A stretch of 64,000 bases of DNA from assembly GCF_040712315.1 (NCBI RefSeq), contig NC_134020.1:12805251-12869250 (forward strand), in the 5' to 3' direction. The stretch is from Castanea sativa (Eukaryota > Streptophyta > Magnoliopsida > Fagales > Fagaceae). Positions 1 to 64,000 of the stretch are shown here, piece by piece (within the stretch, counting starts at the first letter, position 1; each line of letters opens with the position of its first letter). The notes beneath the pieces were generated by a model that searched no databases, was not told the origin of the DNA, and saw only the letters and a list, made by a program, of their open reading frames with translations. The translations under genes and the position numbers were made by a program.

Positions 1-18
1 CAAATATAACAACATTAT

Positions 19-162
19 GTGTCTGTTTGAGAATAGCTTATTTAGTTTTTTGCTAAAAGTGTGCAAAGGTATACTTGTACTTCGAAAAAAAAGAGGAAAA
101 AAAAATTGAGGTTTTAAAAAAGATGATACAAAGGCTAGCTTATAAGCTATACCCAAACACAC
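19..162. mobile_element. 144-bp hAT-like MITE
   Basis: The ends are imperfect inverted repeats: the left end reads GTGTCTGTTTGAGAATAGC and the reverse complement of the right end reads GTGTGTTTGGGTATAGC. The flanking octamers AACATTAT (11-18) and CACATCAT (163-170) match at 6 of 8 positions, which suits the 8-bp target duplication of hAT elements. The element has no coding capacity and sits inside intron 5 of the kinase gene. Assignment to hAT is inferred from TIR style and TSD length. Confidence 0.6.
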
Positions 163-489
163 CACATCATTTTATCATATCTGAGAAAGTACAAAAGATA
201 AAATAAATCATGTTATATGACATGAAGCAGGCCTATCAGATAAATGAAAAACCAACATTGTGAAAATAAAAATTTAGCATAGACATTAACCGAAATTATG
301 AAACAAGGCCAAAGGGAAATCACAATGATAAACAGCTACCACAAAGGTTAATATGTTCACTCTCTTTATCAAGAAATGATATTCTCAAATGCCTCTAATA
401 GCCATTGGAACCATAATAATTTGTAATCAGGAGAAAAATTATAATAATCAACAAAAGATGGACAGAACACTACTTCACTAAACTCGCAA

Positions 490-597
490 GTTTTTTTTTT
501 AATAAGAAACAAGTAATTGATTATTCAAAACTAAATTCAATGCACAGAAAATACAAAGTAAATGATTATGTATATACAGGCTGTATGGTACAGTATC
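490..597 (-). mobile_element. 108-bp SINE-like retroposon fragment with 12-bp TSD
   Basis: The dodecamer CTAAACTCGCAA occurs at 478-489 and again at 598-609, bracketing 108 bp that begin with a poly-T run. This is the footprint of target-primed reverse transcription of a poly(A)-tailed RNA inserted in minus orientation and probably 5'-truncated. The body matches no family I recognise. It lies in intron 5 of the kinase gene. Confidence 0.7.
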
Positions 598-701
598 CTA
601 AACTCGCAACTAAGTGGCAGACCAAAATGTATCCAACTTAATGAGCAACAACAAGACAATAAACAGATAAAAAGGAACAAATAATCATGGAAGTAACTTA
701 C

Positions 702-3700
702 AGATTTGCGGACTCCTGTTGGTGTCTCACCAAAAATATCATCACAGAACTTGTCATCTGACCTCTCACTCTGCACAAATATATAAAATTTATATTACTC
801 AAACAACCCCAAGAACTCAAAATTCAAGTCTAAGAATGTTTGCAATACATTTACCAAAAGCATTTAAGGTGCTCCAATAATACCAATCATGTTAAGAATA
901 AGTCAGAAATAAAATTCGAGGAATAGATGGATGCAAGTTTTTTGTTTTTTTTTTTTTTTTTTTTTGGATAGATGGATGCAAGTTCAAAAAAAAGAAAAAA
1001 AAAATTCAGAGAAAGTGGAGACACCTTAGGAGTACCCTCGCCAAGGCCTCCAGCACCGGAAGTCTTCTCGAAAGCAGCAACTCCATTCTGTGGGGGTGAT
1101 TTCCCAACAGAAAATGATGGTTCAGCAACATAGTCATCTACAACATCATTCCTACCATCACCAACTTCTGGAACAACATTATTAGCAGCTATTGATTGAT
1201 CAGGATCATGTGCAAGCTCCTTATCTAGTTAGAAAACAAAATTTGAGCAATTCGCAATTAAAACATTTGAATCTACATGACATACAAAGTTTTAGTAAGA
1301 ATGTATGAAGAAAGAAATATGCTAGGCACATTAAGAAGCCATTCTTCGTCTGGATTTGCTCCAGCTAAGTAATCTAAACACTGCCAACTTCTTTCCAAAT
1401 ATCTTGGACTTAACAACAACCACCATAGGCCAAGGACTCCAAGCCAAATACAGAAAAAGACCACGGCATTTCCAGATCAATCACACCACAACATTCTTTC
1501 ATGGACCATCAGTTGAACTGTTAATTCCAAATTTATTTGGCTAATACAGGTACAATTGCAATAGCCCCCAAATAAATAATAAAAAGGAACAAACAGATTA
1601 CTACCTGTAATTTTTAAAAGCACATAATGAGAATAATACTGATATAATCACATTAATATAGAAGTTTCCAAATTATAGGAACAAGTATGATATGGCACAT
1701 GACATGAATGCCAATTCTAAAAGTGGCATTTGTTAGGCAAGGTGAGAAACAAGCTGGACCCAGGTTAGGTCAGATCCATTAAGCTAAACAAGCCTAAGTT
1801 CAATAAACAAGATCAACTCAAACTTAAATTGATATGAGCAAGAAGAGCACTCATAAGGGGTCAAGATCCTATAACAGAGCTTCAAACTACATAAATGTAA
1901 TATCAATTATCAAAATTTCAGTATGACACTAAAAAACAATTTAATGTACCTTTGTTAACGTCTTCTGACTGTGGTTCATTTGGTTGCTGTGGCTGCTGAC
2001 TCTTATATTTTTCTAGGATGGCTTGCCTTCGCCTTCGACTCTCCTCCTTGATTCTGTTGAGATCCTCCTCTTCCTGGTCAGCAAATTCCAATGCAGTCGC
2101 TTCTTCGTAGTCTCCTTGATCATCTTCATCTCTGCATCCATTAAATAAAGCATATGCATCAATATATAATTGGGGGAAAGGGGAAAAAAATCAAACCGAG
2201 AGGGAAAAAAAAGAGGGGGAGGGGGGGGGGGTTTCAGATTGGCTAGAAGAGCCTCTTTCAAAATACCTTTTTTGTTTGTCTCTATATCCTTCCAATGGAT
2301 TGCTCTTAAAACTAGGAACCTTTTCTGGATCACTTTTTCTTGTTTTATCCTGGTTGTATTCTTTTTCATCATGTCTTGAGCGCCTAGAATGTTTATATCT
2401 TCCATTGTCATAGCCATCTTCAAGATTTTCATACTTCTCCCAATCATTTACAATACCTCTATCCTTATTCCTACTTCTATCATCTCTCCTCTCTCTCTCA
2501 TTCTCCCTCCATTTGTCCCTATCCTTCTCCCTTTCTCTATCCCTATCCCTATCTCTTTCACTAGCCCTGCTCCTATCACTTTCCTTCTCCCTTTTCCCAT
2601 CTCTATCCACCTCCCTATCCCAGTTCTTATCTCTTTCCTTCGCCCTTCTCCTATCCCTGCCCACCTCTCTTTCCCTCTTCCTATCTCGCTCTATATCCCT
2701 TTGCCTGTCCATATCTCTGGCCCTGTCCCTACTCCCACCTCTGTCCCTGTCCCTGTCCCTTCTCTGAGCCCTGTCCATCTCACTATCCCTAACCCTTTCT
2801 AGTTCCTTTTCCCGTCTCAAGTCCTTATCCATATCCCTGTCCATGCTCCTCTCCCTGTCATGTGTAGCCCGACTACGATACGAATCCTCTCCTCCGATAT
2901 ATCTACTATAACTAATACTACGGTCCCTTTCCTCATCTCTTACCAAATCTCTACTACCATGCCGTCCATCCCTACTCCGTCGAACCTTTCTTTCATAGTC
3001 AGAGTCATACTCAAACTTGCCTTTATCAACATATAATGAGGCATCAGAATCATGATAACGTCTTCTTGTTGAATGAGCCTCCTCTTCTCTCATGCTACAG
3101 GAACGAGATCTCTCCCTAGCACCAATTGATCTAGATCTGCTCCTAGTATGGACTTCCCCACGGTCCTCTGTGCTATGAGAAGAAGACTTTCTATGATTGC
3201 TCAATACGCTTTCCTCAACCTCAATCTTTTCATCATCATAGTAACTCTTCAGCTTACCAATTCCTTTAGAAGGGGACCCGGATTCCCTCAGCCACTTCTT
3301 TTCCTCTTTTCTAGACTCGTGACCCAAATCCCCATTGACGTGACCCTTTGAGCCAACTCTTGATCCATCTTGAGGCTCAACACTTGTATTTCTTAAAAAA
3401 CCAACCTCATTGTGCCAGTGGTATGTTTTGTCTTCCTTATCTAATGTGGAATTAATCACCAAATCATCTTCACTCTTGTCATCTCCAAAAGTCTTTGAAT
3501 TTGTACCCTTGTTCCCCACACTCTCTTCCATGTGAAGACTAGCTTCACGATCAGATGACCGATGCTCAGCACAATGTCCCTGGCAAGCAATGAACATAAC
3601 AAACTGAGTGCACAAACTAGCAGAGCATATCACCCAAATAATACCCAAAGAATTATAAAAATGAATATAAAAATAAAATCAGAATTAGGCTATATGCAAA

Positions 3701-4532
3701 ATAAGTAAAAACATGTAACTAGCTCTTACAAATTTAAATGCAAGCCATGAGTCTTCACTGAAACGCCTAGGGGAAACTTCTTTTGCAATTCACTCATGCT
3801 CGTCTAGTGCAAGCAGGTTCTTTACATAATGTATGAGACACTGACTCAGTCACTCTAACAACCTCTCATAAAAACAAATTCATTATGAAATCCAAAATTC
3901 ACAAAATAGCACAATCCCCTGTTTGGTCACTGAGAAGAAATATCAATCAAATTTTCTTCGATTTTTTCAAGTTCCATTGTCTGAAACCTAATGAAACAAC
4001 TCAAATACCACTTTGTTAAAAAAGTTTTGTTTTTTGAATTGAAAAACCCAAAAAAAAAAAACTAATTATAATTTGAAAATCCATAATTTTCTCAGCAACC
4101 AAACAGAAAGCAAATTAAAATTAAAGAAAACTAGAACAAGGATAGGGGCAATCAGCAAGAACACACCAGATTTGGCTTATCAGATTCATCGCGAACACGA
4201 ACGGCCGCGATTTTCCCACCCTCATCGTCGGACTCGAATTTCTTCTTCGCAATCTCGCCACCACCGAAACCCTCGTCTTCGAGAATCTCACCCTCCTCCA
4301 CATCGTCCTCGAGCCGAGAATTGTTAGCCACAGGAGGAAGAGGAAGAGGAGTGGGATTGATATCCTCACCCTCGGGTTTAGATTCCTCGTCGTGTTTCTT
4401 GCTACGGTGGCGGTGACGGTGACGGTGGTGGTGGTGACGATGCTTGTGGCGCTTCGAAGACTTCTCGGCTTCGTCATCGTCTGAAGAAGAACGACGGTGC
4501 TTACGACGCGAGTCATGGGATTCGCTGGCCAT
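702..4532 (-). CDS. PRP4K: Serine/threonine-protein kinase PRP4 homolog, N-terminal part (five exons)
   Basis: Exons on the minus strand are 4532-4167, 3579-2267, 2131-1950, 1224-1025 and 770-702. Every junction has GT/AG and the phases agree, giving 710 codons before the gene leaves the window. Residues 29-46 are His/Arg-rich, 78-87 read VEEGEILEDE, and exon 2 (123-559) is Ser/Arg-rich then dominated by RD/RE/RK dipeptides. Exon 3 carries EEATALEFADQEEEDLNRIK, and exon 5 carries FCDDIFGETPTGVRK. This is the order in plant PRP4 kinases, nuclear spliceosome-associated kinases that phosphorylate U4/U6.U5 and SR-type factors in the fungal and animal families. The kinase domain should follow beyond position 1, so the identity rests on the N-terminal part alone. 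No frameshift or stop interrupts the five exons, so the gene is probably functional. The start has an AAUGG context and follows a CT-rich leader. Confidence 0.88.
940..967 (-). repeat. Tail-only poly(T) insertion with 17-bp TSD
   Basis: ATAGATGGATGCAAGTT is present at 923-939 and 968-984, separated by 28 bp that are almost only T and end in GG. The direct repeat shows it is an insertion rather than a simple homopolymer. It looks like a poly(A) tail retroposed with nearly no body, inside intron 4 of the kinase gene (1024-771). Confidence 0.65.
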
Positions 4533-4554
4533 TGAGGTCGTGGTGCTCGAAATC

Positions 4555-4566
4555 TAGGGTTAGGTT
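4555..4566 (-). promoter_or_regulatory. Telo-box-like motif in the kinase gene leader
   Basis: On the minus strand the leader reads AACCTAACCCTAGATTTCG about 25 bp upstream of the ATG at 4532, preceded by an A-rich tract. AACCCTA is the core of the plant telo-box, common in 5' regions of genes for RNA-processing and translation proteins. The position fits either the leader or the core promoter; the transcription start is not visible. Confidence 0.4.
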
Positions 4567-4963
4567 TTTTTTTTTTTTTGGTTTAACTTTTGTTGGCGTT
4601 TCAGAGAGATGGAGAGCGAAAAGAGATGCGAATTTCAATTATGTCGGGGCCTCGGGAGAGAGAGTCGGCTACCGTGTTGGCTTTCTTTATTTTGATGACC
4701 TTTTGCGAGGATATATCTGTATCTAATAGGAGTCCGAGTATCTATGTTATTTTATTTTGTTTTTATTTTTTTTGGAACGAAAATATCTTTATTAAATAAA
4801 TGTGAAATAAAATTTATTTTTTGGAGAGAGATTAAAAATAAAAATAAAGACATCACAAGATGTAATAGGATGCTGACATATGACAACATCCCAATGAGTT
4901 CAATGTACAACACAATGCACTCATCCTAAGCCAAACCTAGAAAAATTAAGGGTACATATAGAA
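4567..4963. other. Upstream region of the kinase gene and spacer
   Basis: 4567-4720 is probably leader and promoter of the kinase gene. 4721-4963 is AT-rich with no convincing reading frame, repeat pair or terminal motif. It ends where the first LTR-like sequence begins. Confidence 0.5.
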
Positions 4964-5699
4964 TGTGAGGATAGGAAGTTCGAGTAGGCATGTTGGGTTA
5001 TGGGCCGTGCCTAAGGACGAGCAAAAGCCTGAGAAGGGTCAAGGGGATTAATGGGCTTGAGTCAATGGGTCGAGGACAAAGAAAAAAGAATAACAGGTCA
5101 GGTTTGATTTTCCAGGAGCCGGGCCACCTCAGGAGGGCTCTAGGGAGGTAACCATTATGGAAGGATAAGCTTCAGGAAAAGTAGCAGAAACTCAGTCAAT
5201 CATAAAAGACGACTCCTCCCACTTACCATAAAGATAAACTTGTTTGGGGACTGCAATTTCCCAGAAGGCCAGGCCCCCGTGGGCTCTGCGAAACTTAAGG
5301 AATGTTGCAGTCGGGCAGTCCATCCAGCAGTGGAACCAGTTCCAATGCCACCTTCACCTCTTCCCACTCCCAACTAATCACCCACTTCAGGGTAATAGTA
5401 TTGGACCACTCCTCCCACTTACCATAAAGGCAATCATAATCCTTCCACTAAGGGAGGCTATAAATAAGAGATGAGAATTGGAGATAGGGGTCGAAAAAAT
5501 GGAGAGAGAAAATAGGGAGGAAAGAGAGTGGTCATTTTGGGAAATTAGGGAAGATAGTATTCTAGGAACGCGAGAGATAAAGTTATCAAGGGTGCCGAAC
5601 ATAGGACCACCCATTGTAAGAAATCCAAAAGCCCATAAAGTAAATAAATTGTAAGCCCAAATAAAGTTCAAGCCCAACAACTACTTTTGGGTACTCACA
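4964..5699 (+). repeat. 5' LTR of element 1 (left edge uncertain)
   Basis: From about 5235 to 5699 it matches 14915-15378 at over 90% by eye, including the TATA box TATAAATA at 5459-5466 and the ending GTACTCACA. Upstream of 5235 the two copies share nothing obvious, so this part may be a variant LTR start or foreign sequence. CTCCTCCCACTTACCATAAA occurs twice within this LTR, near 5210 and 5410. Confidence 0.7.
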
Positions 5700-5720
5700 A
5701 TTCGCACCGTCTGTGGGAAT
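5700..5720 (+). other. Primer-binding site of element 1, mutated
   Basis: Directly after the LTR the sequence is ATTCGCACCGTCTGTGGGAA. Elements 2 and 3 have GTTGGCGCCGTYTGTGGG at the same place. Two changes in the tRNA-pairing core (G to C and G to A) probably impair priming. The first bases resemble the complement of the tRNA-Asp 3' end used by many plant gypsy elements. Confidence 0.6.
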
Positions 5721-6129
5721 CTCCTACGTAACTGTGGTTCTGTTAAAGTGTGCATAGGAGTATGTCTGGAAGTAGGCTGGGAAGTTACGCTGAAAATGGC
5801 TTTGAAGGGTCATCGCGGGGATCCACATGGCGAGAGAGAAGGCAGAAAAGACGCTAAGACAGACAGTATGAAGAGGCGGAGCAGTCCGGGCTCGGAGAGA
5901 GATCGTTTCAAACGCCCCGAACAGCTTCTGACGCCTCAGGCCGCAACCGCGACTACAGGAGGGACTGAGAGCTTGAGCAAAGAGACTAGGAGCTCGAGCG
6001 TCTACGTGGGATGGTGAGAGATTTGGAATTGGAAGCTAAGGGTAGACATCGAAGGAGGGACCAGGAGGAATGAAGGGGAAGGTCAGCTAGTGTAGGGAGC
6101 TGCCATGAAGTAGGATCCCATCAATCTGG

Positions 6130-7190
6130 GTATCATTGGCACCACGATCGTTCGCGGGAGTACGCGGACCATGATTCGACTTCCCCAAAGGGGGAACAAC
6201 CCCGAAATGTGGCCATGGACGCGATGAGCCGGGCATTATGCCAAGTTGCACGATTGCCATTCTCGAGAGATACTGAAGGCGCACCCATGCCGAGCAGATT
6301 TACACAGCCGCCGTTCAATTCTTACGTAGGAAAGACAGACCTGGTAGAACATGTAAGCCACTATATTCAGATGATGTTTCTACATGCTCATAATGACGCA
6401 CTGATGTGTAAGGTTTTCCTTTCGAGCCTCGGCCCCACCGCGTTAAGGTGGTTCAACAGATTAAAGAAAGGCTCAATCCACAGTTTTTTAGAACTGATCT
6501 AGGAATTTGGCGTACGGTTCATGACATGCAGTCGAGTTTTGCAGCCAATGGATGCGTTACTGTCAATGAAAATGGGGGCTAGGGAGACCATTTGCAACTA
6601 TGCTAACCAGTACTAGGAGCTGTATAACGAAATCAGCGGGGGCAACGAAAAGATCGCGGCGAGCACTTTTCAAATGGGGTTGGTCGATGAATCTGGACTG
6701 AGGGAATCATTGACGAGAAGGCCTCCCGAGGATATGAGGCAGCTAATGAGGCAAATCGAGGAGTATAAGCGATTGGAAGATGATCGGTTGCAAACCAAGG
6801 GGAAGGCCCTGATCATAAATCATCCCCGGAATGCTGGTTTCCAACCCAGAACCTAGAAGGATCCGAGGATCCAAGAGCCCGAGCTAGGGACTGGAGAGGT
6901 TAATGTGACCTTCAAGGAGCCGGTGCACAAGATCATCGATCGAATAAAAAATGAGCCGTATTTTAAGTGGCCGAATAAGATAGGAGGCGACCAATTAAGG
7001 AGAAACCAGAATTTGCATTATACCTACCACAAAGACAAAGGGCACACCACCAAGCAGTGTAGAGTACTGAAAGATCATCTCGAACAGTTGGTGAAGGCGG
7101 GGCATCTGAAAGAATTTCTGGTGGGAGCGAGGAATCAAGGGACCAGGCAAGCAGATCACCTGCACAGAAATCCACTCCCACCCCCTTTAG
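6130..7190 (+). pseudogene. gag of element 1
   Basis: In one frame, broken by stops near 6500, 6615 and 6856, the translation shows the plant retrotransposon gag domain: PFNSYVGKTDLVEHVSHYI, then a segment ending in ALRWFNRLKKGSIHSF. Further on a zinc-knuckle-like YHKDKGHTTKQC lies at about 7024-7060, its usual first Cys replaced by Tyr. Gag packages the element RNA into cytoplasmic particles. The open frame at 5748-6017 upstream is Arg/Ser-rich and may be the original N-terminus in another frame. Confidence 0.75.
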
Positions 7191-7204
7191 GAGTAATAGA
7201 AGTC

Positions 7205-7800
7205 ATCCATGCGGTACCCAAGGGCGCTCAAGAACCCAGAACCAAGAGGATATTGGTCGTAGTACTGGCAGAAAATAACACAGGTGAGCATTCTCCCGAG
7301 AAGAAGCTGAAGTACACCAAACAACCCATTGCGTTTGATGATGACGATATGGAAGACACCACCCAGCCACACCACGATGCCTTGGTAGTCACAGCCCGTG
7401 TAAGGGGTTTCATATTGAAAAGAATGATGATAGATCAGGGGAGCGGTGCAGATGTAATGTACCCCGACTTGTGTCGGGAGCTCGGACTAAAAAAGGAGGA
7501 TTTATCCAAGTATGATGCGTTGTTGATGGGGTTTGATGGCCATATGGTAATTCCGGAAGGGCAGATTTCACTCCCCGTCAGCATGGGGGTAAAGAGGTAA
7601 CTGTAACGTTCATAGTGGTCATTTCTTTCTTGCAGTACACAGTGATCCTCAGGAGGCCATGGATTCATGACATGGGGGCTGTGACGTCCACCTTGCATGT
7701 GAAGGTCAAGTATCGAACCGAGGATGGGATCACGGTGATAAGGGGCCATCAACAAGTAGCCAGACAGTGCTTAGTGGCCGCAGCTAACCAATAGATCGAG
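7205..7800 (+). pseudogene. Aspartic protease region of element 1
   Basis: The translation reads through an acidic stretch and HHDALVVTARVRGF to the active-site motif MMIDQGSGADVMYPDL at about 7420-7470. The DQGSGAD form is usual for this plant gypsy group. The frame closes at 7600 and the downstream half is in other frames with stops at 7792 and 7831. The enzyme would process the gag-pol polyprotein. Confidence 0.7.
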
Positions 7801-7857
7801 AAAGGGGACTCCGCCAAGAAAACCCCCTTATAGCAATTATAGCAGCCCCGAGAGGAG

Positions 7858-9360
7858 GTGGGGGCCAGTTGTGCCGAGGATTTGGTGAAAGTGAGGATTC
7901 TGCAGGATTGTGAAAGGAATTTTCTAATTGGGGCAAGCTTGAGGGATGAAGAGAAGGTAGAGTTGTTGCTTTTACTTGTACAAAACGTGGACGTGTTCGC
8001 TTGGAGTCCATACGAGGTGCCCGGGGTTGACCCCGAATTCATAGTGCACAAGCTAAATGTGGACCCTTCATGCCCTCCCAAGAAACAGAGGCCGAGGAGG
8101 TCAGCTAAAGAGCATGTCAAAGCCGTCAGACAGGAGGAGGGGAAGCTAAAGGAGGTGGGGGCCATAAAGGAAACGTTCTTTCCAGAATGGTTTGCAAACA
8201 CTGTAGTAGTGAGGAAAAAGAACGGTAAATGGAGGGTCTATGTTGATTTTACCGACTTGAACCGAGCATGCCCAAAGGATCCATTCCTGATGCCAAAAAT
8301 TAATCAATTGGTGGATGCTACGTACGGACACCCAAAGATGAGCTTTCTAGATGCTTTTTAGGGTTATCATCAGATTGCCCTATCAGCCGAGGATCAGGAA
8401 AAGACTGCATTCATAACACCCGATGCTAATAATCATTATACCATGATGCTGTTCAGATTAAAGAATGCTGGAGCCACTTATCAACGGATGATGACGAGGA
8501 TGTTTAGGGATAGGATTGGGCGTACGGTCGAGGTATACATTGATGACATGATTCTAAAAAGCAAGCAGGAAGGGCAACACGTAGAAGACCTTGAAGAAGT
8601 GTTTGAAATTCTCCGGCGACACCGGCTGCGTCTTAATGCTAATAAGTGCGCTTTCGGGGTAGGATCGGAGAAGTTTCTGGGCTATTTCATCACCAAACAG
8701 GGAATCGAAGTTAACCCTGATTAAATTGACGCTGTGAAACATCTTAAACCACCGAGCAACTTGAAAGAAGTTCAAAAACTGACCGGTATGTTGGCTGCCC
8801 TCAACCCGTTTATTTCCAAGTTCGCTGATCGGTGCCGACCATTCTATCAACTTTTGAAGAAATGGAAGGGGTTCCAATGGGACGAAGAGTGTGAAAAGGC
8901 CTTCCAAGACCTAAAGGACTATCTTAGGCAGGCACCAACGTTGACGGCTCCGGAGCCCGGGGAAGATTTGTATATGTATCTCTCGGTATTCGAGCATGTT
9001 GTGAGCGTAGTGTTGCTAAAGGACAATGGCTTACAGCTACCTGCTTACTATGTAAGCAAGACGCTCGTTGACGCCGAGTCGAGGTATTTACCACTAGAAA
9101 AGTTAGTGTTGGCACTTGTGCACTCTACCCGAAAATCGTCCCATTATTTTCAGACTCACACCGTTTATGTCCTGACTGAGTATCCTCTCTAGTCACTGTT
9201 GAGGAGATCTAACTTTATCGGGAGAATAGCTAAGTGGGGGACTCGGCTGGGTTCTTTTGACATTAGATATAGACCAAGGAACTCAGTGAAGGGTCAAGTG
9301 CTCGCAGACTTCATTGCCGAGTTTTCGCCGAAAGGTACGAAAACGGTTTGCCTTGTTGGA
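7858..9360 (+). pseudogene. Reverse transcriptase and first RNase H of element 1
   Basis: One frame runs through the whole region, interrupted by TAG at 8359, TAA at 8722 and TAG at 9190. Recognisable are the palm start GKWRVYVDFTDLNRACPKD, MSFLDAF before the first stop, the catalytic VYIDDMILKS at about 8530-8560, and the RNase H connection with AYYVSKTLVDAESRYLPLEK. The TAG at 8359 falls where the family has Gln, so CAG to TAG is the likely change. Confidence 0.8.
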
Positions 9361-9810
9361 ACCAACCCATGGAAGGTATTTGTGGACGGCACTTCCAATG
9401 CAGCAGGAGCAGGAGCTGGGATTGTGGTCATTACACCGAAAGGAATAAGACTAGGGCATTCATTTAGGTTAGGCTTTAGAGCCTCCAATAATGAGGCCAA
9501 GTATGAGGCTCTACTGGCCGGACTGAGAGTCATCTCGGACTTGGGAGCTAGGGAGGTGGAAATATACTCGGATTCTCGGTTGGTGATTAACCAAGTACTG
9601 GGGAGTTTCGAGGCCAAGGATCCCCGGATAGTTGAATATTTACGGGTAGCGAAACAGACTATGGGCTATTTCCCTAGTGTGAAAGTAGAGCAAGTCGCCA
9701 GAGGGCAGAACCACCACGCCGACTCCCTTGCCACCTTAGCATCATCAATAGCAAATATGATACCCCGATTGATTAGAGTTGAATTGGTGAATGAGCAAGC
9801 ATCAGTGTGA
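9361..9810 (+). pseudogene. Second RNase H (aRNH type) of element 1
   Basis: After a linker ending in LADFIAEF the frame encodes WKVFVDGTSNAAGAGAGIVV, NNEAKYEALLAGL, YSDSRLVINQ and HHADSLATLA. These are the four acidic motifs of a complete RNase H placed after the RT-linked one. A second, archaeal-type RNase H is diagnostic of Tat-lineage gypsy elements. All key acidic residues are present, but the frame breaks at the TGA at 9808. Confidence 0.75.
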
Positions 9811-9851
9811 GGACGGTAGCCTCGCAAGTCACCACTGTTGGGAGGTGCTAG

Positions 9852-11087
9852 ATGGACCCCATAATCGAATTTTCGGCCGAGAACCGTGTACCGGAGGATA
9901 AGAAAAAGGCGGCCAGGATACGACGGAATTCTTCTCGGTACGGGCTATCTGCAAATCGGGAGCTATACCGAAGGTCTTTTGAGGGCCCATACCTACAGTG
10001 TTTGCACCCTAGTAAGACTGAAGAGCTTCTGACCAAACTACATGAAGGCATTTGCGGTAGTCACGTTGGAGGGCATTCGTTGGCTCACAGAGCAATGACT
10101 CAAGGATTCTGGTGGCCCTGAATGCAGAAGGACGCCATCGAACATACACGGAGGTGCGAGCAATGTCAAAGACACGCCCCAATGATCCACCAACCTGTCA
10201 GGAACCTAAATCCTATGAACAGCTTGTGGTCTTTCGCTCAGTGGGGGCTGGATATAGTTGGATCGTTTCCTCGGGCGACGGGCAATCGAAGATTTGTACT
10301 GGTAGCAGTGGATTACTTCACAAAGTGGGCGGAAGCAGAAGCACTTGCAAACATCCGAGATGTAGATGTCAAAAAATTCGTATGAAGAAACATTGTGACG
10401 AGATTTAGGGTGCCAGAGTCCCTCGTCTCTGACAACGGTCCGCAGTTCGATAGCAAAGCTTTCCGCGAATTCTGTAGTAACCTTGGCATTAAAAGTCGGT
10501 ATTCTACACCGGCCTATCCACAAAGTAACGACCAAGCTGAAGCCATCAATAAGACCATTGTTAACGGATTGAAGAAAAGGCTGGAGGGCACTAAAGGCAA
10601 TTGGGCCGAGGAATTACCAAGTGTCCTATGGGCATACCGGACAACTCCAAGGAGATCCACGGGAGAGACCCCTTTTTCTCTAACTTTTGGAGCAGAGGCA
10701 GTTATTCCAGCTAAAATAAACCTATGCATCTCTCGAGTCGCAGGTTTCGCCCCGGCCAAGAATGAAGAACTGATGTTCAAGCAGTTAAACTTGTTGGAGG
10801 AGCACCGCAAAGCAACGACCATTAGGCTGGCCGAGTATCAGCAGAAGCTCGCCCGAAGGTACGATAGAAGCGTGAGAAAGAGAGTGTTTACCGTAGGGGA
10901 TTTGGTGCTCCTAAAGGTTGTTGGAAATACGCAAGACATCAATGCAGGGAAATTAGCCTCGTCCTGGGAAGGGCCCTATAGAGTGACCGCCATTGCAGGT
11001 GTAGGAGCATGCTACTTGGAGGATTTGGAGGAAAGACCGTTTCTCCGGCCATGGAACGTTCACAACTTAAAGAAGTTTTATCACTGA
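9852..11087 (+). pseudogene. Integrase of element 1
   Basis: The frame differs from that of RNase H, so an indel lies between 9810 and 9852. The HHCC zinc-binding region ends in RRCEQCQRHAP near 10155-10190. The core shows WGLDIVGSF, VAVDYFTKWAEAEA, VSDNGPQFDS and a C-terminal GDLVLLKV...WEGPYRV segment. Stops at 10119 and about 10383 interrupt it. The last 230 residues (10395-11087) are open. Confidence 0.8.
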
Positions 11088-11267
11088 CCGATTGAGCTCC
11101 CGAGTGTAAATTGAATGTTATTTTACAATATATATGTTACGTACGGATATGATGGTATCTATTTGTATAGGTGTTTTTAATTCTTTTGACGATAATTTAT
11201 TATTGCTAGTCAAAAAAGAAAAATGTGGAGGGAACTGTGTCGACCTAGATATCTCGTTCTACTATTA

Positions 11268-11771
11268 AAAACAAAAGCCTGTCCTCGGTTCGATTTTCTT
11301 CACTGAGCAGGTGGAAACCTTAAATTAAAATATTCTAAGGACAGAAGCCTGTCCTCGGTTTGACTTTCTTCACCGAGCAAATGGAAACCTTAAATTAAAA
11401 TATTTTAAGGACAAAAGCCTGTCCTCAGTTCGATTTTCTTCACTGAGTAGGTGGAAACCTTAAATTAAAACTTTCTAAGGACAGAAGCCTGTCCTTGGTT
11501 TGTTTTTCTTCATCGAGCAGGTGGAAACCTTAAATTAAAATATTCTAAGGATAGAAGCCTGTCATCGGTTCAATTTTCTTCACTGAGCAGGTGGAAATCT
11601 TAAATTAAAACTTTCTAAGAACGGAAGCCTATCCTCAGTTCGATTTTCTTCACCGAGCAGGAGGAAACCTTAAATTAAAATATTCTAAGGGCAGAAGCAT
11701 GTCCTCGGTTCGATTTTTTTCACCGAGCAGGTGGAAACCTCAAATTAAAATATTCTTAGGGCAGAAGCCTA
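11268..11771 (+). repeat. Seven-copy 70-bp tandem array of element 1
   Basis: AAGCCTGTCCTCGGTT-like starts occur at 11275, 11345, 11415, 11485, 11555, 11625, 11695 and 11765, exactly 70 bp apart. Each unit carries TTCACTGAGCAGGTGGAAACC, ends in AAATTAAAATATTCTAAGG, and has a hairpin AGGACA-GAAGCC-TGTCCT across the junction (e.g. 11338-11355). It lies between the end of pol and the antisense gene, a region known in Tat elements to spawn tandem repeats. Confidence 0.92.
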
Positions 11772-12008
11772 AGTAAGAAAATAAGGAATAATAAGCAAGC
11801 TCATCACAATCATTTGCAAATGGGCAAACTCGGTTACTGTCAAACAAACACGGGTGTATTTAAAAGTAAGGGGTGTGGGAAAGGATCAAAACACTGAACT
11901 TTCCATCTTAACAAAACTAATTAAAGCCGTTTAAAAGATAGAATAATTGTTTTATCGCCACAGCCCGACGACCTAGGCTTACCTAAAATAAAATAAAAAA
12001 TTTAGTCT

Positions 12009-14290
12009 TCATGCAGCAGGGTTGGAAGGTGGAGTCTGTGGAGTAGGTTGAACGGGCATATCCTTGACTGGCGGGGCCGTGAGATGGGCCTGGTTTTGAG
12101 TATCCTCAGCTTCGACATGAATATTGCTCGAGGCTTCTAAGTCGACCATCTCAACATGGGAATCAATCACCTGCACAAGGTCCCTCATGCTCGGCGTATC
12201 TTCATCATCTTCAACGCCGACCTAACTCTGAACGGGCGGGGGTGGGACTAGATAGGGAATCTGGTAGGGATTCCACAGAGGGGAATCTTCAGCAACTCCC
12301 ATTGCTTGAAGGGTAGCCAACCACCCTTCCCCGAACCTATGGTTCCGCGCTTGATGGATAATAGGCTCCACGAAATTTTCTGCCTCCGTGAAGCCTGCGT
12401 TATACCATTTATCCTCACAGGCTTCAAGACCATCCTTCAAACCAGCGATCTGGTTAGCTTGGGCCAAGTTCAAGCTATCCGCCATGGCTAACTTTAGCTT
12501 GGACTCACCCAATTTGGACATCAAATTGATCAGCTTTTTCTCTGTCGCTAATCGAGCTCTCTTGGCATCTACTGCTTTTCTTTCAGAAGCGTTAGCAGCT
12601 TCCTCTTTCTCCTTTGTTGTGTTCTCGGTAGCGGCTTTCTGTTCGTTAGCCTGATCAATAACCTCGGCCACCTCCTTTAGCCTCCCGTCAATAACGCTAG
12701 TCAACTGCGCTGCCTGAGAACATAAACAGCAATAAAATGATGAAACTGGGAAAATGCCTACATATCGCAATGCATGAAAGTGGGGAAATAAGAAATTACC
12801 GCGATGGTATGCCATTGCAGCCATCTAGCAAGTGACTCGTCATCCCCGTCCAAGAAGAAGTGAGCATCCTCGGGCAATAGGAGACCTTGTGCCAGACTCT
12901 GAGCGACCCGGCCTCCTTCGCCTTGCGCCTACAATCGAATAGTGGCGATCGCCAGCAGAGGTTTGTTGCCCAATTTAAAGACAAGTTGCCAACCAACCTC
13001 GGTCTGGGAAAAAGATGCTCCCTTTGTCCCAACCTGGGTAGCCGGTTGAACAGCGCCCGTTGTCTATTGGGTCTTGGGACCAACTTTCGCACGAGGTGGG
13101 GTTTTCAGGAGAGCATCACCCGAGTCGGGACTGATCCTCTCAGTAGCTTGCTTCCTCTTTTTGGTTTCACCAACGGGAAGAGTCTACCCCTTTCCTAGGG
13201 GGGATTGAGGTTGGGCCACGGGGCTGGCCCCGGGTAGGAACCGGGCAAGGGTCATTGTTCTCTTGCTCAATATTTTCTCTGTTGGACCAGATTTGACGCC
13301 CGAAGTGCCGATCAGCTCAACTGCTTCTCCTTCGGCTACTTGAGCTTAGGTGTCATTCCCCTCAATAGGAACGTGTCCCAGCTCTCTGAGAGCCCAGGAA
13401 ACTCGTTCGACTAACTTGTCCCTGATTGGGGCAAGATCTTCAGTAGTTATGTAGCAAGGACCAAGGTCTCGGGCTTCGCCGGTAGTCAATGAAGGGGGAA
13501 GGAAGTTGGCATGCCGGACGTCGATGTAAGATAGCAACGGGCTATCAACCAAAAGGGCTTGGCTGAAGGATTGCCAAGTCTTGTATACGGGGGTGCAACA
13601 GAGTATGAGGTGCGATGCCCGGAGCTGTCTGTCGCTGTGGACGAATATCTCGGACCTAAGCACGAAATTTAAGTTTTTTATATTCACCACTCTATGATCC
13701 TAGGTGAATACTTTACTGTCTGCAACAAAGAAATACGCTGGGTCAGTATTCAAAAAAAAAAAAAAATAAAGGAAAAATGACGAATTAGTGATCGACACGA
13801 ACCAACTTCACGCCGCGAAAGGGGACAAGGGATGTCACCGGTAAACCAGTTACCGTGCACCCGAACAAACTCTCCAGCAGAATTCCTGTTAGAATCAGGC
13901 AGGCATGAAATTAGCCATACCCGCGTATCTCTAACCTTTAAGTAATAATTGGTCTCTTTATTCCCACACAGACTGTACATGTAATTTATATCATGATGAC
14001 TCAATCTCAAACCGTATATTTGGTTCAACCTACTAACACAACTAACTACCCGGTAAAAATTGGGAGGAAGTTGGTCCGGGCACAAGCCATAAAACCTAAG
14101 GGTGTCGAGTAAGAAAGCATCCACAAGGAACCTAACTCCACCCTCCAGAATTGACATCATGGCAGTATGCCACATCTACATCCTCAGGGATGTTGAACGT
14201 TTGCCTAAAGGTGGCTAAGGACGCCTCAGTGTTCAGAAGGTGAACGTAACCAATCCTAGACACCAAGAGTGAGGAAAGGAACTAAAGTAA
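12009..14290 (-). pseudogene. Antisense accessory gene of element 1 (putative gypsy-type transposon domain)
   Basis: On the minus strand the N-terminal domain reads MSILEGGVRFLVDAFLLDTL then CPDQLPPNFYRVVSCV, the pattern of the 'putative gypsy type transposon' (transposase_28-like) domain. An intron 13811-13720 leads with phase 1 into an exon reading RVVNIKNLNFVLRSEIFV. A second intron, 12799-12714 (86 bp, phase 0), precedes a Glu/Lys/Ala-rich coiled coil (AAQLTSVIDGRLKEVAEVID onward). The frame passes a TAG at ~12222 and ends in a Pro-rich tail at 12009. A frameshift near 14175 and TAG stops disable it. Function is unknown; the coiled coil suggests self-association. The order matches the antisense genes of elements 2 and 3. 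Confidence 0.72.
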
Positions 14291-14400
14291 AAGAGAGAGG
14301 TAGAAGACTTACTTTAGGCTATAAGAGAGAGGAGTATTCTCGGCAGAGAGAGGACTCAGAGAATGGAGATCATAAAAATGAGGAGGGATTCGAAGTGGCC

Positions 14401-14408
14401 TATTTATA
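14401..14408 (-). promoter_or_regulatory. Antisense TATA box, element 1
   Basis: The minus strand reads CCTATAAATAGGCC about 110 bp upstream of the first recognisable antisense coding sequence. It is outside the LTR and points away from gag-pol. Equivalent boxes lie upstream of the antisense genes of elements 2, 3 and 4. Confidence 0.5.
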
Positions 14409-14670
14409 GGAACCACGAAGGAGGGGGTTAGCGCTGATCAATAAATGGGAAGCATGAAATCTTGCAAATCCCCACGCCAACTGTTGCGCGCACTCCGCAT
14501 TGGTTCATGAACCATCAGGCAATGATGAGAATTTGAGCCAACGGTCACATACCAGACGACTTTTCAAGAGCGCCTTAAATGAATTTTCTGAACCACCCTA
14601 CCCTTATCCGTTCAGTGTCTCGGATAACACTTATCTCTCATCCTTGACTCGTGCCCGGGAGCCGGGCATG

Positions 14671-14686
14671 AATCAAGGGGGGCTAT
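14671..14686 (+). other. Polypurine tract of element 1
   Basis: AATCAAGGGGGGCTAT precedes the TG that starts the 3' LTR at 14687, the expected place for plus-strand priming. Confidence 0.6.
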
Positions 14687-15378
14687 TGTACGGGACGTTG
14701 TTCTTTTGCAAGCCCAATACTCACAAAACCATCACAATAATGCCACGTATGTGAGGCCCAAGACCCGTTGGGCCACGAGTTCTAAAAAACATCATGTAGA
14801 AGGATTCCAAACTATATCAAGTCCACAAACACTGCTCGGATGGTCCTTGACACCTGACTTAAATTCGAAAAACACCATAAATCCTGTTATATTGTAAACT
14901 ATGAGCGTAAAACCCTGCTTGTTCGGGGACTGCAATTTCCCAGAAGGCTGGGCCCCTGTGGGCTCCGCGAAGTTTAGGGAATGTCGCTGCTAGGCAGTCC
15001 ATCTAGTGGTGGAACCAGTTCCAATGCCACCTTCACCTCTTCCCACTCCCAACTAATCACCCACTTCAGGGTAATAGTATTGGACCACTCCTCCCAGTTA
15101 CCATAAAGGCAATTATAATCCTTCCACTAAGGAAGGCTATAAATAAAAGATGGGAATTGGAGATGGGGGTCGAAAAAGTGGAGAGAGAAAATAGGGAGGA
15201 AACAGAGTGGTCATTTTGGGAAAGTAGGGAAGATATTATTCTGGGAACACAAGGGATAAGGTTATCAGGGGTGCCGAACATAGGACCACCCATTGTAGGA
15301 AATCCAAAAGCCCATAAAGTAAATAAATTGTAAGCCTAAATAAAGTTCAAGCCCAACAACTACTTTTGGGTACGCATA
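14687..15378 (+). repeat. 3' LTR of element 1
   Basis: It starts TGTACGGGACG after the polypurine tract. TATAAATA is at 15138-15145, and the end is GTACGCATA, where the 5' copy has GTACTCACA, so the terminal CA has become TA. Only 14915-15378 aligns with the 5' LTR. The next base (15379) is already inside the LTR of element 2. Confidence 0.75.
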
Positions 15379-15389
15379 ACGGTTATATG

Positions 15390-15427
<38 letters not shown>

Positions 15428-15750
15428 TGTATAACCTCCATGGCGGTTAAGGAAGTTATGCCCGAACCCTCTAACCTCCTCAAATATAGGGGACGTTACA
15501 AGCCTAATAATTGTTTCTAGGGTGTACTATATAAACGCTTATTCAAACCAGACAAAGGTACGTTTTTACATTTCCTGAAAAGTTGGAACTCCAAAATTTA
15601 AGAGAGAAAACTAACTTTGCCATCGGAGGGTTCTTGGCTGGCAACCCCGGTCACCTCTGATCATTGTTCTTTCTATTTCAGGCTTTCAAGACAGTCACCA
15701 CACCTTTGAAATTCGAAGTATCCAGTCTACTGATTTTTATTGCACCATCA
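15379..15750 (+). repeat. 5' LTR remnant of element 2
   Basis: It aligns with 25129-25488 throughout, from ACGGTTATATGAAAA to the terminal CACCATCA. A (TA)n run at 15394-15423 is longer than in the 3' copy. The TATA box TATATAAA is at 15528-15535. The break at 15379 coincides exactly with the end of element 1. Confidence 0.9.
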
Positions 15751-15770
15751 GTTGGCGCCGTTTGTGGGGA
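15751..15770 (+). other. Primer-binding site of element 2
   Basis: GTTGGCGCCGTTTGTGGGG follows the LTR terminus CATCA by one base. The TGGCGCCGT core suits priming by tRNA-Asp or a similar tRNA, as in many plant gypsy elements. Confidence 0.7.
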
Positions 15771-15836
15771 ATAATAGTGTTCTTTTCATTTGATTATTTG
15801 TTTTCAGCGATTCGCCTTTCCCAGACAAAAGGTTGA

Positions 15837-17230
15837 ATGGTTCGGACAGGATCGAGGGCTACCAGCCCAGGCCACCAGGAGAGTAGGGATGCTTCCAGTA
15901 ATCCTTACCGTGATTGTCAGTCAGCGCTTGTCATGCAACCGTCTTCCATTCAACATATACAGTCCATGACTACTACTATGGTGGAACTAACCCATCAGAA
16001 CCAAGAGTTGAATAGGGAGATCAATTTAAGGAGGTTGCATCATGAAAGGCATGCAGAAGGGCAACCCTAGAGTCAAAATGGTAGAGGAGAAAATGTGGAG
16101 TCCGAGAATCAGTCAAGGGGTACTACTTCAAGAAGAGTGCCACACTTGGAAAGGGAGATGGACCGGATAAGAAAAGCTATGGATGAAATGAAGGAGAATA
16201 TGAGACGGGCAAACCCCGTGGATGACTTAGTTCATTGAACGAACTCCCTTTTCACGGCTTCCATCAATGGTCATCCCGCACCCTCGAAGTTCAAAATGCC
16301 TTCCTTGGATTCATATGATGTAAATCATGACCCGTGTGATTACATCGCTACCTTCAAGACCACGATGCACCTTCAAGGGGTTCTGGATGAGATTATGTGT
16401 AGAGCATTCCCTACCACACCTAAGGGACTAGCGCGGGTGTGGTTCAACAAAATTCCCCCAAACTCTGTGGGGTCATTTGAGGAGTTCGGTAAGTTGTTCG
16501 ACAATAATTTTATTGGAGGGCAACGCCACAAGCGTTCCTCTTCTAGTTTGTTAACTATAAAGCAAGAGGAAAATGAGAGTTTGTGATCCTTCATTACTCG
16601 GTTCAATAGAGAAGCCTTGACGGTGGATGAAATGGACGATAAGTTGTTATTGGCTGCCTTCCATAATGGGGTCAACTCTAACTTGTTCATTCATAAGCTC
16701 TACGAGCAAGAACCACAAACTATGGCCGAACTCGTCCATTCGGTCCAAAATTTCATGAATGCTGAGGACGCGATCATGGCCAAGAAGAGGAAGAGAGCAG
16801 AGCGTTCGGAAGTGGCTCACCTGCGCCATCCAGATCAGGGTTCTCGTTCAAAGATGGCTCAGGCAGAAGAGAAAAAAGATAGAGACAGTAAGAAGGCGAG
16901 TTCCTCAGTGAGAAATCAGCAATACACTCCCTTGAACATGCCACTAGAGCAAGTGCTTATGCAAATCAAGGACGATCCATCCTTGAAGTGGCTAGAGAAA
17001 ATGAAAGAAGATCCTAACAAGCGCAATAAGAACAAGTATTATTGCTTTCACAAAGACCATGGGCACGACACAGACGAGTGTTTTGATTTAAAGCAGCAGA
17101 TAGAGAATCTTATCAGGCAAGGGAAGTTAAGGAATTTCCTTAGACGAGATCACAAGGACGAGAAGCAGAAGGCCAAAGTGGAAGAGTCATCACAACCCCT
17201 ACTTGGAGAAATAAGAGTTGTTATAGGGGA
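15837..17230 (+). pseudogene. gag of element 2
   Basis: The ATG at 15837 follows the leader closely and opens MVRTGSRATSPGHQESRDAS. A coiled segment (VELTHQNQELNREI) follows. The same frame continues past stops at 16068, ~16237 and 16584 with PSLDSYDVNHDPCDYIATFK, the gag-domain segment ending in WFNKIPPNSVGSFEEF, and ALTVDEMDDKLLLAAFHNG. A zinc-knuckle-like CFHKDHGHDTDEC lies near 17042-17080 and is intact. Gag forms the particle in which reverse transcription occurs. Confidence 0.82.
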
Positions 17231-17800
17231 AAGCTCAGCAGCTGAGTCGCCCAAATCAAGGAAGACATACTTGAAGGTGGTGCAAAATGTCCAGCTGTCT
17301 GGACGATCTCCCAGGACGAGGGAAGCTAACGAGCAATCCATTACATTCACGGATGAGGATGCTGAAAGAGTTCACCACCCCCACGATGACGCAATCGTTA
17401 TTACCTTGCTCATTGCCAATTATACGACCAGGATGGTGTTGGTAGACAACGGCAGTTCGGCGGACATTCTATATTACCCCGCCTTCTAATATATGAGGCT
17501 AGAACGAGATCAACTCTGACCAGTGAATTTGCCATTGGTGGGATTTAGAGGAATGAAGGTACAGCTTATGGGCACTATTACATTACCTGTAGTGGTTGGA
17601 GTGTACCCGGAGCAGATATCCAAAGAGGTAAACTTCCTTGTTGTTGATTGTTAATCATTATAATGCTATTATTGGAATGCTGACTTTGAATAGTTGGAAA
17701 ACAGTAACCTCTACCTACTATTTGTCCGCCAGATTCCCGACCGAGCATAGAGTGGGTCAAGTAAAAGGGGACCAATTAGCCGCCAGAGAGTGCTACTTAG
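17231..17800 (+). pseudogene. Aspartic protease region of element 2
   Basis: The gag frame runs on through RKTYLKVVQNVQ and HHPHDDAIVITLLIANYTTR to the active site MVLVDNGSSADILYYPAF at about 17434-17487, then meets TAA. A one-base frame change near 17650 separates FLVVDC from the following YNAIIGMLTLNSWK. Active-site residues are intact, but the frame is not. Confidence 0.78.
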
Positions 17801-19320
17801 CCATGTTGGCAATGGACGAGTACGTGCAGACAATAAGCATAGACGAGAGAAGGATTACAGCGGAACCCACTGAGGTGTTAGAAGATGTCCCTTTGGACGA
17901 GGGCAGCCCCGAGAAGTTCACTAGAATTAGGGTGAGCATGAAAAAGGAGGTAAAGCATACTCTGGTCCAATTTTTGAAGAAAAGTCTTGGTATCTTTGCA
18001 TGGAGTCACGAGGACATGCCGGGTATTGATCTAAGTGTCATTACTCATCTTCTAAATGTGTGTCCCTACTCTAAACCAGTGCATCAGAAGAAAAGGATTT
18101 TTACTCCTGAGTGAGACAATGCCATCAAAGAAGAAGTGCATAAGTTGATTACTGCGGAGTTCATCCAAAAAGTCTATTATCCGGACTGGTTGGCGAATGT
18201 AGTCATGGTAAAAAAGGCCAACGGCAAGTGGCGGATGTGCGTGGACTTTATTGACTTAAATAAGGTTTGCCCCAAGGATAGTTATCCATTGCCATGCATA
18301 GACCAATTGGTGGACTCGACGGTAGGTCACAAACTGCTGAGTTTCATAGATGCCTTTTCAGGCTACAACCAAATAAAGATGGATGAGACAGATCTAGAAA
18401 AGACTTACTTCATTACTAGCCAAGGGTTATTTTGCTATAAGGTAATGCCTTTTGGTTTAAAGAACGCAGGGACGACTTACCAAAGACTGTTAACCACATG
18501 TTCCATCCTCAAATCAAATGAAATGTGGAGGTTTACGTAGATGATATGCTGGTAAAGAGTTTGGACGAGGGAAGCATCTAGACAACCTTCAAGAAACGTT
18601 TGACACACTTCGGCGGTATAACATGAAATAATCCAAATCAGTGTGCTTTTGGAGTCTCATCAGGGAAGTTTTTGGGGTTCATGGTTTCACATAGAGGAAT
18701 TGAGGCGAATCTAGACAAAATCCAGGCGATACTAAATATGGAACCACTTAAGAACATCAAAGAAGTCCAATCTCTTACCGGACAAGTTGCCGCCCTTAAC
18801 ACATTTGTTTTGAAAGCTTCTGACAAATGTTTGTCATTCTTGAAAGTCCTTAGGAAGGTATTTGAGTGGACGGACAAATGTCAGAAAGCCTTCCAAGACC
18901 TAAAGGCTTCCCTCACGATAGCACCGTTGTTGAGCCCATCTATACCTAGAGAGGAATTATATTTGTATTTGGCAGTGTCCTTGCACGCTGTGAGCTCGAC
19001 ATTGGTTAGAGAAGAAAGACGGGTTCAAAAACCAGTTTACTATATGAGCCGGGCACTAAGAGAAGCGGAAGGACGATATTCGATGATGGGGAAGCTGGTC
19101 TTTGCTTTGATCACGGCTTCTAGAAAGTTGAGGCATTATTTTCAAGCTCATGTTATCAACGTCCTAACATATCATCCCCTAAAGAAGGCAATCAACAAGT
19201 TGGAAGCCGTAGGACGACTAATCTAATGGGCAGTGGGGCTCAGTGAGTTTGATATCAGATACCAACTAAGGAGTGCGATAAAGGCACAGACGTTGGCGGA
19301 TTTTATTGCGGAGTTCACTC
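17801..19320 (+). pseudogene. Reverse transcriptase and first RNase H of element 2
   Basis: Visible motifs are SHEDMPGIDLSVITHLLNV, PDWLANVVMVKKANGKWRM, FIDLNKVCPKDSYPLP, IDAFSGYNQIK and CYKVMPFGLKNAG. A one-base loss near 18490 throws the catalytic VYVDDML out of frame. Later frames give GFMVSHRGIEANLDK, QSLTGQVAALNTFV and the RNase H piece PVYYMSRALREAEGRYSMM. TGA at 18112 and TAA at ~19225 add further breaks. Confidence 0.8.
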
Positions 19321-19348
19321 CTTGTCAAGACGAGCTAGATGAACTCAA

Positions 19349-19762
19349 ATGTGGATTATTAATGTAGACAGATCATTCACACTATACGCAGGGGGGATTG
19401 GAGTCATACTTAAGTCCCTAAAGGGTGACAAGTTGGAATACGTAGCCCGTTTACAGTACCAAACCACCAATAACGAAGTTGAGTATGAAGCTCTACTCAA
19501 AGGGCTGGAATTGGCTAAGTCCCTAGGAGCAGAATCAATAATAGTCAAAGGAGACTCTCAACTAGTCATCAATCAGGTGAATGGAATGTGTGATACTAAG
19601 GAAGATAGGATGAAGAAATACCTCAATAAAGTGAAGCGGCTTGTCCAAAAGTTTAAAGAAGTGAGTTTTGTTCAACTCTCGAAGAAGGAAAATTTGGAAG
19701 TAGATGCCTTGGCAAGAGTAGCTTTGGTAGGAGGAGTTATGGACGAATATGACAGAATCTAG
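19349..19762 (+). pseudogene. Second RNase H (aRNH type) of element 2
   Basis: WIINVDRSFTLYAGGIGVIL, NNEVEYEALLKGLELAKSL, VKGDSQLVINQVNG and LEVDALARVA mark a second RNase H. The first motif has VDRSF where the other elements have VDG or TDGSS, so it is altered there. It is in frame with the following integrase region apart from a TAG at 19760. Confidence 0.75.
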
Positions 19763-19765
19763 TAC

Positions 19766-21052
19766 ATGCCGAGAATAGACCTTCCAGATATACATAAAAT
19801 AAGAGGAGGAGAAAATAAGATGAGTCCAATAGTAATCTATCTTAAGGATGGAAGGCTTCTAGAAGACAAGGACGAGACTAGGAAGCTGAGGGTTAAGGTT
19901 GCCGAGTACGTCCTCATAAATGAAGTGCTATACAAGCAAGGCTTTTCTCAGCCCTACCTAAGGTGCTTGGCTCCGAATGAATCAAACTATGTGTTAAGGG
20001 AGGTCCATGAAGAAGCATGTGGGAATCACTCGGGAGCAAGATCGCTCGTCCATAAGGTCATCTATGTAGGCTACTATTGGCCTACTATTCAAGCGGATGC
20101 TAAAGCTTATGTCAAGGTGTGTGACTAGTGCTAGCACTTCAGTAACATTCCTAGACAGCCATCGGAGTACCAGACCCCAATGATGGCCTTGTGGCCCTTT
20201 GCACAATGGGGATTGGATATCCTAGGTCCTTTCCTCCTGAGAACTAGACAGATGAAATTTTTGGTGGTAGGGATTGACTACTTTACCAAGTAAGTGGAGG
20301 CCGAACCTCTTGCAAAAATTACTTAGCAAAATGTTAAGAACTTTATTTGGAAGAACATTCTATGTAGGTTCGGAATACCTAGGGTACTAGTATTTGATAA
20401 CGGACGACAGTTTGACAACGCACCTTTTAGGGACTTTTGTGAACAGTTCGGAATTAAGAATCACTATTCCTCACCCTCTCACCCACAAGTAAATGGACAA
20501 GCAGAAGTAGCGAACCGATCCTTGCTGAAAATTATCAAGACTCGGCTCGAGGGGGCAAAGGGGGTATGGCCAAATGAGTTGCCAGGAGTTCTTTGGGCCT
20601 ACAGGACGACTGTGAGGACACCAATAGGAGAAACCCCCTTCAAGCTAGCCTATGGAAGTGAAGCAGTCATACTTGCAGAAGTTCATATGGCTAATCATCG
20701 AGTGATGAAATACCAGGAGAAAGATAATGAAGAGCAACTCTGTCTTAACCTCGATCTCATTGACGAGGTAAGGATGGACGTAGAGCAAAGGACAGCGAGA
20801 TACAAAAATCTTATGGCTAGGCAGCATGATGCCATGGTAAAATCTAGGCGCTTCAACGTTGGGGACCTTGTTCTCAAAAGAGTCTCCTTGGCAACCGGGA
20901 ATCCAGCTCATGAAAAATTGGGACCCAATTGGGAATGACCCTATAGGGTAATCAACTGCAAGAGGCAGGGGTCGTACTACTTGGAAGCTCTAGACGGACG
21001 AAAGTTAGAGCATCTTTGGAACGTGGAGCACCTGAGGAGGTACTATCAGTAA
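19766..21052 (+). pseudogene. Integrase of element 2
   Basis: One frame carries the zinc-binding region (HEEACGNHSGARSLVHKV, then VKVCD followed by two TAG codons where the family has Cys/Gln), the core motifs WGLDILGPF, VVGIDYFTK, VFDNGRQFDN and SSPSHPQVNGQAEVANRS, and the C-terminal VGDLVLKRV. TAG or TGA codons interrupt it several times. The natural stop TAA follows RRYYQ at 21050-21052, the same ending as element 3 has. Confidence 0.8.
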
Positions 21053-22160
21053 TGAGCTTGGACGAAATTTATCAAGGACGAGGTTATAGCTATGGACGAA
21101 GTTACTACTATGGTCTACGTGTTTACTCATGTTTGCTGTTATGTGTTCTTACTACTACTATTGTGTATTTTAAGAATACAAAGTGCACTAGTTCTTAAAC
21201 TTTTGCACCGTCTATAGATAAGTTTGTTCAAGACGAAGTTGTGTACATTTAAGTATTTTCCTAAGACACTAGCTTCTAAGCATGTGCCATATTTGTGGAC
21301 GATGTTTATATAATAATATGGTTTGGATTTCAATGTATTTAATGCATAAATCTAATTTCTATAGTAATACCCACAAGAAGGCAAAAGCCTAAAAAGAATG
21401 AAAATCTCTAAACGCAGGGATGTAACGTTCATAAGCTTTCCTCGAAATGAGGATAAAGCAAAGAAAAATAAGCTAAGACATACTCATCTGAAAAACAAAT
21501 GGAATAACTTATGCTCGTCCAAAGGAAAAGATGAAAAGAAACTGTAAGCCTAACGCCCAAGTAGTGGACGAGTTAAAGCCCATGGACGAGCATCTAGCCA
21601 AGACGCTCTAGTGTTCTGGACGAGTGAAGCACTAGAAACGTTTAGATGAATGGTGAATGCCAGTTGTCCATCTCAAGGACGAGGGAAAGAACTGGAAAAA
21701 TCATCACTGCCACTCTTTGGACGAATTATACTTGTAAAAATTGAATGACAAATGAGTCGTCCATACGCAAATAGGTCGTCCATACGAAAAGCACATGGAC
21801 GAACCTCTTACATCGTCCATAGGAAAAGCATATGGACGATCCTCTAATACTTAGAAGTATGCAGATCCCATAAAAGCCAGTAACATAAGTGGTATATCTA
21901 TATATATATAAACTCGTCCATGCAACAATATGTTCAAAAAATAGACAAATAATGCCAATAAACATTCATAAGTCAAAGCTTTAAAGGGTAGACGACCATC
22001 GTCCAAAAACCCTTATAAAGTAAAAGCCTAAAAGGCAATTGTTTATGAACTTATCCTAATTTCCTGGATTAGCAAAATGTACTTGAATAAATTTCAAATG
22101 GTCCCAGACTATGGACCTTATGAAAAAAAGAAGAAAGGAACTAAGATAAACTTTCTCTGA
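21053..22160 (+). repeat. Hairpin-rich spacer of element 2
   Basis: The word GGACGA or its complement TCGTCC recurs many times. At 21776-21802 TCGTCCAT pairs with ATGGACGA, and at 21812-21840 ATCGTCCATA pairs perfectly with TATGGACGAT over a 9-base loop. No protein is encoded. The position between pol and the antisense gene equals that of the tandem arrays in elements 1 and 3. Confidence 0.75.
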
Positions 22161-22167
22161 TACAAAT

Positions 22168-24380
22168 TTACTGAGGGTTGTCTCCAGCCTTAGGCTCGTC
22201 CTGGGCAGGCTGCGTGGTGGCATTGTCCTCAACCTTAACGTCTTTTAAGCTCGTTTGGAGGAGGGAGCTAGTAGAGCCGCCAAGGTGAAGTTTGATGGGG
22301 CTAAAATCTACCTTGGGGAAGCGTTCAACGGCGTCTATGTGGAAGTCTTCGAAGCCAGTAGCATAGTTCGTGTCCAACAGGTCAGTGAACTGGCTGGAAG
22401 TTTTGAATTCTTCCACAGCTACCTTTTTGGCGTCCTTGAGAAGGGTACCAAGCTCGTCATTCCTCTTTTGAAAATGATCCAGACGAGTGTCCTTCTCGAC
22501 AATGTCAGCCATTAGCTCCTCGACGAGATTTTTAAGTTCCTTAACCTTGTCCATAGCTTTGCCTGCTGCCTTAGCCCAGCTTCTATAGTCGTCCTTAACC
22601 TGCCGTAGCTTTGTCTCAAGCTTGGCCTTCTCCTTGTCTATCTTTGTGGCTTGTCTAGACGCTGCTATGAACTTTGACATGGCCTATGCAAACGATTAAA
22701 AGCCCTGTTAAAAATAAAACAATGGCCATAGTAAAATGACAGGAGGTAAAAGATAGAATTACATAGCTTGAAAAGGTCATGGACAAAAGAGTGCTCAAAC
22801 TCTTTCAAAGACATACCATAGCAAGCAACCACGTCCTCCTCAGTCACGGGTTTTTCAAACCTCTCCCAAGCTAAATCCTCATTTCCAATCATGTTCATGG
22901 GAACCTTTGGATGAGGCTGAGACAAAGCAGGAGTGACGACCTTGGAAGGGGTAAAACCAGCAGGCTCAAGAATTTCCACGTCAAGGACTTGGACAGGAAG
23001 CACTTGGGAAACAGAAGGGGTAGTGCCTGGCTTAACAATTTCAGTCTTAGACGACCTGTGTCTTACCTTCTTGTGCCCTCGACGACTGGGAAGATCTTCC
23101 AAATTTAGATTCTTAAACAGGTTCTTCTTTTATCCCTAATGGCAGGACGAGGCTGAGACTCCCCAATGGCAGGACGAGGCTGAGACTGAGCCTCTAGCCT
23201 AACAACCTTGTCCACTATCTCCTTCCCTTTGTTCTCCTTCATGGTAGCCATTCCTGCAAAATAATTTGTTAGAATCACTTCTAAAAATGACAAAAGGGAT
23301 CACTCAAAGTAAAAACTTACGTCTACGGACTGTAAGCTCGTGGGCTGTGGCTTCAGGAGAAGGCTCAAGACCAAGTCCCCAAGTAGCGAGGTGTTGAAAA
23401 GTAACCAAGGAGTGGAAATCCCTCTCAGGGTGAAGGCGAGCTTTTTGAATGCGTCCAAGGTAAAACTTGTTCAAGGATGGTCGTCTAACACCTGCAAAAA
23501 AGAAAGTTGGAGTTAAATAATTATAGAAAGACATATGTAATGAAGATAACAATGCGATAGTAATAAGCATACCTTCAGGACGAAGGTTCCCTAACTCTTT
23601 AGTATATGGGGCAAATGGATCCCTGCCAACCTCAACAGGGTGTCCTGCCTAGAAACCTGAGACGAAGAAAAACTCTGTCTTCTAGTTCCTATCTGACGTA
23701 ACCAAAGACTTTATAATCCTACAATTTCTCCCTCTGGCTATGAATTGATAAAAACCATGAGATTGGCTAATTTCAAAAGGTTTATGACAATAAAGGAATT
23801 CATCCACAATGAGAGGACGATCCCCTTCAAACACCTTTCTCCACAAAATTTGCATAGAGATGACTAGTCTCCATGCATTGGGGTTAAATTGACACAATCC
23901 TAAACCTAACCTAGTGAGTAGCTCCCTCGCAAAAGTGTTAAGAGGCAATCTAAGACCTCCTAAAAGATAGGCCTCATAAACTCCCACGCCAAAACGAGGT
24001 TGGCAACACCATTCATCTCGGACGGCTAACCTAGGGTTCAACTCGTCTGGGATTTGATACCAATTCCTAAGAGATGCTAACTTCTTGTCATCCGTCTTAG
24101 AAGGGACTCCCACAACGCAGCTATATATGGTTTCTACCTCGTCTTGGAAGATAGACTGGGGAGCACTTGAAGGACCAGCCCCAAACCCAAACGCTGCTCT
24201 CGTCCTAAGTTGTTCTTGAAAGACTTCTAGAGGAACCCCAGAAGTATACTCCTCGTCCGTGGTATTCCCCCCACTACTACTATCACTACTAGAGCCACTA
24301 TAGCTAGTGGAGTTATGATACTCGTCTATCTCTTTTTCAACACTATTACTACTTAACGAAGAAACGACAATTTCAAACAT
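22168..24380 (-). pseudogene. Antisense accessory gene of element 2 (putative gypsy-type transposon domain)
   Basis: Exon 1 (24380-23573) opens MFEIVVSSLSSNSVEKEIDE, a Ser/Asp-rich lead, then the domain: VYEAYLLGGLRLPLNTFARE, FNPNAWRLVISMQILW, VDEFLYCHKPFEISQ. Two TAG codons near 23680 and 23650 interrupt it; the first lies where element 3 has Trp. Introns 23572-23492 and 23320-23254 are in phase 1, with consensus splice sites. Exon 3 starts MATMKENKGKEIVDKV, holds a duplicated SQPRPAI motif and a one-base frameshift near 23110. The last exon (from ~22683) is a Lys/Glu-rich coiled coil from MSKFIAASRQATKIDKE to the TAA at 22168. No enzyme motif is evident; function unknown. Confidence 0.78.
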
Positions 24381-24542
24381 TTTGAAAAACTTAAGGAAAA
24401 CCTAAAGATGAGTGTAAAGAAGATACCTGGCTCTAGATGGAGGAAAACTAGGGATGTTGGAATGCTTCTAAACGAGGCGATGGAAGAGAAATTTCAAAGA
24501 AGAAAATCTAAGAAATGTAAAAGGGTACGAGATGAATTCCAC

Positions 24543-24550
24543 TATTTATA
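24543..24550 (-). promoter_or_regulatory. Antisense TATA box, element 2
   Basis: The minus strand reads GTCTATAAATAGTGG, 163 bp upstream of the antisense ATG at 24380 and outside the LTR. It suits a dedicated promoter for the antisense gene. Confidence 0.55.
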
Positions 24551-24802
24551 GACGTTGAAAATTGGTACCTGGAAAGATGTGACCAATCAGAATGTGCCAC
24601 ATGGCATTTCCCTTGGAAACTTAAATCGACACGACCGTTCACCAATAAGACCATGATACGTGGTGCATTCTAAAACGTTAAAGCTCAGCCATTAAAATCG
24701 TAACACATGGAACAACACCTGATTACCAATATGTAAACACGCATCCATAGGGCGTCAGTAGATCCTCCATCACTCTGGACGACCCTCAGACAAGGGGCCA
24801 AC

Positions 24803-25488
24803 TGATAGAGAACTGAAAATCTAACCAACTCCAACTCGTCCATAGGAGACATCCAGAGCAGAAGAGGCATTCCACACAGAAGGTCGTCCATGTATGGACG
24901 ACCATAAGGTCGTCCATAGACGACCGTTCGTGACAAGGTCGTCCTTGGAGGGATGATCAACAGGGAGCGCTCGTCAAGAATGCTCCTAGACGACCCCCTA
25001 ACACTTGGGGAATACTCAAGTATTGATTAGCCTACCAGAACTGGCGATGGAACCACATACCATTATTCCAAGGCATGGGTAAGATCCAGGTTCATCGCTA
25101 GAACTAATTAAATACTTAACTTCCAATGACGGTTATATGAAAAAATATATATATATATATATGTACGTATAACCTCCATGGCGGTTAAGGAAGTTATGTC
25201 CGAACCCTCTAACCTTCTCAAATATAGGGGAAGTTACAAGCCTAATAACTGTTTCTAGGGTGCACTATATAAACGCTCATTCAGACTAGACAAAGGTACG
25301 TTTTTACATTTCCTGAAAAGTTGGAACTCCAAAATTTAAGAGAGAAAACTAACTTTGCCATCGGAGGGTTCTTGGCCGGCAACCCCAGTCACCTTTGATC
25401 ATTGTTCTTTCTCTTTCAGGCTTTCAAGACAGTCACCACACCTTTGAAATCCGAAGCATCCAATCTACTTATTTTCTTTGCATCATCA
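24803..25488 (+). repeat. 3' LTR of element 2
   Basis: It begins TGATAGAGAACTG right after the purine-rich ACAAGGGGCCAAC and ends CATCATCA. Element 3 has the closely similar AGGGGGCAAC before its 3' LTR, which supports this start. TATATAAA is at 25266-25273. Length is 686 bp against 372 bp left of the 5' copy. Confidence 0.85.
24882..24932. repeat. Nested palindromes in the LTR of element 2
   Basis: GGTCGTCCAT and ATGGACGACC pair with a 2-base loop at 24882-24903. The right arm then pairs again with GGTCGTCCAT at 24908-24917 across ATAA, and GGTCGTC pairs with GACGACC a few bases on. The result is a chain of mutually exclusive hairpins in the upstream part of the LTR. Confidence 0.8.
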
Positions 25489-27144
25489 TATTCTAAGAAG
25501 GAAGAAAAAGAGAAGAACACAGTGTATTCACATAAGCTTGATTTAAATATAAGAACATCTCATCCTCAAACTTGACCGAGGAGCATTATTTCCATCAATT
25601 TGTGCTTTTAATCTTATTGATATCTATCCTCTCAACTCTCGCTCATACTTAATTTGCCGAGACATTTTCTTGTCAAACCCATTCTCAAACCCACTCTCGC
25701 TCATACATATTGTTTTCTTGTAAGGCCGCTATATTACAAGAGAAAAGTTCTATTTCCCATGGTGTTACACTACAACAGTACTCTGATATTTCACTCCAAC
25801 TCTTCCTACTATTTCTCTCTCTATCTCTTTCTATTTTTTTTATCCCCTTTTCTTTTCCAATCCTCCCCCTTATCTAGGTGTCTTTTTATTCTTATCACTA
25901 CAGTTGTCTTGTCACTAATTGAGTTTTTAGGGATATTTTGCTCTCCTTTATCGGGTTTTTCTCTTCCCTTATCTTGGAATTTGACTTTTTGGGGCGTTTG
26001 TACTGTTCAAGTTGTCTTTTATGCGTTCAATTCGACAGGGATTATGTGGAAATCCCCTCATTAATACGGAGGTGAAAATCTTCAACCTTCTTGCATGTTT
26101 TGGAAGTCTCCCAAGGTCCCAAGTACCTTTTGGAAATTAGATATGGATTATTCATGCAGTCCACCTCGGGTTTGGCTAGGCTCTTTTTAGCTTATTGCCT
26201 TCTTCACAGGAATGATCTACTAAAACTCCTCTCCTCCTCCTAGGTGCTCGGGATGACCCTATTGCCTCTCTTCCATACCATGTAACCCATTGGGTACTTC
26301 ATGATCCCAGTTGGGATTTGGGCTTTAGGCCTAGATGGGGATTCTTCCACTCCCCACAGTAATGATATTTTAATTAGGACTACAAATTAGGATTACATGT
26401 AATATAAGAATATAGAATAGAATGGCCACAAGAGGGTATAGGTCAAAATAGGGCTGAAAAAAAAATGACAAATCCAATGGACCAACCTAAATCACCCAAA
26501 CTGAATCCAAATTTTCAGTTTTTTATCAGTTCGGTTCAAATTTTTTTAAAACTAAAATTCACAAGTTTGGTCATTTTAGTGAAAATTGTACCAAACCAAA
26601 CTGAAATCGACCGATATATATTACTATAGCTAAATTATATTACATAAATGTAAATTGCTTTAGTGGTTATCGTGTGTCTTCCATATATTTTAACCTTTTG
26701 AAGAGCAGTTTTCATTTTTTTTTAAGTTTCTATTATCAAAATGACGTTTTAGGCTTCTGAGTTTTATTTAAAACTAAATGCCTAAACACTAATATCTCTT
26801 TCTTATTTAGTTGCCCCCTCTCCTCCCTCTCTTCCTCTCCACTCATCTCTTAGCTATTTCTTTAGCTAATCTTCATCTCTTAGATGAGAGTCCATTGGTG
26901 ATCAGAATACTCGTCCATGCTCCCTACTCCTTTTGCTTGGATTTAGTCTGGTTGGGTTTATATTTCAGGTTTGTTCTCTATTTTTTTGCTCTATTTTATT
27001 TCCTTGATTCTTATAAAATAAATTATGTAAGGAATTGAAAAAGTTGACCACACTGACTATTGCTTTCACGATCAGTTTCTTACGGTTTTGTTGTTGTATC
27101 GGTTAGTATTGATTTTGAATTTGGCAAAACCGAGTCTCAGTGAG

Positions 27145-27170
27145 GTGTGTGTGTGTGTGTGTGTGTGCAC

Positions 27171-27235
<65 letters not shown>
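27145..27235. repeat. Compound (GT)n-(GA)n microsatellite
   Basis: About 23 bp of GT repeats, the interruption CACGT, then about 64 bp of uninterrupted GA repeats. It is likely polymorphic. Confidence 0.95.
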
Positions 27236-27238
<3 letters not shown>

Positions 27239-27564
27239 CTTTTTCTTATTTTTATTTTAGGAGTTGTCGCCAATCATTGGCTTTGTGTTAGGTGTGATGT
27301 GTCATCTATTTGTCTAATTCTTTTAAAGTTACCTAATTAACTAAAACCAATTTTAAGGGTTGTTAATTAATTAAGGCAAACCAAAAGTCTCAAACCAAAG
27401 ATTTTGGACTTGGAAGTTTGGTTACATGTGAGAAAAGTGTTAGACACCCCACACCACCCATCCAAAGGATAGTACCCCATTTTAATTTTAATTCTAAGGT
27501 TATCTTTTTGGTGAAAAATTAGATACTTGGCACTTTGTTTTTGAAATTTTTTTTGTACAAACAA

Positions 27565-27595
27565 TACACACACACACACACACACATACACACAT
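27565..27595. repeat. (CA)n microsatellite
   Basis: About ten CA units ending in CATACACACATG. Confidence 0.9.
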
Positions 27596-28511
27596 GTGAG
27601 TATTTAATTATTTATAACATAGCATGTGAATATTTATTTCAAAGAATTATTTACAAACAAAGTATGTTGAATATATGTACATAGCATGTGAAGATTACTA
27701 CGTTGCAAAAAATAATACATATAATTTAACATGTGATTATTTATTTATTGTATTTAGCATGTGAATATTTGCAACATAAAAATAAAAGAGAGTAATAAAG
27801 ATAGCACCTATTAGCAAATTTATCCTCCATTTTTCTCATTTTTCATATACAAATACAATGGACCAAAACATTAGTGCCAAAGGGGAGTAGGGAATGTGTT
27901 AGCTTGATTGGTGCCTATTGGTTCAATTTCCTTGAACCATAGGCACAAACCTCTAAAAAATGAAATTCTAAAAGAGCTTAAAATGAATGATGCACAAATA
28001 TGTAAGGAAACTTTGAAAACTTACTTAAAAAGAGTGGACAGTTTATTTTAAGAAAAGAGCAAGATTGTTTGAAAAACCAAAGTTTACGCATTTTTTTTTA
28101 TTTAAAGACTTAAAAAGGGTTTTCTTGGTTTTTGTAAAAAAAAAAGGGGAGGTTTTCCTTGATAAAAAGGTGAAGAACAAGTTGATTAAAAAAGATTGAA
28201 ATTCTTTGTGAGAAAAGGGGTTGGATTTTTAAGAAAAGGATTTCCATGTTTTTGTTGAAAACCATGGTTTTTATCCAATTGAAGAAAAGGCTTAGAGCAT
28301 CTTCGGTAGTTTTTCTAAATTTTTGTACTTTTTGGAGTGTGAACAATTATTTTTACCTTTCACCTACCTACTTTTTTAAATACACTTTCCAATTAACTCT
28401 CTATCATTTCTCTATCTCATTTAAATATTATTTCTTCATTTTTTCTTTAATTTTTCTTTAATCTTTTCTTAATATTTATTTATTCTTTCTCTATTTATTC
28501 CCAACGGCTAT

Positions 28512-29912
28512 GGGGCTGTTTGATTTTTAAAATTTCATCATTTATCACTCCTCACTCAATTTTTGTCACACATCACTCATCATGCATCAATCATCACTTA
28601 AAATACCCCAATTTCCTAAACCCCACCCGTTTGGCACACTTCACTCAGCTTCTCATCACTCAAATTTTTCTACTTTTTTGTGGGACCCATACCTGTAAAT
28701 TGGTCAGACCCTTCTGTTAAGCCTACCCACAAAACCCATTCCCACCATTTTCTCTTTTCTCATTTCCCTTCACCCCTTCACCCCTATTACTCTCTCTCTC
28801 TTCACCCTACACTCTCTACCACTAAGCCAACAAGCTCAACTTTCTTCTCCACCAAGCGCCGAAGCTCACAAACTCGCAAGCAGACCAAAGGTGAGAAGAT
28901 CAATGCGAGCAGATCAAGGCAAGAGATCAAGCTTCTTTCTTGATGCGGAGAAAATGATGGGAATAATGGATTTCGCTGTAAAAATGAACTCGACCTAGGT
29001 GAGAGAGAACGATGGCGTTGGAGCCCCGGATCGAAGTGGTCAAGGTCGCTTTGCATGAGGAGTTTTCCGCTGGAGAAGGAAGGTAGATAACATTGGTGCT
29101 TTTGTGTTGTTGATGGCGGATTTGGGTTTGTTGATGGTGGATTCGGTGTTGTTGATGGCGAGTTAATGGTGGATTTGGGTTTGTTGACGGTGGATTTGGT
29201 GTTGTTGTTAATGGTAAATTCTGGGTTTGTTTGTGTTTGTGTTTGTGTGTTTTTTTTTTTTTTTTTTTTCCCCTTGATGTTCTGGGTTTGTATGTGTACT
29301 GAGTTTGTTTGTGTTCTAAGATTTTGCCTAAATTGTTCTAGATTTGTTTGTTTTTTTTATGCAGATTTGTATATTTTTTTGGATTTATGGGTTTGATTTC
29401 CTAGAGGTTTCAATGTTGATTATGTTGGAATTTTTTGTACTGAGATTGATTTTGAGTGGGTTAGTCAATTGGGTTTGTCTTGATTTGGAGAAGAACATGA
29501 AGAATGAACTGAGATGAGAAAGGCGAAAAGGAAGAAAAAAAAAGAACGAACTGAAGAATAGAGAAAGAAGAGAGACAAAAAGAAAGAAAAGTGGAGAAGA
29601 AAGGAAAAAAAAGAAAAAAAGAAAAAGAAAAAGAAAAAAGGAGAGTGAAGTCAAAAGTTGCGGCTGATGGGTACCTCATTGTGTGTGTATCTACAAGATT
29701 GCCATCATAACTTAGTTTCCATAACTTGAAAACACCTAAAATTTGTTTCCGATTTCCATAACTCATCACTCAAAAATCAGAGAATTGAGTAATGGAAACA
29801 AAACTTGAAAACACATCCAAACAAGCTTTCTCTCTGTGGGCCCACCATTTTTGAGTTATGGGTGTTGGAAACAGAATTATAGGTGATGGAAACACAAAAA
29901 CCAAACAGCCCT
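28512..29912. mobile_element. 1.4-kb TIR element, Harbinger/Tourist-like
   Basis: The left end GGGGCTGTTTGATTTTT and the reverse complement of the right end AGGGCTGTTTGGTTTTT form terminal inverted repeats. TAT flanks both ends (28509-28511 and 29913-29915). CATCACTCA-type motifs repeat near both ends in opposite orientation. The middle is GC-richer and gene-like (28880-29230), with a run of GTTGATGGCGGATTTGG-like imperfect repeats, but it encodes no recognised transposase. The superfamily is inferred from TIR and TSD only. Confidence 0.55.
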
Positions 29913-30015
29913 TATATTTTTCAAATTTCCAATAGCTATATTTTTAAATCTTCTAACAATAATATTTTCAAAATTTCTAATAGTCATATTTTCCAATAGG
30001 CTATTTTTTTAATAG

Positions 30016-30056
<41 letters not shown>

Positions 30057-31268
30057 TTGCTAACCCATGCAATGCATGGGATAGTTAAATAAAAAGATAA
30101 TTAATCGACCTCATAGTAAAAGGAATAACTAAAAGAATCGGTAAGAGGTTGATTTGCCCATCAGGAAAAAAAAAACCATTAAAGACAATGGGAAAACTTT
30201 TTTAAAAAATTGCAATCGTTGTATGTTTACCTAGTTCAAAGCTAGAATCGAAATTCAATTTTGAAACAATAAAAACATACAACTCATTAATTGTAAATCA
30301 ACCTGACTACACAAACCTAATTTTCACTCTAATGTATTTTGCAGATCATGCACCTACAAACACTCATTGTGTCAAGAATTTCAATAAACACTATTGCCAC
30401 TTTTATCTTTGTTCTAGACATTTAATTTACAAAAAAGCCAATAGCGCAATCAGCTATCATGGTTGCTCAATACTATGACAAGCTTGACATCTTCTCTTTT
30501 CTTTAAATCTGCATATCCAAAGTGATTTCAACTTTTCAAGTAAAAATTACATTTACCCGAAATCTAAGCAACCTAACTCACCTTACACCTTATAATCTTA
30601 CAACTGTAGCTTCTTGCTCATTAAAAGGTCGCACTAAACGCATAAATCTTCTACTCATTAAAATGCATAATATGTGTAGGTTTTCCTGGATTTTGACATC
30701 TTATAACATTGCTCATCATCAAACAACATCAGTATGAGATTATGTTATTTCAACGAAGTGAACCAATCTAATACAAAATCAATGCATAAAAATCTAAATA
30801 GAATTACAATTTAACCAAGCATTAATAATTGCATGCAAAAATAAAAGATTCAAAAGCGGAACTGAAAGCTTTTGGTCATAAAATAAAATCACAAATTCTT
30901 TTTCTAAATAGCCTGCACTCCCTACTTTTTTACACTAATTGAAAGAATAAAAAAGAATAGAAATGTTCTAATTTATTTAGATTCAACTACATGTTAGGAG
31001 GATATTCTTCTTAGTAATATCATGCTTTACAATTTTGTCAACATCATTCACATTTATATATATATATATATATAGATATATATAACTTACCAATCAATAG
31101 CTTCTGGGTGTGACTTCCTCCAAGAAAAAGAAGTGATATACAGGGAGCAAACTTTAAAACCCAAATGGCATTCGTTTGAAATACAAAAATGTTCCCAAAG
31201 TCAAAGATAATCTACAAAAATCTATAAAACCCAATCAAACACATTAGATTACTATAAAATTTGGAACA
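29913..31268. other. AT-rich spacer, no gene recognised
   Basis: It contains a (CA)n run at 30017-30052, a near-palindrome CCCATGCAATGCATGGG at about 30065-30081 and a (TA)n run near 31060-31074. No reading frame with a recognisable domain is present. Confidence 0.5.
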
Positions 31269-31273
31269 CATTT

Positions 31274-31791
31274 TGAAGGGGATAAAATCAGGAGACGGAC
31301 ATCTTCATTGAACTTGAAGGGACGGTGAGTAAGGAGACGAATCAACACCATAGGTGACGCGAATATGACGGTTGAATTTACTGAGTATCCGTCATATATG
31401 TATTAGTTATAGATTCTAGGTTGGATGTCACGTGATATGTTTAAGTCGACTTATGCTTCATCTCCACGCAAGCGTACACACTTAAACTACTTGCATCACA
31501 CGTTTGAGAAAACCCATATGTGGAAAAGAATTTTGGAATGAAGTTGTATACTAAAAGGAAAGGTAATTCTACGCTAATATAAATACCCCAAAAACCCTAG
31601 GTATCAAGGTACGCACATTTGACTCAACTCTAGCGCTCTAGGGTTGAAAGAAAATTCTAACTTAACATTCGAAGGGTTTTTGGCCAACACCACACCGGTG
31701 CTCTCTTTTAGGTCTCTTTGTTTTCTCTTTGCAGGTGTTGATTCGAGTTAGAGAGTGCTTGCAACTTATTGGTGATTTTTCGGCATCATCA
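31274..31791 (+). repeat. 5' LTR of element 3
   Basis: It begins TGAAGGGGATAAAAT, ends CGGCATCATCA and has TATAAATA at 31578-31585. It pairs with 40841-41358 without length difference. Confidence 0.95.
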
Positions 31792-31811
31792 GTTGGCGCC
31801 GTCTGTGGGAA
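31792..31811 (+). other. Primer-binding site of element 3
   Basis: GTTGGCGCCGTCTGTGGG follows the LTR with a one-base gap, the same layout as element 2. Confidence 0.75.
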
Positions 31812-31865
31812 TTGAAAATCTTTCGATTACTTTAGCCTCGCTCTATTCCTAAGACAAAGAGTTGC

Positions 31866-33250
31866 ATGGTACTCACTCGATCGATGGCAATAAACAACAA
31901 TCAAGGCGATGAACCGCACGCCACCGCTCTAGAGAGGCAGGCCCAAACGCTTGCGGTGGCGATTGAGCGCCTCACTAAGCATAATCATGATTTGGAAAAA
32001 TAGTTGCGACAAAGGACCGCACAACCAAGTGCACCAGAGGAAGACCAGGAGGGTGCTAGTCCGGAAGGAAGAAACGCAGAAGGACCTGAGGGCAGCAACG
32101 CTCTAACTAGACCCGAGCGGCAAGAAACCAATCGACCATCCGTCTCAGACACTTTGCCGACTCACATAGCTGCCGAAATGCAAGAGATAAGGGAATGTAT
32201 GGATGTGATGATGAACGCCCTTAGAAGACGGGTATCCAGTAACCTGGACGACCTAGTCCACAGAACGGATTCGCCTTTCACAGCGCTAGTGAATTCATGC
32301 CCCCTTCCTCTAAAGTTTCGCATGCCTCATGTGGAGAACTAAGACGGATCTAAAGACCCATTGGATCATTTGGAATCTTTCAGAACATTAATGCATCTTC
32401 AGGGTGTGCTGGATGAAATCATGTGCAGGGCTTTCCTCACCACTTTGAAAGGGCCTACGAGAGATTGGTACAGTAGACTGACACCCAATTCCATTGGCAC
32501 TTTTAAGGAATTGGGCGCACAGTTCATATCACACTTCATCGAAAGTCATCAGCATAAGAGGTCTACTGCGTGTATATTGAGTATTAAGCAAAGAGAAGAC
32601 GAGACTTTAAGGTCATACATAGCCCATTTTAACAAGGAAGCCCTTTCGATAGATGAGGCAAATGATAAGATACTTATGGCAGCATTCACGAATGGGCTGC
32701 GACAGGCTAAGTTCTTGTTCTCTCTATGCAAAAATGACCCGAAAACTATGTCTGACATGCATTACAAGGCGACGAAGTACATGAACGATGAGGATGCCTT
32801 GATGGCCCGAGAGGATTATAGGCCAAGAAAAAGGGAAAGATAGGAAGATACGAAACTGGACAACAGACGAAAGATGGCAAGAACTAGAGACCGACGAGAA
32901 GACCGGAGATCCAAACCATCTTTGGGAAGATTTACAAGCTTCACCCCCCTCACAGCTCCAATTGACCAAGTGTTAATGCAAATCAAAGATGAAGGAACCT
33001 TGACGTTCTCGGGCAAGTTGAAAGGAGATCCAAACAAGAGGCTAAGAGATAGATACTGCCGTTTTCATCGCGATCACAGCCACGATACGACGGTCTGTTA
33101 TGACTTGAAGCAACAGATTAAGGCCGTTATCAGACAAGGAAGGTTGCAGAGGTTCGTAAGGAAGGAGAGAATAGATCAACCCTAGGAGCAGAATCCTAGA
33201 CGGGAAAATGAGTGTCCCAGGCCACCCGTAGGAGATATACGGATGATTGT
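31866..33250 (+). pseudogene. gag of element 3
   Basis: The frame opens at ATG 31866 (MVLTRSMAINNNQGDEPHA) with a coiled segment. It runs past TAG or TAA codons at ~32001, 32340, 32841 and 33183 through HLESFRTLMHLQGVLDEIMC, the gag-domain segment ending in WYSRLTPNSIGTFKEL, and ALSIDEANDKILMAAFTNGL. The knuckle reads CRFHRDHSHDTTVC, with Ser where the others have Gly. The start ATG sits at the same distance from the primer site as in element 2. Confidence 0.85.
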
Positions 33251-33252
33251 GG

Positions 33253-33930
33253 GGGCAATATTTCTGCTGGGTCATCCAAAAAGGCCCGAAAAACTTACTT
33301 ACAGATGGTTCAAAGTGTCCAGTCGTCAGGTTCCTTACCAGAAGGAACACGATGGAACAGCTCCCGCATCGAGTTTTCGGAAGAGGAAGCGCGGCGCCTT
33401 CACCACCCCCATGACGACGCGCTCATGGTTAGCATACAGGCAGGGGACTTCAACATCCACCGAGTTTTGGTGGACAACGGGAGCTCAGCAGATATCCTTT
33501 ATTACCCCACGTTCCAGCAGATGGGGATTGCTAAAGAGTGCCTGATCTCGGCATTCTCGCCCCTCGTTGGCTTTGGAGGAACCCGGATCTATCCTTTAGG
33601 ATCCGTCACGTTGGCGGTGACGGTAGGAGACTACCCGCAGCAAATAATCAGGGATGTTTCCTTTCTCGTGGTTGATTGCTCCTCAGCATATAATGCCATA
33701 CTCGGACGACCCACTCTAAATGCTTGGAAGGCCGTCACTTCTACCTACCATCTGATGATCAAGTTTTCCACCGAATACGGAGTTGGGGAACTGCGCAGAA
33801 ATCAGGTGGCCGCGCGGGAATGTTACGTTGCCATGATGGAGATGGATTACCACGTACAGGCAATGAACATCGAGGAACAGAGAACAGTAGCAGAACCCAT
33901 GGAGGAATTGGAGGAGGTACGACTAGATGA
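33253..33930 (+). pseudogene. Aspartic protease region of element 3
   Basis: Starting after a probable one-base loss in a G run near 33252, the frame is SSKKARKTYLQMVQSVQ, HHPHDDALMVSIQAGDF, then the active site VLVDNGSSADILYYPTF at about 33463-33513 and YNAILGRPTLNAWKAVTSTY. No stop interrupts this domain. It continues in frame into reverse transcriptase. Confidence 0.85.
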
Positions 33931-35305
33931 TTCAAGGCTCGATCGGACCACCAGGATCGGAACCTCAGTCGACCAAACGGTTCGACATGCGATCCTGTCA
34001 TTCCTCAAAGAAAACCAAGACGTGTTTCCATGGAGCCATGACGACATGCCGGGAATAGATCTAGCAATCATAGTTCACAAATTGAATGTGTCACCTTCTT
34101 TCACTCCAGTTCGACAAAAGAAGCGTGTGTTTGCCCCCGAACGGGATCGAGCCGTAGCAGAGGAAGTGCAGAAGCTGCGAGAAGCAAACTTCATAAGGGA
34201 GGTCTACTACCCTGATTGGCTGGCCAATGTGGTAATGGTCAAGAAGTCAAACGGGAAGTGGAGAATGTGTGTTGACTTCACGGATCTGAATAAAGCATGC
34301 CCTAAAGATAGTTACCCACTCTCGCGCATTGACACCTTAGTAGACTCCACTGCAAGACATGAATTGTTGAGCTTTATAGACGCCTTTTCAGGGTATAATC
34401 AAATTAAATTGGAGAAAACAGATCAAGAGAAAACGTCATTTGTGACAAGCCAGGGGCTTTTTTGCTACAAGGTGATGCCGTTCGGGCTCAAGAACGCAGG
34501 AGCCACATATCAACGATTAATGAACAAAATGTTCGCGTACCAAATTGGCAGGAACGTTCAGGTTTACGTAGATGATATGCTGGTGAAAAGCGCAAAGGTG
34601 TCTGATCATTTGAGGGACCTCCAGGAGACTTTCAACACTCTTTGAACGTATAAAATGAAGCTGAATCCAAGAAAATGCGCATTCGGAATAACCGCTGGAA
34701 AATTCCTAGGATTCATGGTGTCCCAGCGGGGCATTGAAGTCAACCCAGAGAAAGTGAAGGCGATTATGGAGCTATCTCCTCCGAGGACGGTGAAGGAAGT
34801 GCAAAGCCTGACAGGGAAGATAGCGGCCTTAAATAGGTTCGTGTCGAGAGTGACGGACAAGTGTCTCCCCTTCTTCAGAACACTAAGGAGATCTTTCGAG
34901 TGGACGAACGAATGCCAAAGGGCATTTGAGGAGTTGAAGGCATATCTCTCTGCCCCGCCACTGCTTAGTCCGTCCACACCGGGAGAGGAATTGTTCCTGT
35001 ACCTTGCCGTATCATCAGCAGCGGTAAGCGCAGCTCTCATCAGAGAGGAAGGGAAGGTATAAAAGCCCGTGTACTTTATCAGCCGAGCGCTAAGAGGCGC
35101 AGAGGAGAGATACCCACAGATGGAGAAACTCGCTTTCGCTCTTGTTACTACAGCTCGAAAACTCAAGCCCTATTTTCAAGCACATACCATAAAGGTCCTG
35201 ACGGATCAGCCCTTACAGAGAGCAATGAACAATCCTGAAACTGCAGGACGGATGGCTTTGTGGGCTATCGAGCTGAGTGAATACGATATCCAATACCAGC
35301 CATGA
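33931..35305 (+). pseudogene. Reverse transcriptase and first RNase H of element 3
   Basis: The motifs are GKWRMCVDFTDLNKACPKD, SFIDAFSGYNQIK, CYKVMPFGLKNAGATYQR and the catalytic VYVDDMLVKS at about 34564-34593. The thumb/connection (EVQSLTGKIAALNRFVSRV) and RNase H (PVYFISRALRGAEERYPQME, LTDQPLQRAMNN) follow in the same frame. Stops are TGA 34643, TAA 35060 and TGA 35303; the TGA codons fall where CGA is expected. Confidence 0.88.
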
Positions 35306-35311
35306 ACGGCG

Positions 35312-35788
35312 GTGAAAGGACAGATACTGGCAGACTTCATTGCGGAATTCACTACACCTGAGGAGCAGGGGGAAGAGGAGACGCCCACATGGGAAATTCA
35401 CACAGATGGATCTTCCAACAAGCATGCAGGAGGAATCGGGGTTGTACTCCACACCCCGGAAGGAGATAAGATCGAATGCATGATCCGTCTGGAATTCACC
35501 ACTACAAATAACGAAGCAGAGTATGAGGCCCTGGTGGCAGGATTGGAGCTTGCGATAACGGCTGGGGCTAGAAAGGCGGTAGTCTATTCTGATTCTCAAA
35601 TCGTAGCCAGTCAAGTTGATGGGATCTATGATTGTAGGAATGAACGAATGAGAAGGTACCTCAGGGAAGTGAAGGGTCGAACGAGTGACCTCCAATTCAC
35701 GATAGTTCAAATCCCAAGAGAAGAGAACCAAGAGGCGGATCGACTCGCAAAGGCTGCTTCGGCCGAACCTATGATCGTCCCAGAATAG
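35312..35788 (+). pseudogene. Second RNase H (aRNH type) of element 3
   Basis: WEIHTDGSSNKHAGGIGVVL, NNEAEYEALVAGLELAI, VYSDSQIVASQVDG and NQEADRLAKAASA give all four acidic motifs. The domain itself is uninterrupted, ending at the TAG at 35786. Its presence after the RT-linked RNase H supports assignment to the Tat lineage. Confidence 0.82.
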
Positions 35789-35791
35789 GTA

Positions 35792-37096
35792 TTGTCCTTC
35801 GTCCAACATTCATTGCTACTAGATAACGTTCGAGTGCAGGAAGTAAGCACTAAAGACGATTGGACGGTTCCAATTGTGGCGTACCTCAAGGACGGCAAGC
35901 TGCCCGATAGCAAAGAAGACGCAAGGAGATTGAAGGTCAAGGCTGCCCGATTCATCCTAATTAAAGACGTCCTCTACAAAAGAGGATTCTCCCGACCATA
36001 TCTAAGATGCCTTGGCCGTGAGGAAGCAGACTACGTGATGAGGGAAGTTCATGAAGGAATTTGTGGAAACTACTCTTGATCAAGGTCTCTGGTGCACAAG
36101 CTACTCCGAACAGGATACTACTGGCCGACAATGCAAAAGGATGCCCATATGTACGTTAGAGCCTGCGATAAGTGTCAACGGTTTGGCAATCTCATTAGAC
36201 GGCCAACGGAGGAACTCACACCTATGTCGGCTCCATGGCCGTTCACACAATGGGGATTGGACATCATGGGTCCATTTCCAATAGCGGTAAGACAACTGAA
36301 GTTCTTGGTTGTTGGTATTGACTACTTCACCAAGTGGGTGGAAGCAGAAGCTCTTGCTACTATCACAGAGAATAACATTCGCAACTTTGTTTGGAGAAGT
36401 ATTATCTGCCGATATAGGATCTCGAGAGTGCTTGTTTCAGACAATGGGAAGCAATTCGACAACGATGCATTCTGAGACTTTTGTTCTTAGCTGGGAATCA
36501 AGAACCATTACTCGTCACCCGCCCACCCACAGGCCAACGGATTGGTTGAAGTCGTGAACTAGCCCTTGTTAAAGATTATCAAGACCCGGCTCGAGGGGGC
36601 AAAGGGCATATGGCCGGACGAACTACCAAGTGTACTATGGGCATACAGGACAATGGCAAGAATGCCAACAGGAGAGACACTGTTTCGATTGGCGTATGGT
36701 GCTGAGGCCCTCATACCGGCGGAAGTGGGATTAACGAGCTACCGCGTGGAAAGCTATGACGAGAGCAAGAATAATGAAGCATTATGCCTAGAACTTGACC
36801 TTGTGGATGAGGTCAGGGCAGCAGCAGCACAGAGACTGGCGCAGTACCAAGACATGATGGCAAAACACTACAACTCCAAGGTCCGGCACCGGGACTTCAA
36901 GGTGGGAGATCTGGTATTACGAAGAGTGCTTGGCGCTACGAAGGATGCATCCCTAGGAAAGCTGGGTCCTAACTGGGAAGGCCCATACAGAATTATCTCA
37001 TGGCATAGGAAAGAAACGTACTACTTGAAGACGTTAGACGGAAGGAAGTTGGGCCATTTCTAGAACACGGAGCACCTGAAGAAGTACTACCAGTAG
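35792..37096 (+). pseudogene. Integrase of element 3
   Basis: The zinc-binding part reads HEGICGNYS, then MYVRACDKCQRFGN. The core has WGLDIMGPF, VVGIDYFTKWVEAEA, VSDNGKQFDN and HPQANGLVEVVN. The C-terminal part has VGDLVLRRV and LGPNWEGPYRII. TGA at 36077 and 36473 and TAG codons at ~36557 and 37061 break it. The natural end KKYYQ-TAG is at 37096. Confidence 0.85.
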
Positions 37097-37264
37097 TGCG
37101 ATAGTCATAAGACAATGTCTATCGCCTTATTTTCAGTTTAATTTTAAACATTCGTAGTTTTTACTTATTAGAGCCCAAGTTTTCTTTTCCATAAAAAATT
37201 TGGTATGTTGAACTGATATAATGGGAGGAATTTTTATTTAGAAAATATGAAATGCATGGCGTTG

Positions 37265-38025
37265 AAATTCTACAAGTCCACAAAGTGGACAGATCATCCC
37301 AAATGGATGAAATTCTACAAGTCCACAACATGGACGGATCATCCCAAAGGGATGAAAAACCTAGTTCACAAAGTGGACGGGTCTCAAATCTACGAGTCCA
37401 CAAAGTGGACGGGTTATCCAAAAGGATGAAAAACCTAGTTCACAAAGTGGATGGGTCTCAAATCTACGAATCCACAAAGTGGACGGATCATCCAAAGGAT
37501 GAGAAACCTACGAGTCCACAAAGTGGACGGATGATTCAAAGGATGAAAATCCTACAAGTCCATAAAGTGGACGGATCATCCAAAGGATGAAAAACCTACG
37601 AGTCCACAAAGTGGACGGATCATCCAAAGGATGAGAAACCTACGAGTCCACAAAGTGGACGGATAATTCAAAGGATGAAAAACCTACAAGTCCATAAAGT
37701 GGACGGATCATCCAAGGGATGAAAAACCTACATATCCATAAGATGGACGGATCATTAAATGGATGAAAATCCTACGAGTCCATAAAGTGGACGGATCATC
37801 CAAAGGATGAAAAACCTACAAATCCACAAGGTGGACGGATCATTAAATGGATGAAAATCCTACGAGTCCACAGGGTGGACGGATCATCCAAAGAATGGAA
37901 ATCCTACGAGTCCACAGAGTGGACGGATCATCCAAAGGATAAAAAACCTACAAGTCCACAAAGTGGACGGATCATCCCAAAGGGATGAAAAACCTAGTTC
38001 ACAAAATGGACGGGTCTCAAAAAAT
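37265..38025 (+). repeat. About 18-copy tandem array of ~44-bp units, element 3
   Basis: Units read CCTACGAGTCCACAAAGTGG then ACGGATCATCCAAAGGATGA, with a spacing of 43-46 bp. Each contains GTCCAC-AAA-GTGGAC, a perfect 6-bp hairpin, mutated in some units to GTCCATAAAGTGG. Early units are more divergent and alternate with GTTCACAAAGTGGAC. All frames are largely open because the unit lacks stops, so open frames here are not genes. Confidence 0.93.
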
Positions 38026-38247
38026 ACACCAGAAAGTCCAGCTCATATAAAGGACAGACATCACAAATTATTCACAGTAGACGGGTTATCTAAATGAGAT
38101 AAACATGCGTATAATGTGCGACGGAATAAAAACAACCAAATAGGCAGTAAAAGATTTGACAAGTTAAATTGTGTAATTACAAACGACGGTTCAACGAAGT
38201 TCGCTTACAACGATAAGAATTTTCATTAAAAAAAAAAAAGGGCATCA

Positions 38248-40388
38248 CTACTCATTCTTTGGCGAAGAGTTCTCAACATTCTGGCCGTCGTTTGGTTGAC
38301 TTGGAGGAAGAGCTTCACCCTCGTCAGCTGAAGCAGTGACGGCAAACACTTCGTTCGTGCTTTCTGAACGGACGGACTGTGCAAGTGTTTGCCCTTGAGC
38401 ATCAATCGAAATGTGGGATACGTCCAGATCTGGATACGACGACTTCACCTGACGGATGGCTTCGTCGAATCCGTCAGCAAAGGAGCTCCCAAGCTCTGTC
38501 AGAAGGAGTTCGGAGTCACGATATTCCTGGACGGCTATCTCCTTTGCCTTATGGAGTTTGGTCTTTGTGTCCGTCAATTCCTTCTCCTTATCCTTCAAAA
38601 TTTCACGCAAATGCTCATTCTCCTTCTCCACCTCACCTCTGACCTGCTCCGAGCATTTGAGCTTCCTATCCATGTTGATCTTGTAGGTCTTCAGCTCGTG
38701 AAGCTCATCCTCCATCGTCTTGTTCTTCTTCCTTAGACGGTCCATTGTTGTCTTATGATTGACGCAACGGCCCATTAACCCTTTCATCATCAGCATCGCC
38801 TGAAAGCAAAGCACAACACCGTGTAAATGATGGATAAGTATAAGCATAACAAAGTTAGACGGATTTAAAAATACCTGCGCAATGTTAAAGAAACCCGTCT
38901 CTCCCATCGCCTCCGTCGCGTGATTGCCGAGGTCTTCATAGTTGTCAGCCGTCAGGATGGATGAGAGCTTTCCTAGGGCGTAGCTTGAGTCTTCCCTAAA
39001 AAGGACGGGTGCTTTCTCTCCTGTGCGAGCTGGACCCTTCATCAAGCCTTTGCCCTTTCCATGCCTGACGGGTGCCTTCTCAGCCTCCAACGCCACGACG
39101 GGCTCTGGTGTGGTCTTTTGCTTCTTGGGAGGACGGTCCACCTTCTCTTGTTGGATACGTTTTGACGGAAGGGATACCGTCCCCTTAGCTTGGCCACCCT
39201 CTTGTTTTTTCTTTGCTGCCTGTTGTTTGATGAAGGCTCTTCTCTTAGCGGCATCCATCTCTGCAAAACAATGACGGGTGTGAATAGAGGCAAAAATGAC
39301 GATGCTAAAATAAGACGGATAAAACTACAGCAAACTTACATTTTTTAACTCTGGTATCGTAACGACGGGCGGCAAATGAAGGATTAGGACCGTCACAGTA
39401 CCAGTGAAGGGTGTTGAGGGTGACGAGTTGTGCCCACGTCCTCTCCTGGAGCTTTGTCTTGTTAAAAATCTTTTCCAGAAAACTCTACTGCTCTAAGTTA
39501 ACTTGTGGACTGTCCCGAGCTACAACAAAGATGGTTAGATCTTAAATAAACAAATTTTCAAAGATCAATTGGACGGAAACTAAAACAATGGTATACCCGA
39601 CGGAGGCATTATGCCCCATGTAGTGTCGACGGGCATGAATGTCCTATCCCCTGAACGACACATCCACTCGTCCCCTTCCAAAAAGAAATACCGACTCTTC
39701 CAATCTCTATTTGAGTCTGGTGTATCACTGACGAGCCTCAACAATGGGCTTCTAGCAGCAAAACTGTACATCCCTTTTGATTTGATGATCTCTGTTGGAC
39801 GATAACAATGGAAGAACTCTTCCACCGTCAACCTTCGAGAACCGTCAGACATCGCCCCATACAACACTTCTACCCCGATGAATACTCTCCATGCATTTGG
39901 GGATATCTGGGTGACGGATAGGCCGAGGTATTGAAGAAGGTGACAGTGGAAAGAACTTAAAGGGAATCTGAGACCCGCCTTTAAGGCTTGCTCATAGATC
40001 CCAACACCGTCAACCCCCTTGTAGTAACATTTTTCGGACTTTTCAGGGAGACATAGACGGATGTTATCCGATATTTGATACTTGACCCTAAGTGTTTGGA
40101 GGTGGGATTCAGTTATTGTGGACCGAAAATCGTTTACCGTCCATAGGGGTAGCATGACGAACTCTCTGAGACCGTCCGGTCCAATCGTAGATTGTACAGG
40201 GGATCCACGCCGTCTAGGTCACTACTTGACGACTCTGAACTATCTGTCTCCAGATCTAAGGAAGAAGAGGTACTTGACGGATTCCTTTCTTCACTTGAAG
40301 CGTTAGGTTCTCTTTGACCTGACGGGAATCTTTCATCGTAGCCCGCCCCGTCGCGAATAAACGACTGATTACTTGATGCACTAGACAT
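38248..40388 (-). pseudogene. Antisense accessory gene of element 3 (putative gypsy-type transposon domain)
   Basis: A Ser/Glu-rich N-terminus (MSSASSNQSFIRDGAGYDER) starts at 40388. After a frameshift near 40155 the domain follows: GIYEQALKAGLRFPLSSFHC, SPNAWRVFIGVEVLYGAM, TVEEFFHCYRPTEIIKSKG. Introns 39596-39520 and 39339-39261 are phase 1, intron 38874-38800 is phase 0, and a possible 5' leader intron is 40494-40392. The middle exon has a TAG near 39490, and another TAG is formed at the 39340/39260 junction. The fourth part is Lys-rich (KKQAAKKKQEGGQAKG, RPPKKQKT), possibly nuclear-localising, and ends in a coiled coil with an acidic tail at 38248. Function unknown. Confidence 0.78.
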
Positions 40389-40628
40389 AACCTACATTTA
40401 TGACAATATGACCTAAGACGCTGATGGGTCTAAAGTGCATAAATAAGCAGTAAAATAAAGAAAAAGACGGGAGAGAAGTTTTTGGAGTACATACCAGATC
40501 GAGATGGCTCCCAATACGAGACGACAGATAATATCAGCTGAACGACAAGAGTGCACGGTAGAAATGACGGTGGCGCTCTGCTCACAAATTTTTGATAGGA
40601 AGAGAAAATGAAGGGAGAAATGGCAGGC

Positions 40629-40635
40629 TTTTATA
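40629..40635 (-). promoter_or_regulatory. Antisense TATA box, element 3
   Basis: The minus strand reads TTCTATAAAAGCCTGCC about 240 bp upstream of the antisense ATG, outside the LTR. A donor-like GTATGT at 40494 and an acceptor at 40392 lie between box and ATG. Confidence 0.55.
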
Positions 40636-40829
40636 GAATGAAGGGCACGAAATATGAAGCGTCGCCTTGTTTTGGGGAAACCGCTAATCCAGAAGGACCA
40701 CGTGTCCTTCGCCAGAAGTATAGGCCACGTTTCCTCCATCATGGTACACTAAGACCGTCTTATCTCTATACATTGCGTTACGAATCATTCCATGAATTCG
40801 TCGTGTTTCAAAGACGGATCCAAGGACTG

Positions 40830-40840
40830 AAGGGGGCAAC
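40830..40840 (+). other. Polypurine tract of element 3
   Basis: AAGGGGGCAAC immediately precedes the TG of the 3' LTR. Confidence 0.65.
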
Positions 40841-41358
40841 TGAAGGGGATAAAATTAGGAGACGTACATCTCCATTGAACTTGAAGGGACGGTGAGTAAG
40901 GAAACAGATCGACACCATAGGTGACGCGAATATGACGGTTGAATTTACTGAGTATCCGTCATATATGGATTAGTTACAGATTCTAGGTTGGATGTCACGT
41001 GATATGTTTAAGTCGACTTATGCTTTATCTCCACGCAAGCGTGCACACTCAAACTACTTGCATCACACGTTTGAGAAGTCCCCTATATGGAAAAGAATTC
41101 TGGAAGGAAGTTGTATCCTAAAAGGAAAGGTAATTCTACGCTAATATAAATACCCCAGAAACCCTAGGTATCAAGGTACACACATTTAACTCAACTCTGG
41201 CACTCTAGGGTTGAAAGAAAATTCTAACTTGACCTTCAGAGGGGTTTTGGCCGGCACCACACTGGTGCTCTCTTTTAGGTCTCTTTGTTTTCTCTTTGCA
41301 GGTGTTGATTCGAGTTAGAGAGTGCTTGCAACTTACTGGTGATTTTTCGGCATCATCA
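40841..41358 (+). repeat. 3' LTR of element 3
   Basis: Same length and ends as the 5' copy. TATAAATA is at 41145-41152. The following CATTT is the target duplication. Confidence 0.95.
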
Positions 41359-41525
41359 CATTTCACATTCAAAAACTATTCTGGTAAGTAGGACTTTAAC
41401 CTGCCTAACCTAGAGTGCTTTAGTTTAAAGTTCTCATTGACAAACTTCACCCAAATATTGAAACTCCACCCTTGCCATCACCAAGAGTATAATCACCTAC
41501 TTGGATCATAAAGTTGGGAATAATT

Positions 41526-41543
41526 TTTTTTTTTTTGATAAGT
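41526..41543 (-). repeat. 18-bp tail-only retroposon insertion with 14-bp TSD
   Basis: AGTTGGGAATAATT is found at 41512-41525 and 41544-41557. Between them lies a T run ending in GATAAGT, the reverse complement of a SINE-like 3' end ACTTATC plus poly(A). Confidence 0.7.
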
Positions 41544-41766
41544 AGTTGGGAATAATTCTGTTGGATGTGCTCCCTTTGTAGTGAAGAGGCTTCCCACTCT
41601 TCTCAATTCCTTTCTCCACTATTATAAGAGGGCTTATCAAATTTGTAACCGAAAAATAAAATAAAATAAAAATAAAAGGCTATTGGCCATGGTAATAAAC
41701 TCAAATCATAAAATGGTATAGTGAAGGGAGAAAAAAAATCCAAAATAGAGAAGTAAATTCATCTAA

Positions 41767-41830
41767 TCTATATATATAAAACTGAAGTTTTGAAGCTCCC
41801 ACAATTTTTCACGTCAGCATAATATTTAAA
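41767..41830 (+). mobile_element. Candidate Helitron 5' terminus
   Basis: TCTATATATATAAAACTGAAG preceded by A, followed by TTTTGAAGCTCCCAC and CACGTCAGCATAAT, resembles 5' ends of plant non-autonomous Helitrons, which start with TC after an A. I could not find a matching 3' hairpin with CTRR, so the extent is unknown. Confidence 0.35.
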
Positions 41831-42139
41831 AAAATCATAAAAAAAACTTTTCTAAAACCCAAAAAAATACTTAAACGCAAGCAAGGATTAAAAGTTACTT
41901 GGCTACCTGTGCAAGAGCTTAAGAGCTTCCTTCACAAAAAAAAAAAAAAAAAATGTAAAAGTCAGTAACTTCCTTTAATAAGGAGAGATATAATTAGGAT
42001 GTGTATAAGACAGTGACTTCTAGTTTACTTGCGAATCATACTTATAGTTTTAGGAATTGTATTACCAAAAAGATCTTTAATCTTAGGTTTTTTTTTTTTT
42101 TTTTTCACTTAGTCTTTAATTTGAGTTTTTATGCCACTA

Positions 42140-42173
<34 letters not shown>

Positions 42174-45100
42174 TGTATCTAAGGCTAGAGTGCTTATGTT
42201 AGTGATATTTTAGGGTGGGTAAATAGTAAACACCTAAGCCATCACCTACTCCTCGTGTCTAGACCATATTTGGTCCCAAATGCATAAACCTTTCGCTCAC
42301 ATTCTTTAAAAATCCCTAAAGGTTTTTTTTTTTGAGGAACCTAATCCACTCATTAAACAGTAAAAGTTCCAACTTAATTTATTTTATAATTTGTTATGCT
42401 TCCATATAATTTTGCTTCAAATTTGTTTCTACTAAGGTGACCCCACTATTTGGTCACTTAAGGTAAAGAGCATTGAACGCATAAACTTGTGGAGTATATA
42501 TTCCACTTCAAAAGTTCTTATGTGATCGTTTAATATAAAAAAAGTCTACCAAATAACTTAATCAAAACCAATCCAACCAAAATACCCAAACCTAAATCAT
42601 ATCGATTAACCAAAAAAAAAACCTTTATTGGTAGTGGCAAATTTTTTGGTTATGGGTTCTAATTGAAACTCTTATTTTCTTTTCTAAGAAACTCTTCCTT
42701 ATCTGTATATATCTAATTGTATTTTCCAGATAAGTAATGAGTAATTGGAAACTTCATAGTTGGCATGCTTTTCATAAGAATAGCCCACTAAATTGTTCAA
42801 ACAAAATTTTGAAGGAAGAAAGCATAATTAAAAATAATAAAGGCACAAGTTAGAATGGCAAAGACAATAACATTTAGCATCTCTATAAAATGATTTTATG
42901 ATTTCTCAGGTTTCTTTCTTGAATGTTCAAACTACCAACCCATAGTAAAATATTTACTACTTAAGCAACCAATTAAAAAATGTAGCAAATGCAAACAATA
43001 ACTCAATTGAGCCTCCAATATGATGTGAGAAAATAAAGATCCAAAGCTTCAAATCAGCAAAGTATTATGTGTGACAATAAAGAAGTGAAAGAATGGAAGT
43101 CATATTTATAATATATAATGTGGTCACTCAATTTAGTGCTAGTGAGCTCCTATTCTCTCGCAGTACATTTATAAAAAAAAAAAAAACTAATAGGCATTTT
43201 CAACTAACATTGTTCTTTTTACGAAAGGAAAATAACCTCCAAAGACTTTATATGCTTTCTCACCAAAGCATCTTTAATGATGCCAACACAAAATGTGCAA
43301 AATATTATGAAAGGATTAAATTATTATAAACCAACTAAAGAAGACTGATCCATATAGGCTAAGAACTACAATAATACAGCGGAAAAAATGTCCAAGTTTA
43401 GTGGGGATATTGCAAGCAGAAGAACAAAGACAAAGGCAAACACAAAACTCAAACGATATGATCCATACAGGCTAAGAACTGCAATAATTCTTTGCATTAG
43501 AGTGGTAAAGGTTGGGCAGGAGAAAATCAATTCCTAGCTATAAATAATTATAGATATAAACAGGTTTAATACTCTATTTTAAAAGAATCCTGCCATAAGA
43601 AATTACAAAAGGCTACACATATAATTCTTATGTCATTATTTGTTGTTGAAAATGTAACTTTATCTAAAACATAACTCAGTTAAATATGATTATGCAAGAT
43701 GAGAATGGTATTAAATATTATCTTAAAATAAGTAAGATTGCAAAACTAAGTAATTTCTACTTGGCTCAAGACATACCAACAATATTTCAAGATCAAAGAA
43801 GATATTGTCGTTCATCTCTTTGAAGGCTTATAAGATGCAAAGATAAAGTGCATATAGTGAAGCTAAACTATCTACAATACAAAAATAAATATGAACATAG
43901 TTAGGCTACAACATCTAAGTTGCTCCACTTCAAACACGTGGTGAGGGAAACTATCTAAACAAAAGCTAATTGTAAAATTACATTTCAAACAAAACATACA
44001 TACACATGCATTTATGCTACCAATCTCAGCATGTAATCCAAAGCTTGAAGAGTATCAACCTAGACCCACAAATAAAAATTAAATGATTGCTGTGTTCTAT
44101 CCTCAGTTAATATGTTGATTCAAAATAATAAACAAATAAATAACATATCTTTCCGATTTCAATGCCTTAAAAACAAAGATTTACCAAGCAACTAACTAAA
44201 TTTGAATGCTTGAAACAATTGAAACTAAAACTCTTTTCGATTCTCAATGCATCTGTTTGGCTTCATTGAACTAAAACAAAATAACGCTGACTCAAAATTC
44301 AATAGAATTCACCCCCTCACATCATAATCAATAATTGTTCAATAGCTATAGTTTTACATGTAACTAATTATTTATGTAGATTTCTGTCAACTGTGTTTCT
44401 TTTGTAAAATAACTCCAAAACTAATCATACATTAATCTCAAAAATCAAATCTTTTTGGAATTTGAACATATAGCACAAATTAATCAACCATTTATTAACA
44501 AAAGAATATATTAAGAACCGGACAATTAAGGAGAAAATTCATAAAAACTTACATTTCAAAATTTTTGGTACTTGTTCTAGTGCAATACCTCAATCACTAT
44601 GATCTGTGAACGTTGTAGCCTATGTATTGCAATTGTAGGGAAAAAATTAATTTTAATTTTAATTTTTTAATAAAAAAGGCACTCAAATAACTTGACAAAA
44701 CAAACAAAGAGAACATAAGAAACAAAAACATAGGAAGAAGGAATGAAATAAACACCACTTGTAAAAAAAACAACATAAATAAAAAGACATGCATGTTGAT
44801 TTTAAACAGATACCCAAAACGACTGCAACCTAAATAGACAAAAACAAAACCAATTCTAATCCAATTTCTTTAGTCAAAACCCAATATAACCCAAATACCA
44901 AAAAAAGAAAAAAAAGAAAAAAAAACAAACAAACAAAAGAACCAATTCTAAACTGAATTCCAGTGAATTAACAGTGGTGAGAGGTCGTGCTGACAATGGA
45001 GGCGATCCATAGATTTCAATCTCTGCCTTACAGACTCTAACTCTCTCTCAATTTTTTTTTTCAAAATAATTTTCTTTGCTTTGTAATGCTGTATTAGTTC

Positions 45101-45374
45101 AATTGTATGTGTTTAGGGCAAAATAGGCAATATTTGTACGGGGAAATTGTTTTAGAGTTGTTGCAAGAAATTAGAAATAGAGTACAGAGAGAGAGAGGGG
45201 GAGAAGATTGAAGTGTGTGTCTATGTGTGTGTGTGTTTTTTTTTGGGAAGAAATATGAAACGCATAGAATTTGTAACCAAAGAAAGAGAAGAAAATAAAG
45301 GGAATTGTCATTTTTAAACTTGGACGCCTTGTTTGGAGAAATTAACTCAACGTTTTCCACAAGAAATATATTTT

Positions 45375-45405
<31 letters not shown>

Positions 45406-45630
45406 AGAGCATAGAGAAAGAAAGAGATAAGAAAGAATTGTTTGTTACATTATGTCTCTAAATTAATATGGGCAACTGAATTGTATTAGAAATAACGTTT
45501 CGTATTAACAACTAAATGAAAAGACACCTATTTGGGAGTTTTTTAACGTAAATGTGGCGATAACTTATGTAGCCACGTGGCGCAATAAGGCACGGTCAAC
45601 AAAAAATCAAACATTTTGGCTATTAGTTAA

Positions 45631-45680
<50 letters not shown>

Positions 45681-45975
45681 TAGAAACCATCTTTATTGCT
45701 ATAGTTCCCTATATATGGGAAGCATGGAATCTGAACAAAAGCTTTAATGCAATTAGTTCAACCTTCTTAGCAAGGACACCTGCCTGTTTCATTGTACTAA
45801 TACAAAAGAAATTTGACATTTTAAAAACTAATGGGAATTAGCAGAATAGCAATAATGGAAATTAGTACAAAGCTAATGGGAATTAGCAGTATAAGGTTGA
45901 ACATCACCTTGGATATACATATATAGTGCAATAGGATCACATTACAGCAAAACAAAATGAATAGTGCAATAGGAT

Positions 45976-46858
45976 TGTACGTGCAAGTTAGATTATCAAA
46001 ACAATGTAAGAGAATGAATAGCGAATCTAATGGTACATTTAAGTGAAAAAGCTTGCGAACAATTAAAACGGAAACTTTAACACTTTAATGTCTAGAGAAA
46101 TGCAAATGCTAAACAAAGAAAGTAAGGAAGGGATGGGAAAATACGATTATAAACCTTTGAAAGGGATGAAAAACCAAGGGTGAGTGAAGGGGAGAATGTC
46201 CCTCACTCTTAGAGCTCTCTATTATGTGAAAGTCAAGGTTTTCATACAAGGGTGATGTTCTTCCCAAAGAAAGCCTTTGTTCTACCTTACTTTTCCTACC
46301 CAAGCTTTTACCTCTTTCTCTCTATCTTTCTAGGTTCTTGCCCTAATTGTTCAGCAACATGTTCTTTTTATTATACGAAGAATGTTGTTAGGTACATAAG
46401 GGCAGGTATTAAACCATGATTCCTCCATTTGTATCCAGATACAACTATTGTACAATGTTAAGGTTGGAGGAGAGAGAAAACATGCTGATGTCAGGGTAAT
46501 GGGATGAAAGGTGGCTCTGCTACAACATGGGGAGCAAGCCATAGACAAGGAAAGAGACGTTAGGGATACTAGGAGTGATACACATGTCCTCAATAGTGGT
46601 CTAACACAAGCTTAGCCAATAAGGGATGTTTTATAGCATTTGACTATAGAGGGTCGCTATCTCACTTTTACGCTAATGCTGGGTGTCCATGCCAGGTGCA
46701 AATCTCACTTTTCCTTAAGACAGTCACATCGTTGGAATAGGCTAAAGATGCTCTTTTTCAGCCAACATTCCCCTTCCTTTCCTCACAACTAGCCCACATG
46801 TAAAGTTCAGATCTAGCCACGTCAACATTCACACATGCCTTGGCTGATGTTATGTACA
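45976..46858 (-). repeat. 3' LTR of element 4
   Basis: It aligns with 62023-62841 and is 64 bp longer, mainly from a segment near 46128-46195 absent from the other copy. In plus orientation the ends are TGTACGTGCAAG and GTTATGTACA. The minus-strand polypurine tract GTTAGGGGGCTAA adjoins it at 46859-46871. Confidence 0.92.
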
Positions 46859-46878
46859 TTAGCCCCCTAACTGTCAAT

Positions 46879-48314
46879 TGTTAGGATTAGTGCCCTTAAA
46901 TCTTATTGTATGATGCTATGTATGATATTATGTATGACATTATGTAAGACATGATGTATAACTTAATATTGTGATTGATAAAGTTATTTTATTATTATCT
47001 AAAATAATGGTAACAAGAATATGGGACATTATCATATAGTCCATGAGATGCATTGTATGTGATTTATGTGAAAAGTCACAGAAGATGTAAATCACAAGTT
47101 CTTTGTAAACTCAGAATTTATAGTTCGTAGTCGGTGATGAAATTGGGCATTTCATCTGCGAAGACTATAACGTGTCAACTAAGATGATTTGTCTTGATCA
47201 TGGAAGTGGAAACTTCTAGTTGATATGTTGATATGTTTTAAGAGTTAAAACATATTGAACAGGACCGCTGTGAGATTTATTATTCTTCTAACGACTGTCA
47301 AATGAATAATAAATCTCACGACTTCTATTTGCATGAACTCTTAATCCTGAGTGAATAATGGACCTGATCATGAAGTGTAGGTTGCTTTGATATATCAGGA
47401 GTGAGATCTGAAGTGACGGTCAAAACCTCAGTATGTTGGGCAGCCACATTTAGTGTTGATGGAACATATATTTTTAAGATGGAATTCATAGTCTCTTGAT
47501 GGAGATATAAAATATTCCCTTGAGATAAGTTTAATGGTTTAAGTTATTCAGAGAGTTAGGCCTAACCACTTTAGTAAGAAAATACTAAAGTATATATTTA
47601 TGAAATTGGATTTCATAAATATATAATGAATAACTTTAAAGAATTAAACCGGGTACTCAAGGATAAGATGTAGTAATTTACAAAGTGGCAGTCTACGTTT
47701 ATGACTTTGTGTTACTACGAATATTTTATGAAAGGGTTACGTGTACAATAAAGTCTTGGGATATAATCTATTAATAAGGTCTAGAGTGCAATTATATTTA
47801 TATAGTGGTATTAAATATAATTAATGGTAACTTTGGACTTGTCAAGAGTTGACGGAAAAGCCCAAGGCCCATTGGAGCTAGTGTCTTATTGGTCCCTTTT
47901 GGTCCCACTTCAAGCCACACACTAAAGCCCAATTGGAAAGGCCCAATAGGCTAGCTCAATTAGATAATCAGTTAGTTATAAAGGGAGAAACATACAGAAT
48001 TTTTATTAGAAGTGATTAGAAAATAGAAAGAAACGGTGTGTGAGAGAGTGTGAGACACACTTTCATTCTCCCTTTGAAAAACTAATTGAGAGACCACACA
48101 TCTTGGGCGTAAAGTGGAATTGGAGTGAAGATTAAAAGTGTTCCCAAGTGCTTCTAATCTTTGTTTTGAATTTCTCCACACCAAGGTACGCTATCTTGCT
48201 CTTAAATTCTGAAATTTACATTGTGCACGTTATCAATCATGAATGAAATAGATCCTTGTTCGTTGCTTCCGCTGTGGGTTTTGCATGAGATGCAAAACCA
48301 GAATTTTTCCTTCA
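46879..48314. mobile_element. Solo LTR (1436 bp)
   Basis: TGTTAGGATTAGTGCC begins and CCAGAATTTTTCCTTCA ends the element, flanked by TCAAT at 46874-46878 and 48315-48319. There is no primer site, polypurine tract or coding sequence. Its first ~280 bp recur at 55232-55507. The end style resembles Copia LTRs. It landed 20 bp inside the 3' LTR of element 4, and TTATAAAGGG at about 47976 may be its TATA box. Confidence 0.88.
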
Positions 48315-48617
48315 TCAATGGCATTAATGACCAATGTCATTGATAGTTACATCGTATCAAACTTCAATGCTCTTTGTAATCATGCCTTATGACGTTCGAA
48401 GTTTGAGACACATGGCGTTCATAGGTGCTCTTAGCTGTTTTGGCGTTGCTTCGTTCCCCGCACTTAGCAGACAGGCATTCATCTTCACAAATGTCGTGTC
48501 TTTTCACTTGACCTTGGTTGTTGATTTAAAAGGAAAGAAACCTTCATTTATTCTTCATTCATTTTGCTTCCATACTCTTTCCTTCTTCTACACAGAAAAT
48601 CCTCCACTGTCAACAAA

Positions 48618-50642
48618 ATGGCCTGCCCTTCATCTATAACCTCCAACTCTCCCCATAGAGGTCTGAATTCTCTCAATAGTGACTCGAACTCTCCTAGTGT
48701 CAACAATTCACCCCCAACCATTCCTCCTCCTCCTCCTCCTTTCCCTTTTCTTATTTTCCCCCTCCTTCCTCAAGTTTTTCTTCCTGAAGTTGGGTGAGTC
48801 CAGTCTTGGAAGGTCAATGGAAGAGGAAGAAGAAGCAGATCCAGAGGAACTTAGGTTAAAGGCTGAAGAACATGCTAAAGATAAGGCATATCACGCCTTC
48901 ATAAGGGACATCCCTAGGCGAAGGAGAAGGTATAGGGGCTCCCAAACCATTTCCGACTTGAGTGTGATAGCCTTTGACTCTTTCAGTGGCTCGGATTTTA
49001 ATTCAAGGGGGTCAAACTCCTTGGCAAACTGTTGTGAAATTTTAAAATACTTGCAAGTGTACGAACCGTACCGAAGTATAGTTTGACAAGAACGAGGTTG
49101 AATCCACAGGGACTTGAATGAACGTAGGAAAATTAATTAAATCTTAACAAAATTAATCCTAATCTAGTTTAATAAAAATTGGTTCTTTTGAAATCAAATA
49201 AACTAAGCAAATAATCAAATTAAGCAAATAGTTAAACTAAGCAGAAGATATAAAACAATAAAAAGATGTAAACAATCAAGGAAAAGGAATTAAGGTTTTG
49301 GAATCTGCCTTGTAAGTCATATCAGCATATATTTATGATCATTAATTTTTCCAAACCAGTACATGATAATCTAGAAATCAATCTTGCTATCATGGAAGAT
49401 ATCATCATTAAAACTTATGTTTAAAAGTCTAAAGCATGTTCTTATTCGCTTCTTAAGTATAAGATCAAATCATCAATTGTATCCGTAGCCAAACAAATCA
49501 CAAGATATATCCAATTCTAAAAATCAAATCATAAATTGTATCCATTGATTGACAAATCACAAGCGATATCCAATTTTATAATCAAGAATTAATAAATCAA
49601 GCATTCAACTAATTAAGATAAATCCTAAATCATGAGAAAAACATGATTGAACTCATATCTAGAATCTCATTTTAGTCAATTGATATGAAGCAAGAACAAT
49701 TTAAATCATTAAAGAACTACTATTGTGGGAAAAATCAAATCACATAAATATTACTGATAATCCTTAATAAGGTTTCATCCTCAACCCTAATTATAAATTT
49801 AGCTACTCATAGTAATTGAAATAAAACACAAGAATAGAATACTAAACATTAAACTAGACAAATAAAATAAAACTAACTATCATGGAAGAAAACCAAAGAA
49901 GTAGCCGCACTCTTTATGTTCAGCCCCCAGCCCTAGCCCTAGCCTCTCTGAATTTTGCCTCAAGAATCTTTAAATAGGTCAAGGAATCCTATTACAAGTT
50001 GAATTCCCATTTGGGGAAAATCCAATATTTTTAGGCTTCACTTAACTGATAATTTTGGCCCATTTAATGTCAGAATTCGGACTTTTGGTAAACTACAAAG
50101 TTGTAGCCCTTTAAGTTAAATTTCCAGCTCAACTTGAATCATCTCGATTGGACATCTGAACAGAAAGTTATACCAAAAATACTAACTAATGTACAGGCTG
50201 GAATCCCAATCCGAATTGGACTTGGATTTGATGCAAATTTCCTTTGATTCCCTACTCCAATTGGACTTAAATTTAATTGGGTTGGCTTTCTTTAACTTCA
50301 TCATGGCCCTTGTAAATGTAAAGACCATTAGTATTCTTCTTTGCACAAATCCACTTATTTAATTTCATTCTCCTACAAAAGATAAATTCACGCAATAAGA
50401 TTCAATTGAGCACAAAATTGATTATTCACCATTATTCCAAAACTAAATATAAAATGCATGAATTAACTCAAAATAAGTATGATATTGCTTTCTAACAATA
50501 TATAAATATGCAAAATTAAGCTATTATCAATGCACATCACAAACTTAGACTCTGGTGATGAGGTGGAGGAGGACCTCGACCCTGACTACCCTCAAGAAGA
50601 CTCTGAGGGAGATTTAGATGCTTACGGGCACCATTCTCCCTA
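48618..50642 (+). pseudogene. Antisense acidic ORF of element 4, unknown function
   Basis: From ATG 48618 (MACPSSITSNSPHRGLNSLN) through a Pro-rich stretch, with a frame change near 48797, the translation continues MEEEEEADPEELRLKAEEHA, AFIRDIPRRRRRYRG and SDLSVIAFDSFSGSDF. The LTR-like insertion 49030-50539 splits it. The frame resumes exactly after the duplicated CAAAC with LDSGDEVEEDLDPDYPQEDS and ends at TAA 50642. A TTTAAAAGG about 90 bp upstream may act as its TATA box. I recognise no domain. Confidence 0.55.
49030..50539. mobile_element. Solo-LTR-like insertion (1510 bp)
   Basis: It starts TGTTGTGAAATTTT, ends GCACATCA and is flanked by CAAAC at 49025-49029 and 50540-50544. TTTAAATAGG near 49969 could be a TATA box. 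It contains an internal imperfect duplication of about 55 bp at 49465-49519 and 49525-49578. It lacks coding sequence and primer site, so a solo LTR or a non-autonomous LTR element is likely. Confidence 0.75.
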
Positions 50643-51189
50643 AGCTACTCACCTCCAATCCTACAATCTTTTGTGTTTTGTTGTTTCTTTTTTTGTTGTT
50701 TTGTTTTTATATCCATGTAAAGCAGGCCATACTATAGGCCTTAGATCGTTTTTTATTTTGTTAATGTATAAAAGAGGGGTGATGGGAGATAAAAGCCAAA
50801 CCAAATGTAAATCCCCCTTTTTCTTTTGAATATATTAATACAATATTGTTTTTGTTTCAAAATTTTGAGTACAAATTATATGTTTATTTTTATGTTTCCT
50901 TTTAAACACTTGAAAGAAAACTAAATTTGAGAAAAAGAGGCTCTTGCACAAAGGACCAACACATAGACACATCAATTAATCAAAGTATAGAGTGAAGGTG
51001 TAAAAAGGAACCTATTGGTGATAGGTCACGCCTTTTCACAATTTCTGTAATGGCAATTTTTTTTTTCCTGTAAACTAACTTGTTAGAGATTCTAGCATTT
51101 CCCCCTGTTGACATGTGTCAACAATTTTTTGAAAAGATGCCTCACTTTTGAATGACTCTTTTTAGAGGGAAAAGAATAACTGCCAAAGG

Positions 51190-51197
51190 TATAAAAG
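51190..51197 (+). promoter_or_regulatory. TATA box of the antisense mobile-domain gene
   Basis: GGTATAAAAGGGAGG lies about 90 bp upstream of the ATG at 51284 and is followed by a CT-rich leader. It is oriented against gag-pol of element 4, as in the other three elements. Confidence 0.6.
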
Positions 51198-51283
51198 GGA
51201 GGAACTACATCCCTCTCCCCATTTTTCTCATCTTCTTCTTTTCTAAACCTAAATCTCAAAATTTTCACAAGAATAAAACTCAT

Positions 51284-54200
51284 GGATGTCAAACGCAATC
51301 TGAGATCTAGTTCTTCAAAGGTCACAGAACCTTCAACCCCCAAAACCAATAGGCCATTGTTAGGAGGAGAAGAGAACCTTTTCCACAATGGAGCAGTGGA
51401 TCATCCCATCTTTCTTTAAAGATTATATGTTTGACAAAAGTCTTGATTGGGGACCTCTTCCTTGCTTTGCAAATCCTATCTACATAGCATGCAGGGAACC
51501 CGACGATCTCCTGACCAAGTATTTGGAATTGAAGCATATTCTTTGGCTCGGTACTTGCAGAGGAGATTTTTTTCCTACCACTGACGTGTCTTTCAATCCC
51601 ATTCCTTAGTTTCCAAATGCTGAAGAAGTTGGTGTTGAAGGGCGTTTACACATCCCCATTTTATGGATATCTTGCAGATAGTGCATCTTGTGTAGACTGT
51701 GTTGGTGTTTTTTGGCCTAAACATTAACAAGGATAGTGGAAGCCTCCTTTCTCTTTTGTAATTCTTCTACCTATAATTTTTTTCCAGGATGTTAAGAAGT
51801 CTCTCCTTCCCTTGATGATATTTATGAGGTATGAGACTTCCCCTGTTTGGTGATGGAGATGTAGCTAATATATCTTTGTCATTTGATGAGGCCAAAGCTG
51901 TGAAATTCCTTGAAGATGCAGTAAAGAAGACCTTAAAAAAACCTATACTGAAGACAGCAGGGAAAGAAAAAGCCCATAGTGAGGAAGTGCAGGAAGACAC
52001 TAGTGTTGGTGGTGAAAAAGGTTTCAAGCAGTGTTATGAAACCCAGCCCAGCCCGATCAGTCGAACCGGTGACCAGGTGACCTGGCAAATTGACCAGGCC
52101 ATGTAATCAATTGGATTGGAAAAGTATATGACTCAGTCAAAACCGGTGCAACCTAGTGGGTTTTAAGTAACCCCGTATGACCTAGTTGGGTTTTATTAAC
52201 TTGGCTGGGTTTGTGATAATATGGTAATATGGTAATTTAAATAAGAGAAAACCTAAAAAATCCAAAAAGCATTGTTATGTGTACCGTACCATCACATCAC
52301 TTTTCAGTTTTCACAATTCTCAAAACCTACTGCTATGGGCTGCTATTGTGCAAAGACTTTGTTGCAATCTTATGACATTTGTTTATTTTCCTTGTGAATT
52401 TTATATAATTTCTAATGCTATTGCTTATGAAACATTGATTTTAAATTATAATGGCGAGTTTAATTTAGGCATATGCCTATTGTTTTTTTTAAATTTACAT
52501 ATTCAAGTTATGATTTCTTAAACTTAATTTTATATATATTTAATTTTTAAATTTTTTTTATTTGACCCTATGGTTTGACTGATGACCCACTAGTTGAACC
52601 ATGACCTAATGACCTAGCTCTAGACCAGGTCAATGTCCAGTCTGGGTTTAATAACTATGGTTTTAGGGTCAACTTTTAGGGATGGATTATATACTTCTGG
52701 AGGGAGTATGTTGATGGCGTGGACGAAGAAACAAGCTTAGATTCTTTAAAAGAGGGCATAGATTTCGCTGTGGGAGAAGAGAATTCTAGCACTTATGAAC
52801 TTGAGGCTTTTATTACTTTCTTACTATCCTGCCATTTATTTAAAGGATATCCTCATGAGAAGATCCTGAGTAGACATTTCCCCTTAGCTATTAAATTGGC
52901 CAAAGGACACTCTTTCCCCATTGCTCCTTACTTCTTAGGGACTTTATATTCCCATCTAAATTGTTTCACTCTCAACCTACAATGCTCTTGGGGTAGATTT
53001 CAAGTAGAAACTTTTGTACCCGTAGCATCCTTACAAATTTGGTTATGGGAGCACTTTAGGAATTATGATCCTGCCCCTAAAGCTTTAAGTTCCTTTAAGA
53101 CCAGTTTGCCATCACCCTAAGGGTTACCACGATCATGGTGTTGGAATAAGGTTTTGGTATCTTCTGATAGCTTCTTTTGCAAGGTGTTGGATGACCGTAT
53201 TGATTGGATAGCAAGACCTTATTCCTCCTTGAGGGAGGACTTCCATCCTTGTTTCATTCTTTGAAAAATGAAACTATTTTTTGTTATAGAAATGGTCAAT
53301 AGACTAAGGAGGAGCTTTCTTTTGTTGCTTATGCCTTTACTTCCCATCTTCAGGCACGTTTCTAGGATGATTTTAAAACTCAAGCCTACAACCCTCAGAG
53401 ATTTGCCCACCAATTTGGTTTTGACCAAGGCTTACTAGAGCACTTCTCCACTTCAGCTCCACCTGTTACAGTGGCATCATTAGCCTTTAAGATTTGGAAT
53501 CTCATCAAGGTGTTAGTGCCTAGTCTTGAAGTTCCTCTTGCCACCCCCTCTAGAGTTGGATTACCTTTAGTTAGGTTCAAAACATGGTGGTCTGGGATTA
53601 GGGAGCGTGTCAGGAACTTTGGAGAAAGTGGATCCCAACGTGTGGATAGTCCACCTATCTTCCATGGTGATTTGACTTTGAAACTCTTAGCCAAAGCCAA
53701 ACCTTCAACTAGTAAAAGGAAAGGGAAAACAATCAATGTTCCCGCTGTGAAGAAACCAAGAGTATGTACCTTCCTTTCCTATTTTATTCTTTTATAATGA
53801 CTTCTTGATCAATGGCATGCATGACTTCATTTCCTTCTCTCTTTTTTGACCTTTGGCAGGTTAGAGAAGCTGCTCCTTTGACTCAAGCAAAAGTGAAAAC
53901 CACTCCTTTGGCATAAGCTGCCTCTATATAGGAAGTGGTTTTTGAGAAGGAAACAAAATATGATGCTGAAAGGGAGATTCTAATCGAATTTACATTGACA
54001 ATCTCCAAGAGAGACGATTTCACAGAAGTCACTTCCAAAGATCGAGAAAGTGAAAGCACCGAGGTAGACCCCAATCCACTATTCTCTTTGCTTTCTCCCC
54101 TTTTGAAAGTAGTGTGATCCAAGCAACTTTCAAAGTATCTTGAGATGATGGGGGATACTGGCAAGTGAACACTGCCTTTTAGGAGCTTTATATTGCAACA

Positions 54201-54690
54201 AATTGGGTTTGCCGTGTCCCAATTACAGTCTAAAGGTAAAATGGATAGTCTAACTCTTTCCTTTGATGAATTCCTTTCCACAAAGGTGATGTTGAGAGCA
54301 TAGGTTTTAATGTCGAATGGCTAAAGAGCCATGTCATTGCATTGAGGGACCTAAAATGAGTAGGGCTTTCCATTCACGCTTCTTTGTCCTCGATTCAACA
54401 GCTGAGGATTAAAAGAACCTCTTGTATCAACAAAGCTGAGGAAACAAAGTTGGCCATAAAGGCGCACAACATTTCAATCACCCAACTCTAAGAATCCAGA
54501 GCCAAGCTTTAAGAGGATTTATCATCCAAGTAGGAAGCCAGTTTCGCCCTTCAAACTCAGCTAGAAGGTGTCGCAGAAGAACAAGGTTCTTTGAACAAAG
54601 AAATTGAAAATTTGGAAGGCGAGCTAAAAGCTCTGAGCCATAAGCTCTGAGCCATTCGAATTTTTCTCTTGAACACATTAGTGTTCTTAC
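51284..54690 (+). pseudogene. Plant mobile domain (PMD, aminotransferase-like) gene of element 4
   Basis: After MDVKRNLRSSSSKVTEPSTP a frame change near 51380 leads to SLDWGPLPCFANPIYIA. RLPLFGDGDVANISLSFDEA, the acidic LEAFITFLLSCHLF, FPLAIKLAKGHSFPIAPYFL, LQIWLWEHFRNYDP and RFAHQFGFDQGLL are hallmarks of the plant mobile domain, known from MAIN/MAIL-type nuclear proteins and from transposable elements. A hAT-like element (52028-52658) splits the domain. An intron 53762-53859 (phase 0) precedes a Lys/Glu-rich C-terminus and a coiled coil (LNKEIENLEGELKALSHKL). Several stops make it a pseudogene. It sits between pol and the 3' LTR, antisense to both. Confidence 0.78.
52028..52658. mobile_element. 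631-bp hAT-like element inside the PMD gene
   Basis: The left end GCAGTGTTATGAAACCCAG and the reverse complement of the right end ATAGTTATTAAACCCAG form inverted repeats with more similarity inward (GACCAGGTGACC against GACCTGGTC). The flanks GGTTTCAA (52020-52027) and GGTTTTAG (52659-52666) match 6 of 8, suggesting an 8-bp duplication. With one TSD copy it adds 639 bp, a multiple of three. Confidence 0.65.
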
Positions 54691-54929
54691 AGACATTATT
54701 TAATTTTTAAGTTGTAATATTTTATGGTCATAGGAGACTTAATTATTGTGAAATTTATTATGTTTTTATTCAATTAGGATATTAAAATTTGCCTGCTTAT
54801 CATGAACAGTAAAATATGAAGTAACTAAATGGAAAATGTCTTATTTATAGTAATATAAATATTGTAGAATAGAAAGTATTTGGTTACAAAATTAAGCATA
54901 ATACTTCTTAAAGTAAGCTATACTAATGA

Positions 54930-55231
54930 GGCTATATGCATTTGTACCTGCTTAATCTTTCAACCAATAATGTCTGGTATGGTGTGCTTTTTCCACAATG
55001 TAAGGTCATTCCAATTTTGGTGAAAATTTGTGTCTAATGGCTCCAGCCACACCTCGTACATGAGGGGCTATTTTCTAATCAAGTTCTCCCACTTGAAACT
55101 TTCTTTCTTTAACTTAGCCTTCATGCCTCGCCTTCATACTTGCTTGGCTAAGGTAGTTATGAGAGGCAGCGTTGTGGCGCTTTTCTTCATCAATCTCCAA
55201 GAGGTCTTCTCTAGGTGTCGCTGCTATCTTT
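54930..55231 (-). pseudogene. Integrase C-terminal end of element 4
   Basis: On the minus strand EEDLLEIDEEKRHNAASHNY is followed by RKFQVGELD and, after a frame change, HKFSPKLE and PYIVEKAYHTRHYW, the usual end of a gypsy integrase. The catalytic core that should precede it is absent; an LTR fragment lies there. Confidence 0.65.
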
Positions 55232-55507
55232 TGTTGGGGTTTATGCCTTAAAATTCAATTTATTGGCATGTCATAAATAATTAAATTGTTTAATTATATG
55301 AGATTATCTATAAATAAACTAATGGGACATTATCTTAGTCCATGAGATGCATTGTATGTGATTTAGTCACAGAAGATGTAAATCACAAATTCCTTGTAAA
55401 CTCAAAATGTAATTCGTAGTCGGTGATGAAATTGGGCATTTCATCTGCGAAGACTATAACATATCAACTAAGATGATTTGTCTTGATCATGGAAATGGAG
55501 ATTTTTA
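55232..55507. mobile_element. LTR fragment replacing the integrase core
   Basis: TGTTGGGGTTTATGCC to about GGAGATTTTTAGG matches the first ~280 bp of the solo LTR at 46879, including TCCATGAGATGCATTGTATG and ATTTCATCTGCGAAGACTAT. The left end is the true LTR start; the right end is broken and abuts integrase zinc-domain sequence. Confidence 0.8.
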
Positions 55508-56560
55508 GGCATCTTTTTGCATGGTAAGCCAGTGGTATCCCTAGTGCAAAGCCATTTGCCATAACTTTCTGCCAACAAGGTGTCCTACTGGCTTCCCCTC
55601 GTGCAAATTCGAGAGAATACCCTTTATCTCTTGTTGGAAATGCACACCAACCATTTCCCTTGGAAGCTTCTCTTGAACAACTTCCCATCCACTACCTTGA
55701 ATCTTGTTGAATATCTCTTCAGTTTTTCCTTTTTCAACCGATCAGCAGGTAGCACACCTTCTAAAAGGTGCCTTAGGTATGAATCCTGCCAATCTTCTTG
55801 TTGATCTTCACCATTTAACAATCCTGATTAATTTGGGGTAATCACAGAACAAGTCTTGCAATCTCTCTGCTCTTCCTTGGTGACATTGGCCATCTCTGGC
55901 CAAAAGACCCCTAGCCTCTGCAATCTTTTGTTTACGCTGACATCAAGGTTCACCCCACAAATATCATGGTGTAACCTATGTAGATGTATTAGTCCTTATT
56001 GCCTTAAGACACACTTCATTAGCAAACCTTCTGCTCTTGTGAAAACAAGTCTCCATTGATCTTGAGGAAGTCTTTCATATTTTATGGCAAATTTGACCCA
56101 ATGTCCCTACCTTGGGTCATTGCCTTTAATAAGGGCTCTTACCAATCTTCTGGGAGGCATAACCACCTTTGATCAGGTCGAGCTATTTCTCCCCTCGAAG
56201 TGTCATCTTCTCTTTCTTCAGCATAAACTTGGTGGCTAGGGTGGCTAGTGAATCAACCAACTTGTTCTCATTCTGATTAATCACTTTGCATTTTATGGAG
56301 GTGAAGTGTTTTATGAGTTCTTCTGCTATGGCCTTATAAGCGGTCAAGTTAGAATTCTTTACTCCATAGGTTCCCTCAATCTACTTAATGACTAACTCGA
56401 AATCCCCAAATAATTTTAACTTCTTTATGCCAAGTCTATTGGCAGCCTTCAATCCCACTACTAGGGCTTCATACTTGACTTCATTGTTTGAATAGGGGAA
56501 ATGCAACTTGTAGGCAAACATGTGTTCCTCCCCTGGTAACTTCAACACAACTCCTATTCC
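55508..56560 (-). pseudogene. Second RNase H and integrase N-terminus of element 4
   Basis: Reading leftward on the minus strand, 56600-56250 gives EEQEWFMHFDDSY, FPYSNNEVKYEALVVGLKAA and LVDSLATLATKF, the motifs of an aRNH. 55821-55508 gives the linker WQDSYLRHLLEGVLPADRLK and KVVDGKLFKRSF, then the start of the HHCC region. It stops at the LTR fragment. Confidence 0.65.
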
Positions 56561-56566
56561 CCCTCC

Positions 56567-57984
56567 TTAGAATGTAGATAAGCCATATGAGTCATCGAAG
56601 TGCATAAACCATTCTTGCTCCTCCGTCACTAGAATTTCCTGTTGAGGAAGTGAGAAATTAATTGTTCCTAGGAAGTTGGCTAGCAAATTAGTCGTTGCAT
56701 GCCCCTTAATGCCGGATGGTTTTATGCACTCGATATCATGGCACAATGCCATGATGACCCATTGAGTCATTATTCTCGACAATTGAGGGCGAGTTAGGAG
56801 GTATTTCACAGGATTAATCTTGGTCACCAACTATATACAATGCCCTAGAAAGTAAAGATTGAATTTTGACATAGCAAAAGCCAAGGATAAACATACCTTT
56901 TCAGCTGTGGAGTACCTCAGCTTTGATACTTTCATGAACTTGCTAATATTATACATTGGCTTTTCCACACCTCTATAATCCTAGGGCAACAATGCCCTCA
57001 GTGATTACTCTGTGTTGGCTATGTATAACAAAAGAGGCTTGCCAGGTGATGGAGCAATCATGGTATGAGAATCCGCTAGAATAGATTGTATCTTCTTAAA
57101 CACCGTCTCACATTGATCACACCACACAAAAGTGGTCCTTTTCTTGGTTTGTTCAACTAAAGGCTTTAAGATCTCAGCCAACCCTAGAATAAACCTTTTC
57201 AAGTAGAACACTTTTCCCACAAAGCTCCTTAACTCTTTCAAGGTTGCTAACGGATGAGTGCAGCTATTGCCTTAGCTTTACTGGGATCTAAATCAGTTCC
57301 TCTTTGGTGGACAATGAACCCTGGGAACTTCCCTGAGGATACCCCAAAGGCACGCTTCAAAGGGTTCATCCTTAGGTTATATTCCCTGCATCTTTCAAAA
57401 ACTTGTCTTAGGTGCAATAAATGCTCAGCTAGGTTCTTCGCTTCTATCACTAGATCATCGACATAATCCTCCACCTGCTTATGTATCATGTTACCAAAAA
57501 TCAAGGTCATGGTTCTCTGATAGGTAGCACCAGTGTTCTTCAATCTGAAAGGCATCATCTTGTAGTAGTAATTACTGAAGGGTGTCCTGAAGGTGGTTTT
57601 TTGAGCATCTACTGGCTCCATTAAGATCTGGTTGTAACCACTGTAGCCATCCATAAAGGAATAGTGTTTGTGACTAGTAGCTGCATCCACTAGAATGTTA
57701 ACATCGGGTAGTGGGAACTCATCTTTAGGACAGTACTCATTAAGATCTCTGAAGTCCACACATATCCTTATCAACCCTCATTTCTTCTTTATAGGAACTA
57801 TGTTGACTAACCATTCAGGACACTTGATCTCCTCTATGAACCTTGCTTTCAAAAGCTTGTCCACTTCAACCATGATCTTTTCTTCAACATCCAAGTTGTA
57901 CTTCCTAGCTGGTTGGTTCATAAGCTTGGCCTTGGGATCAACATTCAGCTTGTGCGTTAACAGCTTAGGATCCAAGCCTAGCAT
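56567..57984 (-). pseudogene. Reverse transcriptase and first RNase H of element 4
   Basis: From 57984 the minus strand reads LDPKLLTHKLNVDP, IEEIKCPEWLVNIVPIKKK, ICVDFRDLNEYCPKDEFPLP, SFMDGYSGYNQILM, the catalytic YVDDLVIEAK, MNPLKRAFGVSSGKFPGFIV and ELRSFVGKVFYLKRFI. RNase H follows with FVWCDQCETVFKKIQSI. The continuation at 56830-56700 is NPVKYLLTRPQLSRIM. Frame changes lie near 57776, 57245 and 57000. Confidence 0.82.
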
Positions 57985-57999
57985 TTCTTCATATTTCTA

Positions 58000-58990
58000 G
58001 GCAAAAACATATTTGTATTTCCTTAACAAAGATATCAACCTTCTCTTTTATTCTTCCAGTAAACATTTACTTATCTTGACCATTCTTTCTTCTCCTTCTT
58101 CGTTAAGATTGACCTCAACAAGTTCTTCTTGAATGTTCTTGACAAAGTCGTACATACAATCAGGGGTTTCTTTCTAGGGTTCTTCAGCTACATGCACCCC
58201 TTTTGACTGTTGAGTAAGGCTAAAGGGATTAGGCCCGCCATTCTCCCGACCCCCTTCCTTTGACTATTTGAACTCATAGACCATCTTGCCATCAGGCTTG
58301 GTGATCCTCCTTATCTTAAAAGGCTTTTTAGGCTCTAAAACTTCTCCATCATCTTCCTCCTCCCTTTCTAAGACAGTGGCATTGAAAGGAAGGATCCTGT
58401 TTTCTCCCTCAGGTTCAAACTCTTGATACAAAGTTGCCTCTACATAGTAGAGTTCTGCCCTGTCATAAGGTATTCTGGTGGCCTCAATGGTCATAGGTCT
58501 ACCTCTCCAAACGGCCTTTATGCATTGGTGAAAGGTAGAAGCCACAAATTTTTCCGCTTTGAGCTAAGGGCGGCCTAAAATAATGTGGTATGAAGTATCA
58601 CCGTCCATTACATGCATAAGAGTATGTGCCCTAATAGGCCCTACCCTTAAATCCAAGGACACATGCCCCAAAATACATTGATGTAATGCCCTTATCCCTG
58701 CCATTTGAAGTGGTTCTCAAATGATCCTTTCTTGCAGGATACCTAAGACATCCAATGTCGAGAGGGGCAAGATATTGGTGAAAGCACCAGTATCCATCAA
58801 GGCCCTCTTAATTTGAGAGGCTCCCAATAAAGCGGTGACATACAAGGGTCTTTCGCTATCAACTACTTGGTTGGCTAAGTCCCTGGTAGAGAAAGTCACT
58901 GATTCCTTGGTTTCTTGACATTATACCTGCAATAAGCTTCCCTCAAAAGCAACCACTCCCTAGCTTCTTTCCACCATTTAGGTCAAGGCA
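58000..58990 (-). pseudogene. Protease region of element 4
   Basis: Minus-strand motifs are VDSERPLYVTALLGASQIKR and the active site ALMDTGAFTNILPLSTL (58899-58717), then CIKAVWRGRPMTIEATRIPY and ITKPDGKMVYEFK (58545-58264). DTGA is the aspartic protease signature. The link between protease and reverse transcriptase (58000-58260) is broken by stops. Confidence 0.7.
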
Positions 58991-58999
58991 TGTGTAGCC

Positions 59000-60532
59000 T
59001 CCCTTCAAACCAATGGTCTAAGTCCTATTCCTTTAAGAAAGGAATGAACTTTATTATCTTGCTGGATTCTCAATGCCATTTCTTCATCTCGCAACGGCGG
59101 AGTGTAACACTACTGCTAGCCACGTTCCAAACCTCTTCTTCCATAGGGTTCTCACAACATATGAAAAAGGCCATCGCTACCTCAGGTTTGTGCATCCTTT
59201 GGTCTGTGCGCTTCCCATTCTTGATAACCAAATCACCCTTGGCCACCCTTTCATAGAAGATGTTTCTTAGAGCGTAGCAATCCACGGTGTGGTGGTCATT
59301 ACTTTTGTGATATTTACAATAAAGTGCAGCTCGCTTTTCCTCCTCTATTGGCTTATGTTTCACTTGAGCAAGACCACCACGCCATCCTTCACCCAAGCCT
59401 CTAGGATGCTGCATAGCTCTTCTATTGAGCCAAAAAAAGGGGGAGGAATACCAATTCTCCCCCTCTTCCTGCCTTTAGTAACCTTCTTTGTCTCCTCTGC
59501 CATAGCTACTTCTATCTTTTTGCTCTCCCACTTCCAAGATTGCTTAGGAGCGCTTGTGGCTTGTGAAGTTGAGCTCTTGGAAGATTTTCTCACCGACATG
59601 CTTGTTCTCCTGGATACTTCCACCAGCCTTGTGAAACTTGGGATCTGCAAGTTCTCCAACTAAGCGTGGTATTCATATAACACACCAGCAATACAAATGT
59701 CCACCAATCTTTCTTCCTCCATATAACACACCAGCAATACAACTAAGCGTGGTATTCATAACATAACATCTGAACCTACAAATGTAGTCTAGTAACCCCT
59801 CAGAGATTCTCTGCCTCTCCTACTGCAGATCTGATAAAGTAAGCTTTTCATCAAAAGCAAAGAACTTTTTCATGAACTGGTAGTCACATCATGCTTGCAT
59901 AAGACCGACCCTGGTAAAAGGATGGTATACCAAGTAAAGCCTTGACCTTCTATGGACTTGGAAAGCTCCTTGAGTCTCAACTCATGGTCATGAGAGTAAG
60001 CTTAAAGCATCCATATACCTCTTAATATGTTGTCTAGCATTCCCAGTCATACCATCATACTTAGGAAAGATAGGAGGTGTGTAGTTAGTGGGGATGGGGT
60101 TTCTTAGCCATCTCCACAGGATAAGGAGGTCTCGTGTCAATGTAAGTAGAACTCTTGAGATCCCTCGGTAGGGCGATGCTTGAGATCCCTTGGTTTGTGG
60201 GGATGCCCTCTGCTCTTAATTGAGAAGTGGATCTTGGTTCTATGGTGGAACAAGGTTCGGCCATTTGGTCTTTACCTGAGGTGCTTAGCCTCCTTGTGGG
60301 GTTTGGGGGTGGATGTCTTTTGGTGCAAGGACTGCAACTTTGCCCACATAATGGCCTAAGAACATTGAAGGTCCTCAATGACTGCCACAAGGTCACTGTT
60401 GCTAGGTTGTCTGACATCTTCAGAGGACTCTATACCTTCAATTTGCATGGAAACATGGTCCGCACTTGCTTTGATCTACTGTTCCCCATTTGAACCTGCT
60501 TGGACCGCTGCATTCTTTTTTCTCGGAGGCAT
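59000..60532 (-). pseudogene. gag of element 4
   Basis: The likely start is the minus-strand ATG at 60532, MPPRKKNAAVQAGSNGEQ followed by a stop. 59659-59070 includes FTRLVEVSRRTSMSVR, the basic KGRKRGRIGIPPPFFG, and the knuckle-like CKYHKSNDHHTVDCYALRNI. The central gag domain (59660-60100) is fragmented. Confidence 0.65.
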
Positions 60533-60598
60533 TGAATAGCCAAAGAGAAAGACAACCAAATATATGTCAAAAGAGAGAACAACCAGAAATATAACTAA

Positions 60599-61970
60599 GG
60601 CAGAAATGCATTTTTCGTCACTATATTTTGTCTCATTCTCATTTTGGTATCTACTTTTTTTATTTTTCCACTTTTAGTACCTAAAATGAAATACTTATTC
60701 TATTTTGGTCCCTACCACCATCTTACTAAAAGAAATTGTCTACGTGGTAGACAGAGTGTATTGTTGGCACACTAAATGCAGACTTAGCCATTAAAATAAT
60801 AATAATAATTCTTATTTGGCATTAAAAAATGCCACATCAGCGTCTAAATTTAAAAAATTAATTTATCAATTTTAACCAAAAAAAATTAAAAATATAATTA
60901 AAAACCAAAAAATCACATGAATTGAGTTCTAAGTTTATCTTGAATAAGAACAACAAGAACACAAAATTAAAAACCAAAAATCACAAACCTATAAAATAAG
61001 AACACAAAATTACACAATGAAAGCTTTTGCAATGTCTCTGGAAAGGTCCCAAAAAATGAATTGTCGATAAGATAAATGAACCCCAAAAGCAAACAACTTC
61101 CAATGCCATCAGGAACCTTCCTAGAGAATTGGTTCTTACCCAAGTTAATGGCTCTCAAATTATTCAAACCTTCAATTCCCTTTGGAATCTCACCCTCCAA
61201 GGAGTTATTCGATAAATCCAGGGATCTAAGCCCATTCAGAGACCAAATCCCTTATGGTAAAGAGCTCAAAAACTGATTCGACGAAAAGTTAATAGACACA
61301 AGAGTTGAACATGAGCTCAAACTGTCTGGTATTTTCCCAGAAACCAATTCTTGGCCAATGAAATAACTCGTAGAGACCCACATTGCCTAAATAAATCCTC
61401 TGGTATTGCGCCATTCTCACTTAAATCAAGCACTCGAAGACTGTCTAGCCATGCAATGTTGAGGGTTATGGTCCTGGTGAGATTGCTTTTGGCCAAAGAT
61501 AGCTTGCGCAAAGATTGGAGTTGGAGAAGTATTTTTATGTTTAATTTTGTGTTCTTATTTTTTGGATTTGTGATTTTTGGTTTTTAATTTTCTGTTCTTA
61601 AATCTGGGTTTGTGTTCTTGTAGTTCTTGTTCAAGATAAACTTAGATATCAACTCATGTGATTTTGGTTTTTTATTCTTTTTTTTTTATAGTTAGAATTG
61701 ATAAACTAATTTTTGAAATTTAGATGTTGATGTGGCATTTTTTTGATGACAAATAAATTTTTTTTTATATTGTTTTAATGGTCACGTCAGCACTAAGTGT
61801 GCCAACAATATACTTTGTTTGTCACGTAGATGATTTCCGTTAGTGAGATGATAGTAGAGACAAGAATAGAATGCATTTTTCATTTTAGGGACTAAAAGCA
61901 GTAAAATTAAAAAGTAGGGACCAAAATGAGAATGAGGCCAAAATGTAGGGACGAAAAATGCATTTCCACC
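60599..61970. mobile_element. Pack-MULE carrying an LRR receptor-kinase fragment
   Basis: The perfect 9-bp duplication TATAACTAA (60590-60598 and 61971-61979) is the Mutator hallmark. The TIRs are about 400 bp each: the left one starts GGCAGAAATGCATTTTTCG and the reverse complement of the right one GGTGGAAATGCATTTTTCG, with matching sequence inward to about 61000 and 61550. No transposase is present. The centre is an LRR-coding fragment on the minus strand. It sits in the 5' leader of gypsy element 4, upstream of gag. Confidence 0.9.
61010..61530 (-). pseudogene. Captured LRR fragment (PXC2/IRK-like receptor kinase ectodomain)
   Basis: The minus strand encodes LRR units: KLSLAKSNLTRTITLNIAWL, DSLRVLDLSENGAIPEDLFR, QCGSLRVISLAKNWFLGK, then after a frame break GEIPKGIEGLNNLRAINLGK, NQFSRKVPDGIGSCLLLGFI and FPETLQKLSLCN. 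The order resembles the ectodomain of plant LRR kinases of the PXC2/IRK group. Signal peptide, membrane segment and kinase are absent. Internal stops exclude a full protein, but transcription from the TIRs remains possible. Confidence 0.75.
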
Positions 61971-62001
61971 TATAACTAATGGGAAAATAACCAGAGATTC
62001 T

Positions 62002-62022
62002 CCCTAGTGAAGTCACCAAAAA
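62002..62022 (-). other. Primer-binding region of element 4
   Basis: On the minus strand ATTTTTGGTGACTTCACTAG follows the LTR terminus directly. It is a different primer sequence from that of elements 1-3 and resembles the TTTTTGGCGACTCC-type leader of other plant gypsy elements. Confidence 0.55.
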
Positions 62023-62841
62023 TGTACATGCAAGTTAGATTATCAAAACAATGTAAGAGAATGAATAACGAATCGATGGTATATTTAAGTGAAAAAGCTT
62101 GCAAATGATAAAAATTGAAACCTTAACAATTTAATGTTCAGAGAAATGCAAATGCTAAACAAAGAAAGTAAGGAAAGAATGTCCCTCACTCTTAGAGCTC
62201 TCTGTTATGTGAAAGTCAAGGTTTTCATACAATGGTGATATTCTTCCCAAAGAAAGCCTTTGTTTCTACCTTACTTTTCCTACCTAAGCTTCTACCTCTT
62301 TCTCTCTATCTTTCTAGGTTCTTGTCTTAATTGTTTAGCAACATGTTTCTCTTATAGTACGAGGAATGTTGTCAGGTTCATAAGGATAAGTGTCAAACCA
62401 TGATTCCTCCATTTAAATCTAGATACAACTATTGTTCTATGTTAAGGCTAGAGGAGAGAGAAAACACGCTAATGGCAAGGTAGTGGGATAAAAGGTGGCT
62501 TTACTACAACGTGGAGAGAAAACCATGGACAAGGAAATGGACATTAGAGATACTAGGACTGATGCACATGTCCTCAGTAGTGGTCTAGCACAAGTTTAGC
62601 CAGTAAGGGGTGTTTTATAGCATCCACCATAGGAGGTTGCTATCTCCCTTTTATGCTAATGCTGGGTGTCCATGCCAAGTGCAAATCTCACTCTTCCCCA
62701 AGATGGTCACACCATTGGCACGGGCTGAAGATCCTCTTTTTTAGCCAACTTTCCCCTTTCTTTCCTCACAACTAGCCCATGTGTAGGGTTTGGAAACAGC
62801 CATGTCAGCATTCACACATGCCTTGGCTAGTGTTATGTACA
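62023..62841 (-). repeat. 5' LTR of element 4
   Basis: It aligns with 45976-46858 over its length. It begins TGTACATAACAC on the minus strand and ends TTGCATGTACA. AGGAT follows at 62842. Confidence 0.92.
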
Positions 62842-63076
62842 AGGATCATATTGCAGCAAAAAAAAAGAAAAGAGTGACCCAACATATATTCTTAGTTAGT
62901 AGGATCACATTGCAATAAAACAAGTTTAAAGTGCTCTCTTAATCATGCAAAATAAGAGCATTGATGACTATAATAGTCTAAGAATGAGACCTTCATTTTT
63001 CAAAGATTTCCATTTGGCATTGACGAATATATTCTTGCTAAACTAAAGACAAAGTTCTTACATCCATCATCATAAT

Positions 63077-64000
63077 CTATTTTTCTTCCTTCTTTTGATT
63101 CATTCTCAATTTCTCCATTTCATTGTCCTCCTTCAACTTTTCCATTTCATATTCCTCTTTCAATTTTTTCATATCCAATTCCATTTTCATTTTTGCCATT
63201 TCATGTTTTTTATCCTTAAGTTGAATTTGCGGCATCTCATGCTCATGGTCTGCAAGACGTCCTTTCTCAATACAAGTTATTTTCATCTCACTCATTTTTC
63301 TTCTTCCTTCCACCATGACATTCAATATGTCTTCCATATGTGAAGTTGTACCTTCTTTGCACTTTTGTTTCTTCAATATTTTTTTTTTTAGCCTTCACTC
63401 CTGGTGGTCTCTCCAAGTACAATTGGAACCTATGGAATATCATCATCCTCTAAACTTATTAACTATAGATTAGAAGGTGAAGATGCCTCAAATCTCCCTC
63501 TTATTTTTTGGTTGCTGATTGTTAACAACAACCAATCAGTTTGGTGTGTGCATTAACAAATTCCAGCAATGTTCATATTGAAATTCGTAACCTTGGAATA
63601 CTTGATAGAGCTGTTTTGCCACATCAAGCTAAAAAATTAACAAATAGTTTATCGTTACTATCTTGAAACAGTCAGAACAAATTACCAAATTAACACAAAC
63701 TTCTTTCAAGTTGTACCTTGTCTTCATCAATCTTACCACTTTCATTCTTTGATTCAATTTGTGACAAAAACCCACAAAACTTATTGGTGCAAAGTTGAAT
63801 CGTTAACAATCGGTTCATTAGAGAATCCACCATATGCTTAGAAGTGAAGGTCTTCCACTTGTCGTAGTACTCCCAAATTCTTGACTAGTATGTTGTGCAT
63901 TTTTTAATAGTACTTTGCACTAAATCTTGGTTGACATTGAGAAATGCAAACACAAGAAGCATGTTTTCTTGTATGGAGAAGTCGCTACCATATTGTAATT
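63077..64000 (-). pseudogene. Harbinger-accessory / NAM-associated protein gene, partial
   Basis: From the right edge the minus strand reads FSIQENMLLVFAFLNVNQDL, SRIWEYYDKWKTF, SLMNRLLTIQLCTNKFCGFL and SQIESKNESGKIDEDK, the Myb/SANT-like pattern of the second protein of plant PIF/Harbinger elements and related domesticated genes. A GTACAA donor near 63717 leads to an exon with FQYEHCWNLLM. A TAG lies inside the first part, and stops separate the last part, a Met/Lys/Glu-rich coiled coil (KKLKEEYEMEKLKEDNEM) ending at 63077. The N-terminus is beyond the window. Confidence 0.65.

Follow-up and report, generated by a model that had tools for sequence, protein, structure and literature searches.

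Why would four gypsy LTR elements of one locus each carry a protein gene directed against their own gag-pol? Most of the window, by which we mean the whole 64,000-nt stretch of DNA that was analysed, is occupied by four such elements, E1, E2 and E3 on the plus strand and E4 on the minus strand, and in all four the interval from pol to the 3′ LTR is established to hold a protein gene that runs against gag-pol. An earlier sequence-only reading had claimed an antisense gene in this same slot in all four elements, and the Pfam profiles bear it out: Transposase_28 (TRP28, PF04195) was detected on the minus strand of E1-E3 and the plant mobile domain (PMD, PF10536) in E4, each opposite pol.

The first element, E1, is located at 5239-15379 (LTRs 5239-5700 and 14918-15379, 92.2% identical) and E2 at 15396-25488 (LTRs 15396-15750 and 25134-25488, 93.0% identical). 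Both contain RT, RH, aRH and INT in order, the latter three seen in Pfam as RT_RNaseH_2, RVT_3 and rve, of which rve is partial and slightly below cut-off. E3 is located at 31274-41358 (LTRs 31274-31791 and 40841-41358, 93.6% identical) and harbors RH and aRH (RT_RNaseH_2 followed by RVT_3); its INT was assigned via similarity to E2. E4 is 16.9 kb long and extends over 45976-62841 of the minus strand, with the 5′ LTR at 62023-62841 and the 3′ LTR at 45976-46858, which are 89% and 86% identical in two pieces. Its RT lies at 57250-57777 and its aRH at 56186-56566 (RVT_3, 4.8e-6 and 0.0033); the RH match is weak (0.023), and the presumed INT piece matched no Pfam family and was placed by order only. 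Across the elements the order of the pol domains is RT, RH, aRH, INT. Perfect 5-bp target duplications were found for E3 (CATTT) and E4 (ATCCT). Judged by ORF and LTR ends, the region from pol to the 3′ LTR measures about 3.8 kb in E1, 4.2 kb in E2 and 3.8 kb in E3, and in two of these three a tandem array separates pol from the antisense gene, namely a 70-bp array in E1 (11271-11770) and a 44-bp array in E3 (37314-37996). Downstream of the E4 5′ LTR lies TGGTGACTTCACTAGGGAG, which may resemble the Ogre-type PBS (tRNA-Arg). The best named protein relatives come from Lithocarpus and Castanea, pointing to a host that probably falls within Fagaceae.

These features fit known clades. E1-E3 appear to belong with Retand, by the aRH between RH and INT, the antisense TRP28 between pol and the 3′ LTR, which is described as a Retand characteristic, and the long region from pol to the 3′ LTR, which in all three falls inside the published Retand range of 2.9-6.6 kb (PMC11963269). 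Likewise, E4 seems to fit Ogre by its PMD-encoding extra ORF and the aRH after RH. According to the published surveys, PMD occurs in 57% of Ogre and Transposase_28 in 23% of Retand elements (Neumann 2019, PMC6317226), and Retand clusters carry antisense ORFs in all cases, TRP28 in 97% and tandem arrays in about half, as E1-E3 do in two of three (Vicient 2025, PMC11963269); the latter survey scored ORFs of at least 600 nt, and shorter ones for TRP28 only. PMD is also given as the most frequent non-canonical domain in a screen of plant LTR elements (PMC9289625), and the PMD-A clades as encoded by Gypsy elements only (PMC5418596). Antisense TRP28 in Retand and PMD in Ogre are therefore known already (PMC6317226, PMC11963269), and a view of the feature itself as undescribed is not supported.

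All four antisense genes of the window are decayed by stops and frame breaks. The PF04195 match is 7e-8 (33.0 bits) in E3, 7.8e-6 (26.5 bits) in E2 and 2.2e-5 (25.0 bits) in E1, the last being 1.2 bits short of the cut-off of 26.2. A profile built from 26 genomic TRP28 relatives matched the same three elements, always on the minus strand (E1 3.6e-10, E2 1.2e-26, E3 1.3e-26), and its next-best place in the window had an E-value of 3.7. When the four slots were compared in six frames, the top score was that of the E2/E3 antisense frame (111 bits, 39% identity), followed at lower scores by one sense frame (57.8 bits) and the E1/E3 antisense frame (34.3 bits). In their antisense frame, E2 and E3 are separated by 74 differences at first, 46 at second and 94 at third positions of 139 codons, with dS saturated.

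The gene of E3 has all three introns, each bounded by GT and AG on the minus strand. Exon 1 (39597-40388) starts at the ATG at 40388, has a broken frame and contains TRP28 at 39649-40107. It is followed by intron 1 (39520-39596), exon 2 with a stop (39340-39519), intron 2 (39261-39339), exon 3 with splice sites at both ends (38875-39260), intron 3 (38800-38874; phase 0, 75 nt and open in this copy) and a coiled-coil-like last exon (38248-38799). In E2, also on the minus strand, exon 1 (23573-24380) starts at the ATG at 24380, is broken in frame and has TRP28 at 23655-24095; intron 1 (23492-23572), exon 2 (23321-23491) and intron 2 (23254-23320) follow, both introns being GT..AG and of phase 1. 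Intron 3 of E2 ends at 22684 with its acceptor, no canonical donor was found at the expected place, and the coiled-coil-like last exon (22168-22683) gave weak matches to Pfam coiled-coil families. E1 retains, on the minus strand, a part of exon 1 (13803-14175, TRP28 at 13843-14142), putative GT..AG introns 1 (13720-13802) and 3 (12714-12799) and a last exon (12222-12713) recognised by its open frame and splice acceptor, which by eye is charged and coiled-coil-like; intron 2 was not identified in E1. Exon profiles from the relatives gave weak matches, because those exons have strongly diverged: the exon-2 profile had its best window place in E3 (E = 0.0063) and its second-best in E2 (E = 0.034), and the exon-4 profile its best in E2 (E = 0.078), followed by E3 (E = 3.3). 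Thus both profiles have their two best window places where they were expected, in E3 and E2. The exon-3 profile found nothing in E1-E3, the third exon of E3 included, and the later exons of E1 were not found by profiles, the exon-4 profile having no match there. The outer coordinates proposed earlier for the E2 and E3 genes hold, and what had been read as one gene per element resolves into several exons.

In E4 the gene is of another kind. PF10536 was detected on the plus strand of this minus-strand element (8.3e-14), and the span 48618-54690, previously taken for a single gene, falls into two antisense units, an acidic ORF (48667-49083, plus strand) and an interrupted PMD gene at about 51190-54690. 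The latter runs from its start at 51283 to 53761 on the plus strand, with the PMD core at 52680-53117, a following part at 53366-53761 and stops elsewhere, and is split by an insertion at about 52027-52680. A GT..AG intron (53762-53859) separates it from a decayed last part (53860-54690) with a coiled-coil-like stretch at 54440-54660. This intron near the 3′ end of the gene has a GT donor in seven and an AG acceptor in five of eight copies, E4 counted. Weak matches to the acidic ORF (28-37 bits) lie upstream of the PMD gene, on its own strand, in five of seven relatives. The E4 block lies between copies of a 190-bp direct repeat, and a nested LTR element between the two repeats was considered as the carrier of the gene. 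This was rejected, as no LTR-like ends were seen by eye and six of the seven PMD relatives have pol of the same type opposite the gene.

TRP28 and PMD have no detectable homology (hhalign probability 0.2%), which rejects one common gene in four families. They share a plan, with the domain first and a charged, coiled-coil-like region last, as judged by eye and by weak Pfam matches. A sequence search for relatives of solved structure gave no credible match, the best being a designed repeat protein (E = 0.031). AlphaFold models of TRP28 were poor (pLDDT 56.5 and 56.8), the more diverse alignment of the second model bringing no higher confidence, and a fold search of that second model against the PDB gave 12 matches, the best at E = 1.3 and none at E ≤ 0.001. 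The DNA binding predicted for TRP28 (PMC11963269) is neither supported nor excluded by such models. No relatives of PMD or TRP28 were found in viral contigs, and public databases list some of these genes simply as hypothetical proteins (P0005, P0255 and P0327).

Relatives were collected from the source genome (716 Mb, 13 contigs). A loose first look for PF04195 gave 5,623 candidates, and the best 150 were scored, all of them (150/150) above the curated cut-off. From these 150, 20 places were hand-picked in roughly even steps, so that the sample leans to well-kept copies; among 28 loci, L001 and L008 were dropped as duplicates of L009 and L010. Each TRP28 locus was taken with flanks of 6 kb towards the expected antisense pol and 3 kb in the other direction. 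At 17 of the 20 places, RT or INT lies downstream of the gene in the opposite orientation, and two of these 17 (L019 and L025) also have an extra pol piece on the gene's own strand; the other three (L009, L016 and L020) show no pol within 9 kb, and at none of the 20 was pol on the same strand only. For PMD the seven best matches outside the window were used, and six have pol domains on the opposite strand; L032 has none in 7.5 kb, and same-strand-only pol was again not found (0/7).

The antisense frames are constrained at the codon level. Across 26 TRP28 ORFs the median dN/dS was 0.15 and every one of the pairs used was below 1 (77/77; 77 of 325 pairs, with 0.02 < dS < 1 and at least 80 codons), and 0.593 of the differences fall at third codon positions. 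Pol domains of the same loci gave 0.10 for RT (40 of 136 pairs), 0.09 for RH (41 of 136) and 0.11 for INT (35 of 120). Four wrong frames of the same TRP28 DNA gave 1.22, 1.39, 1.14 and 1.78, and a value of 0.24 was obtained for the mirror frame, which has its third positions in common with the true frame. The PMD core has a dN/dS of 0.14 (E4 and seven relatives, 28 pairs, range 0.04-0.67) and the following part of the gene 0.26 (28 pairs); pol of the PMD loci gave 0.13 for RT and 0.09 for RH (10 pairs each), with median dS undefined because many pairs are saturated. Pairs with dS of at least 1 were excluded for TRP28 and kept for PMD. Both antisense genes thus appear to be constrained closely to the level of the pol domains (0.09-0.13). 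The TRP28 families used in the selection and splice tests are others than those of E1-E3, sharing about 30% domain identity with E3. Purifying selection in the relatives agrees with the earlier proposal that retention of the genes implies a useful role, and the ratio near 1 that would have spoken against it was not seen in the copies sampled, which for TRP28 are copies of these other families.

Frame changes of the antisense gene recur at the same places in many TRP28 loci, and three GT-AG introns are seen at these fixed places. The GT donor was present in 24/25, 24/24 and 22/22 copies and the AG acceptor in 21/24, 22/23 and 18/21 for introns 1, 2 and 3, respectively, with both sites in 19/23, 22/22 and 17/20. 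Median lengths are 86, 83 and 91 nt, phases 1, 1 and 0, and pyrimidines make up 75-81% of the sequence before the acceptor. Retention would disrupt the reading frame in 19 of 23 copies for intron 1, in 19 of 22 for intron 2 and in 17 of 20 for intron 3. Frameshifted debris was therefore rejected as the sole cause of the gene pieces, since the frame changes of the relatives sit at conserved GT/AG sites. Several observations count against the explanation that we prefer, among them the broken state of all four window copies, the poor TRP28 models, the missing canonical intron-3 donor of E2 and the weak or absent matches of the later exons. A further one is the divergence of the introns: over 136 pairs, the introns have median distances of 0.29, 0.27 and 0.32, above those at codon positions 1 and 2 of exon 2 (0.19 and 0.14) but below that at position 3 (0.58), for which the gap-friendly alignment may be a partial cause. 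The choice of the intron offsets, as of the TATA pattern and bins used below, followed inspection of the data.

Each gene of the window is also preceded by a candidate promoter outside the LTR. The TATA box TATAAATA is located on the minus strand at 14401-14408 in E1 and at 24543-24550 in E2, 170 nt before the ATG at 24380, and TATAAAAG at 40628-40635 on the minus strand in E3, 247 nt before the ATG at 40388, and at 51190-51197 on the plus strand in E4, 93 nt before the ATG at 51283. No other TATAAAWR motif occurs in antisense orientation in the stretch that separates the gene from the 3′ LTR in E1 (742 nt, 0.039 expected), E2 (753 nt, 0.029 expected) and E3 (452 nt, 0.027 expected), and the other strand of the same regions has none. 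The promoter region of E4 is AT-rich (the motif was found three times, with 0.28 expected), and therefore its conservation counts there, not the motif alone: CAAAGTATAAA is found upstream of the gene in all seven PMD relatives, the sequence after the motif being unlike the others in L031. In the 26 TRP28 relatives, TATAWA occupies 29 locus-bins between about -1450 and -1150 (8, 18 and 3 in successive bins of 100 nt), and 1 of 260 locus-bins nearer to the domain. Their offset is similar to that of the window elements. Most are TATATA, which is nearly alike on both strands; being near-palindromic, it does not fix the direction in these relatives.

Position, orientation, codon constraint, conserved splice sites and TATA boxes can be read from the DNA itself. 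From them we consider it probable that each element carries an autonomous antisense unit, with its own TATA promoter, a spliced mRNA and a translated protein. The promoter, inside the element and outside the 3′ LTR, would direct a Pol II transcript back towards pol. This would be spliced, with three introns for TRP28 and at least one for PMD (we infer both its expression and its splicing in the host), and would yield a protein that begins with TRP28 or PMD and ends in a coiled-coil-like region. Reverse transcription copies the genomic RNA, which is of the sense strand, so that antisense introns cannot be spliced from it and are kept in each cycle; reversal of the gene thus lets introns survive an RNA life cycle. 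With less certainty, the protein may act in the nucleus on DNA or chromatin in a way that favours the element, the PMD protein perhaps by interfering with the transposon-silencing PMD proteins of the host, MAIN/MAIL1 among them. The gene23 of maize Grande is described as transcribed antisense from its own promoter and encoding a nuclear protein (PMC7264820). Together with the DNA binding predicted for TRP28 and the silencing of transposons by host PMD proteins (PMC5418596, PMC7156037), this leads us to consider a nuclear regulator favouring the element the most likely biochemical role. Our search agrees with the earlier statement on the role, as none is established in the literature examined.

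That the antisense RNA itself is the functional product, pairing with genomic RNA and tuning copy number or silencing, with the ORF incidental, we regard as unlikely. Antisense transcripts could yield dsRNA and siRNA (PMC7264820) and the antisense RNA of yeast Ty1 offers a precedent (PMC12786077), but such a function does not predict the third-position bias (0.593), the pol-like dN/dS or the conserved introns of fixed phase. The control by antisense transcription that the sequence-only reading had proposed keeps only this small chance, the codon constraint and the conserved splice sites pointing to a protein instead. The slot could also be an old nested DNA transposon that maintains its own gene, seeing that PMD occurs in MULE transposons (PMC5418596) and that the direct repeat flanks the E4 block. 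It is, however, fixed in relatives, inverted repeats of at least 100 nt are absent from the window and no similarity to other TEs is reported (PMC11963269), so that we hold this to be very unlikely. Host genes captured by chance, through transduction, and useless to the element are highly improbable in our view: PMD has host relatives in MAIN/MAIL (PMC5418596) and the introns suggest acquisition as DNA and not from processed mRNA, but 23 of the 27 sampled places have the gene opposite pol, and its constraint is like that of pol.

Introns, TATA boxes, codon constraint and orientation together favour a translated, spliced product over a purely regulatory RNA. Moreover, introns preserved on the reverse strand suggest that the gene entered as DNA and not as a processed mRNA. 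More speculatively, and with considerable doubt, two unrelated intron-bearing genes, TRP28 in Retand and PMD in Ogre, may each have entered this one reverse slot as DNA, at an early stage of the Tat lineage, and have been retained with TATA promoters as nuclear anti-silencing proteins. If uptake as DNA is true, the origin would be neither mRNA transduction nor an intronless RNA virus, and the antisense orientation would be explained, as the reverse strand would let an RNA-replicating element own a split gene.

As far as our searches reach, the anatomy of the gene, that is promoter, introns and pol-like constraint, is apparently new. Antisense ORFs, their transcription and their possible roles have been reviewed by Vicient and Casacuberta (2020, PMC7264820), who in their conclusion urge authors to seek antisense and spliced transcripts. 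Among titles and the beginnings of abstracts we found no paper on introns in the antisense genes, and neither PMC11963269 nor PMC7264820 uses the word "intron" in its main text, a point of difference from E1-E3 and their relatives. To the Ogre description in PMC6317226, which includes PMD and the aRH domain, E4 apparently adds the antisense orientation of the PMD gene, its putative intron and its TATA box. Grande gene23 resembles the E1-E4 genes by its published description, being antisense, placed before the 3′ LTR, driven by its own promoter and encoding a nuclear protein (PMC7264820). Both PMC11963269 and PMC7264820 mention HTLV, whose antisense genes are likewise accessory protein genes on the antisense strand of a retroelement, but their promoter is described in the 3′ LTR (PMC7264820), whereas the TATA boxes of E1-E4 lie outside it, and we claim no homology for this likeness.

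The antisense gene seems to be a functional component of these elements, not noise. Such genes are abundant, and a structure that is spliced, promoter-driven and constrained like pol tells annotators what to seek. The same anatomy makes their function testable, and the introns bear on the mode by which the elements acquired them.

The minus-strand LTR element E4 bears, besides its antisense plant mobile domain (PMD) gene, a second antisense ORF, which is acidic and is located at 48667-49083 on the plus strand. Weak matches to it (28-37 bits) were detected in five of the seven PMD-bearing relatives (the seven best PMD matches outside the window), where they lie upstream of the PMD gene and on its strand. 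The PMD gene of E4 is itself interrupted by an insertion at 52027-52680, which was not found in the PMD relatives compared; judged by eye, each of its ends resembles the inverted copy of the other. The entire antisense block is bracketed by a pair of direct repeats of ~190 bp (47021-47219 and 55322-55508, 88% identity), in which no LTR-like ends were seen by eye.

Outside all four elements, an open frame of 485 codons is located at 2191-3648 on the minus strand. By eye it contains many Arg, Ser and Asp repeats, and its predicted product looks like an RS-type nuclear protein. The plus-strand elements E1 and E2 are established nearly end to end, with a gap of 16 bp according to the LTR alignments (15380-15395), and an (AT)n run (15393-15424) adjoins their junction.

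Finally, E4 harbors leucine-rich-repeat fragments at 60970-61583 (minus strand; Pfam LRR_1, 8e-11), in sense orientation between gag and the 5′ LTR. They adjoin an imperfect inverted repeat of 0.4 kb (60603-61016 and 61538-61966), and are perhaps a piece of a captured receptor gene.
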